NCBI GenBank assembly: GCA_020248905.1
Contig: JADCGR010000004.1
Coordinates: 1-64,000 of the forward strand
DNA length: 64,000 nt
Source of the DNA: Curvibacter sp.
GTDB lineage: Bacteria > Pseudomonadota > Gammaproteobacteria > Burkholderiales > Burkholderiaceae_C
Direction: 5' to 3'
Shown: in pieces, positions 1 through 64,000 of the stretch
Layout of the letters: each line of letters begins with the position of its first letter
Position numbering within the stretch: the first letter of the stretch is position 1
Notes under the pieces: generated by a model
Databases searched by the model: none
Seen by the model: only the letters and a program-made list of their open reading frames with translations
What the model was told of the DNA's origin: nothing
Program-made: the position numbers and the translations under genes

Positions 1-131
1 CGCAGATTCCATGTCGGCACGGGACTACACAGATCCCACAACAGATGCCGGATATACGACTGCAGGCGCTTTACCCCTTGGTCCCCACTCGATCAGTCTC
101 TTGCACTTGTGGGGGAGTCCATATAGGAAGG

Positions 132-138
132 GTTAGGC
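132..138 (-). other. integron core site (R''-like) at the 3' end of the cassette gene
   Basis: On the minus strand this reads GCCTAAC, fitting the RYYYAAC inverse core of attC sites, and it overlaps the TAA stop of the gene. The following minus-strand bases CCTTCCTATATGGA could be the L'' arm. The rest of the attC would lie towards position 1, but no GTTRRRY partner is visible before the window edge. Confidence 0.45.
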
Positions 139-633
139 GTCTGCACGCCAAAGACCTTCCATCATCTTCGGATAGCTCACAGGCCTGAACGCCGTGAAGG
201 CGATGTCTCGGACGTTCCGGAAGTCGGACCAGAGCAGGCGACTGCCCCTGAGCCAGTTGGTGGGTTTCACTCGCTCTTGAATGCCTTGCAGTTCTTCTTG
301 CGTTGCCGCTCGCAGAGGACCAGCTGTGCCATAGAGGCGAACCCCTGGCGGCGAGCCGAAGCGGCCAGACCACAGCGACTTGAGCCAGAACCAAGAACCC
401 GTGTTGACTGCCATGAGGCACAGATTGGGATTGAGGTCCAGGTTCTGCGCAAGTGAGCTTGTGTACTGATCGAAGTAGTACCCCGTCAGATCATCTCGGA
501 GAAACACGGTGCCCACCGGTGTGACGTGCGGTGTGCCATCCGGTGACACCGACGCGATAGCGCAATGAATCGAGGACCTTTGCCCTTGACCCACAACGCG
601 CTTGACTTCTGACCAATGCCTCGCAAGTTCCAT
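133..633 (-). CDS. pyridoxamine 5'-phosphate oxidase-fold protein (cassette gene)
   Basis: A 166-residue protein with the FMN-binding split-barrel pattern of the pyridoxamine 5'-phosphate oxidase family: an N-terminal strand ending in SPDGTPHVTPVG, then a YYFDQYTSS segment and an NLCLMAVN strand. The substrate cannot be told; such proteins are general flavin or F420-type reductases or heme-binding proteins. The ATG at 633 follows a 5' leader starting at a GTTAGGC core site, and the TAA stop lies inside the matching GCCTAAC site, as in integron gene cassettes. Its GC content is visibly lower than that of psd next door, which supports recent transfer. No neighbour gives a metabolic context. Confidence 0.75.
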   Translation of the reverse strand: MELARHWSEVKRVVGQGQRSSIHCAIASVSPDGTPHVTPVGTVFLRDDLTGYYFDQYTSSLAQNLDLNPNLCLMAVNTGSWFWLKSLWSGRFGSPPGVRLYGTAGPLRAATQEELQGIQERVKPTNWLRGSRLLWSDFRNVRDIAFTAFRPVSYPKMMEGLWRADA

Positions 634-648
634 GGTTGTATTTCAGGC

Positions 649-667
649 GCCTAACGTGATATGGACC
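649..667 (-). other. integron core site (L'-R'-like) at the 5' end of the cassette gene
   Basis: On the minus strand this reads TCCATATCAC followed by GTTAGGC, fitting the GTTRRRY crossover core. The TCCATAT arm is complementary to the ATATGGA arm beyond the other end of the gene. The two arm-to-core distances (about 3 and 7 nt) are less even than in well-studied attC sites, which keeps confidence moderate. Confidence 0.45.
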
Positions 668-701
668 GCAAAGGTGCGGAATAACATGGAAATTTGTTCA
701 T
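651..701 (-). CDS. 16-codon leader ORF upstream of the cassette gene
   Basis: An ATG at 701 is preceded on the minus strand by GGGAG at suitable spacing. The frame gives MNKFPCYSAPLRSISR and stops at a TAG inside the GTTAGGC core. This resembles ORF-11 of class 1 integrons, a short translated ORF across attI that helps expression of the first cassette. It may instead be chance; no homology can be judged at this length. Confidence 0.25.
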   Translation of the reverse strand: MNKFPCYSAPLRSISR

Positions 702-750
702 CCTGAAGCTCCCTTGCTGAAAGCCAAGTGCTTGTTTCGTTTGAAGAATC

Positions 751-779
751 ACTATAGCGCAGGTCCGCGCTATGAACAA
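751..779 (-). promoter_or_regulatory. sigma70-type promoter reading into the cassette gene
   Basis: On the minus strand: TTGTTC, a 17-nt spacer, then TATAGT (4/6 and 5/6 matches to consensus). It points at the gene at 133-633 and would play the role of an integron Pc promoter. Confidence 0.5.
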
Positions 780-979
780 ACCGCGAAACCCCGCAAATGT
801 GCGGAATAACGTCGGCGCCCCTATTGAGTCTTCAGGCCAGACACGGGCGCAGGCGCTTGTCTGGACAGGGATTTTTCCGAACAGGCTGTGCCGGCGCGCA
901 AAATAACAAGCCGACAAACCCGCACTGTAACGGCGCCCGAGCGCCCCGCCAGCCGCCGGGCAGCGGCCCGGCCCGGCGC

Positions 980-1849
980 TCAAACCCGCCGCAGCAAAGC
1001 CTGCCCTGCCCTCACCTCCGCCCCCGTCGTGAGCCCACCAACGATCTCCATGCCCCGGGGCGCCAGCACCACGATGGTGGACCCGTGCTCGAACCAGCCC
1101 ATCTCCTGCCCGCGCTGCAGCGGCGCATGGCAGGGGATGACCTGCTCGCCCCGATAGCCGTGGTGCAGGTTGATGCCCAGGAAGTGCAGGCGCACGCTGG
1201 CCACCAGGATGGCTCCCACCGGCACCAGCGTGAGCCGCTGGCCTGTGGGTAGCGTGGCCTCGATCACGGCGCGGTCATTGCGGCAGTACAGGCTGGGCAC
1301 GCGCTTGAGTGCAATGGGGTTCACATTCCACATATCGCCCTCGATATGGGTCACGCGATGCACGGTGCAGTCGGTGGGCGCATGAAAGCGGTGGTACATG
1401 CTGGCGCGCAGACGCAGGGTGACGTAAGTGCCGCCCTGGTGTTGCCTGGCCAGTTCTGCGCTGCCCAGCAGTTGCGCCAGGCTGTAAGGCATGCCCTTGA
1501 TCTGCAACAGTTCGTCGCCCTCGATGCGGCCGTGCGCGCCCACGATGCCGTCGCTGGGGCTGCAGACGACTTGCGGGTCCGCATCAAAAGGCCGGGCGCC
1601 GTCTTTCAGCTCGCGCACAAAGCAGTCGTGCAGGCTGTCAAAGCGCTGCTTCTTGGCCTCGCTCAGATCCAGCCCGCCAAAGAACTTGAAGAGTGCGATG
1701 GACGCGTCGCGCACCAGCGGCTGGCGCACCTTGCTCAAGCGCCCCATGAAGCGCGTGAGCGCCACGCGCGGCAGGCGGTTGGTGAGCACGAAGTTGAGGG
1801 CTTCCTGCTGGAGCAGGCGGTGGAACAGGCTTGGGCGTCTGGATACCAT
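980..1849 (-). CDS. psd: phosphatidylserine decarboxylase-like proenzyme, divergent (HGST type)
   Basis: A 289-residue member of the PLP-independent, pyruvoyl-dependent Psd family, membrane-associated, converting phosphatidylserine to phosphatidylethanolamine. The catalytic set is visible: Asp100 in SPSDG, His156 in MYHRFH, and the self-cleavage motif HGST at 255-258, where Ser257 becomes the pyruvoyl group. Most bacterial Psd proteins have LGST there, so this is probably a second, divergent Psd and may act on another serine-type lipid. It is transcribed away from the aminotransferase at 1979. A triple Pho box sits just upstream, with CATAAA as a -10 element 8 nt beyond it, so the mRNA would begin within a few bases of the ATG. 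Family assignment is firm; the exact substrate is inference. Confidence 0.85.
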   Translation of the reverse strand: MVSRRPSLFHRLLQQEALNFVLTNRLPRVALTRFMGRLSKVRQPLVRDASIALFKFFGGLDLSEAKKQRFDSLHDCFVRELKDGARPFDADPQVVCSPSDGIVGAHGRIEGDELLQIKGMPYSLAQLLGSAELARQHQGGTYVTLRLRASMYHRFHAPTDCTVHRVTHIEGDMWNVNPIALKRVPSLYCRNDRAVIEATLPTGQRLTLVPVGAILVASVRLHFLGINLHHGYRGEQVIPCHAPLQRGQEMGWFEHGSTIVVLAPRGMEIVGGLTTGAEVRAGQALLRRV

Positions 1850-1871
1850 GCATCGAATTTATGAGCGGCGT

Positions 1872-1900
1872 GTGACGCTGGCACGACACCGTGATGACGC
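1872..1900 (-). promoter_or_regulatory. Pho box, three 11-bp-phased repeats, for psd
   Basis: Read on the minus strand: GCGTCAT-CACG-GTGTCGT-GCCA-GCGTCAC, three heptamers with the 4-nt spacing of PhoB sites. Eight nucleotides further on is CATAAA (-10). The same box, 8 nt, -10 geometry recurs before ppk and at 15251. Confidence 0.6.
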
Positions 1901-1905
1901 AACAA

Positions 1906-1934
1906 ACGTCACGGCTTTTTCACACGGGTGTCAA
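1906..1934 (+). promoter_or_regulatory. Pho box, three 11-bp-phased repeats, for the aminotransferase
   Basis: ACGTCAC-GGCT-TTTTCAC-ACGG-GTGTCAA, followed 10 nt later by TACAAA as a possible -10 element (1945-1950). It lies back to back with the psd site, 5 bp apart. The possible GTG start at 1928 falls inside it, which argues for the ATG at 1979. Confidence 0.6.
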
Positions 1935-1978
1935 ACGCCAGGCCTACAAAGAGCACTGTCCTCTCTCTGAAAGACCTC

Positions 1979-3634
1979 ATGGTTGATGAACTCGCATGGA
2001 CGGCCGGCCTGCTGGGCGCAGCTGCGGTGGCATTGCCAAAAGCCAGGCAGCGGCTGGAGCTTTCGCGTGCCAAGCATCCCTCGCTGACCGGCCACTCGCG
2101 CATGGCCAAGCGGCTCGCGCGCTGGCTGCCGGGCTATGCCTACGATGAGGCGCACTTTTTCAACAGCGATGGCGCGCCCCAAGCCGTGGCGCAGCAGCGC
2201 CATGCCGGGTTCTTTGCGCTGGCGGGCCGCCTGCAGGCCGCAGCGCCGAAGTCCATCGCGCTCACCAAGGAGATGCGCGACGGCATTCCGGACCTGCGCT
2301 TCACGGGCGCCTACCGTGTGCCTTTCCAGTACAGCCCCTTGGTGCGCCAGCACCTGGCCACCGGGGCCTTCGTGCAGTCCGCCGGCGGGGTGAAGGTGAG
2401 CGATCTGGACGGCAATACCTACTACGACCTCACCGGCTCCTACGGGGTGAACGTGCTCGGCGTGGACTTCTACCGCCAGACCATGGCCGCAGGTGCTGCG
2501 CTGACGCAGGAGCTGGGCCTGGTGCTGGGCTCGCTGCACCCCTGCGTGGCCGACAACGTGAAACGCCTGCAGGCCATCAGTGGCCAGGATGATGTGAGCT
2601 TCCACATGAGCGGCACCGAGGCCGTGATGCAGGCCGTGCGTCTGGCGCGCTACCACACGCGCAGGAAGTATCTGGTGCGCTTCTCCGGCGCCTACCACGG
2701 CTGGTGGGAAGACGTGCAGCCCGGCCCCGGCAACCCCCTGCCCCCGCGCGAGACCTACACCCTGCGCGACATGCACGAGGCCAGCCTCAAGGTGTTGCGC
2801 ACCCGCCGTGACATTGCCTGCGTGCTCGTCAACCCGCTGCAGGCCCTGCACCCCAACCGGAACGCTCCGGGAGATTCGACCCTGCTCGACAGCAGCCGCA
2901 CCGCCCACTACGACCGCGCCGCCTACACGGCCTGGCTGCAGCAGTTGCGCGAGGTCTGCACCGAACGCGGCATCGTGCTGATCTTTGACGAGGTGTTCCT
3001 CGGATTCCGCTTGGCCAAAGGGGGCGCACAGGAGTACTTTGGCGTCCAGGCCGATCTGGTCACCTATGGCAAGACCCTGGGCGGGGGCTTTCCTGTGGGC
3101 GTGGTGTGTGGCAGGCGTGCGCTGATGCAGCGTTTTCGAGAAGACAAGCCGGCCGATCTGTGCTTTGCGCGGGGCACGTTCAAGGAACACCCTTATGTGA
3201 TGGGCGCAATGAACGCCTTCCTGCGCAGCCTGGAGCAGCCCGAAGTCGCACGCTTGTACGAGAACCTCGACGCCATCTGGGACGCGCGACGCGAGGCTTT
3301 CAACGCCCGTATGCACGCCGAAGGCCTGCCGGTGCAGGCGGCCAATATGCAGAGCGTCTGGACGCTCAACTACACCCAGCCCGCGCGCTACAACTGGATG
3401 TACCAGTACTACCTGCGCGACGCCGGGCTGGCCCTGAGCTGGGTGGGCACGGGCCGTTTCATCTTCAGCCTCAACTACACCGAGGCCGATTTCCAGGCCG
3501 TGCTGGAACGCTGCGTGCAGGCCGCGCGCCGCATGCAGCAGGACGGCTGGTGGTGGGGCTCGCCCGAGTTGAGCAACCGGGCCATCAAGCGCACCGTGCT
3601 GCGCGAGACCTTGCGCAAGCTGCTTGGCCGCTGA
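1979..3634 (+). CDS. class-III (GSA-aminomutase-like) PLP aminotransferase with N-terminal extension
   Basis: About 551 residues. Residues 1-105 are an extension not found in ordinary class-III enzymes: a hydrophobic stretch (WTAGLLGAAAVAL), then a basic segment and an acidic-aromatic motif (GYAYDEAHFF). The catalytic domain follows, with SGTEA (211-215, phosphate cup), AYHGW (from 238), FDEV (Asp337, ring nitrogen) and GKTLGGG with the PLP Lys at 365. Closest in pattern to glutamate-1-semialdehyde 2,1-aminomutase, but hemL is normally about 430 residues and stands alone. It shares a back-to-back Pho control region with psd, which suggests a lipid or head-group role under phosphate starvation. 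The true amino acceptor is unknown. A GTG at 1928 is rejected because it lies within the Pho box. Confidence 0.8.
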   Translation: MVDELAWTAGLLGAAAVALPKARQRLELSRAKHPSLTGHSRMAKRLARWLPGYAYDEAHFFNSDGAPQAVAQQRHAGFFALAGRLQAAAPKSIALTKEMRDGIPDLRFTGAYRVPFQYSPLVRQHLATGAFVQSAGGVKVSDLDGNTYYDLTGSYGVNVLGVDFYRQTMAAGAALTQELGLVLGSLHPCVADNVKRLQAISGQDDVSFHMSGTEAVMQAVRLARYHTRRKYLVRFSGAYHGWWEDVQPGPGNPLPPRETYTLRDMHEASLKVLRTRRDIACVLVNPLQALHPNRNAPGDSTLLDSSRTAHYDRAAYTAWLQQLREVCTERGIVLIFDEVFLGFRLAKGGAQEYFGVQADLVTYGKTLGGGFPVGVVCGRRALMQRFREDKPADLCFARGTFKEHPYVMGAMNAFLRSLEQPEVARLYENLDAIWDARREAFNARMHAEGLPVQAANMQSVWTLNYTQPARYNWMYQYYLRDAGLALSWVGTGRFIFSLNYTEADFQAVLERCVQAARRMQQDGWWWGSPELSNRAIKRTVLRETLRKLLGR

Positions 3635-3649
3635 GACCGCGTTGGCAAT

Positions 3650-3684
3650 GAAAAAGGGCCCCGGTTTTCCGGGGCCCTTTTCTT
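3650..3684. terminator. bidirectional rho-independent terminator
   Basis: Perfect inverted repeat AAAAGGGCCCCGG / CCGGGGCCCTTTT with a TTTT loop, A-run before and T-run after. It sits between the convergent ends of the aminotransferase and the membrane-protein gene and can serve both. Confidence 0.93.
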
Positions 3685-3689
3685 GAGGG

Positions 3690-4349
3690 TCAGCCTTGCT
3701 GGCGGGCGAGTTCGGCGGCCAGTTCGGCCTCGTGCCGGGCCCGCTCGGCCTGCAGTTGCTCGGGTGCGGCGATCAGCTCGCCCTTGAGCAGGTACAGAGG
3801 CGACTTCCAGTAGAGCAGGATGTCGTGGAAGGGATCGGTGATGATCTTGGTGGCCCAGACGATGCCCGTGCCCAGGCTTTGTGTCAGCGCGAGTTGCAAC
3901 ACACGGAAGACCAGCCCGCCCACACCCAGCCACAACCAGAGCCAGCCCACATTGAGCACATAGCCGCTGGGCTGATCGTGCGCCTCCAGCAGGCCAAAGA
4001 AGTCGGGCTGCAGCCACAGCACCACGGGCAGGCCGGCCCAGACGGCCATGAGCACCACCTTGCGCTGCAGGTTGTAGCCCACCTTGATTTCTTCCTTGTA
4101 CTCGTGCGTGGCCTGGTTCACCTCGTCGTAGCCCTTGGGCTCGAAGAAGAAGTGACCCGACTGGCGCGAGACCATGGAGATCAGCCAGGCGATGAGCGCG
4201 GCCACCGGCGGGTTGATGAAAAGGAAAACGTAGGCCACGAGGAAAGAGGTGGCGCTGAGCAGGTGCAGCGACTGGTTGATGCGGCTGTGGTGGTAGTAGC
4301 GGTGGTCGTCCCAGCGCTGGACCTTGAGGGCGTGCAGAAATGAACTCAC
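3690..4349 (-). CDS. polytopic membrane protein with His motifs (Mpo1/DUF962-like pattern)
   Basis: About 219 residues from a GTG at 4349, chosen because AAGGAG lies 5 nt before it; an ATG 18 codons upstream lacks such a site. Four hydrophobic segments can be seen (about residues 30-60, 80-100, 115-140, and a weaker one). Conserved-looking polar motifs are HHSRINQSLH (20-29), GHFFFE (65-70), a charged THEYKEEIKVGY stretch, and DPFHDILLYW near the C-terminus. The N-x3-H and GHxxxE pair resembles DUF962/Mpo1 proteins, iron-dependent fatty-acid alpha-dioxygenases of membranes; this resemblance is by eye and weak. A near-perfect Pho box lies upstream at 4418-4435. Role in membrane lipid metabolism is inferred from context only. 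Confidence 0.6.
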   Translation of the reverse strand: MSSFLHALKVQRWDDHRYYHHSRINQSLHLLSATSFLVAYVFLFINPPVAALIAWLISMVSRQSGHFFFEPKGYDEVNQATHEYKEEIKVGYNLQRKVVLMAVWAGLPVVLWLQPDFFGLLEAHDQPSGYVLNVGWLWLWLGVGGLVFRVLQLALTQSLGTGIVWATKIITDPFHDILLYWKSPLYLLKGELIAAPEQLQAERARHEAELAAELARQQG

Positions 4350-4417
4350 GAAGGCTCCTTGATGTGATACCGGTTCGAGGCGCAGGTCTGCGCCTGGGGG
4401 CATGCTCGGTGGTGCGC

Positions 4418-4435
4418 ATGAAAGCTCCGTGACAG
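4418..4435 (-). promoter_or_regulatory. Pho box for the membrane-protein gene
   Basis: Minus strand: CTGTCAC-GGAG-CTTTCAT, two heptamers with 4-nt spacing, close to the PhoB consensus. No good -10 hexamer was found at the expected distance. It lies 69 bp before the GTG start. Confidence 0.6.
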
Positions 4436-4443
4436 CGCCACAC

Positions 4444-4461
4444 CTGTCACCAAAATTTCAT
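4444..4461 (+). promoter_or_regulatory. possible Pho box for the glycosyltransferase
   Basis: CTGTCAC-CAAA-ATTTCAT: the first heptamer matches very well, the second at 5 of 7. It lies 66 bp before the ATG and only 8 bp from the opposite-facing site at 4418-4435, giving a second divergent Pho pair. A second weaker candidate, TTGTCAT-CGAA-CTGAGAC, lies at 4487-4504. Confidence 0.45.
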
Positions 4462-4526
4462 GACACAACACAACAGCGGCCCGGCCTTGTCATCGAACTG
4501 AGACAAACCCTGCGCAAGATGGGGGT

Positions 4527-5759
4527 ATGAAACCCGACACCACCGATCTGCTGGTCGAAGACCTGCCCGCCGCGCAGACCCATCTGCGCATTGCCGTCGT
4601 GACCGAGACCTACCCGCCCGAGGTCAATGGCGTGGCGCTGACGCTGCAGCGCGTGGTGCAGGGCCTGCGCGAGCTGGGCCATCACGTGCAGCTGGTGCGC
4701 CCGCGCCAGGCCGCCGACGCCGCCAGCCCTGCCAGCGGCCAGGACGTACTGATGCGCGGCATGGCTATTCCGCGCTACCCGCATCTGCAGCTGGGCCTGC
4801 CTTCGCGCCGGCAGCTGCAGCCCTTGTGGACCCTGCACCGGCCGGACCTGGTGCACATTGCCACTGAAGGCCCGCTGGGCTGGTCGGCGCTGCGCGTGGC
4901 GCGCAAGCTGCGCATCCCGGTCACCTCGGACTTCCGCACGAACTTCCATGCCTACAGCAGTCACTACGGCATGGGCTGGCTGAGCAAGCCCATCATGGCC
5001 TATCTGCGCCGCTTTCATAACCAGACGCTGACCACCATGGTGCCCACGCGTGGCCTGGCCGAACGCCTGACTGCGGCCGGCTTCGAGCGTCTGCAGGTGG
5101 TGGCACGCGGTGTGGATCTGGGCGTGTTCAACCCGGCGCTGCGCGACGAGGCCCTGCGCGTGAGCTGGGGTGCGAGCCCTGCTACGCCGGTCCTGATGTG
5201 CGTAGGCCGGCTGGCCAAGGAGAAGAACCTGCCCCTGCTGGTGCGCGCCTACGCCCAGGCGCGGCTGCAGCGCCCGGACCTCAAGCTCGTGCTGGTGGGC
5301 GACGGCCCGCAGCGCGCCGAGTTGCAGGCCCTGGCGCCTGACGCCATCTTCACCGGTCAGCTCGACCGGCAGGACCTGGCCCGCCATTACGCCAGTGCCG
5401 ACATCTTCGGTTTTCCCAGCCAGACCGAGACCTTTGGCAATGTAGTGCTGGAGGCCATGGCCAGCGGGCTTGCCGTCGTGGCCTATGACTACGCCGCCGC
5501 CTCGGAGAACATCGAACACGGCCAGACGGGCCTGCTGGTGCCCATGGACGACGAAACCACCTTTGTGCGCGAGCTGGTGGCGCTGGCACAAAGCGACACG
5601 CAGTGCGCAGCGCTACGCGCCAACGCACGCGGAGCAGCCCGCGCCTGCGACTGGAGCGGCATCGTGGTGCAGATCGAGACCGTGATGAAAATGGCTGTGG
5701 CAGCGCAGGGCGCGACCCCGCCCCAGGCCCTACCGCTTGCTGCGCAGCAGGTGGCCTGA
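4527..5759 (+). CDS. GT4-family glycosyltransferase, candidate diacylglycerol glycosyltransferase
   Basis: A 410-residue GT-B fold enzyme. The N-terminal domain opens with VVTETYPPEVNGVA, the acceptor-side glycine-rich loop shared with SqdX, Agt and MgtA-type glycolipid or mannosyl transferases. The C-terminal donor domain carries GRLAKEKNLPLL and the E-x7-E motif at Glu301/Glu309 (TETFGNVVLEA). In PlcP-Agt systems a related enzyme adds glucose or glucuronate to diacylglycerol to make phosphorus-free lipids. A PlcP-type gene, UDP-glucose dehydrogenase and Pho boxes nearby fit that job. Donor and acceptor are inferred, not shown. Its 3' end overlaps that of the convergent LplT-like gene by 30 bp. 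Confidence 0.8.
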   Translation: MKPDTTDLLVEDLPAAQTHLRIAVVTETYPPEVNGVALTLQRVVQGLRELGHHVQLVRPRQAADAASPASGQDVLMRGMAIPRYPHLQLGLPSRRQLQPLWTLHRPDLVHIATEGPLGWSALRVARKLRIPVTSDFRTNFHAYSSHYGMGWLSKPIMAYLRRFHNQTLTTMVPTRGLAERLTAAGFERLQVVARGVDLGVFNPALRDEALRVSWGASPATPVLMCVGRLAKEKNLPLLVRAYAQARLQRPDLKLVLVGDGPQRAELQALAPDAIFTGQLDRQDLARHYASADIFGFPSQTETFGNVVLEAMASGLAVVAYDYAAASENIEHGQTGLLVPMDDETTFVRELVALAQSDTQCAALRANARGAARACDWSGIVVQIETVMKMAVAAQGATPPQALPLAAQQVA

Positions 5760-7016
5760 GAGCAGGCGCCAGACCGCGCGAGGCCGACGCCGCAGCACGA
5801 TGCGGCCCACAAAAGCCGCCAGGCCCAGGCCGGCCAGCAGAAACACGGCCTGCACCGGCACGTCCAGGGCCAGCAGCGCGGTGTACAGGCCCAAGGCCAA
5901 CAGCACGCTGAAATTCTCATTGAAGCCCTGCACGGCGATGGACTGCCCCGCCGTCAGTAGCCGGTGGCCGCGATGCTGCAGCAGCGCGTTCATGGGCACC
6001 ACCAGCATGCCGCCCAGTGCCCCCACCAGCAGCAGCACGGGCGCGGCGCCGCGCCAGTCGTGGATGAACAGCACCGCCGGCATGAGCACGCCCATGAGCA
6101 CCCCAAGCGGCAGCACCGCCGTGGCCTGGCGCAGACGCAGCCGGCTGGCCACCAGCACCGCACCGGCGACCACCCCGAGCCCAACAATGCCCTGCAAATA
6201 GGCCGCCCGATCCAGGCCCAGGCCGAGGCTCTGCACGGCCCACAGAAGCACGGCAAACTGCAGCATGGCGCCCGCACCCCAGAACACCGTGGTCACAGCG
6301 AGCGACACACCGCCACTGCGGTCGCGCCAGAGCCGTGCATTGGCATGCCGGAAACCCGCCAGCAATTGCTGCGGATGAAAGGACCGCGCGGCATAACGCG
6401 CACCACTGGGTACGATGCGCAGATTGCACAGGGCCGAGAGGCTGTAGAGCACAGCGACCGCTGCGAAGGAGGCGTTGAGCACTGGCGTGGAAGCGGCGGC
6501 CGATAGCGGCCACAGCGCACCAGCCCAGGCGGCGGCAGCCGAGCCCAGCCACAGCGGCGCGACGAGCAGGCCGCCAAGCACCGTGCCCAGCAGCACCGAC
6601 AGCACCACCGTCGACTCGACCCAGCCATTGGCGGCCACCAGCGCTGCGGGAGGCACGCTTTCGGTGAGCAGCCCGTATTTGGCTGGTGCGTAGGCCGAGG
6701 CGCCCAGCCCCACCAGCGCAAAGGCCAGCAGGGGATGCACGCCCGCAAGCAGGGCCAGTGCACCCGCGAGCTTGAGGGCGTTCATCCAGGCCATCAGGCG
6801 GCGCTTGCACAACGCATCAGCGAGCGTGGCGATGAAGGGCGCCAGTAGCACATAAGAAAGCGTGAAGCTGAACTTGAGCAGCGGCGCCCACCACAGGGGC
6901 GCGCCCAGCACCTGCAGATGCGCGATGGTGACGATGAGCAGAGCGTTGTCCGCCAGCGCTGAAAGAAACTGCGCGGCCATGAGCCAGCCAAAGCCGGCCG
7001 GCAGGCGCCCGGACAT
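5730..7016 (-). CDS. lplT: LplT-like lysophospholipid transporter (MFS)
   Basis: About 428 residues, twelve hydrophobic segments. The N-terminal signature (FLSALADNALLIVTIAHLQ, then PFIATLADALCKRR and YAPAKYGLLTESVP) is typical of LplT, which flips lysophospholipids across the inner membrane for re-acylation by Aas in E. coli. No aas is in the window. The ATG at 7016 starts 6 nt after the ugd stop, so the two genes form an operon and only the start within this frame fits; longer upstream readings run through ugd. Placement with ugd and the glycosyltransferase suggests it helps move lipid intermediates during remodelling, which is inference. Confidence 0.8.
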   Translation of the reverse strand: MSGRLPAGFGWLMAAQFLSALADNALLIVTIAHLQVLGAPLWWAPLLKFSFTLSYVLLAPFIATLADALCKRRLMAWMNALKLAGALALLAGVHPLLAFALVGLGASAYAPAKYGLLTESVPPAALVAANGWVESTVVLSVLLGTVLGGLLVAPLWLGSAAAAWAGALWPLSAAASTPVLNASFAAVAVLYSLSALCNLRIVPSGARYAARSFHPQQLLAGFRHANARLWRDRSGGVSLAVTTVFWGAGAMLQFAVLLWAVQSLGLGLDRAAYLQGIVGLGVVAGAVLVASRLRLRQATAVLPLGVLMGVLMPAVLFIHDWRGAAPVLLLVGALGGMLVVPMNALLQHRGHRLLTAGQSIAVQGFNENFSVLLALGLYTALLALDVPVQAVFLLAGLGLAAFVGRIVLRRRPRAVWRLLSGHLLRSKR

Positions 7017-7021
7017 CGGCC

Positions 7022-8455
7022 TCAGGCCGTGGCGAGGGCCGGCGCGGCGGGAACCCGGCGCGCGGCCTGCGCCTGCGATCGCAGTGCCAGCGCATTGCGC
7101 CGGCCGATGCCCTGGTAGGCAATGCCCAGCTCCTGCAAGGCCTGCGGATCGTAGAGATTGCGGCCATCGATGATGAGCGGCTGGCGCAGGCTCTCCTGGA
7201 TGAGGCCAAAGTCCGGGTTGTGGAACTGCTTCCACTCCGTGACGACCAGCAGCGCATCCGCGCCATCGAGCACAGAGGTCGCATCGCCAACGAGCTTGAG
7301 GCGCGCGATGCCGTCCGGGATGTCGGCCAGGTCGTCGGCCAGCACCGCACGGGCCGCGTCCATGGCGACCGGGTCGTGGGCGACCACCTCGGCGCCGCGC
7401 AGGATGAGCTGGCGGATCAGGTGGCGGCTGGGCGCCTCGCGCATGTCATCGGTCTGCGGCTTGAAGGCCAGGCCCCAGACCGCAAAGCGCAGGCCGCGCA
7501 GATCGCCGCCGAAATGCTCGATGACGCGGCGCGACAGCACCTGGCGCTGCGCCTGGTTGACGCGCTCGGTGGCCTCCACAAGCTGCATCTGGCTGCCGTG
7601 CTGCTGCGCCGTCTTCATGAGCGCGCGTGTGTCCTTGGGGAAGCAGCTGCCGCCGTAGCCCGTGCCCGCGTAGAGAAAGCTCGGGCCGATGCGGGTGTCG
7701 CTGCCGATGCCGCGGCGGATGGCGTCCACATCGGCGCCAACGAGATCGGCGAGGTTGGCCATCTCGTTCATGAAGGAGATGCGCGTGGCCAGCATGGCAT
7801 TGGCCGCGTACTTGGTAAGTTCGGCGCTGCGCAGGTCCATCCAGACCGTGCGCTCGTGGTGGCGGTTGAGCGAGGCGTAGAGCTGGGTCATGACCGCACG
7901 CGTGCGCTCGGCCAGGGGGCCCGACGGCAGGCCGATGACGATGCGGTCCGGCCGCATGAAATCGTCGATGGCCGCTCCCTCCTTGAGGAACTCGGGGTTG
8001 GAGATGACAGTCACCGCCAGCCCGCCCAGGCCACGCGCGGCAAGACCAGCATTGAGCACGCCCTGCACCTGCTCGGCCGTACCCACGGGCACGGTGGACT
8101 TGTTGACCACCACCAGCGGACGCGTCAGCAGCGCTGCTACCTGGCGGGCGACCGCGAGCACATGACCGAGGTCGGCCGAGCCATCCTCGCACGGCGGCGT
8201 GCCGACGGCAATGAACAGCACCTCGGCGCCCTCCAGCGCATCGGCCAGGCGCGTGGTGAAGAAGAGACGCTGGTCCTGGGCGTTGCGCTGGATCAGCGAG
8301 TCCAGGCCGGGCTCGTAGATGGGCACAACGCCGGCGCGAAGCAGCTCGACGCGACGCAGGTCTCTGTCCATGCAGACGACTTCGTGTCCCAGTTCGGCCA
8401 GACAGCTGGCTGTCACCAGCCCCACATACCCTGCTCCGATCACGGCAACTTTCAT
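7022..8455 (-). CDS. ugd: UDP-glucose 6-dehydrogenase
   Basis: A 477-residue cytoplasmic enzyme oxidising UDP-glucose to UDP-glucuronate with two NAD+. It shows the Rossmann GAGYVG (7-12), the VVVNKSTVPVGT segment, NPEFLKEG, and the catalytic Cys271 in GGSCFPKD. The ATG at 8455 follows AGGAGG with ideal spacing; a GTG two codons earlier is not favoured. First gene of an operon with lplT. The product would feed capsule or LPS synthesis in many bacteria, but here no polysaccharide genes are present. A glucuronosyl donor for the nearby GT4 enzyme is the simplest local use. Confidence 0.93.
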   Translation of the reverse strand: MKVAVIGAGYVGLVTASCLAELGHEVVCMDRDLRRVELLRAGVVPIYEPGLDSLIQRNAQDQRLFFTTRLADALEGAEVLFIAVGTPPCEDGSADLGHVLAVARQVAALLTRPLVVVNKSTVPVGTAEQVQGVLNAGLAARGLGGLAVTVISNPEFLKEGAAIDDFMRPDRIVIGLPSGPLAERTRAVMTQLYASLNRHHERTVWMDLRSAELTKYAANAMLATRISFMNEMANLADLVGADVDAIRRGIGSDTRIGPSFLYAGTGYGGSCFPKDTRALMKTAQQHGSQMQLVEATERVNQAQRQVLSRRVIEHFGGDLRGLRFAVWGLAFKPQTDDMREAPSRHLIRQLILRGAEVVAHDPVAMDAARAVLADDLADIPDGIARLKLVGDATSVLDGADALLVVTEWKQFHNPDFGLIQESLRQPLIIDGRNLYDPQALQELGIAYQGIGRRNALALRSQAQAARRVPAAPALATA

Positions 8456-8518
8456 GTGCACCTCCTGTATAGGTTAGGCGATGATGAAAGCCGCCCATGA
8501 CCGAACCGTGTCGGGAGA

Positions 8519-8536
8519 ATGAAGAAGGCGTGACAG
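8519..8536 (-). promoter_or_regulatory. possible Pho box for ugd-lplT
   Basis: Minus strand: CTGTCAC-GCCT-TCTTCAT. The first heptamer is near perfect and the second matches at 4 of 7. A further in-phase half-site CGGTCAT lies two turns downstream (8497-8503). No convincing -10 element is at the usual distance. Confidence 0.35.
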
Positions 8537-8599
8537 ACCCAAGCCCTGCTGGCGGTCTGGCAAGACTCAAGGCAAGGCATGCGTGTCGAGGGTACGGGC

Positions 8600-9820
8600 G
8601 TCCAGCCGTTAGAGGCCTGCAGCGCCTGCCCCTTGGCCAAGCGCTTGGCCCGTGCGGCGCTGGAGGCCACCTGTACGGCCTTGCGTTAGACTCTGCGGCC
8701 CAAGCGAACCGCGCCAATGGACACTGCGGTGCACGGATAGAAGCGCTTGACGCCATGCCAGTCCCCTGCCTTGAAGCCCCCGGCCCGGCGCTCGGACTCG
8801 TCGTAAAGATCAAGGGCCTGCGCTGCAATATCAGAAAGTCGTCCCCGCCCATATACCCCACGAAGTCACGCTGCGGGACGTTGTGCGCCTCGGCCAGGCG
8901 CGCCATCAGACGGATCATTTCGTCACCGCGCCAGTCCCTGTACCGGTCGTCGTACCGGTCGTCGTAGGGCTTGAAATGGTTCACGTCGATGTTGCAGGCG
9001 CTGGGCTCACAGCCGCCGTCGAGCAGGCGACGAACTTGCGGGCTGATGGGAATGTCGCCGGGCAGAGGGGTGAGCGGAGTGGCGTCGGGCGGGAATCGGC
9101 AGGCGACTTCGGGCCCGGGTCGGCCCAGGTCGTAGCCTTGGCTGTAATGGATATCGAGAGCCCGGATCACGCGCAGATCGGCTTCGCTCTCGATGCCCTC
9201 GGCCACCAGCATGGTGCCAAAGATATCGGCAATCTGCAGCAGTGCCCGCAGGGTATTGAGCTTGTTGGCGTTGTGATCGATGTCGCTGCTGTAGTACTTG
9301 TCGATCTTGATAATGTCGGGCCGTACCTGCGCCCACAGGCAAAGGCTGGAACGCCCGTCGCCAAAGTCGCCCAGCGCCAGCGAGCGACCGACCGAGTGCA
9401 GCACACGCGCCATCTCCACCGGGGCATCCACATCGAGTACACGCTCGTGCTCGATGATGTCCAGCACTACCATGCGCGTCAGCACAATCAGGCTGCGCAT
9501 GAGCTGCGAAAGCGTCAGGCCGCCGCCAGCTTCCACCGGGCGCGCCTGTGCCGTGGCGCTGACGTTGAGCAACAGGCGACCCGTTTGACGCAATTCACCC
9601 CAACGGCGCATGGCCGCGTGCAGGCAGAGTAGCCCGAGCTCGTAGACCAGACCCTCGTCGTGGGCTGCGCGCAACATGGCGTCCGGTGACTGCAACAGGC
9701 TGCCCACTGGTCCGCAGATCAGGGCCTCGTGCGCATGAACGATGACCGTGCGCACGTCGACGATGGGCTGGGATACGGGGACAGGGCACCGGCGCCCATG
9801 AGCGGCGCCAGCGGTCAGTC
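8600..9820 (-). pseudogene. EAL-GGDEF c-di-GMP protein, frameshifted remnant
   Basis: The main minus-strand frame holds an EAL domain: QPIVDV, EALICGP, LLLNVS, the xIxE segment LDIIEHERV, KIDKYYSSDI and VAEGIES. The usual DDFG motif reads GDFG. A GGDEF-type domain follows (NIDVNHFKPYDD, then YMGGDDF near 8834-8849). Just after GGDDFLIL the frame breaks. The expected continuation appears in another frame (LYDESERRAGGF, FYPCTAVSIGAVRL, stop at 8686), with about 15-20 family residues missing, and the tail (AARAKRLAK) is in yet another frame. No clean start codon is found at the N-terminus. At least two frameshifts plus a deletion make an intact product very unlikely. A perfect-looking Pho box still lies upstream. 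Confidence 0.75.
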
Positions 9821-9978
9821 CCGCCCCGTCAGGGCTTGGGTGAACGCGACAGCAAGGGGACGAGCGGAGTCGATCATCAGGGCTGGCGCCGGGGGAGCAT
9901 GACCGTAATAACAGAGCGGCCGCGGCCTCTGGGAGCGAGGCTGATGGTTTGCTTGTCTCATCGCTGTTCCGTGCGCAG

Positions 9979-9996
9979 ATGACATCTGAATGACAT
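9979..9996 (-). promoter_or_regulatory. Pho box upstream of the EAL-GGDEF remnant
   Basis: Minus strand: ATGTCAT-TCAG-ATGTCAT, two identical heptamers with 4-nt spacing, identical in heptamer sequence to the site at 15251-15268. It faces the decayed c-di-GMP gene. An imperfect palindrome, ATTTCG-T-ATCCGGAT-CGAAAT, follows at 10001-10021. Confidence 0.55.
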
Positions 9997-10108
9997 AAAT
10001 ATTTCGTATCCGGATCGAAATGAGGGCAGCCAAGGGGCCAAGGTAGCGCCAACATGAACGAAACGGTATAAATTGTTTCTTCAATCTCGTTGCAAGGAGA
10101 CGAAACAT

Positions 10109-10534
10109 ATGACAACCCCTAGCCTGCCGACGAACCCTACTGCCGCCCCCGCCCCCACCCGCCCCAAGGCCGCGCCGAAGAAGGCTGCGGGCAAGACGGC
10201 CGCCAAGGCGCCGAAGGCACCCAAGACCAGCATGCCTGCGCCCGGTAATTCGGCCCGCAAGGATGCCGCCCCCAAGAAGGCGAGCAAGCCTGCCAAAGTC
10301 AAGAAGCCCAAGCTAGTGCGCGACAGCTACACCATGCCCAAGGACGAGCACGCGGTGCTCGCCAAACTCAAGCTGCGCAGCGCCGAGCTGGGTCAGGCCG
10401 TGAAGAAGAGTGAACTGCTGCGCGCGGGCCTGAAGGCGCTTGCCGCGCAGAACGACAAGGCCCTGTTGGCAGCCCTCAAGGCGGTGCCCTCGCTCAAGAC
10501 AGGGCGCCCGAAGAAGGACCGGGAAAAGCCCTAA
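10109..10534 (+). CDS. Lys/Ala/Pro-rich basic protein with C-terminal helical (RHH-like) region
   Basis: About 141 residues, starting at the ATG at 10109 behind AAGGAG. Residues 1-70 are low-complexity Ala/Lys/Pro, like histone H1-like or AlgP-type tails. Residues 71-140 form a folded-looking segment, RDSYTMPKDEHAVLAKLKLR then KKSELLRAGLKALAAQND, reminiscent of a ribbon-helix-helix DNA-binding unit. A TATAAA lies at 10067-10072. It ends convergently with sixA, overlapping by 4 nt. Basic Lys-rich tails can bind DNA or polyphosphate, and ppk is two genes away; such a link is only a suggestion. Confidence 0.65.
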   Translation: MTTPSLPTNPTAAPAPTRPKAAPKKAAGKTAAKAPKAPKTSMPAPGNSARKDAAPKKASKPAKVKKPKLVRDSYTMPKDEHAVLAKLKLRSAELGQAVKKSELLRAGLKALAAQNDKALLAALKAVPSLKTGRPKKDREKP

Positions 10535-10992
10535 AGCACGTCGGGCGACTGCACCGACACCAGCATGGTCTGCGACACGCCATCGCGCAGGCGATGGCGT
10601 AGCCACCAGACGGCGCCTTTCCTCACGCTGCACTCGCCGCCGTGGATGGACAGCAAGCGCGCGATGGCCTGCCCCAGCACGGGCTGATGCCCGACGAGCA
10701 GGATCACGCCCTTGCCTTGGGGCCACTGCACGAGCTGCAGCAGCTGTTCGACCGTGCCATTGGGGCTGAGCTCTTCGCGCAGCTTGTACTTGCGGCTCAG
10801 CGCCTGCGCCGTCTGCTCGGTGCGACGCGCCGGGCTCACCAGAATGCGCGTTCCCTCGGGCAGCTGACGGTCCAGCCAACCCGCCATACGCGCGGCCTGC
10901 TTTTCGCCACGCGGCGTAAGGGTGCGTCCCAGATCGTCCTCACCGGGCTGGGCTTCATGCGCCTCGGCGTGGCGCCACAGGACGAGGTCCAT
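10531..10992 (-). CDS. sixA: SixA-type phosphohistidine phosphatase
   Basis: A 153-residue histidine phosphatase. It has the N-terminal catalytic RHAEA motif (His8), SPARRTEQTAQ with the phosphate-binding Arg, and VGHQP carrying the second catalytic His. SixA removes phosphate from phosphohistidine, for example from the HPt domain of ArcB or from PTS proteins. It directly follows ppk (1-nt gap) and is surely co-transcribed. In ppk neighbourhoods this family may act on other phospho-substrates, so the precise target is open. Confidence 0.85.
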   Translation of the reverse strand: MDLVLWRHAEAHEAQPGEDDLGRTLTPRGEKQAARMAGWLDRQLPEGTRILVSPARRTEQTAQALSRKYKLREELSPNGTVEQLLQLVQWPQGKGVILLVGHQPVLGQAIARLLSIHGGECSVRKGAVWWLRHRLRDGVSQTMLVSVQSPDVL

Positions 10993-10993
10993 C

Positions 10994-13105
10994 TCAGCGC
11001 CCCGCAGCGCGTGCGTAACGCACCATCAGGGCCTCCTGCGCACCCGGACCCGAACGGCCGTGCGCCGGACGGACACGCTCATAACGACCGCTGGCCTGCA
11101 GTTCCCAGGCGCCCTGCACATCGTGCAAGCCGGCCACTAGGCATTCGTCGACGATGCGCTGGCGCAGAACGGGATCAGTCACCGGCCAGGCCAGTTCAAT
11201 GCGTCGCAGCATGTTGCGGTTCATCCAGTCGGCGCTGGAAAGGTAGAGATCTTCCTGATCGCCATCGCGGAAATAGAAGACGCGGGCATGCTCCAGAAAG
11301 CGGCCGAGGATGGAGCGCACGCGGATGTTGCTGGTCTGCCCGGGCAGCTGGGCCGGCAGCATGCAGGCGCCGCGCACGATAAGATCGATCTTGACACCTT
11401 GCTGGCCCGCACGGATGAGCGCGCGGATGATGGACTCGTCGGTGAGCGCATTCATCTTGGCCACCAAGCGGGCCGGGCGTCCAGCGGCAGCGCCGGCACC
11501 CAGGGCTTCGATCTTCTCGATCAGGCGCCGGTGTAGCTGGAAGGGGGCGACCCACAGCGCGTGCAGGCGGGCCAGCTTGCTCTGCCCCGCAAGGTGCACA
11601 AAGACATGCTCCACGTCGGCGGTGAGCGCGGTGTCGGCCGTCAGGTGGCTGAGATCGGTGTAAAAGCGCGCTGTAGCCGGGTTGTAGTTGCCGGTGGAGA
11701 GGTGGGCATAGCGGCGCAGACCGCGCTCTTCACGGCGGGTGACGAGCATCATCTTGGCGTGGGTCTTGAGGCCAACCACGCCGTAGAGCACCTGCACGCC
11801 AATCGACTCTAGCTGCTCGGCCCAGTTGATGTTGACCTCTTCATCGAAGCGGGCCTTGAGCTCCAGCACCACGGTCACCTCCTTGCCGCGGCGCACGGCC
11901 TCGCGCAGCAGCTCCATGAGCACGGAATTGGCACCGGTGCGGTAGATGGTCTGCTTGATGGCCAGCACCTGCGGGTCGTTGACGGCCTCGCGCAGGAAAT
12001 CAAGCACGCCATCGAAGCTCTCGTAGGGTTGATGGATCAGTACGTCACCGCGCTTGAGCTGCTCGAACACCGACTGGCCCGGGGTGAGCTGGGCCGCATG
12101 CGCGGCGTGATACGGCGAAAATCGTAGCCGCGGCTCGTCGACCAGATCGACGAGCTGGTTCAGGCGCACCAGGTTGACGGGGCCATGTACGCGATACAGC
12201 GCGCCCTCGGGCAGGTCGAACTCTCGCAGCAGGAAGTCCGCAAGGTAATCGGAGCAGCCTGCCGAAACCTCCAGTCGCACCGCCTGACCATAGTGGCGGT
12301 GCTGCAGGCCTTGGCGCAGGGCGGTGCGCAGGTTGCGTACGTCCTCTTCGTCCACGGCCAGATCGGAGTGGCGGGTCACGCGGAACTGCGAGAACTGGGT
12401 CACCAGCCGGCCCGGAAAAAGCTCATCGAGATGCGCACGGACCACGCTGGAGATGGAGACAAAGAGTCGCCGCTTCCCGCAGAGCTTGGCCGGCATGGGA
12501 ATGAGCCGCGCAAGGGCGCGCGGAACCTTCACGATGGCGATATCATTGGTGCGCCCGAAAGCGTCGTGCCCGCCCAGACGAACGATGAAGTTCAGCGACT
12601 TGTTGGCCACCTGCGGAAAAGGGTGCGACGGGTCCAGTCCCACAGGAATCAGCAGCGGCTTGACCTCGGTCTCAAAGTACTGCTTGACCCAGCGGCGCTG
12701 GGCGGCATTGCGGTCGCCATGCGCGACGACGCGTATGCCCTGCTTCTCGAAGGCGGGCATGAGCTCGTCGTTGTACAGCGCGTACTGGCGCTCAACGAGC
12801 TCGTGGATGGACTGCGACAGGCGCTCGAAGGACGCCTGCGTGTAGAGCCCCTGCTGGTCCTGCACCTTGGCCGCCGCCAGATGCGGCTCGGCCCGCACCT
12901 CGAAAAACTCGTCGAGATTGGAAGAGACGATACAGAGGTAGCGCAGCCGCTCCAGCAGCGGCACTTCGGCGCGGCACGCCATATCGAAGACGCGCCAGTT
13001 GAAAGCGAGGATGCTGTGATCGCGGTCCAGCAGCGGGACAGCGGCAGCGGCGCTGAGGTTCTCGGCCGGCACGGAATTCTCCAGTCGGGCAAGTGTAGAC
13101 ATCAT
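10994..13105 (-). CDS. ppk1: polyphosphate kinase 1
   Basis: About 703 residues, usual for PPK1, which polymerises the gamma phosphate of ATP into polyphosphate. Visible landmarks: the N-terminal helical domain (SILAFNWRVFDMA, SSNLDEFFEVR), the head domain, and the phospholipase-D-like catalytic domains with LKTHAKM, His449 being the autophosphorylated residue, and STGNYNPATARFYTD. Start is ATG-ATG at 13105/13102. A Pho box lies 22 bp upstream, with TAAATA 8 nt beyond it, which would give a leaderless mRNA. Forms an operon with sixA. Confidence 0.95.
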   Translation of the reverse strand: MMSTLARLENSVPAENLSAAAAVPLLDRDHSILAFNWRVFDMACRAEVPLLERLRYLCIVSSNLDEFFEVRAEPHLAAAKVQDQQGLYTQASFERLSQSIHELVERQYALYNDELMPAFEKQGIRVVAHGDRNAAQRRWVKQYFETEVKPLLIPVGLDPSHPFPQVANKSLNFIVRLGGHDAFGRTNDIAIVKVPRALARLIPMPAKLCGKRRLFVSISSVVRAHLDELFPGRLVTQFSQFRVTRHSDLAVDEEDVRNLRTALRQGLQHRHYGQAVRLEVSAGCSDYLADFLLREFDLPEGALYRVHGPVNLVRLNQLVDLVDEPRLRFSPYHAAHAAQLTPGQSVFEQLKRGDVLIHQPYESFDGVLDFLREAVNDPQVLAIKQTIYRTGANSVLMELLREAVRRGKEVTVVLELKARFDEEVNINWAEQLESIGVQVLYGVVGLKTHAKMMLVTRREERGLRRYAHLSTGNYNPATARFYTDLSHLTADTALTADVEHVFVHLAGQSKLARLHALWVAPFQLHRRLIEKIEALGAGAAAGRPARLVAKMNALTDESIIRALIRAGQQGVKIDLIVRGACMLPAQLPGQTSNIRVRSILGRFLEHARVFYFRDGDQEDLYLSSADWMNRNMLRRIELAWPVTDPVLRQRIVDECLVAGLHDVQGAWELQASGRYERVRPAHGRSGPGAQEALMVRYARAAGR

Positions 13106-13126
13106 GACGAATTATTTACATTGTGA

Positions 13127-13144
13127 ATGACAATTGCATGACAG
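13127..13144 (-). promoter_or_regulatory. Pho box for ppk1-sixA
   Basis: Minus strand: CTGTCAT-GCAA-TTGTCAT, 13 of 14 heptamer bases matching the PhoB consensus, then 8 nt, then TAAATA as the -10 element. Control of ppk by PhoB is known in several proteobacteria. Confidence 0.75.
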
Positions 13145-13331
13145 ACACGACACACGAACCCTGCACATCCGACGGCATCCTTACCTGTTCGCAGAAAACA
13201 CGCGGGGTAAGTCCACGAGCGCGAAGGGCATGCGTCGGCAGACCCGCCTCAGCCTCTCATCCCACGTCGTGCTGACGTACCGACCCACATACGGGTCTGC
13301 GCCGCCCAGGCCTCCGTGACGAGCGTGATCT

Positions 13332-14201
13332 TCATGCGGCAGCCGGACTGACCGCCGACTCAGGCGTCTGTCGGGCCTGACCGTCAGTCCAGCGCACCAG
13401 CTCCAGCTGACCATCGTGATGCTCGACCAGGGCCGTGAGGCTCTCGACCCAATCGCCATCGTTGCAATAGAGCACCCCGTCGATGTCGCGTATCTCGGCA
13501 TGATGGATATGACCGCAGACGACGCCTTGGTGGCCGCGCTTGCGCGCCTCGTGAGCGACCGCCTGCTCGAAATCGTTGATGAAACTCACGGCCTTCTTGA
13601 CCTTAAGCTTGAGGTAGGCCGAGAGCGACCAGTAGGGCAGGCCGAGCTTGGCACGCAGATGGTTGAGATGGCGGTTCAGGCGCAGCGCCAGCTCGTACAG
13701 GTTATCGCCCACATAGGCGAGCCACTTGGCGTACTGGATCACCCCGTCGAAGTAGTCACCGTGGGTGACCCACAGGCGCTTGCCGTCTGCCGTGGTGTGG
13801 ACCGCCTCGTCCACCACTTCGATACCGCCGAACTGGTGGCCGATGAAGCCACGCGCGAACTCGTCGTGATTGCCCGGCACGAACACCACCCGGCAGCCCT
13901 TGCGCGCCGCCCGCAACATCTTTTGCACCACATCGTTGTGCGCCTGCGGCCAGAACCAGCGGCGGCGCAGCTGCCAGCCGTCGATGATGTCACCCACCAG
14001 ATAGAGCTGGTCGCAGGGACTGGCCTTGAGGAAGGCGAGCAGGTCCTCGGCCCGGCATCCCGGCGTGCCCAGATGCAGGTCGGAGATGAACACCGCGCGG
14101 TAACGCCTCGCTCCCTTCTCCTCGTCGGGATCGTACACCGGGCCGCTGCGCGCCGTGATCTGGCCCAACCAGTGGCTGGCGTGGTCCGGCGTGCGTTTCA
14201 T
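13332..14201 (-). CDS. plcP: PlcP-type metallophosphoesterase (phospholipase C of lipid remodelling)
   Basis: A 289-residue calcineurin-like phosphoesterase. All five metal motifs are present: DLH (Asp41, His43), GDIID (from 70), GNHDE (110-114), THGD (147-150) and GHIHH (230-234). The pattern LYLVGDIIDGW, WPQAHNDVVQK and VPGNHDE is that of Sinorhizobium PlcP, often annotated as an LpxH-like UDP-diacylglucosamine hydrolase. PlcP cuts the head group from phospholipids in phosphate-starved cells, leaving diacylglycerol for glycolipid synthesis. Its start shares one base with the olsB stop (TGATG), so the two are translationally coupled. LpxH itself is shorter, about 240 residues; that alternative is less likely here given the Pho context. 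Confidence 0.78.
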   Translation of the reverse strand: MKRTPDHASHWLGQITARSGPVYDPDEEKGARRYRAVFISDLHLGTPGCRAEDLLAFLKASPCDQLYLVGDIIDGWQLRRRWFWPQAHNDVVQKMLRAARKGCRVVFVPGNHDEFARGFIGHQFGGIEVVDEAVHTTADGKRLWVTHGDYFDGVIQYAKWLAYVGDNLYELALRLNRHLNHLRAKLGLPYWSLSAYLKLKVKKAVSFINDFEQAVAHEARKRGHQGVVCGHIHHAEIRDIDGVLYCNDGDWVESLTALVEHHDGQLELVRWTDGQARQTPESAVSPAAA

Positions 14202-15025
14202 CAGGCACCCAGGAAGTGCTTGCGATAGCGTGAGGGAAGATCGGCAATGCGCATGAGCATGGGCAGGTCGGCGCTGTTGAAGTCCGGATCCCAGGCGGGG
14301 GCGCCCAGCACCTTCGCGCCGAGGCGCAAATAGCCTTTGATGAGTGCAGGGGGCTCGACGTCCAGATGGCTGTCAAGCTCTTCGACCGGCAAGGGCAGAC
14401 GCGGCCAGACCTGGTGCTCGATGGGGGCGAGATGGGTTTCGCGGACCTGGCGCCAGATGCTCGCGGCCACGTCGCCGCTGACCACGCCGTTGTGCAGCAT
14501 GGGAATGCTGGCGCAGCCGATCATGGTGTCGAGCCGGTTGCGTACCATGAACTCGGCCAGCGCGCCCCACAAGGCCATGATGACGCCGCCGTGGCGGAAA
14601 TCCGGATGCACGCAGCTGCGTCCCAGTTCAACCATGCGTTCGCGCAGGACACGCAGACGCGTGAGGTCGAACTCGAGGTCGCTATAGGTGCTGCCGATGC
14701 GCTGGGCCTGCTCAGGGGTGAGCAAACGGTAGGTGCCGATCACCTGCTGGGTGAGGTGATCCCGCACCAGCAGGTGCTCGCAGTAGTCGTCGAACAGGTC
14801 CACGTCATGGCCAGGCACCGTGGTGGACAGGCGCGCGCCCATCTCGCTGGCAAAGATGTCGTACCTTAGTCGCTGCGCCGCACGGACCTCATCGAGATGG
14901 CGCGCCCACGAGACTTCAATGCCTCCGCGCTGCGCTGCAGCGTGGTCTTGATCCGGGCAGTGAAGTGACCCCCTGGGAAGCGCGACAGGCGACAGCGGGA
15001 ACGTGGGGCTGGGCAGTTCTTTCAT
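14201..15025 (-). CDS. olsB: OlsB-type ornithine N-acyltransferase
   Basis: A 274-residue GNAT-fold acyltransferase. Family landmarks are RYDIFASEMGA near residue 55, HDVDLFDDYCEHL, VIGTYRLL, and ELGRSCVHPDFRHGGVI, the acyl-ACP-binding core. OlsB joins a 3-hydroxyacyl chain from acyl-ACP to ornithine, the first step of phosphorus-free ornithine lipid. The second enzyme, OlsA, is not in this window. AAGGAG precedes the ATG. A terminator and a short ORF separate it from the Pho box at 15251, so expression may depend on readthrough or on a nearer promoter not recognised. Related hemolysin-like GNAT proteins are the alternative. Confidence 0.75.
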   Translation of the reverse strand: MKELPSPTFPLSPVALPRGSLHCPDQDHAAAQRGGIEVSWARHLDEVRAAQRLRYDIFASEMGARLSTTVPGHDVDLFDDYCEHLLVRDHLTQQVIGTYRLLTPEQAQRIGSTYSDLEFDLTRLRVLRERMVELGRSCVHPDFRHGGVIMALWGALAEFMVRNRLDTMIGCASIPMLHNGVVSGDVAASIWRQVRETHLAPIEHQVWPRLPLPVEELDSHLDVEPPALIKGYLRLGAKVLGAPAWDPDFNSADLPMLMRIADLPSRYRKHFLGA

Positions 15026-15064
15026 TTTTTCTCCTTGGCGGGTATCGGTAGATCTGCTTGGTTC

Positions 15065-15091
15065 GAAAAAAAGCCCCGGCTCAGCGGGGCT
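15065..15091 (-). terminator. rho-independent terminator ahead of olsB
   Basis: Minus strand: AGCCCCG-CTGAGC-CGGGGCT followed by seven T. It ends 40 bp before the olsB ATG and lies 10 bp after the stop of the small ORF at 15101-15205, so it either ends a short Pho-driven RNA or attenuates olsB-plcP. Confidence 0.85.
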
Positions 15092-15100
15092 CGCAGGGAT

Positions 15101-15205
15101 TCAGGTGACGACGATTCCTCCATCACGGTGCCGTTCGACCAGGGTGACCGGGTCAGCCCCAAGGGGACCGGGTTCATTGATGCTGTGGCTGCTGGCTGCG
15201 TTCAT
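15101..15205 (-). CDS. 34-codon ORF between a Pho box and a terminator
   Basis: From an ATG at 15205, with GGAG 12 nt upstream, the frame codes for 34 residues: MNAASSHSINEPGPLGADP, then VTLVERHRDGGIVVT. The codons favour G or C in the third position. The stop is 10 nt before a strong terminator, as expected of a true monocistronic gene. An ATG at 15235 would give 44 codons but probably lies upstream of the transcription start. No family is recognised and no hydrophobic segment is visible. It could also be the coding-like part of a regulatory leader or small RNA. Confidence 0.45.
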   Translation of the reverse strand: MNAASSHSINEPGPLGADPVTLVERHRDGGIVVT

Positions 15206-15250
15206 GCAAGCCAGTGTCTCCAGCGCTCGTGACATCCATATGGCCGAAAC

Positions 15251-15268
15251 ATGACATATGCATGACAT
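15251..15268 (-). promoter_or_regulatory. Pho box of the small ORF / olsB-plcP
   Basis: Minus strand: ATGTCAT-GCAT-ATGTCAT, then GTTTCGGC (8 nt), then CATATG as a -10 element. Spacing is the same as before psd and ppk. Confidence 0.65.
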
Positions 15269-15299
15269 CGAAGACCGGGCATGCAGGCCTTGCCATCAA

Positions 15300-15323
15300 T
15301 TCAATGTTTCAAGTATCATTGAA
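15300..15323. promoter_or_regulatory. ArsR operator
   Basis: Perfect inverted repeat TTCAATG-N10-CATTGAA ending 2 bp before the arsR ATG. ArsR/SmtB repressors bind such imperfect dyads over the promoter; its position allows direct autorepression and leaves no room for a ribosome-binding site. Confidence 0.75.
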
Positions 15324-15325
15324 TA

Positions 15326-15676
15326 ATGAAAAAAGCAACAACTAGCGAAACCAAGGTTCTGCGCTCGCTGGCGGCGCTGTCTCAGGCCCAGCGCCTGCGC
15401 GCCTTCCGCGCGCTGGTCGTGGCCGGCCCTGCCGGGCTGACGCCCGGCCTGCTGGCCGTACAACTCGACATCAGCCCCAGCGCCCTCTCCTTCCATCTCA
15501 AGGAACTGGTGCATGCCGGCCTGGCCGCCAGCGAACCCGATGGACGGCACCTGGTCTACCGCGCCAACTTCGCGCAGATGGATGCGCTGCTGGCCTACCT
15601 GACCCGGCACTGCTGCCAGGGTGCCAGTTGCGAGGTCACGCCCGCAAGCCGCAAAGCTTGCGCGCCCGCCGCATGA
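15326..15676 (+). CDS. arsR: ArsR-family repressor
   Basis: A 116-residue winged-helix regulator of the ArsR/SmtB family. The recognition helix region reads LDISPSALSFHLKELVHAGL, and the wing contains GRHLVYR. A Cys-Cys pair (HCCQGASC, near residue 95) towards the C-terminus is a likely arsenite-binding site, as in C-terminal-site ArsR proteins. First gene of a four-gene operon in which every junction overlaps by ATGA. An inverted-repeat operator covers its start. No Shine-Dalgarno is seen, so translation may be leaderless. Confidence 0.92.
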   Translation: MKKATTSETKVLRSLAALSQAQRLRAFRALVVAGPAGLTPGLLAVQLDISPSALSFHLKELVHAGLAASEPDGRHLVYRANFAQMDALLAYLTRHCCQGASCEVTPASRKACAPAA

Positions 15677-16995
15677 ACCTCGCCGACAGCCTGAACCTGG
15701 GATGCGCCTGCCGGACGCTGGACGCTCGGAAGTTGCGCGCCGAACTCGAAACCACCCCTGCGCTCGCCGGCCTGGTAGAGCGTCTCGCGCTGAGCCATCC
15801 CCACCTGTTCGCCTCCACCGTGGTCTTCCTCGACCCGCAGACGCGCGAAGAGATCCGGCAGGCCGTGGGCACGCTTGATCGCGTCTGCGCCCTGCCCGCC
15901 TGGCAGGATCAGGCACTGGAACACGCCGACCCGCAGACGCGCCATGACCACGGGCCGCAGGGCGTGTTCATGGGCTACGACTTCCACGTCAGCACCGAGG
16001 GGCCGCGGCTGATCGAGATCAACACGAATGCGGGAGGCGCCTTCCTGAACGCGGCGCTCGCACGGGCGCACCGCGCCTGCTGCACCTCCATGCCTGCCCT
16101 CATGGACCCGGCGGGCGAGCTGGACCGGACCGAGGCCATGATGATGGACATGTTCCGCAGCGAATGGCAGGCCCAGCGCGGCGGCCGCCCCTGGCGCAAC
16201 GTGCTGATCGTCGACGATGAACCCCAGGCCCAGTACCTGGCTCCGGAGTTCGCCCTCGCCCGTACTCTTTTTGCTGCGCAAGGACTGCTGGCCGTGGTGG
16301 CCGACCCGCGCGAACTGCAGTGGCGCGACGGCGCGCTGTGGCACCCGGCCCTGCCGGCAGACCAGCCGGTGGACCTGGTCTACAACCGGCTGACGGACTT
16401 CGCACTGGCCCAGCCCGGGCACGCGGCCCTACGTTCTGCCTGGGCCGCAGGCGCGGTCGTGCTCACCCCGCACCCGCGTGCCTATACCCTGGCCGCCGAC
16501 AAGCGCCGCCTGATCGACCTGTCCGACCCGGCCCGTCTCGAGGCGCTGGGCGTGGCCCCGGCCGACCGTACCCGGCTGGAACGCGTGGTGCCGGCGACCG
16601 TGGCCGTCACGGCCGCAAACGCCGAGGCCTTGTGGGCCCGCAGGCGCGGCCTGTTCTTCAAACCCGCCACCGGCTACGGCGCGCGCGCAGCCTACCGCGG
16701 CGACAAGCTGACCCAGCGCGTGTGGCGCGACATCGTTGCGGGTAACTACGTGGCCCAGACCCTGGTACCGCCGAGCGAACGCCTTGTCAGCGTCAATGGC
16801 CAGGCCCAGCGCCTCAAGCTGGACCTGCGCGCCTACGCCTACTGCGGCCAGGTCCAGTTGCTAGCCGCACGCACTTGGTCGGGCCAGACCACCAACTTCC
16901 GCACCGAAGGTGGCGGCTTCTCGCCCGTCGTCGTGCTGCCCGAACACCTGCAACCCGACTGGCCCAACGTTTCCAACTCACCCGCATTCGCATGA
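15673..16995 (+). CDS. ATP-grasp-like protein of the arsenic operon
   Basis: A 440-residue protein starting at the ATG that overlaps the arsR stop. It has ATP-grasp-like features: LIEINTNAGGAF (about 115-126) as a metal-binding strand, a nucleotide-binding stretch FFKPATGYGARA with the conserved Lys, and a further RLKLDLRAYAY strand. A CxC pair (GCAC) sits near the N-terminus. ATP-grasp enzymes join a carboxylate to an amine or thiol, as in glutathione or glutathionylspermidine synthesis. Its fixed place between arsR and arsC suggests a thiol or arsenic conjugation role, but no function is established that I can name. Confidence 0.7.
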   Translation: MNLADSLNLGCACRTLDARKLRAELETTPALAGLVERLALSHPHLFASTVVFLDPQTREEIRQAVGTLDRVCALPAWQDQALEHADPQTRHDHGPQGVFMGYDFHVSTEGPRLIEINTNAGGAFLNAALARAHRACCTSMPALMDPAGELDRTEAMMMDMFRSEWQAQRGGRPWRNVLIVDDEPQAQYLAPEFALARTLFAAQGLLAVVADPRELQWRDGALWHPALPADQPVDLVYNRLTDFALAQPGHAALRSAWAAGAVVLTPHPRAYTLAADKRRLIDLSDPARLEALGVAPADRTRLERVVPATVAVTAANAEALWARRRGLFFKPATGYGARAAYRGDKLTQRVWRDIVAGNYVAQTLVPPSERLVSVNGQAQRLKLDLRAYAYCGQVQLLAARTWSGQTTNFRTEGGGFSPVVVLPEHLQPDWPNVSNSPAFA

Positions 16996-17492
16996 CCCCC
17001 CCCGTCCTGAACGTCCTCTTCCTCTGCACGCACAATTCGGCGCGCAGCATCCTGGCCGAAGCCACGCTAAACCACATCGGCGGCGGCCGCTTCAAGGCCT
17101 GGTCCGCAGGCAGCAGCCCGCGCAACAACCAGCAGCCCAACCCCTTGGGCCTCAAGGCCCTGCAGGCCGTCGGCATCGACACCACCGGCTTGCGCAGCAA
17201 GAGCTGGGACGAGTTCGCTGGCGCGAGCGCGCCGCAGATGGACCTGATCATTACCGTCTGCGACAACGCGGCGGGTGAGGTCTGCCCCATCTGGCCCGGC
17301 CACCCGGCCACTGCGCACTGGGGCTATGCCGATCCGTCCGAAACGCAAGGCAGCGATGCGCAAAAGCTCGAGGCGTTTCGCCAGACGCTGATCGCAATCC
17401 GGCGGCGACTGGAACTGCTGATCAACCTGCCCCCAGAAAAACTGGCACAGCAGCGCATCCAGCAGAGCGCACGCGACCTGTCCGGCTCATGA
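16992..17492 (+). CDS. arsC: thioredoxin-type arsenate reductase
   Basis: A 166-residue low-molecular-weight tyrosine-phosphatase fold. The P-loop is C12-THNSA-R18, and the two further redox cysteines are Cys90 and Cys98 in VCDNAAGEVCP, the triad of the Staphylococcus/Bacillus ArsC class. It reduces arsenate to arsenite in the cytoplasm with thioredoxin. The ATG overlaps the previous stop by ATGA. A C-terminal helix (RQTLIAIRRRLELLINLP) extends the usual fold by about 25 residues. Confidence 0.92.
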   Translation: MTPPVLNVLFLCTHNSARSILAEATLNHIGGGRFKAWSAGSSPRNNQQPNPLGLKALQAVGIDTTGLRSKSWDEFAGASAPQMDLIITVCDNAAGEVCPIWPGHPATAHWGYADPSETQGSDAQKLEAFRQTLIAIRRRLELLINLPPEKLAQQRIQQSARDLSGS

Positions 17493-18136
17493 AGGCGTGC
17501 TGGCGGCCCGTGCTGGCCGAGTTCATGGGCACGGCCCTGTTGCTGTGCGCGGTGATCGGCTCGGGCATCATGAGCGAACGGCTGGCCGGGGGTAACGTGG
17601 CGGTCGCGCTGCTGGCCAACACGCTCGCCACGGTGTTCGCCCTGTACGTGCTGATTGAGACGCTCGGGCCTGTGAGCGGCGCACATTTCAATCCGCTGGT
17701 CTCCTTGACGCTGGGGCTGCGGGGCCGCTTGCTCATCAACACCGTGGCCGCGCAGTTACTGGGGGCGGTGGCCGGGGCTTGGCTCGCCCACGCAATGTTC
17801 GGCATGGATGTAATTCAGACCAGCCAGAAGCTGCGTGACGGCCCTGGCTTGTGGCTGGCCGAGACCGTGGCGACGGCAGGCCTGATCTTCGTCATTCTGC
17901 GGTCGCCAACCGGCAAGGCGGCGGCGCCGGTGGCCTGCTACATCGGCGCGGCTTACTGGTTCACAGCCAGCACATCCTTCGCCAATCCCGCCGCCGTGCT
18001 GGGCCGCATGCTCAGCGACAGCTTTGCCGGTATTGCGCCGGCCAGCGCCACGAGCTTTGTACTGGCCCAGTGCCTGGGCGCCTGGCTGGGCTGGCGGATC
18101 GCGCGCGCCTTCGACGAGCCCGCAAGCGAAAGCTGA
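17489..18136 (+). CDS. aqpS: aquaglyceroporin for arsenite exit (AqpS type)
   Basis: A 215-residue MIP-family channel with six hydrophobic segments. The first pore loop is GAHFNPLVS (Asn68, an NPL variant of NPA) and the second is FANPAAVLGR (Asn166). In Sinorhizobium meliloti an ars-operon channel, AqpS, lets the arsenite made by ArsC leave down its gradient, replacing ArsB. No arsB or acr3 pump is present here, so the same arrangement is likely. Start overlaps arsC by ATGA. Confidence 0.88.
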   Translation: MKACWRPVLAEFMGTALLLCAVIGSGIMSERLAGGNVAVALLANTLATVFALYVLIETLGPVSGAHFNPLVSLTLGLRGRLLINTVAAQLLGAVAGAWLAHAMFGMDVIQTSQKLRDGPGLWLAETVATAGLIFVILRSPTGKAAAPVACYIGAAYWFTASTSFANPAAVLGRMLSDSFAGIAPASATSFVLAQCLGAWLGWRIARAFDEPASES

Positions 18137-18137
18137 G

Positions 18138-19466
18138 TTACCGCAAGGTCGCGGCGAGGCGCTCGGCACAAGCCTGGGCCTGGTTGGCGTCACGTGCCTC
18201 GACCATCACGCGCACTAGAGGCTCGGTGCCGCTGGCACGGATGAGAACGCGCCCGGTATCACCGAGTTCGGCCTCGACGGCGCGGGTTTCGCCGGCCAGG
18301 CTTGCATTGGCCTTCCAATCCATGCCTGGCTGCAGGCGCACATTTATCAGGGTCTGGGGAAACAGCGTGACATCCGACAGCAGCGCGGCCATGCTCTGGT
18401 CGCTGCGCACGCAGGTCTGCAGGACCTGCAGGGCCGAGACCAGGCCGTCGCCCGTGGTCTGTTTGTCCAGCGCCAGCAGATGGCCCGAGCCTTCGCCACC
18501 GAGCAACCACTGGTGCTTGTGCAGTTCCTCCAGCACGTAGCGGTCACCGACCTTGGCACGCACGAACTGCACGCCGCGCCTCTTGAGCGCGACCTCCACG
18601 GCCATATTGGTCATGAGCGTGCCCACCACACCGGGAACATGCTCGTCGCGGCCGAGGCGGTCATCGATCATCAGGTAAAGCAGCTCGTCGCCGTTGTAGA
18701 GGCGACCGGTCGCATCGACCATCATCAGGCGGTCGGCATCGCCGTCCAGCGCCACGCCATAGTCCGCCCGATGGGCCCTGACAGCGGCCACCAGGGTCTC
18801 GGTGTGCGTGGCACCCACCTCGTGGTTGATGTTGAGGCCATCGGGCGCGCAGCCGATAGCCACCACCTCGGCGCCAAGCTCATGGAAGACTTTCGGCGCG
18901 ATCTGGTAGGCCGCGCCATGGGCGGCGTCCACCACGATCTTGAGCCCCTTGAGCGTGAGATCCGCAGCAAAGGTGCTCTTGCAGAACTCGATGTAGCGAC
19001 CCGAAGCATCATCAAGCCGGCGCGCACGCCCAAGACTTGCCGAGTCCACCCACACCGGGGACTCATCCACTGCGGCCTCGACGGCCAGCTCCCAGGCATC
19101 CGGCAGCTTGGTACCCTGCGCGCTGAAGAACTTGATGCCGTTATCCGGATAGGCGTTGTGGCTGGCGCTGATGACCACGCCCAGCGAGGCACGCTGCGCG
19201 CGCGTGAGATAGGCCACGCCGGGCGTAGGCAAAGGCCCGAGCAGCACGACATCTACACCCGCCGAGTTGAAGCCGGACTCCAGGGCACTCTCCAGCATAT
19301 AGCCCGAGATCCGCGTGTCCTTGCCGATCAATACCACCGGACGGTCTTCGGTGCGCTTGAGCACGCGGCCCACGCCATGCGCCAGGCGCAGGACGAAGTC
19401 CGGCGTGATGGGGGCCTGTCCCACGGTGCCCCGGATACCGTCGGTCCCGAAATACTTCCTGCTCAT
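18138..19466 (-). CDS. glmM: phosphoglucosamine mutase
   Basis: A 442-residue enzyme making glucosamine-1-phosphate for UDP-GlcNAc, hence peptidoglycan and LPS. It has the phosphoserine loop ISASHN (about residue 100), the Mg2+ loop DGDADR, the sugar loop GGEGSGH, and the C-terminal phosphate loop [10 protein letters not shown]. It ends 2 bp from the convergent arsenic operon with no obvious terminator between. It lies downstream of folP and ftsH, the usual order ftsH-folP-glmM in proteobacteria. Confidence 0.97.
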
Positions 19467-19506
19467 CGTTACCTGCCTTGTCCCTTGATCTGTGGTTGAA
19501 TGCTAT

Positions 19507-20370
19507 CTATTTTATAGCTAGCAGGACTTTCATCGCTTGCACAGTCTCTTTGACGTCGTGGACCCGCACGATGGCGGCACCTCGCTCGGCTGCCAGCACG
19601 GCTGCGGCAATGCTGGGCGCAAGGCGCTCATGCTGTCCGACCGGCACGGCGCTGCCCTCGGGCAGCCCCGCGACAGCACCGAGGGACGACTTGCGCGACC
19701 AGCCCGCCAGCAGAGCATAGCCGAGCGAACTCAGCTCGCTCTGGCGCGCCAGCAGAGAGAAATTCTGCACCACGGTCTTGCCAAAACCGATGCCAGGGTC
19801 CAGTACGATGCGCTCGGCCGCCACGCCTAGATCACGCAACCCCTGTGCAGCCTCGGACAGGAAGCGGGTGACCGCGGGCAGCACATCACCTTCCATGGGC
19901 TGGACCTGCATGGTGCGCGGCTCGCCATGCATGTGCATGAGGCAAACGCCACAAGCTGGATGACCCGCAACAACAGCACGGGCGTCCAGCGGATTACCCG
20001 GGTCGCGCCATCGCAAGGCCCAGATGTCGTTGACGATATCGGCCCCCAGGTCCAGCGCGGCCTGCATGACGCGCGGCTTGTAGCTGTCCACGGAAATGGG
20101 CACCCCCAGCCGCACGGCCTCGTGCAGCACGGGGAGCAGACGCGCCAGCTCCTCGTCTGCCGGCACCCGCACAGCCCCGGGCCGGGTCGACTCAGCCCCG
20201 AGGTCGAGGATGTCAGCGCCATCCTTGAGCAGCTGCTCGCAGTGCGCCAGCGCAGCTTGCACATCGGTATGACTTGCGCCGGAGAATGAGTCCGGAGTGA
20301 TGTTGACAATCCCCATGACCTGCGGACGGGACAGGTCGATACGGTAGCGGGTGGTCTGCCAGAGCATCAT
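19507..20370 (-). CDS. folP: dihydropteroate synthase
   Basis: A 287-residue TIM-barrel enzyme condensing pABA with the pterin diphosphate in folate synthesis; target of sulfonamides. Landmarks are MGIVNITPDSFSG (start of strand 1), LDLGAESTRPGA, ISVDSYKP, and the C-terminal RVHDV motif. The start is the ATG-ATG at 20370; a TTG three codons upstream lies in a terminator stem and is not used here. Second gene of ftsH-folP-glmM. Confidence 0.96.
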   Translation of the reverse strand: MMLWQTTRYRIDLSRPQVMGIVNITPDSFSGASHTDVQAALAHCEQLLKDGADILDLGAESTRPGAVRVPADEELARLLPVLHEAVRLGVPISVDSYKPRVMQAALDLGADIVNDIWALRWRDPGNPLDARAVVAGHPACGVCLMHMHGEPRTMQVQPMEGDVLPAVTRFLSEAAQGLRDLGVAAERIVLDPGIGFGKTVVQNFSLLARQSELSSLGYALLAGWSRKSSLGAVAGLPEGSAVPVGQHERLAPSIAAAVLAAERGAAIVRVHDVKETVQAMKVLLAIK

Positions 20371-20378
20371 GAAAAGCA

Positions 20379-20403
20379 AAAACGGGGCGCTGGGCCCCGT
20401 TTG
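20379..20403 (-). terminator. terminator after ftsH
   Basis: Stem AAACGGGGC / GCCCCGTTT with a 5-nt loop, followed on the minus strand by TTTTT. It lies only about 10 bp before the folP start, so folP expression depends on readthrough or on its own promoter. Confidence 0.75.
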
Positions 20404-20418
20404 TGATTATCACGCCGA

Positions 20419-22335
20419 TCAGGCTGCAGAGGGCGAGGGATCGGGCTTCACGGCCGGGCTGCCACCGGCATCACCGCCACCGGAACTGGGGCTGCGCGGC
20501 GTCCAGTCCTTGGGGACCCGAGGCTCCTTGCCGGCCATGATGTCGTCCAGCTGCTCGCCGTCGATGGTTTCCCACTCAAGCAGGGCCTTGGCCATGGCGT
20601 GCATCTTGTCGGCGTTGTCCTCGATCAGCCTGCGTGCGAGTTTGTACTGCTCGTCGATGATGCGGCGCACCTCGGCATCGACCTTCTGCATGGTCTGCTC
20701 ACTGATATTAGTGGTCTTGGTTACCGAGCGGCCGAGGAAGACCTCACCTTCGTTTTCAGCATAGACCATCGGGCCCAGTGCGTCCGTCATGCCGTAGCGC
20801 ATGACCATGTCGCGCGCGATGTGGGTCGCACGCTCGAAATCGTTGGACGCGCCGGTTGTCATCTGGTTCATGAACACTTCTTCGGCAATGCGCCCACCGA
20901 ACAGCATGCTGATCTGGTTGAGCATGTACTCGCGGTCATAGCTGTAGCGGTCCTTCTCGGGCAGGCTCATGGTCACACCCAGGGCACGGCCGCGGGGAAT
21001 GATGGTGACCTTGTGAACCGGATCGCACTTGGGCAGCATCTTGCCAATGAGCGCGTGGCCGGACTCGTGGTAGGCGGTGTTGCGCCGCTCTTCCTCGGGC
21101 ATGACCATGCTCTTGCGCTCAGGACCCATGAGTATCTTGTCCTTGGCCTTCTCAAAGTCCTGCATCTCGACCACGCGCGCGTTGCGCCGCGCGGCCATCA
21201 GCGCGGCCTCGTTGCACAGGTTGGCCAGATCGGCGCCGCTCATGCCGGGCGTGCCACGGGCGATCACCGCCGGGGCGACATCTTGACCGATCGGGATCTT
21301 GCGCATGTGGACGTTCAGGATCTGCTCGCGGCCGCGAATGTCAGGCAGCGTCACATACACCTGTCGATCGAAGCGGCCCGGCCGCAGCAGGGCGGCGTCC
21401 AGGATGTCCGGGCGGTTGGTGGCTGCGACCACGATCACGCCAAGGTTGGTCTCGAAACCATCCATCTCGACCAGCATCTGGTTGAGGGTCTGCTCGCGCT
21501 CGTCGTTGCCACCACCCAGGCCGGCGCCACGCTGCCGACCCACGGCGTCGATTTCATCGATGAAGATGATGCACGGAGCGTTCTTCTTGGCGTTCTCGAA
21601 CATGTCCCGCACCCGCGCGGCACCTACGCCGACGAACATTTCAACGAAGTCGGAACCAGAGATACTGAAGAACGGGACCTTGGCCTCACCCGCGATGCCC
21701 TTGGCGAGCAGGGTCTTGCCGGTGCCCGGAGGGCCGACCAGCAGCAGACCGCGCGGGATGCGGCCGCCCAGCTTCTGGAATTTCTGCGGATCCTTGAGGA
21801 AGTCCACGACCTCCTTGACCTCTTCTTTCGCCTCGTCGCACCCCGCGACATCGGCAAAGGTGACCTGGTTGTTGTTTTCGTCGAGCATGCGCGCCTTGCT
21901 CTTACCGAAGCTGAAGGCGCCGCCCTTGCCACCGCCCTGCATCTGGCGCATGAAATAGATCCAGACGCCGATCAGCAGCAGCATGGGGCCCCAGCTGACT
22001 AGCAGGGTCATGAGCAGGGAGCCTTCTTCGCGCGGCTTGACGTCAAACTTGACGCCGTTGTTGATGAGGTCGCCAACCAGGCCGCGGTCCAGGTAAGTCG
22101 CTGTGGTCCGGACCTTGCGCTCGTCTGTCGTGACGGCCACGATCTCGGTCCCGCCCGGGCCTTCCTGGATCACCGCGCTCTTGATGCGGTTGCTGCGCAC
22201 TTCCTCCAGGAAGTCGGAATAGCCTAGCGTCCCGGTCGCGCCAGCAGTGCGGCCGTCGAATTGCTTGAAAACCGTGAACAGGACAAGCGCGACGACCAGC
22301 CAGACGGCGACTTTAGAAAACCACTGATTGTTCAA
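20419..22335 (-). CDS. ftsH: ATP-dependent zinc metalloprotease FtsH
   Basis: A 638-residue inner-membrane AAA+ protease that degrades sigma32, LpxC, SecY and other proteins. Two transmembrane segments flank a periplasmic domain (residues 5-120). Walker A is GPPGTGKT, Walker [16 protein letters not shown], the second region of homology ends [19 protein letters not shown], and the zinc site is HESGH. The C-terminal tail is Gly/Ser/Pro-rich. It follows rlmE in the same direction, the standard pairing. Confidence 0.98.
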
Positions 22336-22489
22336 GTGCAGCTCCAGTAGGGATGCCAGGAAAACACATAGCTTGGCCCCATTCTAGGCGTTTCAAGCCC
22401 TTTGCTGATTGATTTTCCACGCGACGCCCATGGGTGCCGCAGGGGATTTGGGGCGGCGGAACGGGCCATTTCCGCGCCAAAGAGCCAGT

Positions 22490-23158
22490 TCAGGATCGGT
22501 CCACCGGCTTGAGGCCCGTACCCACGAGGAATGTTTCCGATGAACGGTCACGCGATGCCCTGGGCTTGAGCGGCTTGACGGTGGTGAAGTTCGTGCGAAA
22601 CAGCTGAACCAGCTCGTTGTAACCGCTACCGTGGAAAACCTTCGCCACCAGGCTACCCGCAGGCTTGAGATGCTGCTGGCAGAACGCGATGGCAAGGGCG
22701 ACCAGTTCCTCGACCCGCGCGGAGTCGACGGAGGCCACACCCGAGAGGTTGGGCGCCATGTCCGAGACCACCAGATCGGCCCGGTCGCCCTTGAGCAGCT
22801 CCTCGAGCTGGGCCAGGACCGCGCCCTCGCGGAAATCCCCCTGGATGTACTGCACCCCCTCGATGGGCGCCATGGGCAGCAGGTCCAGGCCGATGATGGC
22901 ACCGTTTAAGGCACCGGTGGCCGCCCTGCCGCGCGCCATGCGACGGCGCAGGTACTGGCTCCAGGCGCCAGGCGCACAGCCCAGGTCCACCACCACCATG
23001 CCCGGCTTGACCAATCCCAGGGCTTCGTCGATCTCCCTGAGCTTGTAGGCGGCGCGGGCGCGGTAGCCCTCTTTCTGCGCGAGCTTGACCCAGGGGTCGT
23101 TGACGTGCTCGTTGAGCCAGGCCTTGTTTACCTTCTTGCTTTTGGTCTGGACTTTCAT
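22490..23158 (-). CDS. rlmE: 23S rRNA 2'-O-methyltransferase RlmE (FtsJ/RrmJ)
   Basis: About 222 residues. Methylates U2552 of 23S rRNA in the 50S subunit. The SAM-binding motif is [13 protein letters not shown], and the K-D-K-E tetrad can be placed in [21 protein letters not shown] and the C-terminal SSETFLV. The start at MKVQTKSK (23158) is preferred; a frame start seven codons earlier would run into the divergent yhbY promoter. A short insert ([10 protein letters not shown]) after strand 1 is slightly unusual. Confidence 0.95.
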
Positions 23159-23217
23159 TTCTGCTTTCGCGTGCACCACCAGCCTGCGCCGGGAGCTTTG
23201 GGAGAGATAATACCGAG

Positions 23218-23691
23218 ATGCCTGCGATTCAACTGACTCCCGCCCAGCGCAAGGGACACCGTGCCGAAGCGCATCACATCGATCCAGTCGTCATGATCGG
23301 CGGAGACGGCCTGACGGCCGCGGTCAAGAAAGAGACCGACGCCGCCCTCAAGGCGCATGGTCTCATCAAGGTGCGCGTCGTTTCCGACGACCGCACCGAG
23401 CGTGAGGCTATCTTCCAGGTTCTGGCCAACGAGCTCGATGCGGCGCCCATCCAGCACATCGGCAAGCTTCTGGTGCTCTGGCGCCCTAAGCCGCCCAAGC
23501 AGCGCGTCGAAGACGAGGACCGCATGCCCGGGCCCCGCGACGTCAAAGTGCTCAAGTACAGCAAGAAAGGTGGGCAGCGCCCCGAAGTGCAGGTGCTGCG
23601 CGTGCTGGGTAACCAGCGCCTGACGCTTGGCGGCAAAATCAAGCGCGCCAAACCCAGGCAGTGCAGCGTGAAAAAGCGCAGCCAGGCTTGA
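23218..23691 (+). CDS. yhbY: YhbY-type RNA-binding (CRS1-YhbY/CRM domain) protein
   Basis: A 157-residue protein; the CRM domain covers residues 3-95 ([26 protein letters not shown]... then GKLLVLWRP), binding pre-50S ribosomes. E. coli YhbY stops near residue 97. The extra 60 residues here are basic ([22 protein letters not shown]) and probably bind rRNA. Divergent from rlmE, a common arrangement. Confidence 0.9.
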
Positions 23692-23694
23692 GAT

Positions 23695-24132
23695 TCAGAG
23701 CCGCGCCTCCCGGCTCAGACGCCCGAAGGTGATGGCAGCGCAGAACCACTGCAGCAGATACAGCGAGCTGCCCACCCGGTGCCAGAGCGTGAGGTTCTCG
23801 CGGGCGATGATACGCGGCTCCACCGCGAACTCGAGAAGCAGGGCCAGCAACAGCCCCCCGATGACCGTGAGGCGTACCGCCTGCAGGGGGCCGTGGGACG
23901 CCGCACCCCCAGCAGCGTCGTCCTGCGGGCGCGAGGCCATCAGCAACAGCACAGCGCACACCACGCTGACCCAAGTCTGGGCCGTGAAGAGCCGGGCCGC
24001 CATGCCGCCAGCCAGGGCGGGTGTGGGCAGGTTCACAAACAGCAGGGGCACGACAAGCAAACCGATGGTCGTCAGGCTCCCCCACCAGAGCGCCGCAGCC
24101 CACAAGGGGAGTTTGCGAAGCAGCGCGACCAT
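23695..24132 (-). CDS. DUF4149-type small membrane protein
   Basis: About 145 residues starting MVALLRKLPLWAAALWWGS, with four hydrophobic segments and the pattern GSLTTIGLLVVPLLF... AARLFTAQTWVS typical of DUF4149 proteins of betaproteobacteria. The ATG lies 17 bp after the greA stop, so it is read as the last gene behind greA. Function unknown; the location between greA and yhbY is conserved in this group as far as I recall. Confidence 0.75.
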   Translation of the reverse strand: MVALLRKLPLWAAALWWGSLTTIGLLVVPLLFVNLPTPALAGGMAARLFTAQTWVSVVCAVLLLMASRPQDDAAGGAASHGPLQAVRLTVIGGLLLALLLEFAVEPRIIARENLTLWHRVGSSLYLLQWFCAAITFGRLSREARL

Positions 24133-24148
24133 CAGCGTGCCCTGGCGC

Positions 24149-24625
24149 TCAGCGGTAGCTGACCGCCACGATCTCGTAGCGCTTGACACCGCCCGGCGCC
24201 TGAACCTCGGCTGTATCGCCCTCTTCCTTGCCAATCAGCGCGCGAGCAATCGGTGAACCCACGTTGATCAGCCCGAGTTTGAGGTCGGCCTCGTCTTCGC
24301 CGACGATCTGGTAGGTCACGCTGTCGCCGGTGGACTCGTCCTGCAGCTCGACGGTGGCGCCGAACACGACCTTGCCCCCCGCGTCGATGGCGGTCGGATC
24401 AATGATCTGTGCCGCAGAAAGCTTTCCTTCCACCTCCTGGATCCGTCCTTCGATGAAGCCCTGACGATCCTTGGCGGCATCGTATTCGGCGTTCTCGCTC
24501 AGGTCACCCTGGGCGCGCGCCTCGGCGATCGCATTGATTACGGCCGGCCGGTCGATCGTCTTGAGCCGATGCAGCTCGGTCTTAAGCTTCTCGGCGCCGC
24601 GCTTGGTAATCGGGATGGTGGCCAT
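24149..24625 (-). CDS. greA: transcription elongation factor GreA
   Basis: A 158-residue factor that rescues backtracked RNA polymerase. The N-terminal coiled coil carries the acidic tip ([20 protein letters not shown]) that stimulates cleavage; the C-terminal FKBP-like domain contains [17 protein letters not shown]. Length and ends match the family. It sits downstream of carB as in many proteobacteria, separated by a terminator. Confidence 0.97.
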
Positions 24626-24652
24626 GTCTCTGTTCCGTGGGAGGTAAAAGTA

Positions 24653-24690
24653 ACGGGGGCAGACCGCGCCGCACGCTGGCCTGCCCCCGG
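24653..24690 (-). terminator. terminator after carB
   Basis: Stem CGGGGGCAG / CTGCCCCCG around an 18-nt GC-rich loop, followed on the minus strand by TTACTTTTACC. The T-run is broken, so it may be a weak terminator. Confidence 0.55.
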
Positions 24691-24706
24691 GGCTGTGCGC
24701 GGGATT

Positions 24707-27949
<3,243 letters not shown>

Positions 27950-29137
27950 TTACTTTTTCTCCACCAGCGTCCTGCGCTGGCTTTCCATCAACGCCGTGAA
28001 GCGGTCGAACAGGTAGGCAATATCGTGCGGGCCAGGCGAGGCCTCAGGGTGTCCCTGAAAGCAAAACGCCGGCTTGTCGGTGCGGGCCAGGCCCTGCAGC
28101 GTGCCGTCGAACAGGCTGATGTGCGTGGCACGCAAGTGGACGGGCAGCGAGTCCATCTCCACCGCGAAACCGTGGTTCTGGCTGGTGATGCTCACGCGGC
28201 CATTGTCGAGGTCCTTGACCGGGTGGTTAGCACCGTGGTGGCTGTTCTGCATCTTGAAGGTCCTGGCTCCCGAGGCCAGTGCCATGATCTGGTGGCCCAG
28301 GCAGATGCCGAATGTGGGAATGCTGGCGGCGATGATCTCGCGTGTTGCGGCAATCGCGTAATCGCAGGGCTCGGGGTCGCCCGGTCCATTGGAGAGAAAA
28401 ACGCCGTCAGGCTGGAGCCCCAGCACATCCTTCGCCGGTGTCTTCGCGGGCACGACGGTCAGCTTGCAGCCGCGTTGGGCCAGCATGCGCAGGATGTTCT
28501 TCTTGACGCCGTAGTCATAGGCGACCACGTGAAACTGCGGCACGGTCTGCTCGCCATACCCAGAACCGAGTTGCCACTCGGTCTGAGTCCAGGCGTAGGT
28601 CTTGAGGGTGGTGACCACCTGCGCCAGGTCCAGGCCCTTCATGCTGGGCGCAGCCCTGGCGGCGGCGAGTGCCTCATCGATGCGCGCCTGGCTCACGGTC
28701 TCGCCAGCCTGGAGCGCGAGGATGGCACCGTTCTGCGCGCCCTTGCTGCGCAGCAGGCGCGTAAGCTTGCGTGTGTCAATGTTGGCGATCGCCACGGTCT
28801 TTTCCCGCACGAGGTACTGCGTAAGCGTCTCGGTGCTGCGGAAGTTGGAGGCGAGCAGAGGCAAGTCCTTGATGATCAGACCTGCGGCATGGACCTTGTC
28901 GGCTTCAATGTCCTCCGGGTTGATGCCGTAGTTGCCGATATGGGGATATGTGAGGGTCACGATCTGGCGACAGTAGCTCGGATCGGTGAGGATTTCCTGG
29001 TAGCCGGTGATAGCCGTATTGAAGACCAATTCGCCGACGGTAGCGCCGGTGGCACCGATGGAACTGCCGAGAAAGACCGTGCCGTCTGCGAGCGCCAGGA
29101 TGGCGGGAGGGGCGGTTCCCTGGAGAGACAAAAGCAC
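27950..29137 (-). CDS. carA: carbamoyl-phosphate synthase, small chain
   Basis: A 395-residue glutamine amidotransferase subunit. The class-I site is visible: nucleophile Cys in FGICLGHQ, and the His/Glu pair in [11 protein letters not shown]. The start is a GTG at 29137 behind GGAG with 6-nt spacing. First gene of carAB. The upstream leader is about 120 nt and begins after TATAAT at 29262-29267. Confidence 0.97.
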
Positions 29138-29261
29138 TGGGTACTCCGTTGGTTACGGGCGCGCCCACGCATTCACAGGAAACGGTTCCTGGCTGCTGCT
29201 TTTGAGAGGGAATGTTCGGCCGGAAATGCGCTGGGGCGGCTGAATTTCTGAACAGCGTGGG

Positions 29262-29267
29262 ATTATA
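29262..29267 (-). promoter_or_regulatory. -10 element of the carAB promoter
   Basis: Minus strand TATAAT; no strong -35 is seen at 17 nt. The transcript would begin near 29255 with CCCACGC, which is complementary to GCGTGGG 86 nt later (29164-29170), about 27 nt before the GTG start. Confidence 0.5.
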
Positions 29268-29340
29268 GCTGACGCATTCTTAGCGTTGATGCTGAGGGTG
29301 GGACGCGAGAAAGCGGGATGCGAGAGAGTGGAGGGACGGC

Positions 29341-30108
29341 CTAGCGGGCGGTGGCACTCGCATGCAGGCAGATGGCCGCCGCTGCCGCCACATTGAGCGA
29401 CTCCTCGCCGCCGGGCTGCGCGATGCGCACCGACCGTGTGGCTCGCGCCATGAGGCCGGGGCTCACGCCCTGCCCTTCATGGCCAAGCACCCAGGCACAG
29501 GGCCAGGGCAGTTGCGCATGGTGTAGCGGTTCGCCCTCGTGCGAGCTGGTCGCCAGCAGCGGCAATCCCAAGGTGTCCAGCGCAGCCTGCTCCGCACCGT
29601 CCACGAGATGGAGGGCAAAATGCGCACCCATGCCGGCGCGCATCGCCTTGGGCGACCAGAGCGCGGCTGTGCCCTTGAGCGCGATGACCTGGCTGAAACC
29701 GAAGGCGGCCGCGCTGCGCAGGATGGAGCCGACGTTGCCCGCGTCCTGCACGCGGTCCAGCACTACAGCAGCCTGACCTGGCCGCACCCCGACCTCTTCG
29801 GGCAGATCAAGTACCAGGCCCAGCTGCGCGGGCGACTCCAGGCCGCTGATACTTTCGAAAAGCGCATCTGGCAACAGTACGGTCTTGCGCGCTACGCTGC
29901 CGAACTCGGGCCCGAGTCTCGTCCACGCTGATTCAGCCAGCACCGCCGCGGCCGGCTGTAAGCCGCGCTGCAGGGCCGCGCGGGCCAGGTGGTCGCCCTC
30001 GATCCAGCAGCGCCCGGATTTGCGATAAGCCGAGCCATCCTGGCTGAGCTTGCGCAGCTCCTTGACCAGGGGGTTGTCGCGAGCCGTGATCAGGACAGGG
30101 CCGGTCAT
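29341..30108 (-). CDS. SpoU/TrmH-family RNA 2'-O-methyltransferase
   Basis: About 255 residues from the ATG at 30108, which overlaps the rnhB stop by ATGA. An N-terminal substrate-binding domain ([19 protein letters not shown]) precedes the SPOUT knot with its three motifs: [21 protein letters not shown], a middle GHEGQGVSP, and [13 protein letters not shown]. Probably an rRNA methyltransferase of the RlmB/TsnR kind; the exact nucleotide cannot be read from sequence. Last gene of the lpx-rnhB run. Confidence 0.88.
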
Positions 30109-30722
30109 CGCAGCACCTCGGCCACAGGGGCAAAACTCTTGCGGTGCTGTGGGCAAGCTCCATGCTGGCGCAAGGCGGCCATGTGCTCGGCCGTGCCGTA
30201 GCCCTTGTGGCCGGCGAAGCCATACTGAGGAAACTCGCGGTCGACTGCAACGCACCAGCGGTCGCGGTGCACCTTGGCCAGTATGGAAGCGGCCGAGATG
30301 GCTGGTACCTTCGCGTCGCCCTTCACGATGGCCTCGGCGAGCACGTCCAGCACGGGCAGGCGGTTCCCATCGACCAGTACCTTGGCCGGCTTGAGGCGCA
30401 GCCCCTCGACCGCACGTCGCATCGCCAGCAGGGTGGCCTGCAGAATATTGAGCATGTCGATCTCCTCCGCGCTGGCCTCGGCAATGGAGCAGCACAGGGC
30501 CTTGGCGCGGATCTCGTCGTAGAGCTTCTCGCGCCGCAGGGCCGTGAGCTTCTTGGAATCGGCCAGACCGGCAATGGGGTTGAGGTCGTCGAGGATGACG
30601 GCGGCTGCCACCACAGGCCCAGCCAGCGGACCGCGACCTGCCTCGTCGATGCCAGCCAGGAGGCCGGGCGTGTCCCACGCCAGCGTGGCCTGCTCAGCCT
30701 TCGAGAACCTTCGCGATCGCAT
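30105..30722 (-). CDS. rnhB: ribonuclease HII
   Basis: About 205 residues; degrades RNA in RNA-DNA hybrids and single ribonucleotides. Active-site landmarks are [14 protein letters not shown] (first two acidic residues), DSKKL, and LVDGNR. The ATG at 30722 overlaps lpxB by 29 bp; an ATG eight codons earlier is possible. Position behind lpxB is the classic lpxA-lpxB-rnhB order. Confidence 0.95.
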
Positions 30723-31917
30723 CGGCAGCCAGACGGGGGGTGTCACGCTGCAGGTCAGCGTGCAGCGCGCTAAAGGTTTGTTGGAGGGCAGTCACGCGGC
30801 CAAGATCGTCCAGCCACTGCAGCGTGGCTGCGGCCAGGGCCTTTGGCGTGGCGGCCTTCTGGACAAGCTCGGGCACGACGAAGTCCCGGCACAGTATGTT
30901 GGGCAGCCCGATCCAGGGCTGCAGGTGCTTGCGCCTCATCAGCTGGAAGGTGAGCCAGTTCATGTTGTAGGCAATGACCATCGGACGCTTGAACAGGGCC
31001 GCCTCCAGCGTGGCGGTGCCACTGGCGATAAGCGTCACGTCGCAGGCCGCGAGCGCGGAGTGGGAGCGGCCATCGAGGACCAGCAAGGACTCCATGACGC
31101 CGGCCGAACGGGCAGCGCGCTCGATGGCCGGGCGCAGGCGACCAATCGCGGGAACCACAAAACGCAGGTCGGGTCGCCGGCGCAGCATCAGGGCGGCAGC
31201 CTGAAAGAAGCGCTTGGCAAGGTACCAGACCTCGGAGCCGCGGCTGCCCGGCAGGATGGCCACCACCGGCGCCTGTGGGGGCAGGCCGAGCTCCGAACGC
31301 GCAGCGGCCCGGTCCGGCACCATGGGTATGACGTTGGCCAGGGGGTGGCCGACATAGGTCGCCGCGATGCCATGTTGCGCCAGCAGCTCGACCTCAAAGG
31401 GAAAGATGCACAACACATGGCCCGCGCTGGCCTTGATCTTGTTCACGCGCTCGGGCCGCCAGGCCCAGATGGAGGGGCAAACGAAATGGGCGGTCTTGAT
31501 GCCTGCAACACGCAGGTCGCTCTCCAGGTCCAAGTTGAAATCTGGCGCGTCGACACCGATAAAGACGTCAGGCCGCTCCTGCAACAACCGCCTTTTGAGT
31601 TGCTCACGGATGCCGACGATCTCGCGGTAGTGGCGCAGCACCTCGACGTAACCACGCACAGCCAGCTTGTCGCTGGGCCACCAGGCATCAAAGCCGCGGC
31701 GCACCATCTGCGGACCGCCGATCCCGAGGGACTGAACTTGGGGCCAGCGGGACTTCAGGCCATCAAGCAGCAGGCCAGCCAGCAGGTCACCGGAGGTCTC
31801 CCCGGCAACCATGGCGACTCTCGGATCCCGCACCCTCGCCACCGCGTGTGCGTCGCTGCCCCGGAGGGGGGCTTTCGCGCCCTGGGGCGGCCCGGCGGCG
31901 CTCAGGGGCGCGTCCAT
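30694..31917 (-). CDS. lpxB: lipid-A-disaccharide synthase
   Basis: A 407-residue GT19 enzyme joining UDP-2,3-diacylglucosamine and lipid X. Conserved pieces are [33 protein letters not shown], and LPGSRGSEV. About 35 extra N-terminal residues ([15 protein letters not shown]...) precede the usual start, so a later start at the MVAGE methionine is possible. Membrane-bound, lipid A branch. Confidence 0.95.
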
Positions 31918-31923
31918 GGTCGG

Positions 31924-32718
31924 TCAGCGGATGATGCCGCGCTGCGGTGTGGTCTGTGACAGGAAATCCGTCATCAGGGCCACATCGGGGGCCGCTTCGG
32001 GGAAGCGCTGCGTGAGCGCGGCAATCTGGGCCCGCGACTGTTCCATGGTCAGGCCGTCCCGGTACAGCGCCTTGTGCATGGCCTTGACGGCGCTGATGCG
32101 ATCGGGGCTGAAGCCGCGCCGGCGCAGACCCTCGAAGTTCATGGAGCGCGCCTCAGCGGGTTGGCCCTGACACATCACGAAGGGCGGCAGATCACCGAAA
32201 AGCAAAGAACACATGGCCGTCATGCTGTGGGAGCCGATGCGCACGAACTGATGCGACACGGTGAAACCACCCAGGATGACCCAGTCGCCCACCACAACGT
32301 GCCCAGCCAGCTGCGTGTTGTTGGCGAAGGTGCAGTGGTTGCCCACCACGCAGTCATGGGCCAGATGGGTGTAGGCCATGAGCCAGTTGTCGTTGCCAAG
32401 CCGGGTGACGCCACCACCCTGCTCCGTGCCGATGTGGTAGGTGCTGTACTCGCGGATCGTGTTGCGGTCACCGACCACCAGCTCGCAGGGCTCGCCCCGG
32501 TACTTCTTATCCTGGTTGTCTGAACCGAGGGACACGAACTGGAAGATCCGGTTATCGCGGCCGATGGTGGTCCGCCCCTCGATCACGCAATGCGAGGCGA
32601 TCCGGGTTCCTGCCCCGATCTTCACATGCGGACCAACGAGGGTGTAAGGACCGATCTCGACCGTGCTGTCAATCTCCGCCCCGAGGTCGACGATGGCTGT
32701 CGGATGGATCTGCGCCAC
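31924..32718 (-). CDS. lpxA: UDP-N-acetylglucosamine acyltransferase
   Basis: A 264-residue left-handed beta-helix enzyme starting lipid A synthesis. Hexapeptide repeats run through residues 1-190 ([29 protein letters not shown]), with the catalytic His in [12 protein letters not shown]. Start is a GTG at 32718. Overlapping, tightly packed operon with fabZ and lpxB. Confidence 0.97.
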
Positions 32719-32727
32719 GAGCCGTCC

Positions 32728-33174
32728 TCAGGCGATCTTGCGCATCGTGCACATGAGTTCGGCCTCCACCGCCAGCTCTTGGCCTACCTTGGCCTGAGCC
32801 CTGAACTTGAAGATGCCGGACTTCATGCGCTCGAGCTCCACCTCAAGGATGAGCTGGTCACCCGGCTCAACCGGTCGCTTGAACCGCGCGCCGTCGATGC
32901 CGGCGAAGTAATAGACCGTCTTGTCATCAGGCGCCTCGCCCAGGGTCTCGAAGGAGAGCAAGGCAGCGGTCTGGGCCAGAGCCTCGAGCATGAGCACGCC
33001 AGGCATGACGGGACGGTGCGGGAAATGACCGTTGAAGAAGTCCTCATTGATGGTGACATTCTTGATCGCCTTGATGCGCTTGCCCTTCTCCACTTCCAGC
33101 ACCCGGTCCACCAGCAGGATGGGATAGCGGTGCGGGAGCATCTTGAGGATCTGGTGGATGTCCATCGTCGTCAT
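32728..33174 (-). CDS. fabZ: 3-hydroxyacyl-ACP dehydratase
   Basis: A 148-residue hotdog-fold dehydratase of fatty acid synthesis. It has [11 protein letters not shown], the catalytic His in [14 protein letters not shown], and the Glu in [11 protein letters not shown]. The ATG at 33174 overlaps the lpxD stop by ATGA; longer readings of the frame run into lpxD. Confidence 0.97.
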
Positions 33175-34154
33175 TTTTTGCTTTCCTTCACTTCTTTTTC
33201 CAGCGCGCGCACGCGCTCGCGCAAGGTCGCAAGCTGCTTGAGGGTCGCCGCATTCTTTTCCCAGGACGCATTGTCGTCCAGCGGATAGAAGCCCGTGTAA
33301 TGCCCAGGCTTGTTGAGCGAGCGCGTGACCAGCGAAAAGGAGGATATGTTCACGTTGTCTGCGATCGTGAGGTGACCCAGCACACCCGCACTGCCGCCGA
33401 TGGTGCAATTGGCTCCAATGGTGGCACTGCCGGCCACACCGACGCAGCCCGCCATGGCCGTGTTGCGTCCGACGCGCACGTTGTGTCCGATCTGGATCAG
33501 GTTGTCCAGCTTAACGCCGTCCTCGATCACGGTATCGCTGAGGGCACCACGGTCGATGCACGTGTTGGCTCCGATCTCGACATCGTCACCAATACGCACC
33601 GCGCCCAGCTGTTCGATCTTCTCCCAGCGCTCGCCGTCCCTGGCGAAACCGAAGCCGTCCGCGCCGATGACCACGCCCGGGTGCAGCAGACAGCGAGCAC
33701 CGATTACACAGTCTTCGCTGACAGTCACGCGCGACTTGAGCACCGTTCCCGGCCCGACGCGTGCGCCCGGTCCGATCACGCACAAGGGTCCGATCTGCGC
33801 CGTGGCATCCACCACCGCCAAGGGATCGATCACCGCACTGGGGTGGATGCGCGGGTGGTCGCGACGCGCACGCTGGCGCTGCCAGAGCTGGGTGACGCGC
33901 GCGAAGTAGAGATAGGGGTTGTCGGCCACGATGCAGGCACCCCGGGCGGCGGCGGCCTCGCGCAGGATAGGCGCCACGATGACGCAGCCGGCCCGGGTCG
34001 AGGCGAGCTGCTGCTGGTACTTGGGATTGCTCAGGAAGCTCAGCGCCTGCACGTCGGCAGATTCAAGCGGAGCAAGCGTATGGATCTGGAGTTCCGGGTC
34101 GCCGAGCAACTCGCCACCAAGCTGCCCAACGATGTCACCGAGACGCAGGGCCAC
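33171..34154 (-). CDS. lpxD: UDP-3-O-acylglucosamine N-acyltransferase
   Basis: A 327-residue trimeric beta-helix acyltransferase. N-terminal uridine-binding domain (1-100), hexapeptide repeats (105-285), catalytic His in [11 protein letters not shown], and a C-terminal helix ([13 protein letters not shown]). GTG start at 34154. Third step of lipid A. Confidence 0.96.
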
Positions 34155-34177
34155 AGGCGTTCAAGTCAGGCGCGGCC

Positions 34178-34690
34178 TTACTTGGCCGCCGAGGCATTGA
34201 GTGCACGGATCACCTTGTCGGTGATGTCGTGCTTGGGGTTGACATAGACCGCCTCCTGGAGGATGAGGTCGTATTTCTCGGCATCGGCCACCTGTTTCAC
34301 GACGCGATTGGCGCGGTCAAAGACCTGCTGCAGTTCCTCGTTGCGACGGGCGTTGAGGTCTTCCTGAAACTCGCGACGCTTACGCTGGAACTCCCGGTCC
34401 TGCTCAACCAGCTGGCGCTGACGGTTGGCGCGCTGGGCTTCAGACAGGGTCGGCGCCTCACGCTCCAGCTGGTCCGCCGAGTTCTTGATCGTCGTCCCAA
34501 GGGTCTGGAGTTCTTTCTCACGTTTGGAGAACTCCTGCTCCAGCTTGGCCTGGGCGTTCTTGGCTGGCACCGCCTCCTTGATGATGCGATCCAGGCTGAC
34601 AAAACCGAGCCGGAACTCCTGAGCCATAGCAGGCATGGCGAGCACGCCCACGCACAAGGCAAGGATGACGCGACGGAGTGGCTGTTTCAT
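34178..34690 (-). CDS. skp: periplasmic chaperone Skp/OmpH
   Basis: A 170-residue protein with a signal peptide (residues 1-22, cleaved after AMA) and a long charged coiled coil (40-130) forming the jellyfish-like arms that hold unfolded outer-membrane proteins. Its ATG shares a base with the bamA stop, the usual bamA-skp-lpxD order. Confidence 0.94.
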   Translation of the reverse strand: MKQPLRRVILALCVGVLAMPAMAQEFRLGFVSLDRIIKEAVPAKNAQAKLEQEFSKREKELQTLGTTIKNSADQLEREAPTLSEAQRANRQRQLVEQDREFQRKRREFQEDLNARRNEELQQVFDRANRVVKQVADAEKYDLILQEAVYVNPKHDITDKVIRALNASAAK

Positions 34691-36981
34691 CAGAAAGTCG
34701 TCCCGATCTGAAATTGCAGAACCTGCATTCTATCGCCTTCAAACTTGCGGACCGGACGAGCAAAGGCGATGCGCAGCGGGCCCATGGGCGAGACCCAGCT
34801 CAACCCCAGGCCGGCGCCGGCGCGGAAGGTGCTCGGATCTATCGACTGGTCCGGGCCGTACACGTTGCCCACATCAGCGAAGCCGTAAAGCCTGAGCGTG
34901 CGGTCGTTGCCAGCACCCGGGAACGGCGCCTGCAACTCGAAGTTGAAGTTGACCTTCTTGGAGCCGCCGTAGCTCAGGCCGGTGGTGGCATCGCGCGGCC
35001 CGAGGCTGCCGGGCTGAAATCCCCGCACCGAGCCAAGACCACCGCCGTAGAAGTTCTTGAAGAGAGGATAGGGGCGCTGGCCGATGGAGCGCCCGAGTCC
35101 AAGATCGCTGTTGAAGGCAAAGGTGTACTGCTTGGTCAGCGGAACATAGTGCTGGTACTGATAGGTCCCGCGGACGTACTGCACCTCGCCCGCCACGCTG
35201 GTCTCGGCGCTAGCGCGCTGGAAGTTGCCCGTGGTCGGTATCAGGGCGCTGTCACGGGTATCACGACCCCAGCCTAGCGTGACAGGGTACGCCGTGCTGC
35301 TCAAGCCAAACTGGTTCGCATAGCTCTGGTACACCGCCGGCAGGTTGGTACCCGGTACGATGGTAGTGTTTTCAATACCGCCGCCGACAAAGACCGTATC
35401 CCGTTCTGTCACGGGGATGCCAAAGCGCACGCTGCCCCCCGTGGTCTCTAGGGCGTAGCTGTCAACCGAGAGAAAGGGGCGGGCGGTGCGCCGATACACG
35501 TCAAAGGTCCGCGAGACACCGTCCTCGGTGAAATACGGATCCGTGGTGCTGAACACCACAGTCCGATTGATCCTGCTGGTATTGACCTGAACACCCAGCG
35601 AGTTGCCGCTGCCGAAGGCGTTTTGCTGGTTGATACCGAACTGCAGCCCGAGCCCCTCGGCGCTCGAAAGACCGGCGCCAATGCTGACGCTGCCGGTGGG
35701 TCGCTCCTTGACCTGCAGGTTCAGGTCCACCTGATCCGGGGTACCGGGGACCTCGCTCGTCTCGGCCTGGACCTCGCTGAAATAGCCCAGGCGATCGACA
35801 CGGCTACGCGATAGCCGGATTTTCTCGCTGTCGTACCAGGACGACTCGAATTGCCGCAACTCGCGCCGGATCACCTCGTCGCGCGTTCGGGTGTTGCCAC
35901 CGATGTTGACGCGGCGCACATAGGCACGGCGAGCCGGCTGGGCCTGCAATACCAGCGTGACGCGATTGGTGGCCCGGTCGATCTCTGGCAGGGGCTCGAC
36001 GCGGGCAAAGGCGTAACCAAAGCGTCCGAAGTAATCACCGAAGGCCTTGACGGTCGCCGCAACGCGGTCAGCGTTGTAAGGCTCCCCTGGGCGGATCGTG
36101 ATCAGGGATTTGAACTCCTCCTCACGCTCCAGGTAGTTGCCAGCCAGGCGCACTGCCGACACAACGAATCGCTCACCCTCGGTCAAGTTGATGGTGATGG
36201 ACATATCCTGCTTGTTCGGCGCCATGGCGACCTGGGTCGAATCGATGCGGAACTCCAGATAGCCTCGGGCGAGGTAATAGGACTTCAGCGTCTCCAGATC
36301 TGCATTGAGCTTGGCACGGGAGTAGCGGTCGGACTTGGTGTACCAGCTCATCCAGTTGCCGGTGTTCAGCTCGAACAGATTTCTTAGCGTGGACTCGGAA
36401 TAGACCTGGTTGCCGACGATGCGGATTTCGCTGATGCGCGCCGGTTCGCCCTCGTTCACGGTGAAAGACAAGTTGACGCGGTTGCGGTCAATCGGGGTGA
36501 CCGTGCTCACGACGTCGGCAGCGTAAAAGCTGCGGTTGATGTACTGGCGCTTTAGCTCCTGCTCAGCCCGGTCGAGCAGCGCCTTGTCGAAGGGCCGTCC
36601 CTCGGCCAGGCCGATGGCTTTGAGCGCTTTGTTCAGTGCCTCCGCGTCGAACTCGCGGGTACCGATGAACTCCAGCCCGGCCACGCTGGGGCGCTCCTCG
36701 ACGATGACGACGACGACCTCACCCTTGATCTCCAGGCGCACGTCGGTGAACAGGCCGAGCGCGAACAGGGCACGGATGGAAGCGGAGCCCTTTTCATCGT
36801 TGTAAACATCGCCCACACGCACCGGCAGGGAGGCAAAGATGGTGCCGGGCTCGACGCGCTGCAGACCCTCGACCTGGATGTCGCGAATCCTGAAGGGTTC
36901 GGAGGACCAGCTGAGCTGGGCGGACAGAGCCAGAGCGGCAGTCAGGGAGGCTGCGCGCAGACTAAAACGTTTGGAATGCAT
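34690..36981 (-). CDS. bamA: outer-membrane assembly factor BamA
   Basis: A 763-residue Omp85 protein: signal peptide (1-26), five POTRA domains (about 28-345) and a C-terminal beta barrel ending in Phe. The VRGF motif of loop 6 is present (GSVRGFQPGSLG). It inserts beta-barrel proteins into the outer membrane. Length is slightly below E. coli BamA (810). Confidence 0.97.
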   Translation of the reverse strand: MHSKRFSLRAASLTAALALSAQLSWSSEPFRIRDIQVEGLQRVEPGTIFASLPVRVGDVYNDEKGSASIRALFALGLFTDVRLEIKGEVVVVIVEERPSVAGLEFIGTREFDAEALNKALKAIGLAEGRPFDKALLDRAEQELKRQYINRSFYAADVVSTVTPIDRNRVNLSFTVNEGEPARISEIRIVGNQVYSESTLRNLFELNTGNWMSWYTKSDRYSRAKLNADLETLKSYYLARGYLEFRIDSTQVAMAPNKQDMSITINLTEGERFVVSAVRLAGNYLEREEEFKSLITIRPGEPYNADRVAATVKAFGDYFGRFGYAFARVEPLPEIDRATNRVTLVLQAQPARRAYVRRVNIGGNTRTRDEVIRRELRQFESSWYDSEKIRLSRSRVDRLGYFSEVQAETSEVPGTPDQVDLNLQVKERPTGSVSIGAGLSSAEGLGLQFGINQQNAFGSGNSLGVQVNTSRINRTVVFSTTDPYFTEDGVSRTFDVYRRTARPFLSVDSYALETTGGSVRFGIPVTERDTVFVGGGIENTTIVPGTNLPAVYQSYANQFGLSSTAYPVTLGWGRDTRDSALIPTTGNFQRASAETSVAGEVQYVRGTYQYQHYVPLTKQYTFAFNSDLGLGRSIGQRPYPLFKNFYGGGLGSVRGFQPGSLGPRDATTGLSYGGSKKVNFNFELQAPFPGAGNDRTLRLYGFADVGNVYGPDQSIDPSTFRAGAGLGLSWVSPMGPLRIAFARPVRKFEGDRMQVLQFQIGTTF

Positions 36982-37027
36982 CGATCAACTTGAAGTGGGG
37001 CTGATGCCGGGCCTGGCGCCGGGCCAT

Positions 37028-38389
37028 TCAGCCCAGCAGGCGGGTGACGTCATTGAAGAGCGCGATGAACATCATGAGTGCTAGCACGAACACGCCGGCA
37101 CGCTGCAGTCGATCGAGCCAAGCCTCAGAAACGGGCCGGCCGGTCACTCCCTCCCAAAGATAATACATCAGGTGTCCACCGTCGAGGACGGGCAGGGGCA
37201 GCAGGTTGAGCACACCCAGGCTCACGCTGATCAGGGCCAGGAAGACAAGGTAGGAGCTGAGTCCCAGACTCGCCGAGCGGCCGGCATAGTCTGCAATGGT
37301 GAGCGGGCCGCTGAGGTTCTTGAGCGAGGCCTCGCCAACCACCATGCGCCCGAGAGTGCGCAGCGTGAGCACAGACACGTCCCAGGTCTTGACGACGCCT
37401 TGCCAGACACCCTCAAACAGCCCGTATTCGACGGTAACCATCTCTGGCGCTGCGCCAACAAAGGCACCAATGCGCCCGATCGTCGCACCGCCCTGCTCCA
37501 CGACATCGGGCCGCACTTTGATGGCTTGTACCTGGCCCGCGCGCTCCACACGCCAGAGCATCGTCACGGCCTGCCCCTCCAGCACGGCAGCCCGGATGCG
37601 CTCGCGCAGTTCGCGGCTGTCTCGCATGGGCTGGGCGTCGACGCTGAGCACGAGGTCACCGGTGCGCAGGTCCGATCGTGCGGCTGCACCATCGGGGGTG
37701 ATCTCGCCGATCTCCGGGCGGCTGAAAGGCGCGACGATCCCGATCTGCTCGAACAGACGCGCATCGGCATCCTTTGCGTCCAGACGCGATAGCGGCAACA
37801 CGTGCTCCGCGCCGGACCGGCCCCGCTCGTCCTGCAGTACCAGGCGCACGTCGCGGCCCTCAAGGGCACCGCGCGTGAGCAGCCAGCGCAGGTCCTCATA
37901 AGCGAGCACGGGCTCCAGCGATTCGCCCTCGAAGCCGGCTTGCGCCACCCGCTCGCCGCCCACCAGGCCCGCCTGCTGGGCCACCGAGCCCGGTACTGGT
38001 CGGCCGAGGATCGGCGCAGCCATCTCCGCACCGCCCCAGTTGACCGCCGCGTACAGCAACACGGCAAGCACGAGGTTGGCCATCGGTCCCGCAGCCACGA
38101 TCAGCGCCCGAGCACGCAGTGGCTGCGTGTTGAAGGCGAGATGGCGTTCCGCAGGGTCTACCGGCGCCTCGCGCTCGTCCAGCATGCGCACGTACCCACC
38201 GAGGGGGAAGGCGCCGACCACGAACTCTGTGGGTGACCCCTTGGGCTGCCAGCGCAACAGGGTGTGGCCAAAGCCGATGGAGAAACGCAGGACCTTGACA
38301 CCGCAGGCCACGGCCATGCGGTAGTGGCCGTACTCATGGACCGCAATCAGCAGGCCCAGGGCCAGGATGAAGGCAAGCACCGTCAGCAT
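37028..38389 (-). CDS. rseP: site-2 protease RseP
   Basis: About 453 residues. Intramembrane zinc protease that cleaves RseA in the sigma-E stress pathway. Zinc site HEYGH in the first transmembrane segment and LLPLPVLDGGHL near the C-terminus; PDZ domains lie between (about 120-310). The ATG at 38389 (MLTVLAFILALG) puts the first membrane segment at the start, unlike a longer in-frame reading. Confidence 0.95.
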   Translation of the reverse strand: MLTVLAFILALGLLIAVHEYGHYRMAVACGVKVLRFSIGFGHTLLRWQPKGSPTEFVVGAFPLGGYVRMLDEREAPVDPAERHLAFNTQPLRARALIVAAGPMANLVLAVLLYAAVNWGGAEMAAPILGRPVPGSVAQQAGLVGGERVAQAGFEGESLEPVLAYEDLRWLLTRGALEGRDVRLVLQDERGRSGAEHVLPLSRLDAKDADARLFEQIGIVAPFSRPEIGEITPDGAAARSDLRTGDLVLSVDAQPMRDSRELRERIRAAVLEGQAVTMLWRVERAGQVQAIKVRPDVVEQGGATIGRIGAFVGAAPEMVTVEYGLFEGVWQGVVKTWDVSVLTLRTLGRMVVGEASLKNLSGPLTIADYAGRSASLGLSSYLVFLALISVSLGVLNLLPLPVLDGGHLMYYLWEGVTGRPVSEAWLDRLQRAGVFVLALMMFIALFNDVTRLLG

Positions 38390-38402
38390 GTCGACTTCCG
38401 GC

Positions 38403-39605
38403 TCAGTGCGACAGGCTCGCCACGGACTGGCCGGCCGCAGCGCGCGAATGTGAGTCAAGAGCGAGCAGGTCGTCTAGCGAGCCCGGCGCTGCGGGCGAAA
38501 TCGCCTCCAGCGTGCGCAGGTTCACTGCATGGATCTGGTCGAAACGGATGCGCCGGGCCAGAAAAGCCTCCACCGCCACCTCGTTGGCAGCGTTCAGCAC
38601 GGCCGTGGTGCCGGCCGGGCTGCGCAAGGCCTCCCAGGCCAAATGGATGCCGGCATAACGCTCAGCATGCCCCGGCGCGTCCAGCGGCTCAAAGGTCATC
38701 GCGGCAAGCGTTCGGAAGTCCAGCGCCGTCGCCCCGGATGCCATTCGCTCGGGCCAGGACAGGCCGTAGGCAATGGGCACGCGCATGTCGGGCGTGCCCA
38801 GCTGGGCCACCACCGAATGGTCGCTGTACTGCACCATGGAGTGGATGACGCTCTGCGGGTGGATCACCACTTCCAGCCGCTCCGGCGGCAGGCCAAAGAG
38901 GTAGCGCGCCTCAATGACCTCAAGCGCCTTGTTCATCATGGTGGCCGAGTCCACCGAGATTTTGCGACCCATCACCCAGTTGGGATGGTCGCAGGCCTGG
39001 TCGGGCGTGACGTCACGAAGGGTGCGCGGGTCGCGCGTCCGGAAGGGCCCGCCCGAGGCTGTCAGGATGATCTTGTCGACACGCTGTTGCCAGGTCGCGG
39101 GATCGTCGGGCAGGGACTGGAAGATGGCCGAGTGCTCGCTGTCGATGGGTAACAGAGTGGCTCCGCCGGTACGGACAGCCTGCAGGAAGAACTCCCCACC
39201 CACAACCAGTGCCTCCTTATTCGCCAGTAGCAGGCGTTTGCCCGCACGCGCCGCTGCCAAACAGGAGCCCAGGCCGGCAGCGCCGACGATGGCCGCCATG
39301 ACGGTATCCACCTCCTCGTGGGCCGCGACGTCGACGAGCGCCTGCGGTCCGCCCCGCACCTCGGTGCCGGAGCCAGCCTCCTTGAGGAGCGTTGCCAGCC
39401 GGTTGGCGTGAGCCGCACTGGCCATGACCGCAAGGCGCGGCTCGAACTTCAGGCACTGCTGCGCCAGCAGGTCGACCTGGGTGGCGGCCGTCAGGGCGTA
39501 CACCTCGAAACGACCGGGGTGGCGGGCGAGCACATCCAGCGTGCTGGTGCCGATGGAGCCGGTAGAGCCGAGGATGGCCACGCGCTGGGGTATCACTTGC
39601 TTCAT
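38403..39605 (-). CDS. dxr: 1-deoxy-D-xylulose 5-phosphate reductoisomerase
   Basis: A 400-residue enzyme of the MEP isoprenoid pathway, target of fosmidomycin. NADPH loop GSTGSIGTSTLDV, metal and substrate site LPIDSEHSA, TASGGPFR and the flexible loop around HPNWVMGRKI. The ATG at 39605 overlaps the cdsA stop by ATGA. Confidence 0.97.
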   Translation of the reverse strand: MKQVIPQRVAILGSTGSIGTSTLDVLARHPGRFEVYALTAATQVDLLAQQCLKFEPRLAVMASAAHANRLATLLKEAGSGTEVRGGPQALVDVAAHEEVDTVMAAIVGAAGLGSCLAAARAGKRLLLANKEALVVGGEFFLQAVRTGGATLLPIDSEHSAIFQSLPDDPATWQQRVDKIILTASGGPFRTRDPRTLRDVTPDQACDHPNWVMGRKISVDSATMMNKALEVIEARYLFGLPPERLEVVIHPQSVIHSMVQYSDHSVVAQLGTPDMRVPIAYGLSWPERMASGATALDFRTLAAMTFEPLDAPGHAERYAGIHLAWEALRSPAGTTAVLNAANEVAVEAFLARRIRFDQIHAVNLRTLEAISPAAPGSLDDLLALDSHSRAAAGQSVASLSH

Positions 39606-40459
39606 GCCGCCAGAAGTGTATGGAACATCATGACCAGAGGCAGAGTTGGCATTAGCGCATCGACACGGTCCAGGACCCCGCCGTGCCCTGGCAGCAGGCG
39701 GCTGCTGTCCTTGGCGCCGGCGCTGCGCTTGACCAGCGACTCGACCAGATCGCCGACAACGCTCATCGCCGTGAGAAAGACCAGAGCCAGCGGCAGCAGC
39801 AACCAGCCGCCACGGTCCAGCAGATGGCCGTAAAGGCTGGGCACGGGCAGCACGCCGGCGCGCTCCAGGAGCAGCCAGACCAGGGCCAGCAGCAACACAG
39901 CCACGACGCCACCCCAGACCCCTTCCCAGCTCTTGCCCGGGCTGATGGTCGGCGCCAGCCGCACGCGACTGAAGCGTCCGCCCCAGGCTTTCCCGGCGAA
40001 ATAGGCTGCCACGTCCGCCATCCAGACCAGCAGAAGCGCCGACAGGAGGAAGGCGACCCCGATCTCGCGCGCCTGCACGACGGCCAACCAGGTCAGCCAC
40101 AAGGCCGACCAGCCACCCACAAGACGCAGTGCTCGCGGCCATCGCCCCCAGGCGCTCACGCCGGCCTTGAGAAGAGCCGTGGCCACCAGCACCCAGGCTG
40201 CGCCCGAGAGTGTCCACAGCAGCGGATGTGCGCTCCTCAGCAGCCCCAGGTCCCAGGCCATGACACAAGCCACGAGCGAGCCGAAGCCACCCACCAAGGC
40301 GCCGTAGCGACCCAGTCCGTTGAGGCGGCCCCACTCCCACGCGCCCGCCGTGATGAGGACCAGCGTCACCAGACGCCAGTAAAGGGTGTCGGTATGGAAC
40401 AGCGCGGGCAGCAGGACCAGCAGCATGAGCAGGGCGGTGATGATGCGCTGCTTCAGCAT
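39602..40459 (-). CDS. cdsA: phosphatidate cytidylyltransferase
   Basis: A 285-residue integral membrane enzyme making CDP-diacylglycerol, the precursor of all phospholipids. Eight hydrophobic segments; the C-terminal signature DLVESLVKRSAGAKDSSRLLPGHGGVLDRVD is clear with its metal-binding aspartates. Between uppS and dxr, as usual. Confidence 0.96.
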   Translation of the reverse strand: MLKQRIITALLMLLVLLPALFHTDTLYWRLVTLVLITAGAWEWGRLNGLGRYGALVGGFGSLVACVMAWDLGLLRSAHPLLWTLSGAAWVLVATALLKAGVSAWGRWPRALRLVGGWSALWLTWLAVVQAREIGVAFLLSALLLVWMADVAAYFAGKAWGGRFSRVRLAPTISPGKSWEGVWGGVVAVLLLALVWLLLERAGVLPVPSLYGHLLDRGGWLLLPLALVFLTAMSVVGDLVESLVKRSAGAKDSSRLLPGHGGVLDRVDALMPTLPLVMMFHTLLAA

Positions 40460-40468
40460 ACCGGCTCC

Positions 40469-41185
40469 TCAGGCGGCCTGTGGATGCCGACCCACGGCAG
40501 CGACCTGCTCGGAGGTATGACCGTAGCGCCGCTCCCGGGAGGCATACGCGGCAAGGGCGCGATCAAGCTCCGCCTCGTCAAAATCCGGCCAGAGCCTGGG
40601 ACTGAAATACAGCTCCGCGTAAGCCGCCTGCCAGAGAAGGAAGTTGCTTAGGCGCAGTTCGCCGCCGGTGCGAATGATGAGATCAGGATCGGGCACGTGC
40701 GCCAGGGCCGTGGCCTCGTTCAGGGTGCGCTCCGTGATGGGCTGGCCCTCGGCCGCGAGGCGCGCCGCAGCCTGGGCAATGTCCCAACGCCCCCCGTAGT
40801 TGAAACAGACATTGAGGCGCAGGCGGGCGTTGCTTGCCGTGGCCGCCTGCGCCTCATCCAGACCGCTGCGCACTTTGTCAGACAGGCCAGCACGCTCTCC
40901 GACGAAGTGCAGCCGGACCTGGTCTGCCTGCAACTGGGCCATTTCCTTGCCAAGGGCATTGAGCAGCAGGTCCATGAGACCCGAGACCTCCTCCGGCGGG
41001 CGGCTCCAGTTTTCGGACGAGAAGGCAAACACCGTCAGTACCGCGACGCCACGGTCCAGACACGCACGGACGCAGCGACGCAGGCTCTCCATGCCCTGGC
41101 GGTGACCCGCCAGTCGCGGCAGAAAGCGCTTGGTTGCCCAGCGGCCATTGCCATCCATGACGATCGCGATGTGTTGGAGGGACAT
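40469..41185 (-). CDS. uppS: undecaprenyl diphosphate synthase
   Basis: A 238-residue cis-prenyltransferase supplying the lipid carrier for peptidoglycan and O-antigen. MDGNGRWA with the catalytic Asp at the start, FAFSSENWSRP, and the C-terminal RTGGELRLSNFLLWQAAYAELYF region. ATG at 41185. Confidence 0.97.
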   Translation of the reverse strand: MSLQHIAIVMDGNGRWATKRFLPRLAGHRQGMESLRRCVRACLDRGVAVLTVFAFSSENWSRPPEEVSGLMDLLLNALGKEMAQLQADQVRLHFVGERAGLSDKVRSGLDEAQAATASNARLRLNVCFNYGGRWDIAQAAARLAAEGQPITERTLNEATALAHVPDPDLIIRTGGELRLSNFLLWQAAYAELYFSPRLWPDFDEAELDRALAAYASRERRYGHTSEQVAAVGRHPQAA

Positions 41186-41260
41186 GCCGTTGAGTTTTGA
41201 AGTTGAGCGGAAGTCCGGGGTTTTCGATTAACGATGAACGCTCACAGCCCCAGCCGTCTG

Positions 41261-41821
41261 TCAAACAGCCATCACTTCCTGTTCCTTCGCTGTGACCAGC
41301 TGGTCAATCGTAGCAACGTGCCTGTCAGTCACTTTCTGGATGTCGGCCTCGGAGCGCTTTTGGTCGTCCTCGGAAGCCGTCTTTTCCTTGACCAGTTTCT
41401 TGACCGCCTCGTTGGCATCGCGACGCAGGTTACGCACCGCGATCTTGGCGCTCTCGCCCTCGCTGCGCACGAGCTTGGTCATCTCCTTGCGACGCTCCTC
41501 GCTCATGGGCGGCATGGGCACGCGGATGAGGTCACCCATGGATGCCGGGTTCAGGCCCAGGTCGCTCTCGCGGATGGCTTTCTCGATCTTCGCGCCCATG
41601 CCCTTCTCCCAGGGCTGCACGCTGATGGTACGGGCGTCGAGCAGGTTGACATTGGCCACCTGGCTCAGGGGCACCATGGAGCCGTAGTACTCGACCTGCA
41701 CGGAATCCAGCAGCGACGGATTGGCGCGGCCCGTGCGGATCTTGGACAAGTGGTTTTTCAGGGCCTCGATGGACTGGTCCATCTTGGATTCCATGGTCTT
41801 CTTGATATCGGCGATCGTCAT
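41261..41821 (-). CDS. frr: ribosome recycling factor
   Basis: A 186-residue factor that splits post-termination ribosomes with [11 protein letters not shown] start, LRTGRA-type motif ([14 protein letters not shown]), and the long C-terminal helix. The ATG at 41821 has AGGAG 5 nt upstream, so the GTG two codons earlier is not used. Confidence 0.97.
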
Positions 41822-41851
41822 GTTCACTCCTCAGGTCGTGCCGTCTGACCC

Positions 41852-42574
41852 TCAGGCGTAGACCAGCGTACCCTCATCCTCACCCATCACGACACGTTTG
41901 AGCGCACCGTGCTTGAAAATGGAAAACACCTTGATCGGAAGCTTCTGGTCACGGCACAGCGCAAACGCCGTGGCGTCCATGATGCCCAGGTTCTTCTGGA
42001 TAGCCTCGTCAAAGGAAATCTTGCTGTAACGCGTGGCCGACCCGTCCTTTTTGGGATCCGCGCTGTAAACCCCATCCACTTTGGTGGCCTTGAGCACGAG
42101 TTCCGCGCCGATTTCGGCGCCACGCAGCGCCGCCGCCGTGTCCGTGGTGAAAAAGGGATTGCCCGTACCTGCGGCGAACACCACCACCTTGCCCTCTTCG
42201 AGGTACTGCAGCGCCTTGGGACGCACATAGGGCTCGACCACCTGCTCGATCGCGATGGCCGACATCACCCGGGCCGTCAGGCCGGCCTTGTTCATGGTGT
42301 CGGCCAGGGCCAGCGCGTTCATCACCGTGGCCAGCATGCCCATGTAATCGGCTGTGGCGCGGTCCATGCCGACCGAGCCGCCCGCGACGCCGCGAAAGAT
42401 GTTTCCGCCCCCGATGACCACCGCCACCTCCACACCGAGGCGCGTGATCTCAGCCACCTCCTGCACCATGCGCTGGATGGTCGCGTGGTTGATGCCGAAG
42501 GCGTCGTCCCCCATCAAGGCCTCCCCGGACAGCTTAAGCAGGATGCGCTTGTGGGCTGGCGTGGGGTTGGACAT
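41852..42574 (-). CDS. pyrH: UMP kinase
   Basis: A 240-residue amino-acid-kinase-fold enzyme phosphorylating UMP, activated by [12 protein letters not shown] at the start, [10 protein letters not shown], and [12 protein letters not shown]. The ATG at 42574 (MSNPTPAHK) is the first plausible start; an in-frame extension of 21 codons is not typical. Confidence 0.96.
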
Positions 42575-42674
42575 GCAGGGCTCTCGGGAAGAAGGTGATC
42601 GGGGGGTGAGGAACAGCCGGAATTTACAGGATTTCAACCGTCCGGTCGGGCTGACCGGACGTTACCCTCAACGA

Positions 42675-43568
42675 TCAGCCGGCCCTCTGGGCAGCGGCAA
42701 CCTGGGCAGCCACCTCGGCGGCGAAGTCGTCGACCTTCTTTTCGATGCCCTCGCCCACTACGTAGAGGGTGAAGCCCTTGACCGTGGTTCCAGCCGCCTT
42801 GAGCATCTGCTCGACGGTCTGCTTGTCATTCTTCACGAAGGGTTGGTTGAACAGGGACACTTCCTTCAGGTACTTCTGCACCGAACCTTCGATCATCTTG
42901 GCGGCGATGTCGGCCGGCTTGCCTGACTCGGCGGCTTTGGCGGTCGCCACCGAGCGCTCACGCTCGATCAGTTCGGACGGCACATCGTTGCTGCTCAGGG
43001 CCACGGGCTTCATGGCGGCCACGTGCATGGCCACGTCCTTGGCGGCTACGTCCTCGCCATCAAACTCGACGACCACGCCGATGCGGGTGCCGTGAAGGTA
43101 CGTGGCCAGTTTGCTGCCAGCGGCGAAACGCTTGAAACGGCGGAAACTCATGTTCTCACCGATCTTGCCGATCAGGCCCTTGCGCACCTCTTCGAGGGTG
43201 GGGCCGAACCCGTCCTGGCTGTAAGACAGAGCTCCGAGCGCGGCAACGTCAGCGGGGTTGTGCTCAGCGATCAGCCTTGCGGCGGCTTGCGCCAGGGCCA
43301 GGAAACTCTCATTCTTTGTGACGAAGTCGGTTTCGCAGTTGACTTCGATCAGGGCGCCGACGCCACCCACCGTCGCGGCAGCCACTACGCCTTCCGCGGT
43401 CACCCGGGAGGCAGCCTTGCCGGCCTTCGTGCCCAGCTTCACGCGCAGGACTTCCTCTGCTTTGGCCATATCGCCACCGGCTTCGGTCAGAGCTTTCTTG
43501 CATTCCATCATCGGCGCGTCGGTCTTAGCGCGCAGTTCAGCGACCATGCTTGCGGTAATTGCAGCCAT
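42675..43568 (-). CDS. tsf: elongation factor Ts
   Basis: A 297-residue GTP exchange factor for EF-Tu. N-terminal UBA-like domain with the [12 protein letters not shown] signature and VNCETDFV; the core domains follow. Downstream of rpsB with a hairpin attenuator between. Confidence 0.97.
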
Positions 43569-43607
43569 CTTGTTTCTCCGTACTCAGTTCAAATTCAGAT
43601 TCGGGCT

Positions 43608-43636
43608 AAAAAAAAGGGGCACCAAGCGCCCCTTTC
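43608..43636 (-). terminator. terminator/attenuator between rpsB and tsf
   Basis: Stem AAAGGGGC / GCCCCTTT with a 7-nt loop and a run of eight T on the minus strand. It probably cuts part of the rpsB transcripts short so that S2 is made in excess over EF-Ts. Confidence 0.82.
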
Positions 43637-43653
43637 AGCAGGTTTCAACCGGC

Positions 43654-44406
43654 TTAGGCAGATGCTTCATCCACTTCGACGAACTCATCGCCCGACTCGG
43701 AGGCAACGGCCTTCACCACGTCGTCCACAGCATTGGCACGGCCTTCCAGAATGGCGTCAGCAATACCACGAGCGTACAGGGTAACGGCCTTGGAGGAATC
43801 GTCGTTACCCGGGATCACGTAGTCGATGCCTTCGGGAGAGTGGTTGGAGTCCACCACGCCAATCAGCGGAATACCCAGCTTCTTGGCTTCGGCAACCGCG
43901 ATCTTGTGGTAACCGACGTCGACCACAAAAATGGCATCAGGCAGGGTGTTCATGTCCTGGATGCCGCCGATGTCCTTCTCGAGCTTCTCGAGCTCGCGGG
44001 CGAACATCAGTTGCTCCTTCTTGCTCAGGGCCTCGAGGCCCGCTTCCTGCTGGGCCTTCATGTCTTTCAGACGCTTGAGCGAGGTCTTGACCGTCTTAAA
44101 GTTGGTCAGCATGCCGCCGAGCCAGCGCTGATCGACGTAGGGTACACCGGCGCGCTGCGCCTCAGCAGCCACGATTTCACGGGCGGTGCGCTTGGTGCCG
44201 ACCATGAGGATAGTCCCACGCTTGGCGGCGAGTTGCTTGGCAAACTTGGCGGCCTCCTCGAACATCGGCAGCGATTTCTCGAGGTTGATGATGTGGATCT
44301 TATTGCGATGGCCAAAGATGAAAGGGGCCATCTTGGGGTTCCAGAAGCGTGTCTGGTGCCCGAAATGGACACCGGCTTCCAGCATTTGACGCATGGTCAC
44401 GGACAT
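43654..44406 (-). CDS. rpsB: 30S ribosomal protein S2
   Basis: A 250-residue protein starting [20 protein letters not shown] (ATG 44406, GGAG at 7 nt). [12 protein letters not shown] and PDAIFVVDV are typical. First gene of rpsB-tsf-pyrH-frr. The leader is about 150 nt: a likely -10, TAAAAT, lies near 44570 next to the divergent amidase start. Confidence 0.97.
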
Positions 44407-44590
44407 GTAACTACTCCGAAGGTTGGGTCTAAAATCCGGTCCGATTAGCCGTCGATTGCAACGCGGTTGAGCGCTTGATGTCCGACGGCAACACCTGGAT
44501 GGGCCGGTTTGCGATTGGCTTCGACCGAGGCTGGAGCAAGGGCGCCAGCTCCCAACAAAGCCCAAGTATTTTATCACAGCACCCTTGCCG

Positions 44591-45931
44591 ATGCCCTTGC
44601 CAGATCTCCACGCCGCTCGCGAGCGTCTTCTCACCGGCCAGAGCCATGCCAACGCAGAAATTGAGCGCGCCATCGCGGCAGCGAGCTCCCCTGAGTGCCG
44701 CCACGCATTTGTGCTGACCGATTTCGAAGCGGCGCGCAGCCAGGCCGCTGCGGCGGACCCGCAGCGCCAGCCGCTGGCGGGGTTGTCTGTCTCAGTGAAG
44801 GACCTGTTTAATGTCGCCGGTCAGGTCAGCCGTGCAGGCTCGATTGTGCTGGCTTGCGCAGCGCCCGCCGTGCGCGACAGCTCGGCCGTAGCACGCCTGC
44901 GCGCGGCCGGCGCCGCGCTGGTGGGCCGCACTCACATGACGGAGTTCGCCTATTCCGGCGTGGGCATCAATCCCCATTACGAGGCCCTCGCCAACGCCGT
45001 CGCCACAGATGTTCCACGAGTTCCCGGGGGGTCCTCCAGCGGCGCGGCAGTCTCGGTCGCCAGCGGGGCCGCCTACGTCGGCCTGGGCTCGGATACTGGG
45101 GGCTCCATCCGCATACCGGCTGCCCTGCACGGCCTCGTCGGCTTCAAGAGCACACAGCGCCTGGTGCCGCTGGACGGTACGGTTCCCCTGTCGTTCACCT
45201 TGGATACCGTCTGTGCGATGACACGCTCGGTGCGTGACGCTTTCCTGGTGCATGAGATCCTGGCCGCACGCCGCGTCGTGCGCAGTGCCGCCCCCCTCTC
45301 ACACTACCGCCTCGCCGTGGTTCCGCAACTCATGCTCGATGGCCTCGACCCCACGGTCGCTCGAGCCTTCGAACGCAGCTTGCGGGTCCTGCGGGCCGCC
45401 GGAGCCCGCATCAGCGAACAGCACCTGCCGGAGCTGCACGAGGTGGCTGCGCTCCAGGCCAACGGTGGTTTCTCGGCTGCGGAAAGCCATGCCTGGCATC
45501 GTCACCTACTGGCGGATCACAGCGCCCGGTACGACCCGCGCGTGCTGCCCCGCATTCTGCGTGGCGCCGCCATAAGCGCCTCCGATTACATCCATCTGCA
45601 GCAGGCGCGACGCGAGTGGATGCTGCGCGTTGATCATGCCCTCGCGGGCTTCGACGCCGTGCTCTCGCCCACTGTGCCAGTGGTGGCGCCCCCCCTGGTC
45701 GACGTCCTGCCGGGTCCGCAGCGGGACGCGGCATTCTTCAGTCTCAACGGCCTCTTGCTTCGCAACCCCGGCGTGGTCAACCTGCTCGATGGCTGTGCGC
45801 TAAGCCTGCCTTGTCAGGCGCCAGACGAGTTGCCGGTGGGACTGATGATCTGGCATGGTGCGATGCGCGATGATGCAGTCCTCAATATTGCGCAGCAGGT
45901 CGAGCGACTGCTGCTCCCGCAGCGACCATAA
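44591..45931 (+). CDS. amidase (amidase signature family)
   Basis: About 446 residues. The Ser-cisSer-Lys triad is visible: Lys70 in VSVKDLF, the Ser-rich GGSSSG (147-151), and the nucleophile Ser172 in GSDTGGSIR. Members hydrolyse many amides (GatA, allophanate hydrolase, aryl amidases); with no gatB or gatC beside it this is a stand-alone amidase of unknown substrate. The ATG at 44591 is chosen over a TTG two codons earlier. Divergent from rpsB. The next gene, a D-amino-acid dehydrogenase, may belong to the same amino-acid salvage theme. Confidence 0.88.
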
Positions 45932-45981
45932 TCAATGCTTCGCGTTCGCCAGCCGGCGAGCGGTCAGCATTTGCCCCATCC

Positions 45982-47235
45982 ATGAGAATTGCAGTCATCG
46001 GCGCCGGCATCATCGGCGTCACCACCGCCTGGGAACTTGCTCGGGACGGTCATGAAGTCACCGTCTTCGAAAGACGTATCGCTGCCGCCGAGGAGGGCAG
46101 CTTCGCCAACAGCGGACTCATCGCCCCGGGCTACACCAGCCCATGGGCCACGCCGGGCATGCCCCTGCGTGTGCTGCGCCAGCTCTTTGCTCGCCATAGC
46201 CCGGTGCGCCACACGCTGCCGCTTTCCGGCAGCGACATCGCCTGGATGTGGAAGAGCTGGCGCGCCTGCTCGGTCGACACCTCGCACCGTAACCGGCAGG
46301 CCATGCAGGGCCTGGCCCGCTACAGCCGGGACCGACTGCGCGCACTGGCCACCGAGCAGGAGTTCGAGTTCGATCGCAGTCAGGGCCTGCTTGTACTGTT
46401 GCGCAGCGAACGGGAACAGGGCCAATGGCGCCAGAGCCTCGAGTTATTGAGGCAGCAGGGTATCGCCCACCGCGAACTCAAGCCCGAGGAGGCCCGCGCC
46501 ATTGAACCCGCGCTCAATCCCGACACCTCCTTCTGCGGCGCGGTGCACCTCCCCGACGACGAGGCTGGCAACTGCCGTCAGTTCGCCTTGCTACTCAAGA
46601 ATGCGGCGCTGCGGCGTGGTGTGCGCTTCGGGTTCAGCACCACCGTCGAGCGCCTCACGCCCGGAACCGGTATGGACGTACATCTCGCTGGCGAGGGTCT
46701 GCCGCAGCGCTTTGATGCGGCGGTGCTGTGCGCCGGGGTAGACTCTGCGCGGCTGCTGCGTGGTCTCGGGCTCAGGCTGCCCATGGCCAGGGTCTACGGT
46801 TATTCGGTCAGCGCCACGGTCCGGGAACCGCTCAACGCGCCGCGTAGTGCCGTGGTGGACGAGCGCTACAAAGTCGCCATCACCCGTCTGGGTCAGCGGG
46901 TCCGCGTCGGCGGCGGTGCCGAGCTGGGCGGACACGAAGAGCGGCAGAGCAAGTCAGCGATACGCACTCTCTACAAGGTGCTCCAGGACTGGTTCCCCGG
47001 CGCGGGCGTGCTCTCGAGTGGCGTGCAAACGTGGAAAGGCGCGCGGGCGATGCTTCCTGACGGCCCGCCGCTGCTCGGGGCCAGCGGCATCCCCGGCCTC
47101 TGGCTGAACTGCGGTCACGGCTCCAGCGGCTGGACGCTGGGCTGTGGATCCGCGCGCGCGGTCGCTGACCTGATAGGTAGCCTCCCAGCCGAGATTGATC
47201 TCAGCGCCTTTGGCATGCAGCGCCTGCAACGCTAG
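45982..47235 (+). CDS. dadA: D-amino acid dehydrogenase, small-subunit type
   Basis: A 417-residue FAD enzyme with the dinucleotide-binding GAGIIGVTTAWELARDGHEVTVFE at the N-terminus, then ANSGLIAPGYTSPWATPG, and the C-terminal flavin motif HGSSGWTLGCGSARAVADLI. It oxidises D-amino acids to keto acids, passing electrons to the respiratory chain at the inner membrane. No alanine racemase gene accompanies it. It begins 50 bp after the amidase. Confidence 0.9.
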   Translation: MRIAVIGAGIIGVTTAWELARDGHEVTVFERRIAAAEEGSFANSGLIAPGYTSPWATPGMPLRVLRQLFARHSPVRHTLPLSGSDIAWMWKSWRACSVDTSHRNRQAMQGLARYSRDRLRALATEQEFEFDRSQGLLVLLRSEREQGQWRQSLELLRQQGIAHRELKPEEARAIEPALNPDTSFCGAVHLPDDEAGNCRQFALLLKNAALRRGVRFGFSTTVERLTPGTGMDVHLAGEGLPQRFDAAVLCAGVDSARLLRGLGLRLPMARVYGYSVSATVREPLNAPRSAVVDERYKVAITRLGQRVRVGGGAELGGHEERQSKSAIRTLYKVLQDWFPGAGVLSSGVQTWKGARAMLPDGPPLLGASGIPGLWLNCGHGSSGWTLGCGSARAVADLIGSLPAEIDLSAFGMQRLQR

Positions 47236-47321
47236 AGCAGTGCCGCCCGGCGCAGCCGGTCAGGCACCGACCTGCCGCAGGGAATGTACAGTCGGGCGTG
47301 TAAGGTACACAATGTCCAGCC

Positions 47322-48170
47322 ATGAGTCCTGAACTGTCGCAAAAGCTGGCGGCCGCCGTTGACGGTATGCCCGCCTTTCCCAAGAGCGTGCAGGCGATCC
47401 TGGACCTCACGCGCGATGTCAACTGCACACCCCGGGAACTCGTCCATGTGATCGATAAGGACCCGGTGCTCACGGTCAAGATCCTCAAGGTCGTGAACTC
47501 GGCGTACTACAGCCTCCCGAAGCAGATCACCTCGATCAACCATGCGGTGGTCTTCCTTGGTTTCAACACCATCAAGAACCTGACACTGGGCATTGCAGCC
47601 ATCGGCATGCTGCCCCGGAGCAACGCGGCCGGCTTTGACGTGCAGCAGTACCTGCTGCATTCGCTGGCCACGGCCAGCATCGCAAAGGAGCTGTGCGGCA
47701 AGGTTGACGGTGCGGACCCCATGGATTGCTTCATCGCGGGCTTGCTGCATGATTTCGGAAAGGTGGTCTTCGCGCAGTTCATGCCGACGGAGTTCAAGAG
47801 GGCCCTGGACGCCAGCGAGAGGGACGGCAGCTCGCTGCACGAGACGCTGCGCCAGACCATTGGCGTCGACCATACGGTAGTGGGGGGCATGCTGGTCGAG
47901 AAATGGCGCTTTGCCCCGCACCTGGTGGAAACCATCCAGAACATGCACGGACCCCAGGTCAAGGACACGCCCATGATCGCCTGCGTGTTTGGCGCCAACC
48001 AGGTGTCCAAGAAGCTGGAGTTTGGGTTTGGTGGCAACCGTCTGATCGAACCCCTCCCCCCTGCGCTCGCGCGCCGCCTAGGCGGCGACCTCGACCATGT
48101 CATCGCTGAACTCGATGATCTGCAGGCGCTGTTTGAAGAGGCGCAGGTATTTTCGAGGCTCGACGCATGA
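47322..48170 (+). CDS. HDOD-domain signalling protein
   Basis: A 282-residue protein; the HDOD domain, a degenerate HD fold without catalytic metal residues, covers about residues 15-215 (MPAFPKSVQAILDL, INHAVVFLGFNTIKNLTLG, GLLHDFGKVVF). A true HD pair is seen in LLHDFG, but the domain as a whole follows the HDOD pattern. Such proteins act in regulation of motility or c-di-GMP signalling. ATGA overlap with the following hydrolase gene shows they are coupled. Confidence 0.88.
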   Translation: MSPELSQKLAAAVDGMPAFPKSVQAILDLTRDVNCTPRELVHVIDKDPVLTVKILKVVNSAYYSLPKQITSINHAVVFLGFNTIKNLTLGIAAIGMLPRSNAAGFDVQQYLLHSLATASIAKELCGKVDGADPMDCFIAGLLHDFGKVVFAQFMPTEFKRALDASERDGSSLHETLRQTIGVDHTVVGGMLVEKWRFAPHLVETIQNMHGPQVKDTPMIACVFGANQVSKKLEFGFGGNRLIEPLPPALARRLGGDLDHVIAELDDLQALFEEAQVFSRLDA

Positions 48171-49054
48171 AGATCCGTTTCTGGGGCGTGCGCGGCTCCA
48201 TTGCCTCACCAGGTCCGCACACAGTGCGCTACGGCGGCAACACCACCTGCATCGAGGTCCGTACCGACGCCAACGAGCTCATCATTCTCGACGCCGGCAC
48301 GGGTATCTTCCCACTCTCCCAGACCTTGCTCGCCGAGCTTCCGGTACAGGCCCACGTATTCATCACCCATTCTCACTGGGATCACATTCAGGGCCTGCCC
48401 TTCTTCATCCCTAACTTCATTCCAGGTAATGTGCTGCGCTTGCACGGAGCCTATGACCCGGTCTCCAGCCAGGGCGTGGAGCAGGTCATGTCTGTACAAC
48501 TGCAGTACAGCTATTTCCCGGTGCGCGAAGCCGAGATGAAAGGCGCGATCGACTACGTCACCCTGATGCCAGAGCAGAGCATCCAGGTAGGCAGCGCGAC
48601 CGTCACGCCCTACCTGCTCAACCACCCGGTCATCAATTTCGGCTACCGCATCGAGGCGGGCGGCAAGTCGGTCTTCTTTACCGGTGACCACGAACCGCCC
48701 TACAACATCTACCAGACCGGCGACGCGGAGTTTGCCGAGTACCAGGGCTTCGTCGATGAGAAGCAGGCCGCCATCCTAAGGGGCATGCAGGGGGTCGATG
48801 TGCTGATCGCCGACACTTCGTACACGACGCAGGAGTACTCGTCCAAGGTGGGCTGGGGCCACGGCACCTTCGCCTCAAGCATCGACTACGCGGTACGCGC
48901 CGGCGCTAAGGTGCTGTACTGCACGCACCACGAACCTACCCGTAGCGATGACGCGCTGGAGGGGGTGTTTGCGCAGGCGGTGGCCGACCATCCCGTCGCA
49001 CCCGATAGCCTGCAGATCCGGCTGGCCTACGAGGGCCACACCTACGAGTTCTGA
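48167..49054 (+). CDS. MBL-fold metallohydrolase
   Basis: A 295-residue beta-lactamase-fold hydrolase. Zinc motif THSHWDHIQG (about 65-74), further ligands in FTGDHEP and CTHHEPTRSD. The N-terminus FWGVRGSIASPG...RYGGNTTCIEV is that of the phosphodiesterase-like/PhnP-related branch often fused or paired with signalling domains. Overlaps the HDOD gene by 4 nt. Substrate unknown; a cyclic nucleotide or phosphodiester is plausible. Confidence 0.88.
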   Translation: MKIRFWGVRGSIASPGPHTVRYGGNTTCIEVRTDANELIILDAGTGIFPLSQTLLAELPVQAHVFITHSHWDHIQGLPFFIPNFIPGNVLRLHGAYDPVSSQGVEQVMSVQLQYSYFPVREAEMKGAIDYVTLMPEQSIQVGSATVTPYLLNHPVINFGYRIEAGGKSVFFTGDHEPPYNIYQTGDAEFAEYQGFVDEKQAAILRGMQGVDVLIADTSYTTQEYSSKVGWGHGTFASSIDYAVRAGAKVLYCTHHEPTRSDDALEGVFAQAVADHPVAPDSLQIRLAYEGHTYEF

Positions 49055-49067
49055 AAGCCGTCCGTCC

Positions 49068-50501
49068 GTGCAGCGCGTCATCCCGGGACCGGCCCATCCG
49101 CTCTACACAGCCGCTCTCACGCGTGACCTCGAGGCACAGGCTTCAGCCGGCCTTCCCGATCACACCCTCATGCAGCGCGCAGGCCTGGTCACGGCCCGCC
49201 TTGCGCTGGCGGTGGCGCCGCACGCGCAGCACTGGTGGATTGCCTGCGGCCCCGGCAACAATGGCGGCGACGGCCTCGAAGCAGCCCTGCATTTGAGGCA
49301 GTGGGGCAAGGCCCCTGTGGTGACCTGGCTGGCCGGTCCGGGAACGGCACCGCGCGAAGCCCGAGCCTCCCATGCGCGGGCGGAAGCCGCTGGTGTGCAG
49401 TTCGCGACCGAGCCCCCGACGGACTTCGATGGCGCGATCGACGCGCTGCTTGGCACGGGGGCCGCGCGCGCGCCCGAGGGCCGGCTGGCGCAGTGGATAG
49501 ACCGCCTGAACTCGCTGGAGCGGCCGGTACTGGCCGTCGACCTGCCCTCAGGGCTGCATGCCGATACCGGCACGACCCCGGGCGCCTGCGTGCGCGCCAC
49601 CCATACCCTGAGCCTCCTGACCCTCAAGCTCGGGCTTTACACTGCCCACGGCCGCGATGCCTGTGGTCAGATCTGGCTCGACACTCTTGGTGTCGTCCTC
49701 GCGGGCCCGCACGCCGCCGCGCGGCTCAACCCCCGCCCCGCTGCCCTGCCCCGGCAGCACGCCAGCCACAAGGGAAGCTACGGGGATGTTGCCGTAATTG
49801 GCGGTGCGCCGGGCATGACGGGCGCGGCCCTGCTAGCGGGACGTGCCGCCCTGCACCACGGCGCAGGACGGGTTTATGTCGCCCTGCTGGACGGTACCCA
49901 CCCGGGCGTGGACAGCGCGCAGCCCGAACTCATGCTGCGCCCGGCCAGGGCACTTGATCCGCAGGGGCTCACGATCGTCGCAGGCTGCGGTGGCGATGGA
50001 GCCATCCGGGCGGAGTTACCCCGCCTGCTGTCGCTGACACCAAAGCTCATACTCGATGCCGATGCCCTCAACGCGATTGCGGTCGACCCACAGCTGCAGG
50101 GCTTGCTGCGCGCCCGCCGGAGCCACGGCCACACCACGGTGCTGACTCCGCATCCCCTGGAGGCTGCGCGACTTCTCTCCTGCACTACTGCCGATATCCA
50201 GCAGGACCGGCCACAGGCTGCCGCCCGGCTGTCGCAGCAAACAGGGGCCTGCGTCGTCTTGAAGGGCTCGGGCACCATCATCTCCGACCCTGAGTCACGG
50301 TTGACGGTCAATCCCACGGGGAACGCGCGCCTGGCGAGCGCCGGCACGGGTGACGTACTGGCCGGGCTGATCGCGGCGCGTGTGGCCCAGGGTGAAGAAG
50401 CCTATGACGCCGCGTGCGCGGCCGTCTGGCTGCACGGCGCTGCGGCCGACACCTGGCCCGCAGACAAGTCGCTGACAGCCGGCACGCTGGCGCGCGTTTG
50501 A
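49068..50501 (+). CDS. nnr: bifunctional NAD(P)H-hydrate epimerase/dehydratase
   Basis: About 477 residues repairing hydrated NAD(P)H. N-terminal epimerase (YjeF_N) with CGPGNNGGDGL and VDLPSGLHADTG; C-terminal ADP-dependent dehydratase with HKGSYGDVAVIGG, LDADALNAIA, TPHPLEAARL and NARLASAGTGDVLAG. No ATG fits; a GTG at 49068, 14 bp after the previous stop, is the likely start. Confidence 0.92.
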   Translation: MQRVIPGPAHPLYTAALTRDLEAQASAGLPDHTLMQRAGLVTARLALAVAPHAQHWWIACGPGNNGGDGLEAALHLRQWGKAPVVTWLAGPGTAPREARASHARAEAAGVQFATEPPTDFDGAIDALLGTGAARAPEGRLAQWIDRLNSLERPVLAVDLPSGLHADTGTTPGACVRATHTLSLLTLKLGLYTAHGRDACGQIWLDTLGVVLAGPHAAARLNPRPAALPRQHASHKGSYGDVAVIGGAPGMTGAALLAGRAALHHGAGRVYVALLDGTHPGVDSAQPELMLRPARALDPQGLTIVAGCGGDGAIRAELPRLLSLTPKLILDADALNAIAVDPQLQGLLRARRSHGHTTVLTPHPLEAARLLSCTTADIQQDRPQAAARLSQQTGACVVLKGSGTIISDPESRLTVNPTGNARLASAGTGDVLAGLIAARVAQGEEAYDAACAAVWLHGAAADTWPADKSLTAGTLARV

Positions 50502-50508
50502 ACGGGGC

Positions 50509-52824
50509 TCAGCGACGGGTTATGCGGCCCTTGCCCTTGACCTTGGCTTCAACCTTTTTCGCAGCGGCCTTGACCGAAGCCTTGAGCGCCTGAATCGGGC
50601 TGGGCAGCGCGCGCTTGCCGGCGTCGCTAGGCTTGCGGGCGGCGCGTGCCTGCGAACCCTTGCGGGGCGCGCGGGACGGTTCATCATCGTCGTGGTCCAG
50701 CCCTTTGTCCCGCATCGCACGGCCAGCGAGTTCTTCGCCTTGGCGCACCAGCCGGAAATCGATGCGCCGGCCATCCAGATCCACCCGGCTGACCTGCACA
50801 CGCACACGTGTGCCGATGGCGTAACGGATGCCTGTACGCTCACCGCGCAATTCCTGGCGCGCCTCGTCGAAGCGGAAGTACTCGCCACCGAGTTCGGTGA
50901 TGTGGATGAGACCCTCGACATACATGGCGTCCAGCGTCACGAACAAGCCGAAGCTGGTTGCGGCGGTCACCACGCCGCCAAACTCCTCGCCAAGGTGCTC
51001 CCGCATGTACTTGCACTTGAGCCAGGCCTCAACATCGCGGCTGGCCTCGTCGGCGCGGCGCTCATTGGCGCTGCAATGCAGGCCGGCCGCCTGCCAGGCC
51101 ATGAGCTCGGCACTGACCTTCTTCCGCCTTTCGCCACCCGCTTTCAGACGCGCCGCCTCGCTCTTCTCGATACGCCGGGATAGTTTGGCATGAGCCTCGC
51201 CCGGCGTGGGCAGGCTCGGCAGGTGATAGCGTGTCTTGTTCAGGATCGCCTTGATCACACGATGCACCAGCAGGTCCGGGTAGCGCCGGATGGGGCTCGT
51301 GAAATGGGTGTAAGCCTCGAAAGCCAGTCCGAAATGGCCGCTGTTGTGCGGTGTGTAGATCGCCTGCTGCATGGAGCGCAAGAGCATGGCATGGATCTGC
51401 TGTGCGTCCGGGCGCTCCTTGGTTGCCACCGCTATGGCCTGGAACTCGGCGGGTGTGGGATCCTCGCTGATGGTCATCCCGACGCCCATGGCCTTGAGGT
51501 AGTTTCGCAGAAGCTCGTTCTTTTCGGGCGTCGGGCCCTCGTGCACACGGAATAGGCCGGCGTGTTTGCTCTGGCCAATGAAGTCCGCGCTGCAGACATT
51601 CGCGGCCAGCATGGCCTCTTCAATCAGGCGGTGCGCGTCGTTGCGAGTGCGCGGCACGATCCTCTCGATGCGCCCGCTCTCATCGCAGATGATCTGCGTC
51701 TCGGTGGTGTCGAAGTCTACGGCGCCCCGCTTGGCTCGGGCGGCAAGCAAGGCTCGGTAGACATCGTGCAGGTTCAGTAGGTCCTGCACGCGCTCCTTGC
51801 GCCGGCTTGCCTCGGTCCCGCGAGTATTGGCGAGAATGGCGGCTACCTCGGTGTAGGTGAAGCGCGCATGGCTGTGCATGACGGCCGGATAAAACTGATA
51901 GGCCGCGACCTCGCCCTCGCTGCTCACAAACATGTCGCAGACCATACACAGGCGATCGACATCGGGATTGAGCGAGCACAGGCCGTTGGAAAGCTTCTCC
52001 GGCAGCATGGGAATCACGCGGCGCGGGAAGTAAACGCTCGTCGCACGCTCGTACGCATCCACGTCGATGGGAGTGCCCGTCTCCACGTAATGGCTTACGT
52101 CGGCAATCGCGACCAGCAGACGCCAGCCGCGCGACGCGCTCCGGCCGCGCCCCTGGGTCGCGGGCTCGCAGTAAACGGCGTCGTCGAAATCGCGCGCATC
52201 CTCACCGTCGATCGTGACCAGGGGCACATCCGTCAGGTCCACGCGGTGCTTGTGGTCCTGTGGGCGCACCTTGTCGGGCAAGCCACGCGCCTGCGCAATG
52301 CAGGCCTCGGAGAACTCGTGTGGCACGCTGTACTTGCGCACCGCAATCTCGATCTCCATGCCGGGATCTTCGATCTCTCCCAGCACTTCCTTGATGCGTC
52401 CGACGGGCTGGCCGTAGAGCGCTGGCGGCTCGACCAACTCGACGACTACCACCTGGCCGGCTCTGGCCTGACCGGTGGCGCCCTTGGGGATCAGCACATC
52501 CTGGCCGTAGCGTTTGTCTTCCGGAGCGACGAGCCAGACCCCGCTTTCCTGGAGTAAGCGACCGATGATGGGCTGGGTCGAGCGCTCGATGATCTCGAGC
52601 ACGCGCCCCTCGGAGCGACCCTTGCGATCGAAACGCACCACGCGCGCCTTGACGCGATCCTTGTGCAGAACGGCGCGCATCTCGTTGGGAGGCAGGTAGA
52701 TGTCGGGCTCACCGTCATCACGGACAACGAAGCCGTGCCCGTCGCGGTGACCACTGATCGTTCCTTCAATTTCCTCCAGCAGGTTGCCAGAGGGAGCAAT
52801 GTTCTTGATATAAAATCCTTTCAT
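50509..52824 (-). CDS. rnr: ribonuclease R
   Basis: About 771 residues, 3'-5' exoribonuclease for structured RNA. Two cold-shock domains, the RNB catalytic domain with DGEDARDFDDAV carrying the metal-binding aspartates, an S1 domain (GVVTAATSFGLFVTL) and a Lys/Arg-rich tail (KVEAKVKGKGRITRR). The N-terminal winged-helix of E. coli RNase R appears to be missing or short. The start MKGFYIKN lies 11 bp from a divergent tRNA-Leu. Confidence 0.93.
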   Translation of the reverse strand: MKGFYIKNIAPSGNLLEEIEGTISGHRDGHGFVVRDDGEPDIYLPPNEMRAVLHKDRVKARVVRFDRKGRSEGRVLEIIERSTQPIIGRLLQESGVWLVAPEDKRYGQDVLIPKGATGQARAGQVVVVELVEPPALYGQPVGRIKEVLGEIEDPGMEIEIAVRKYSVPHEFSEACIAQARGLPDKVRPQDHKHRVDLTDVPLVTIDGEDARDFDDAVYCEPATQGRGRSASRGWRLLVAIADVSHYVETGTPIDVDAYERATSVYFPRRVIPMLPEKLSNGLCSLNPDVDRLCMVCDMFVSSEGEVAAYQFYPAVMHSHARFTYTEVAAILANTRGTEASRRKERVQDLLNLHDVYRALLAARAKRGAVDFDTTETQIICDESGRIERIVPRTRNDAHRLIEEAMLAANVCSADFIGQSKHAGLFRVHEGPTPEKNELLRNYLKAMGVGMTISEDPTPAEFQAIAVATKERPDAQQIHAMLLRSMQQAIYTPHNSGHFGLAFEAYTHFTSPIRRYPDLLVHRVIKAILNKTRYHLPSLPTPGEAHAKLSRRIEKSEAARLKAGGERRKKVSAELMAWQAAGLHCSANERRADEASRDVEAWLKCKYMREHLGEEFGGVVTAATSFGLFVTLDAMYVEGLIHITELGGEYFRFDEARQELRGERTGIRYAIGTRVRVQVSRVDLDGRRIDFRLVRQGEELAGRAMRDKGLDHDDDEPSRAPRKGSQARAARKPSDAGKRALPSPIQALKASVKAAAKKVEAKVKGKGRITRR

Positions 52825-52835
52825 TGTCCTGAGAT

Positions 52836-52920
<85 letters not shown>

Positions 52921-52931
52921 AGTTTATGGCC

Positions 52932-52964
52932 AAAAGCCGCTGACCCCCAGCGGCTTTCTGTTTT
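52932..52964 (+). terminator. terminator after tRNA-Leu copy 1
   Basis: Stem AAAGCCGCTG / CAGCGGCTTT, 5-nt loop, followed by CTGTTTTT. Confidence 0.88.
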
Positions 52965-53062
52965 TCTGCGTGTCCGTCGCAACAACACACGGCGGCTCTG
53001 TGGATCACCCGCGTCGGGGCCTCGAACGCTTCAAACCGGTCTACAATTGGAGCTTAACTAAG

Positions 53063-53147
<85 letters not shown>

Positions 53148-53156
53148 AAGCACGAA

Positions 53157-53185
53157 GAAGCCGCTGCACCGCAGCGGCTTTTTTC
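53157..53185 (+). terminator. terminator after tRNA-Leu copy 2
   Basis: Perfect stem AAGCCGCTGC / GCAGCGGCTT with a 3-nt loop and six T. It would also face the end of rimO. Confidence 0.9.
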
Positions 53186-53204
53186 TTGTCCTCACGCGGT
53201 GATC

Positions 53205-54605
53205 TCAGAGGGGAACAGCCACCAGATCGTGACCCTGGGTGCCAACGACGCAAGCGCGCGTGAACTCGCCCACCTTCAGCGTCTTGCTCATCTTCTCGGG
53301 CGGCAGCAGCTGCACCAGACCATCAATCTCCGGCGCGTCGGCGTAGCTGCGCCCCACGCCCCCTTTGCGCCCCAGAGCCGGCGCACTGTCCACCAGCACC
53401 TGCATGGTCGCTCCGATGCGACGCTGCAGACGCGCCGTCGAGACCTCTTCGGCGACCGCCATGAAGCGCGCGCGGCGTTCCTCGCGCAGGGCCTCGGGCA
53501 GCATACCCGGCAGTTCATTGGCCGCTGCGCCCTTCACCGGGCTGTAGGCAAAGCACCCCGCGCGGTCGATCTGGGCCTCCCGCATGAAGCCCAGCAGGTG
53601 CTCAAACTCCGCATCCGTCTCGCCCGGGAAGCCCGCGATAAAGGTGCTGCGGATCACGAGCTCAGGGCAGATCTCACGCCAGCGCTGGATGCGCTCTAGG
53701 TTCCTCTCTCCGCTGGCGGGCCGCTTCATGCGCCGCAGCACATCGGGGTGGCTGTGCTGGAATGGGACGTCCAGGTACGGTAGCACCCGGCCCCGGGCCA
53801 TCAGGGGCAGGATCTCGTCCACATGCGGATACGGATAGATATAGTGCAAACGCACCCAGGCACCATGTGGCTCGGCCAGTTCGCCCAGGGTCTCAACCAG
53901 CTCTAGCATGCGGGTCCTGAGCGGCTTGCCCTCCCAGAAGCCGGTGCGATACTTCAAATCGACACCATAGGCTGAGGTGTCCTGGCTGATCACCAGCAAC
54001 TCCTTCACGCCGCCCTCGAACAGGGCCCGGGCCTCCTTGAGCACATCTCCCACGGCCCGGCTGACAAGATCACCGCGCATCGAGGGAATGATGCAGAAGG
54101 TGCAGCGATGGTTGCAGCCCTCGCTGATCTTCAAGTAAGCGTAGTGACGGGGCGTCAGCTTCAGGCCCGCCTCGCCGAAGGCGCCTGGAATGAGGTCTAC
54201 AAAAGGGTCGTGCGGCTTGGGCAGGTGGGCGTGTACCGCATCCATCACCTCCTGCGTGGCATGCGGGCCAGTCACGGCCAGCACGCTGGGATGAATCTCC
54301 CTCACCATATTGCCGCCCCCTTCGCCGGTCTTGGCACCGAGGCAGCCTGTGACGATGACCCTTCCGTTAGCGGCCAGTGCCTCGCCGATGGTGTCAAGAC
54401 TCTCCTTGACAGCGTCATCAATGAAACCGCAGGTGTTCACGATGACAAGATCGGCGCCCGCGAAGGTCTTGGACGTCTCATAACCCTCGGCACTGAGCTG
54501 GGTGAGAATTAGCTCCGAATCCGTCAGGGCCTTTGGGCAGCCCAGGCTGACAAAGCCGATCTTCGGCGGGGAGCTGATGGGATTCGGGGACAGGACTTCA
54601 CTCAT
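53205..54605 (-). CDS. rimO: ribosomal protein S12 methylthiotransferase RimO
   Basis: A 466-residue radical-SAM enzyme adding a methylthio group to Asp89 of S12. N-terminal UPF0004 domain with three cluster cysteines (SLGCPKA, NTCGFI, TGCLG), radical-SAM motif CNHRCTFC and a C-terminal TRAM domain. The GCPKA start and lack of MiaB features mark it as RimO. Confidence 0.95.
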
Positions 54606-54632
54606 CCCCGCATTCTCCCAGCATTCGTGCCC

Positions 54633-55166
54633 TCAACGCTGGAGCCTGAAGGACTCCAGCATCTGCTCTGTCTGCTTCCGCATCTGCTCCTGCAGCTGCA
54701 AGTAGAGGTTCTTGGACTGTTCGAGGTTCTGCGCGACCAGCCCCTGCATCATCGGCGCCTGCATGGCCATGAACTGGTTCCACATCTCGGGCGTCAAGCC
54801 TTTGGATTGTTCGGCCATGCGGGTCTGCAGGTCCTGCATGGTCTGGATGTTCTTCTCAAGGTAACCACCCATGAAACCCTGCAGCGCATGCCCGTAAAAG
54901 CGGATAATATTGGACAACACCGACGTGGAAAACATGGGTGAGCCACCCGCTTCCTCTTCAAGGATGATCTGCAACAGGATGCTGCGCGTCAGATCCTCGC
55001 CGGTCTTCGCATCGCGCACCACGAAGAGCGTGCTGTTCATGACGAGCTGCTTGATCTCGGCCAGCGTGATGTAGCTCGACGTCTGGGTGTCGTACAGCCG
55101 ACGGTTGGGATACTTCTTGATGATCCGCTCGGCGCTGCCTGCGGCCTCACCCTTGCTTTCCTTCAT
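54633..55166 (-). CDS. phaR: polyhydroxyalkanoate synthesis repressor PhaR
   Basis: A 177-residue protein. The N-terminal DNA- and PHA-binding domain begins IIKKYPNRRLYDTQTSSYITL; the C-terminal part is Gln/Met-rich and helical (NLYLQLQEQMRKQTEQM). It senses polyhydroxybutyrate and represses phasin and its own gene. The ATG at 55166 follows GAGG; longer frame readings lack this. No pha synthesis genes are in the window. Confidence 0.93.
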   Translation of the reverse strand: MKESKGEAAGSAERIIKKYPNRRLYDTQTSSYITLAEIKQLVMNSTLFVVRDAKTGEDLTRSILLQIILEEEAGGSPMFSTSVLSNIIRFYGHALQGFMGGYLEKNIQTMQDLQTRMAEQSKGLTPEMWNQFMAMQAPMMQGLVAQNLEQSKNLYLQLQEQMRKQTEQMLESFRLQR

Positions 55167-55301
55167 TCCCTCGTCTCCTCTTTCAGCCTGCGGACATTGC
55201 CCTTGTGCAGCGGCGCCACTGCGGCACATTCTAGGAAGCAGAAAGCGTAACAACCCCAAGGTTTACCCTGAGGGGACGTTGATCTGGGGAAAAGGGAAGA
55301 T

Positions 55302-55378
55302 TGGTAGGCGCGATTGGACTCGAACCAACGACCCCCACCATGTCAAGGTGGTGCTCTAACCAGCTGAGCTACGCGCCT
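55302..55378 (-). tRNA. tRNA-Val(GAC)
   Basis: 77 nt with encoded CCA. Acceptor AGGCGCG/CGCGCCT, anticodon stem CCACC-TTGACAT-GGTGG giving GAC, T loop TTCGAGT. Confidence 0.95.
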
Positions 55379-55512
55379 GAAACCACTCGAAAGCATTAAG
55401 TATAGCAGCAATCCGCATGCTGGCCGCCGCGCGGTTGCGTGGGTCACGCGGTTCACCGCTGCATGGCGGCATAATTTGACGCTTACTTCAAAGTCAATCA
55501 TAGGAGTGTCTC

Positions 55513-56271
55513 ATGCAAATCGATGGCAAGGTATTCATCGTCACCGGGGGTGCATCGGGCTTGGGCGAGGGAACGGCGCGTATGCTCGCAGCCAACGGCG
55601 GCAAGGTCGTCATCGCGGATCTGCAGGTGGAGCGCGGCGAGAGCATCGCAAGCGAGATCGGCGGCGCCTTCATCAGGTGCGATGTGAGCCAGGAGGCCGA
55701 CGGCCAGGCCGTCGTGGCCAAGGCGGTTTCGATGGGTAAGCTCATGGGCCTGGTCAACTGTGCCGGCGTCGCTCCAGCGGAGAAGACCGTGGGAAAAAAC
55801 GGGGCGCACGGGCTGGCGTTGTTCAGCAAGACCGTCACGGTCAACCTGATTGGCAGCTTCAACATGATTCGCCTGGCCGCCGAGGCCATGAGCCGCAACG
55901 AGCCCGAATCCACGGGCGAGCGCGGCGTGCTGATCTCCACGGCCAGCGTGGCAGCCTACGACGGACAGATCGGCCAGGCCGCCTACAGCGCCTCCAAAGG
56001 TGGGGTCGTGGGCATGACACTGCCGATCGCCCGGGACCTGGCGCGTAATGGCATCCGCAACATGACCATCGCCCCCGGCATCTTCGGCACGCCCATGCTC
56101 TTTGGCATGCCGCAGGAGGTGCAGGACGCTCTGGCCGCCAGCGTGCCCTTCCCCAGCCGGCTGGGGACGCCGCAGGATTATGCTCATCTGGCCCGGCACA
56201 TCATCGAGAACGACATGCTCAACGGCGAGGTCATCCGGCTTGATGGAGCGATCCGCCTGGCGCCACGCTGA
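55513..56271 (+). CDS. short-chain dehydrogenase, 3-hydroxyacyl-CoA dehydrogenase type II-like
   Basis: A 252-residue SDR with [10 protein letters not shown] (NAD-binding), NCAGVA, catalytic Ser-Tyr-Lys in [23 protein letters not shown], and [12 protein letters not shown] at the end. The sequence type matches human HSD17B10-like enzymes, which oxidise 3-hydroxyacyl-CoA in fatty and branched-chain acid breakdown. GGAG lies 8 nt before the ATG. Confidence 0.88.
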
Positions 56272-56288
56272 ACACGGTGGCGACCACC

Positions 56289-58148
56289 ATGACACCACGC
56301 CGACCAACGCTCTCATTGCTCGCGGTCAGCCTGGTGCTGGCCTGTAGCGCGCAAGCGCAGGCTCCCGCCGCAATCCCGGCCCAGCCCGAGGCGCCCAGCG
56401 GGCTGCAGACCAAGCCGGGCTGGGCCAGCCGGCGGTTTGCAGTGGCAGCTGCGCATCCGCTGGCAGCCGACGCGGGCTATCGCATCCTCAGGGATGGCGG
56501 CAGCGCAGTGGATGCTGCCGTTGCCGTGCAGATGGTCCTCACGCTGGTCGAGCCCCAGTCCAGCGGCATCGGGGGCGGCGCCTTCCTGCTGCATCACGAC
56601 GGGCAGATCACCGAGGCCTACGACGGGCGCGAGACCGCGCCCGGTGAAGCCGACGAAAAGCTCTTTCTCGATGCAAACGGCAAGCCTCTGAGCTTCCAGG
56701 CCGCCGTGCAGAGCGGTCGCTCGGTGGGCGTGCCGGGCGTGCTGCGCATGTTGGAGAGGGCACATCGCCAGCATGGGGAGCTCCCGTGGGCCCGCTTGTT
56801 CGAGCCGGCCATATCGCTGGCTGAACAGGGCTTTCCCGTCAGTCCGAGGCTTCACGCGCTGCTGCTCGAAACGCCTCAACTGCGGCAGGACCCGATTGCG
56901 GCAGCGCACTACTTCGATGCCCAGGGCCATCCCTGGCCGGTGGGCCATGTGCTGCGCAATCCCGAGCTCGGCGCCGTGCTGCGCCTGATCGCCGCCCAAG
57001 GCAGCAGCGCCTTCTACGCCGGCGAGGTGGCCGAGGCCGTGGTGCAGAAGGTTCGCCAGCACCCGCAGAGCCCGGGCCTGCTCAGCCTCACGGATCTGGC
57101 CGAATACGAAGCCGCGGTGCGCGCCCCGCTTTGTTTCGTGTACAGCGCGCAGAACGCAGCCGCAGCGCCAGCCCGAGCCCGCACACGCGATGTGCGCATC
57201 TGTGGCATGCCGCCACCCAGTTCGGGCACGCTTGCGGTCGGACAGATACTGGGCCTGCTGGCCCACACGCCTGCGGCCGCGCTGCCGCCGCAATTCAACG
57301 CCGATGGTCTGCTGCCGGAACCGCATTGGCTGCACCTCTACACGGAAGCCGCGCGCCTGGCCTTTGCCGACCGGGCACTCTACATTGCCGATCCCGACTA
57401 CGTTCCGCCCCCCGGCAGCAGCTGGATGAGCCTGCTGGACGCGGGCTACCTGGCAAAACGCGCCCGCCTCATCGGCGCCGGCCCTCAGGACAGGCGCATG
57501 CCCGAAGCACCCGCAGGCGTGCCTGCCGGTGTGCAGCAGAGCCTGGCACCCATGCCCGTGCAGCCTGAGTACGGCACCTCGCACCTGAGTATCGTGGACG
57601 CCCAGGGCCGGGCGCTGGCCATGACCAGCAGCATCGAGGCCGCGTGGGGTGCTCGCCTCATGGTCAACCGCGGGCGGGGACTGGACGGGGGCTTCCTGCT
57701 CAACAACCAGCTGACCGACTTCAGCTTTGTACCGCGCAGCGAGTCCGGCGCACCGATCGCGAACCGGGTGGAGCCGCGCAAGCGCCCCCGTTCGTCCATG
57801 ACGCCACTGCTGGTCTTTGAAAGACCGAGCGGCAACTTCCTGCTCACGGGCGGCAGCCCGGGCGGCGCTTACATCATCCACTACACGGGCAAGCTGCTCT
57901 ACGGCGCACTGCACTGGGGCCTGGACGTGCAGCAGGCCATCAACCTGCCCAATATGGCCGCTTTCGGAGGTCCGCTGCTGCTGGAGCCGGGGCGTTTCCC
58001 GCAGGCCACCCTCAACGCGCTGCGCGATCGGGGCCACGAGGTGCGGGAGCAGGCCATGCCCAGCGGCCTGCAGGCCATCGAGGTGCGCGGCCTTGGCCTC
58101 TACGGCGGAGCCGATCCTCGGCGTGAGGGCCTCGTGCTCGGCGACTGA
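56289..58148 (+). CDS. ggt: gamma-glutamyltransferase
   Basis: About 619 residues, periplasmic Ntn-hydrolase splitting glutathione and gamma-glutamyl compounds. Signal peptide (1-23, ending AQA). The autocleavage Thr lies in YGTSHLSIVD (about residue 430), and GGSPGGAYIIHY forms the substrate loop. The ATG at 56289 is preferred over a GTG four codons earlier. It lies between an SDR gene and dnaG; rpsU, common before dnaG, is not here. Confidence 0.93.
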   Translation: MTPRRPTLSLLAVSLVLACSAQAQAPAAIPAQPEAPSGLQTKPGWASRRFAVAAAHPLAADAGYRILRDGGSAVDAAVAVQMVLTLVEPQSSGIGGGAFLLHHDGQITEAYDGRETAPGEADEKLFLDANGKPLSFQAAVQSGRSVGVPGVLRMLERAHRQHGELPWARLFEPAISLAEQGFPVSPRLHALLLETPQLRQDPIAAAHYFDAQGHPWPVGHVLRNPELGAVLRLIAAQGSSAFYAGEVAEAVVQKVRQHPQSPGLLSLTDLAEYEAAVRAPLCFVYSAQNAAAAPARARTRDVRICGMPPPSSGTLAVGQILGLLAHTPAAALPPQFNADGLLPEPHWLHLYTEAARLAFADRALYIADPDYVPPPGSSWMSLLDAGYLAKRARLIGAGPQDRRMPEAPAGVPAGVQQSLAPMPVQPEYGTSHLSIVDAQGRALAMTSSIEAAWGARLMVNRGRGLDGGFLLNNQLTDFSFVPRSESGAPIANRVEPRKRPRSSMTPLLVFERPSGNFLLTGGSPGGAYIIHYTGKLLYGALHWGLDVQQAINLPNMAAFGGPLLLEPGRFPQATLNALRDRGHEVREQAMPSGLQAIEVRGLGLYGGADPRREGLVLGD

Positions 58149-58184
58149 GGCATCGCCTCTGGACGATCTTTCTACAATCGGCCG

Positions 58185-60056
58185 ATGGCCATTCCCCAGT
58201 CCTTCCTGCAGGAGCTGCTTGCGCGTGCCGACGTTGTCGAGATCGTCGGTCGCCATGTGCAGCTCAAGAAAGGCGGGGCCAACTTCATGGGCCTGTGCCC
58301 CTTCCATGCGGAGAAGTCGCCCTCGTTCACGGTGAGCCCGACAAAGCAGTTCTACCACTGCTTTGGTTGCGGCAAGCATGGCGATGCCATCAACTTCCTG
58401 ATGGAGCATACGGGCATGAGCTTCGTCGAGGCGGTACGCGACCTGGCGCAGCAGTACGGCTTGCAGGTCCCCGAGGACGACGCCAGTCCACAGGACCGCG
58501 CGCGCGCGGCCGAGCAGCGCCAGAAGCAGGCCACGCTCTGCGACGTGCTGGAGAAAGCTGGCGATGCGTGGCGCAAGCAGTTGAAGAACTCTCCGCAGGC
58601 GATCGACTACCTCAAGCACCGCGGACTCTCGGGTGAGGTCGCCAGGGCCTTTGGCCTGGGCTACGCGCCCGAGGGCTGGCGCGGTCTGGCCAGCGTGTTC
58701 CCGAACTATGACGACCCCCTGCTCGTGGAGTCGGGCCTGGTCATTGTCAGCGAGCCGGAGGAAGGCGCGGACGGCAGGCGTTACGACCGCTTCCGCGACC
58801 GCATCATGTTCCCCATCCGCAACGTCAAGGGCGAGTGCATAGGCTTCGGCGGTCGCGTGCTCGGTGACGAGAAGCCCAAGTACCTCAACTCCCCCGAGAC
58901 CCTAGTGTTCAGCAAGGGGCACGAACTCTACGGTCTGTTCGAGGCCCGCAACGCTATCCGTGAAGCAGGCTACGTGCTGGTGACCGAGGGCTATATGGAT
59001 GTTGTCGCCCTGGCCCAGCTGGGTTTTCCCAATGCGGTGGCGACCCTGGGCGCGGCTTGCACCACGGACCACGTACAGAAGCTGTTTCGCTTCACCGACG
59101 CGGTGGTGTTCAGCTTCGATGGCGACGCAGCGGGCCGCCGCGCGGCGCGGCGGGCACTGGACGGTGCCCTGCCTTACGCCAGCGATGTCCGCACCGTCAG
59201 ATTCCTCTTTCTCCCCGCCGAGCACGACCCGGACAGCTACATCCGCGAGTTCGGCAAAGAGGCGTTTGCCCGCTGCGTCAGCGAGGCCGTGCCGCTGAGC
59301 CGCTTCCTCATTGAGGCGGCACGCGACGGCTGCGATCTCGCCACCGCAGAGGGCCGCGCGCGCCTAGCGAGCAACGCCAGGCCGCTCTGGAGTGCCCTGC
59401 CCGACGGCGCCCTCAAGCGCCAGCTGCTTGGCGAGCTTGCAGCTCTGGTGCAGCTGGAGAGCCGGGAACTGGGCAGCCTGTGGGCGGCGACGCCCGCCCG
59501 CCCGGGCGCACCGCGCAACCACGATTACGCGGGTACGGCCACGGGCGACGCAGCCGCTGCCTGGGGCAGACCCGCTGCGGGACGCGCCCCGGCAAGCCGC
59601 GTGGGCAGCCGCGGCCAGCCCGTCAACCGCGCCGACCACGCCACGCGACTGCTGCTGGCCCACAGCCGGCTCTGGGAACAACTCTCCAGCGAGGACCACG
59701 GCCTGCTCTTCGCCTTGCCGGGCGCCCACGGCGAGTTGCTGGGCTGGCTCGAATCCCAGCTGCACGAGCATGGCCCCCAGCCCTGGGCCGTCCTGCGGGA
59801 AGCCTTGCGCGAGCACCCGGCCCAGACCCTGGCGGATCAGCTCATGCATCGCTCCGACCTCGTGGCCACGGAAGACCACGGCGAGGCCCTGGTCGAGTTG
59901 CGTAACCTGCTCAAGCGCATGCTGATCGATCAACTCAAGGCCGAGGAAACCGAGGCCATCGAGTCAGCGCGGCTGGACCCGGCCGCGCTGGCCCGCTACC
60001 GCGAACTGCAGACCCGCCGGCTGTCCCTGGAAACCGGTGCCGAGACGGCGCCATGA
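58185..60056 (+). CDS. dnaG: DNA primase
   Basis: A 623-residue primase. CHC2 zinc motif at residues 38-66 (CPFH...CFGCG), TOPRIM domain with VTEGYMDVVAL and FDGDAAGRRAA, and a C-terminal helicase-binding domain. Makes RNA primers with DnaB. Precedes rpoD as in the macromolecular-synthesis operon. Confidence 0.97.
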   Translation: MAIPQSFLQELLARADVVEIVGRHVQLKKGGANFMGLCPFHAEKSPSFTVSPTKQFYHCFGCGKHGDAINFLMEHTGMSFVEAVRDLAQQYGLQVPEDDASPQDRARAAEQRQKQATLCDVLEKAGDAWRKQLKNSPQAIDYLKHRGLSGEVARAFGLGYAPEGWRGLASVFPNYDDPLLVESGLVIVSEPEEGADGRRYDRFRDRIMFPIRNVKGECIGFGGRVLGDEKPKYLNSPETLVFSKGHELYGLFEARNAIREAGYVLVTEGYMDVVALAQLGFPNAVATLGAACTTDHVQKLFRFTDAVVFSFDGDAAGRRAARRALDGALPYASDVRTVRFLFLPAEHDPDSYIREFGKEAFARCVSEAVPLSRFLIEAARDGCDLATAEGRARLASNARPLWSALPDGALKRQLLGELAALVQLESRELGSLWAATPARPGAPRNHDYAGTATGDAAAAWGRPAAGRAPASRVGSRGQPVNRADHATRLLLAHSRLWEQLSSEDHGLLFALPGAHGELLGWLESQLHEHGPQPWAVLREALREHPAQTLADQLMHRSDLVATEDHGEALVELRNLLKRMLIDQLKAEETEAIESARLDPAALARYRELQTRRLSLETGAETAP

Positions 60057-60076
60057 TGCCCGCGAAGCCGCGCCAG

Positions 60077-60134
60077 CCTTGGGTTCCCGCCTTGGGCTCA
60101 CACGCCTTGGGTTCCCAGGATCTGCGCGTATAAT
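60077..60134 (+). promoter_or_regulatory. rpoD promoter region with three CCTTGGG repeats
   Basis: CCTTGGG occurs at 60077, 60090 and 60105. The third copy supplies TTGGGT, which with a 16-nt spacer and TATAAT (60129-60134) makes a promoter 225 bp before rpoD. The rest of the 300-bp dnaG-rpoD gap is plain leader with no other clear signal. Confidence 0.5.
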
Positions 60135-60358
60135 CCATTTCTGTTTTCTGGCAAGAGCGACAGCAGCACCTCCGGGCCAGGCCAACCGTCGCCTTCAGTG
60201 CACGACCGGCCACCTCACCGCAAGGACTGCACCCCAAATGTTCGCCCTCCCATCTTGCCCCTGAGGAAACCCTCCTCTGCCCCTACAAACGCGCCGGTGC
60301 TGAACGCGGTGCTGTGTTTGTTTCTTTGTGTCCGTTTTTGATGTTTCGAGGTTGTCCC

Positions 60359-62734
<2,376 letters not shown>

Positions 62735-62737
62735 GCG

Positions 62738-62766
62738 CTCCGTTCGCGCTGAGCTGGTCGAAGCGC
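62738..62766. repeat. dispersed short repeat, half copy
   Basis: CCGTTCGCGCTGAGCTGG-TCGAAGCG, a form of the CCGTTCG...TGAGC...GTCGAA element that is scattered through many Burkholderiales genomes. Only one arm is present here. Recognised from general familiarity, not by search. Confidence 0.5.
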
Positions 62767-62785
62767 ATTATCTGACGCAAGCCTG

Positions 62786-62806
62786 CCGCCCACCGGGCTT
62801 TTCTTC
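62786..62806 (+). terminator. probable terminator after rpoD
   Basis: Short stem GCCC-ACC-GGGC followed by TTTTCTTCTT, 54 bp after the rpoD stop. Confidence 0.55.
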
Positions 62807-62839
62807 TTCTACGTTCCGTTTATGCGCTCGTTGCTAGCC

Positions 62840-63060
62840 GGGTCTCGCCCCAGCGGGCGACTAACTTTCTCTTGCTTCGCCAAGAGAAAGTAAGCAAAGA
62901 GAAGGCGAGCCGGGTGCGACGTCCCTGTGCTGCGCACAGGGCACGCTGCGTTGCTCGGCCAGGGCGGGAAGCGCAGAAACTCGCCCTGCGGGCTCAAACA
63001 TCTGCGCTTCTTCCTCCGCCCTGCCCTGCGCTACTCGCCTCCGCACACGGCGGTGGGAAC
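62840..63060. repeat. intergenic repeat element with ACTTTCTCTTG hairpin
   Basis: Begins GGGTCTCGCCC, then a perfect hairpin ACTTTCTCTTG-CTTCGC-CAAGAGAAAGT (62864-62891), then AAGCAAAGAGAAGGCGA and a GC-rich tail. This layout is a common non-coding repeat of beta- and gammaproteobacteria. Small frames across it (for example minus 62861-63148) are not believed to be genes. The rest of the 62735-63124 gap holds nothing else recognisable. Confidence 0.6.
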
Positions 63061-63124
63061 CGAATTCCAAAGTCAACAAGGCCGAGCCTTGGTGCGTCCT
63101 TGTCCCCCGACTAAAATTTGTCTC

Positions 63125-64000
63125 ATGTTCTCCCACCTGCGCCTGCACACCGAGTTCTCCGTCGTCGACAGCACCATCCGCATCGACGGAATCGTCAAGG
63201 CGGCAGCGAAGGACGGCCAGCCAGCGCTGGCCATCACTGACCTGAACAATCTATTCGGCGCCGTCAAGTTCTACAAGGAAGCACGCGACAAGGGCGTCAA
63301 GCCGGTGATCGGCGCCGAGATTTTGCTCGAAGGCATGGGGCAGGACCCGCTGGCCACCAGCCGGCTGCTGCTGTTGGTGCAGAACAAGCAGGGCTATCTG
63401 AATCTCTGCGAAATCCTGGCGCGCGCGTGGACGACCAATGTACACAAGGCACAGGCGGTCGTGAAGCTCATATGGCTGAAGGACATGCACGAGGGGCTGA
63501 TTGCGCTGTCGGGCGCGCAGGCTGGCGCCGTGGGCCAAGCCTTGGTGCAGGGCGATATGCGGCGCGCGCACGACGTGGCGTTGCAAATGGCGGCCATCTT
63601 CCCGCACCGCTTTTTCCTGGAACTGCAGCGCGCCGGCCGCTCGGACGACGAGGCGCATGTCGCGGCCGCGGTGCAGTTGGCCGCGCGCCTGAAGCTGCCG
63701 GTGGTGGCCACGCATCCAGTGCAATTTGCACAAGCGGACGACTATGAGGCGCACGAGGCGCGGGTCTGCATTGCCGAAGGCGAGATCTTGGGTAACCCGC
63801 GCCGGGTTCGCAAGTTCACGCGCGATCAGTACTTCAAGAGCGCGGCGCAGATGAGGACCTTGTTTGCCGACGTGCCCAGTGCGATTGCCAACACGCTGGA
63901 AATCGCCAAGCGATGCAACCTGACGTTGGTGCTGGGCAAGCCGCAGTTGCCCAACTTCCCGATTCCGGGCGGGCTGTCGATCGACGAGTACTTCCGCAAG
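63125..64000 (+). CDS. dnaE: DNA polymerase III alpha subunit (5' part)
   Basis: Runs off the window after 292 codons. The PHP domain is clear: FSHLRLHTEFSVVDS at the start, ALAITDLNNLFGAVKFYK, VIGAEI, and LPVVATHPVQFAQADDYEAH. Beginning of the polymerase region (LPNFPIPGGLSIDEYF) follows. The main replicative polymerase; the full protein should be near 1170 residues. Confidence 0.95.
   Translation, partial: MFSHLRLHTEFSVVDSTIRIDGIVKAAAKDGQPALAITDLNNLFGAVKFYKEARDKGVKPVIGAEILLEGMGQDPLATSRLLLLVQNKQGYLNLCEILARAWTTNVHKAQAVVKLIWLKDMHEGLIALSGAQAGAVGQALVQGDMRRAHDVALQMAAIFPHRFFLELQRAGRSDDEAHVAAAVQLAARLKLPVVATHPVQFAQADDYEAHEARVCIAEGEILGNPRRVRKFTRDQYFKSAAQMRTLFADVPSAIANTLEIAKRCNLTLVLGKPQLPNFPIPGGLSIDEYFRK

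Follow-up and report, generated by a model that had tools for sequence, protein, structure and literature searches.

By remodelling their lipids, bacteria can grow where phosphate is scarce; the products known from such remodelling are glycolipids, betaine lipids and amino-acid lipids. The cluster at positions 980..15270 of the window (the whole stretch of DNA analysed, 64 kb in length), from a relative of Hylemonella with a 3.2-Mb genome, raises the question whether its lipid genes form a single remodelling island controlled by PhoB, as the original prediction held, and whether such an island is peculiar to this strain. Pfam and NCBIfam models recovered every gene named in that prediction, for a PlcP-type phosphoesterase, a GT4 glycosyltransferase, a UDP-glucose dehydrogenase, OlsB (here termed OlsB-type), LplT, PPK1 and a Psd. 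The genes are organized in two joined units, olsB-plcP-(agt)-ppk1-sixA (unit 1) and psd-aminotransferase-mpo1-like-GT4-lplT-ugd (unit 2), and the predicted sites described below make this lipid-gene island very probably a member of the Pho regulon.

Within unit 1, all features are encoded on the minus strand. The ornithine N-acyltransferase (14201..15025, PF13444) is labeled OlsB-type only, because its scores with two NCBIfam models are below the respective cut-offs (155 bits against 350 and 152 bits against 320); PF01553, the PlsC-type acyltransferase family, has four matches in the genome, none assigned as olsA. The PlcP-type metallophosphoesterase (13332..14201, PF12850 and PF00149) is not LpxH, as it reaches 37 bits against an LpxH cut-off of 190 and a protein above that cut-off is encoded elsewhere in the genome (G000:C39). 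In most relatives an agt gene lies between plcP and ppk1, and locus L037 carries an intact agt of 355 aa at this position. In the window, the operon retains only the first 13 codons of agt next to plcP (13297..13335, translation MKITLVTEAWAAQ), followed by unrelated sequence. The unit continues with polyphosphate kinase 1 (10994..13105, TIGR03705, 862 bits) and a SixA-type histidine phosphatase (10531..10992, PF00300). Between the two units, a damaged GGDEF/EAL gene (8590..9901, minus strand) consists of pieces in different frames when compared with intact relatives, with approximately 150 residues missing, and its EAL part is still open (PF00563, 8e-31). The gene is intact, at 625–650 aa, in L037, L039, L040, L041 and L043, and both the EAL and the GGDEF domain are identified by Pfam in the L041 copy.

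Unit 2 contains a GT4 glycosyltransferase (4527..5759, plus strand, PF13692 and PF13439) that falls under the curated cut-offs of the nearest specific models. It is the sole match in its own genome at E ≤ 1e-20 to the agt of genome G013 (40% identity), and its substrate is likely to be diacylglycerol. It is not the usual plcP-linked Agt, which is the eroded gene between plcP and ppk1. The two remaining genes, both on the minus strand, encode the lysophospholipid transporter LplT (5730..7022, NF008397, 447 bits, cut-off 297) and an enzyme of the UDP-glucose 6-dehydrogenase type (ugd, 7022..8455, TIGR03026, 413 bits, cut-off 190).

The other genes of unit 2 form a trio. The first, Psd2 (980..1849, minus strand, 289 aa, PF02666, 5.9e-56), belongs to the decarboxylase family (TIGR00163, 168 bits, cut-off 112) and has the GST processing site, with the motif HGST where housekeeping copies have LGST. 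The Psd had been called a paralogue, correctly so, because a second psd is present elsewhere in the genome (G000:C56). The second gene encodes an aminotransferase of class III whose N terminus has a short hydrophobic stretch (1979..3634, plus strand, PF00202); its start is likely the ATG at 1979, the GTG at 1928 falling within a box. Residues D337, E338, K365 and T400 are invariant, and we take K365 and D337 to be the PLP lysine and the PLP aspartate of a class III enzyme. The third protein, Mpo1-like, has a GTG start (3690..4349, minus strand) and matches PF06127 weakly (5e-4; 20.6 bits, below the curated cut-off of 24). PF06127 is matched at E ≤ 0.01 by 19 of 21 members of the Mpo1-like family (best 4.7e-5), and H14, H18, H27, Q61, H64 and E68 are invariant. 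These alignments were made on chosen loci (20 for the aminotransferase, 21 for the Mpo1-like protein and 16 for Psd). A PDB search with the Mpo1-like family gave nothing useful, nor did the literature on Mpo1/DUF962 in bacteria help. By family profile, the aminotransferase is nearest to the aminotransferase domain of mycosubtilin synthase (5.2e-66), and that of MycA (6kfm) is its closest solved relative; the latter is a synthase domain, whereas the island protein stands alone, carries the hydrophobic stretch and is encoded beside lipid genes.

Among 101 loci, 25 of which were dropped for flanks shorter than 4 kb, the trio is complete in 75 of the 76 with at least 4 kb on each side, spanning at least two proteobacterial classes; one locus set was limited to the 80 best among 588 confirmed candidates, with a bias toward close relatives. 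Outside Hylemonella, 12 of 61 loci have plcP, agt, olsB or ppk1 at a distance of up to 10 kb and 49 have none of them there, a count that leaves aside Hylemonella-like loci and those with flanks below 7 kb, including L097, L108 and L116, which have such neighbors. At the genome level, 22 of the 24 relatives that carry the aminotransferase also have plcP, as against 20 of the 36 that lack it; the two exceptions among the carriers are genomes that are 83% and 70% complete.

What the trio makes can be proposed only tentatively. It may constitute a widely shared, PhoB-controlled pathway, not found in print, leading to an aminolipid that is phosphate-free or phosphate-sparing: the aminotransferase, together with the Mpo1-like protein, might attach an amine to a lipid-linked oxo group or to an acyl chain that has been oxidised, Psd2 might decarboxylate an amino-acid headgroup, and the resulting mimic of an ethanolamine lipid could replace phosphatidylethanolamine as PlcP destroys it. 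Somewhat less probable, to our judgment, is that no new lipid arises and Psd2 is a starvation isozyme sustaining phosphatidylethanolamine synthesis, with the aminotransferase and the Mpo1-like protein processing acyl chains or recycling headgroup amines released by PlcP. Such a role would agree with the retained GST processing site and with the PmtA-like N-methyltransferase (under the model cut-off) that adjoins the trio in several loci and fits ordinary PE/PC chemistry. However, it leaves unexplained why a mycosubtilin-like aminotransferase is nearly inseparable from Psd2. The housekeeping Psds moreover form a separate clade (support 1.0), which, with the other psd in the genome, argues against Psd2 being the housekeeping enzyme; Psd2 shares 31% identity with the G000:C56 copy and 62% with the module Psd of locus L189.

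To score PhoB-type sites we used matrices built from 10 E. coli sites, giving an 18-base pair score, a half-site pair score and a three-unit (triple) score. The original prediction placed Pho-box repeats before each unit, and most of these rank well. The best site of the window lies before ppk1 (13127..13144, minus strand, 21.4 pair/23.3 half-site pair). The olsB/arsR intergenic region contains a site 225 bases from olsB (15251..15268, minus strand, 17.8/19.2), weaker in the arsR direction (13.9); a 440-aa protein encoded nearby (15673-16995) had no useful match in Pfam, NCBIfam or the PDB. Strong sites also point toward the mpo1-like gene (4418..4435, minus strand, 17.4/21.4) and the GT4 gene (4444..4461, plus strand, 13.6/18.7). 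Two sites had gone unlisted: a further one toward GT4 (4487..4504, plus strand, 16.8/14.4), and an exact consensus before the damaged GGDEF/EAL gene (9979..9996, minus strand, 17.8/19.2). The latter and those before ppk1, olsB and mpo/GT4 are among the best of the window with the E. coli PhoB matrix. Before ugd, the pair at 8519-8536 is modest (10.6/14.1) and is part of a three-unit site that scores well (8508..8536, minus strand, triple 16.4). The three-unit site before the aminotransferase gene is degenerate here (1906..1934, plus strand, triple 11.3, marginal), and that claimed on the Psd2 side (1872-1900) is discarded, with a triple score of 4.6 that equals background.

The ten three-unit matches scoring at least 10 in the window occupy about six places, all within 1906-15268. 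At a threshold of 12 there are nine, against 0.85 expected from 20 shuffles. With the 18-base matrix, 13 matches reach a score of at least 12, three of which (35238, 51878 and 52818) fall beyond the island.

Genome-wide, the plain consensus TGTCATN5TGTCA occurs exactly six times, three times in the island and once at pstS. A second pattern gave eight sites (five in the island, one at pstS) and its reversed control one, counts that are only illustrative because the sites of the window were already known when the pattern was drawn up. Likewise, the own-genome comparison stretches are not a fair background, because they were mostly picked for holding pattern matches. The genome encodes PhoB/PhoR and Pst; pst, phoU and phoR were assigned from reading frames and gene order, with a model search for the regulator domain alone. 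The boxes could instead serve another OmpR-family regulator, the winged-helix response-regulator domain having six matches in the genome. We regard this as improbable, since the same motif precedes pstS, whose contig also carries the pst genes and phoB, and the matrix derives from E. coli PhoB-regulated promoters.

Boxes recur before orthologous genes. Scores of at least 13 were found before 67 of 87 aminotransferase orthologues (12 of 261 shuffles) and 68 of 82 mpo orthologues (10 of 246), and the triple model found boxes before 49 of 79 orthologues (7 of 395). A further, more distant set reached at least 14 in 10 of 21 cases against 2 of 105 shuffles, while operon-internal controls had no boxes (SixA 0/21, PlcP 0/25). 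Relatives have stronger sites where 1906-1934 lies (for example 16.0 in H. gracilis); aminotransferase boxes score below 12 in L193, L197 and L199-L203. Pair scores of at least 14 occur for the ppk1 site in 12 of 18 relatives and for the site toward olsB in 10 of 13, and the ugd box is weak in most (1 of 7 and 8 of 29). That the boxes are chance matches before constitutive genes is very improbable: strong matches do occur off the island, one of them preceding a tRNA (52818), others within or close to unrelated genes on contigs C10 and C56, and one before or inside an unrelated frame on C65 (triple 17.7), but three of the six exact genome-wide sites fall in 0.44% of the genome and the conservation before orthologues far exceeds that in shuffles.

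From sequence we infer PhoB binding and induction. The box statistics, the pstS box and the boxes before orthologous genes lend good support to a lipid-remodelling island under Pho control; the parts of the original prediction to be amended are the Agt, the single island in place of two joined units, and the site at 1872-1900. We consider it probable that in low phosphate PhoB~P switches on both units, combining PlcP, OlsB and PPK1 with a GT4 glycolipid and a nitrogen-containing lipid from the trio. PhoB~P would bind the 7-4-7 boxes and activate the two neighboring units. In unit 1, PlcP would cleave phospholipids to diacylglycerol and a phospho-headgroup, OlsB would begin ornithine-lipid synthesis and PPK1 would handle polyphosphate. 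In unit 2, with the agt of plcP lost, GT4 would glycosylate the diacylglycerol from PlcP, most likely with UDP-glucuronate from Ugd (yielding glucuronosyl-diacylglycerol), perhaps with UDP-glucose. The most likely role of the trio is to synthesize or modify a membrane lipid that contains nitrogen and serves under phosphate shortage. The genes, the sites, the agt loss and the conservation are observed; the activities, for all island enzymes, and the trio product are what we infer.

Is the island peculiar to this strain? The two units are separable; they are joined in 9 of the 14 same-genus loci examined, and in certain further lineages the two are found close together, so the island is not unique to the strain. 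Hylemonella gracilis Niagara R is one carrier of the joined arrangement (L057/L048). The suggestion of a single undescribed island is further narrowed by the literature, which already documents Pho dependence of PlcP, OlsAB and TuaD as well as Pho boxes upstream of agt and olsB genes (PMC5082522; PMC7814305; PMC8528852; PMC4796936). In Pseudomonas aeruginosa, Pho boxes accompany PlcP and two glycosyltransferases, Agt1 and Agt2 (PA3219, PA3218, PA0842); Agt2 is encoded apart from plcP and uses UDP-glucuronate, resembling the GT4-plus-ugd pair, whereas the island lost its plcP-linked agt and its remaining GT4 lies in a psd/aminotransferase/mpo1-like unit that the available portions of that paper do not mention (PMC8528852). 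In marine heterotrophs, plcP is accompanied by agt or btaAB, likewise with Pho boxes; unlike in the island, the accessible text on these neighborhoods names neither an aminotransferase nor a Psd, an Mpo1-like gene or ppk1 (PMC4796936). PlcP, OlsAB and the UDP-glucose dehydrogenase TuaD are Pho-dependent in Pseudomonas putida BIRD-1 by proteomics, whereas for the island this dependence is a prediction; the word aminotransferase is absent from the main text of that partly available paper (PMC5082522). In Burkholderia sensu lato, Pho boxes are predicted before olsB homologues, as in the island, and, unlike for our host, the sections at hand mention no plcP/ppk1/psd island (PMC7814305).

What stands of the claimed novelty is the trio, of which no description was found in the open-access literature. 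It stays nearly intact across two or more classes of proteobacteria, frequently has PhoB-type boxes and in some loci adjoins plcP or agt, pointing to a remodelling output not found named in the literature. A PDB search with the PHP-type phosphoesterase-like domain that is fused to GT4 in the trio operon of three loci gave nothing useful. The trio is small, and its carriers include Hylemonella gracilis Niagara R, Limnohabitans, Roseateles koreensis and Sphingomonas parapaucimobilis.

The island is genuine and is predicted to serve Pho-regulated lipid remodelling, as the original prediction proposed; however, it joins two older units, has lost the known partner gene agt, and its remodelling theme was already known. 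The genome (3.22 Mb, 65 contigs, 99.87% complete) has Hylemonella as its nearest named relatives found, with an aminotransferase in H. gracilis Niagara R that is 84% identical, and the remaining close relatives are filed under Comamonadaceae, Curvibacter or Burkholderiales. Pfam and NCBIfam bore out the predicted gene list. The gene at 3690-4349, previously left unnamed, is weakly Mpo1-like (mpo): its protein falls under the Pfam cut-off, yet 19 of 21 family members match the model at E ≤ 0.01 (best 4.7e-5), and His, Gln and Glu residues are invariant. ATG 1979 is the probable start of the aminotransferase gene, because GTG 1928 falls within the gene's own box. The island Psd (psd2, motif HGST) shares 31% identity with the second Psd of the genome (contig C56, motif LGST) and 62% with the module Psd of another locus (L189). 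LpxH was considered for the island metallophosphoesterase and rejected; a separate LpxH is present at contig C39.

The order olsB-plcP-agt-ppk1-sixA recurs across relatives. It is joined to psd2-aminotransferase-mpo-GT4-lplT(-ugd), whole or as far as fetched, in 9 of 14 same-genus loci (L037-L043, L048, L050), and stands without this second unit in the other five (L044-L047, L049), whose genomes yielded no aminotransferase match. No second unit was found inside the fetched 20 kb of five loci from the same family (L051-L055), and in a locus from another family of the order (L056) the genes for plcP, psd2, the aminotransferase, mpo, GT4 and olsB are arranged differently. Between plcP and ppk1, agt is present in 13 of 20 fetched relatives (355 aa in L037). 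At 13106-13335 of the window only its first 13 codons remain, followed by unrelated sequence, and at E ≤ 1e-20 agt matches nothing in the genome but the GT4 gene at 4584-5501 (40% identity); in four other genomes (G017, G021, G008, G003) the match is likewise limited to their GT4. The plcP-linked Agt1 of Pseudomonas aeruginosa uses UDP-glucose and the unlinked Agt2 UDP-glucuronate, with Pho boxes at both (PMC8528852). The GT4 beside ugd resembles this Agt2, a UDP-glucuronate user encoded apart from plcP, and by analogy would make glucuronosyl-diacylglycerol.

A PhoB matrix was derived from ten sites in E. coli promoters (regions of phoA, phoB, pstS, ugpB, phnC, phoE and phoH were fetched, phnC contributing none), with the spacer zeroed, and both strands were scanned. 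The best 18-base pair score of the 64 kb lies upstream of ppk1 (13127-13144, 21.4), followed by 15251 and 9979 (17.8 each), 52818 (17.6), 4418 (17.4) and 4487 (16.8). Thirteen pairs score at least 12, compared to 3.7 in shuffles, and 3 of the 13 are outside the island. A three-unit model gives 10 matches scoring at least 10, which fall at about six places, all within 1906-15268 and none elsewhere in the window; nine triples score at least 12, versus 0.85 expected. Among individual proposed sites, 8519-8536 has a modest pair score but does well under the three-unit model; the site at 1906-1934 is weak in the window, although the same position is stronger in relatives (16.0 in H. gracilis); and 1872-1900 is unsupported (triple score 4.6). 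Exact TGTCATN5TGTCA occurs six times in the genome: at 9980, 13128 and 15252 of the window, immediately upstream of pstS, and twice at or close to genes that have no clear phosphate role. Allowing up to two mismatches gives 270 matches, versus 139 for a reversed control. Six further stretches of the genome (87 kb), picked mostly because they contain pattern matches, hold three triples of at least 10 around pstS and one each on C10 and C65, the latter scoring 17.7. Outside the island and pstS, the strong matrix matches lie in or adjoining genes without a clear phosphate role (G000:C10:98988, G000:C56:83912 and G000:C65:16625, G000 being the same genome). The stretch 52818-53147 contains a pair of tRNA-Leu(CAG) genes some 140 bases apart, and the strong match immediately upstream of the first is probably due to chance.

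Conservation was assessed in 20 stretches around plcP from 20 relatives and the best 80 of 588 candidate aminotransferase loci, as a score of at least 13 within 250 bases upstream of each gene. Such sites precede the aminotransferase in 67/87 cases (shuffles 12/261), mpo in 68/82 (10/246), GT4 in 66/79 (10/237), ppk1 in 15/22 (2/66), the small gene at 10109 in 4/5 (1/15) and arsR, in the olsB intergenic stretch, in 13/15 (1/45); kinship among the sequences inflates all these counts, and the counts for mpo and GT4 depend on each other, since both come from a single shared intergenic stretch. Control genes gave no such site in these 250 bases (SixA 0/21, PlcP 0/25, ArsC 0/14, GlmM 0/4, FolP 0/3, AQP 0/3). 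Conservation is weak upstream of ugd (8/36), LplT (4/54) and psd2 (9/86); for olsB itself it is 4/22, and in the window the olsB box lies 225 bases out. Direction-aware scoring toward the aminotransferase (at least 14) points the same way: three sets gave 8/8, 38/79 and 10/21, with shuffles at 0/40, 5/395 and 2/105. In the third set, CTGTCATGAATCTGTCAG or a close variant of it begins some 50 bases upstream of the aminotransferase in the large genomes of genus g151, and seven loci (L193, L197, L199-L203) score below 12.

It is already known that PlcP, OlsAB and TuaD depend on Pho and that Pho boxes lie upstream of agt and olsB (PMC5082522, PMC8528852, PMC7814305, PMC4796936). The remodelling part is a variation on an already known kind, and the trio of psd2, class III aminotransferase and mpo is the part to follow up. 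Open-access papers yielded nothing apparently relevant on psd or the aminotransferase with phosphate starvation, the Pho regulon or PlcP, which does not prove absence; the main texts of PMC4796936, PMC9239053 and PMC5082522 never use the word "aminotransferase".

Both psd2 and mpo lie near the aminotransferase in 75 of the 76 loci whose flanks both reach 4 kb or more (from 101 considered), the exception (L205) lacking psd2. Sampling 397 genomes of the phylum turned up the aminotransferase family in 28, of which 20 belong to classes other than that of the present genome; a Sphingomonas parapaucimobilis plasmid carries a divergent psd/aminotransferase pair with an adjoining Mpo-like gene. In 12 of 61 non-Hylemonella loci (7 kb on both sides), plcP, olsB, agt or ppk1 lies within 10 kb, where chance alone, by our rough estimate, would account for about half a percent for each gene and genome; seven of the 12 have agt only, six of these from one genus. 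The locus without psd2 holds plcP, a methyltransferase, a DUF3419 gene (presumably BtaA-type), the aminotransferase, an Mpo1-like gene and agt in one stretch (L205:6459-13460), and in several loci a PmtA-like methyltransferase, below the model cut-off, adjoins mpo. In three loci the trio is codirectional with a protein of about 900 aa, encoded between the aminotransferase and psd2-mpo (L198:3674-6355, L202:7374-10109, L203:6607-9483), whose C-terminal part is a GT4. Its N-terminal part carries DLHCHD and GGSDDH motifs, which we take as the mark of PHP-type enzymes, and looks like a PHP-type metallophosphoesterase; Pfam and PDB gave no useful match to this domain, and a CehA/McbA metallohydrolase model matched all three proteins weakly (E 3e-5, 0.005 and 0.09, far under the cut-off). 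If this reading is true, "phosphoesterase plus glycosyltransferase" would have been invented a second time. An aminotransferase profile matched the mycosubtilin synthase aminotransferase domain best (5e-66; glutamate-1-semialdehyde aminomutases 1e-44 at best). Because that domain acts on beta-ketoacyl chains, the resemblance hints at a possible acyl- or lipid-linked substrate.

Among other neighbours, a GGDEF/EAL gene at 8590-9996 is damaged, with pieces in different frames and about 150 residues gone, the EAL part still being open; it is intact in five relatives. It retains an exact PhoB-type box upstream, which scores 17-19 in L040, L041 and L043, 9.6 in L037 and 11.3 in L039. This is a hint that phosphate may be linked to c-di-GMP. 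The small lysine/alanine-rich protein at 10109-10534 has no Pfam match; its C-terminal part is conserved, and in relatives its gene usually adjoins sixA or ppk1. At 15326-18136 lies an ars-type unit with genes for an ArsR-like regulator, an ArsC of the low-molecular-weight phosphatase type, an aquaporin and a 440-aa protein. The 440-aa protein has no match in Pfam, NCBIfam or PDB, and its EINTNAGG stretch recalls ATP-grasp enzymes; among the 20 fetched relatives it was matched in 4, and ArsR with ArsC in 13.
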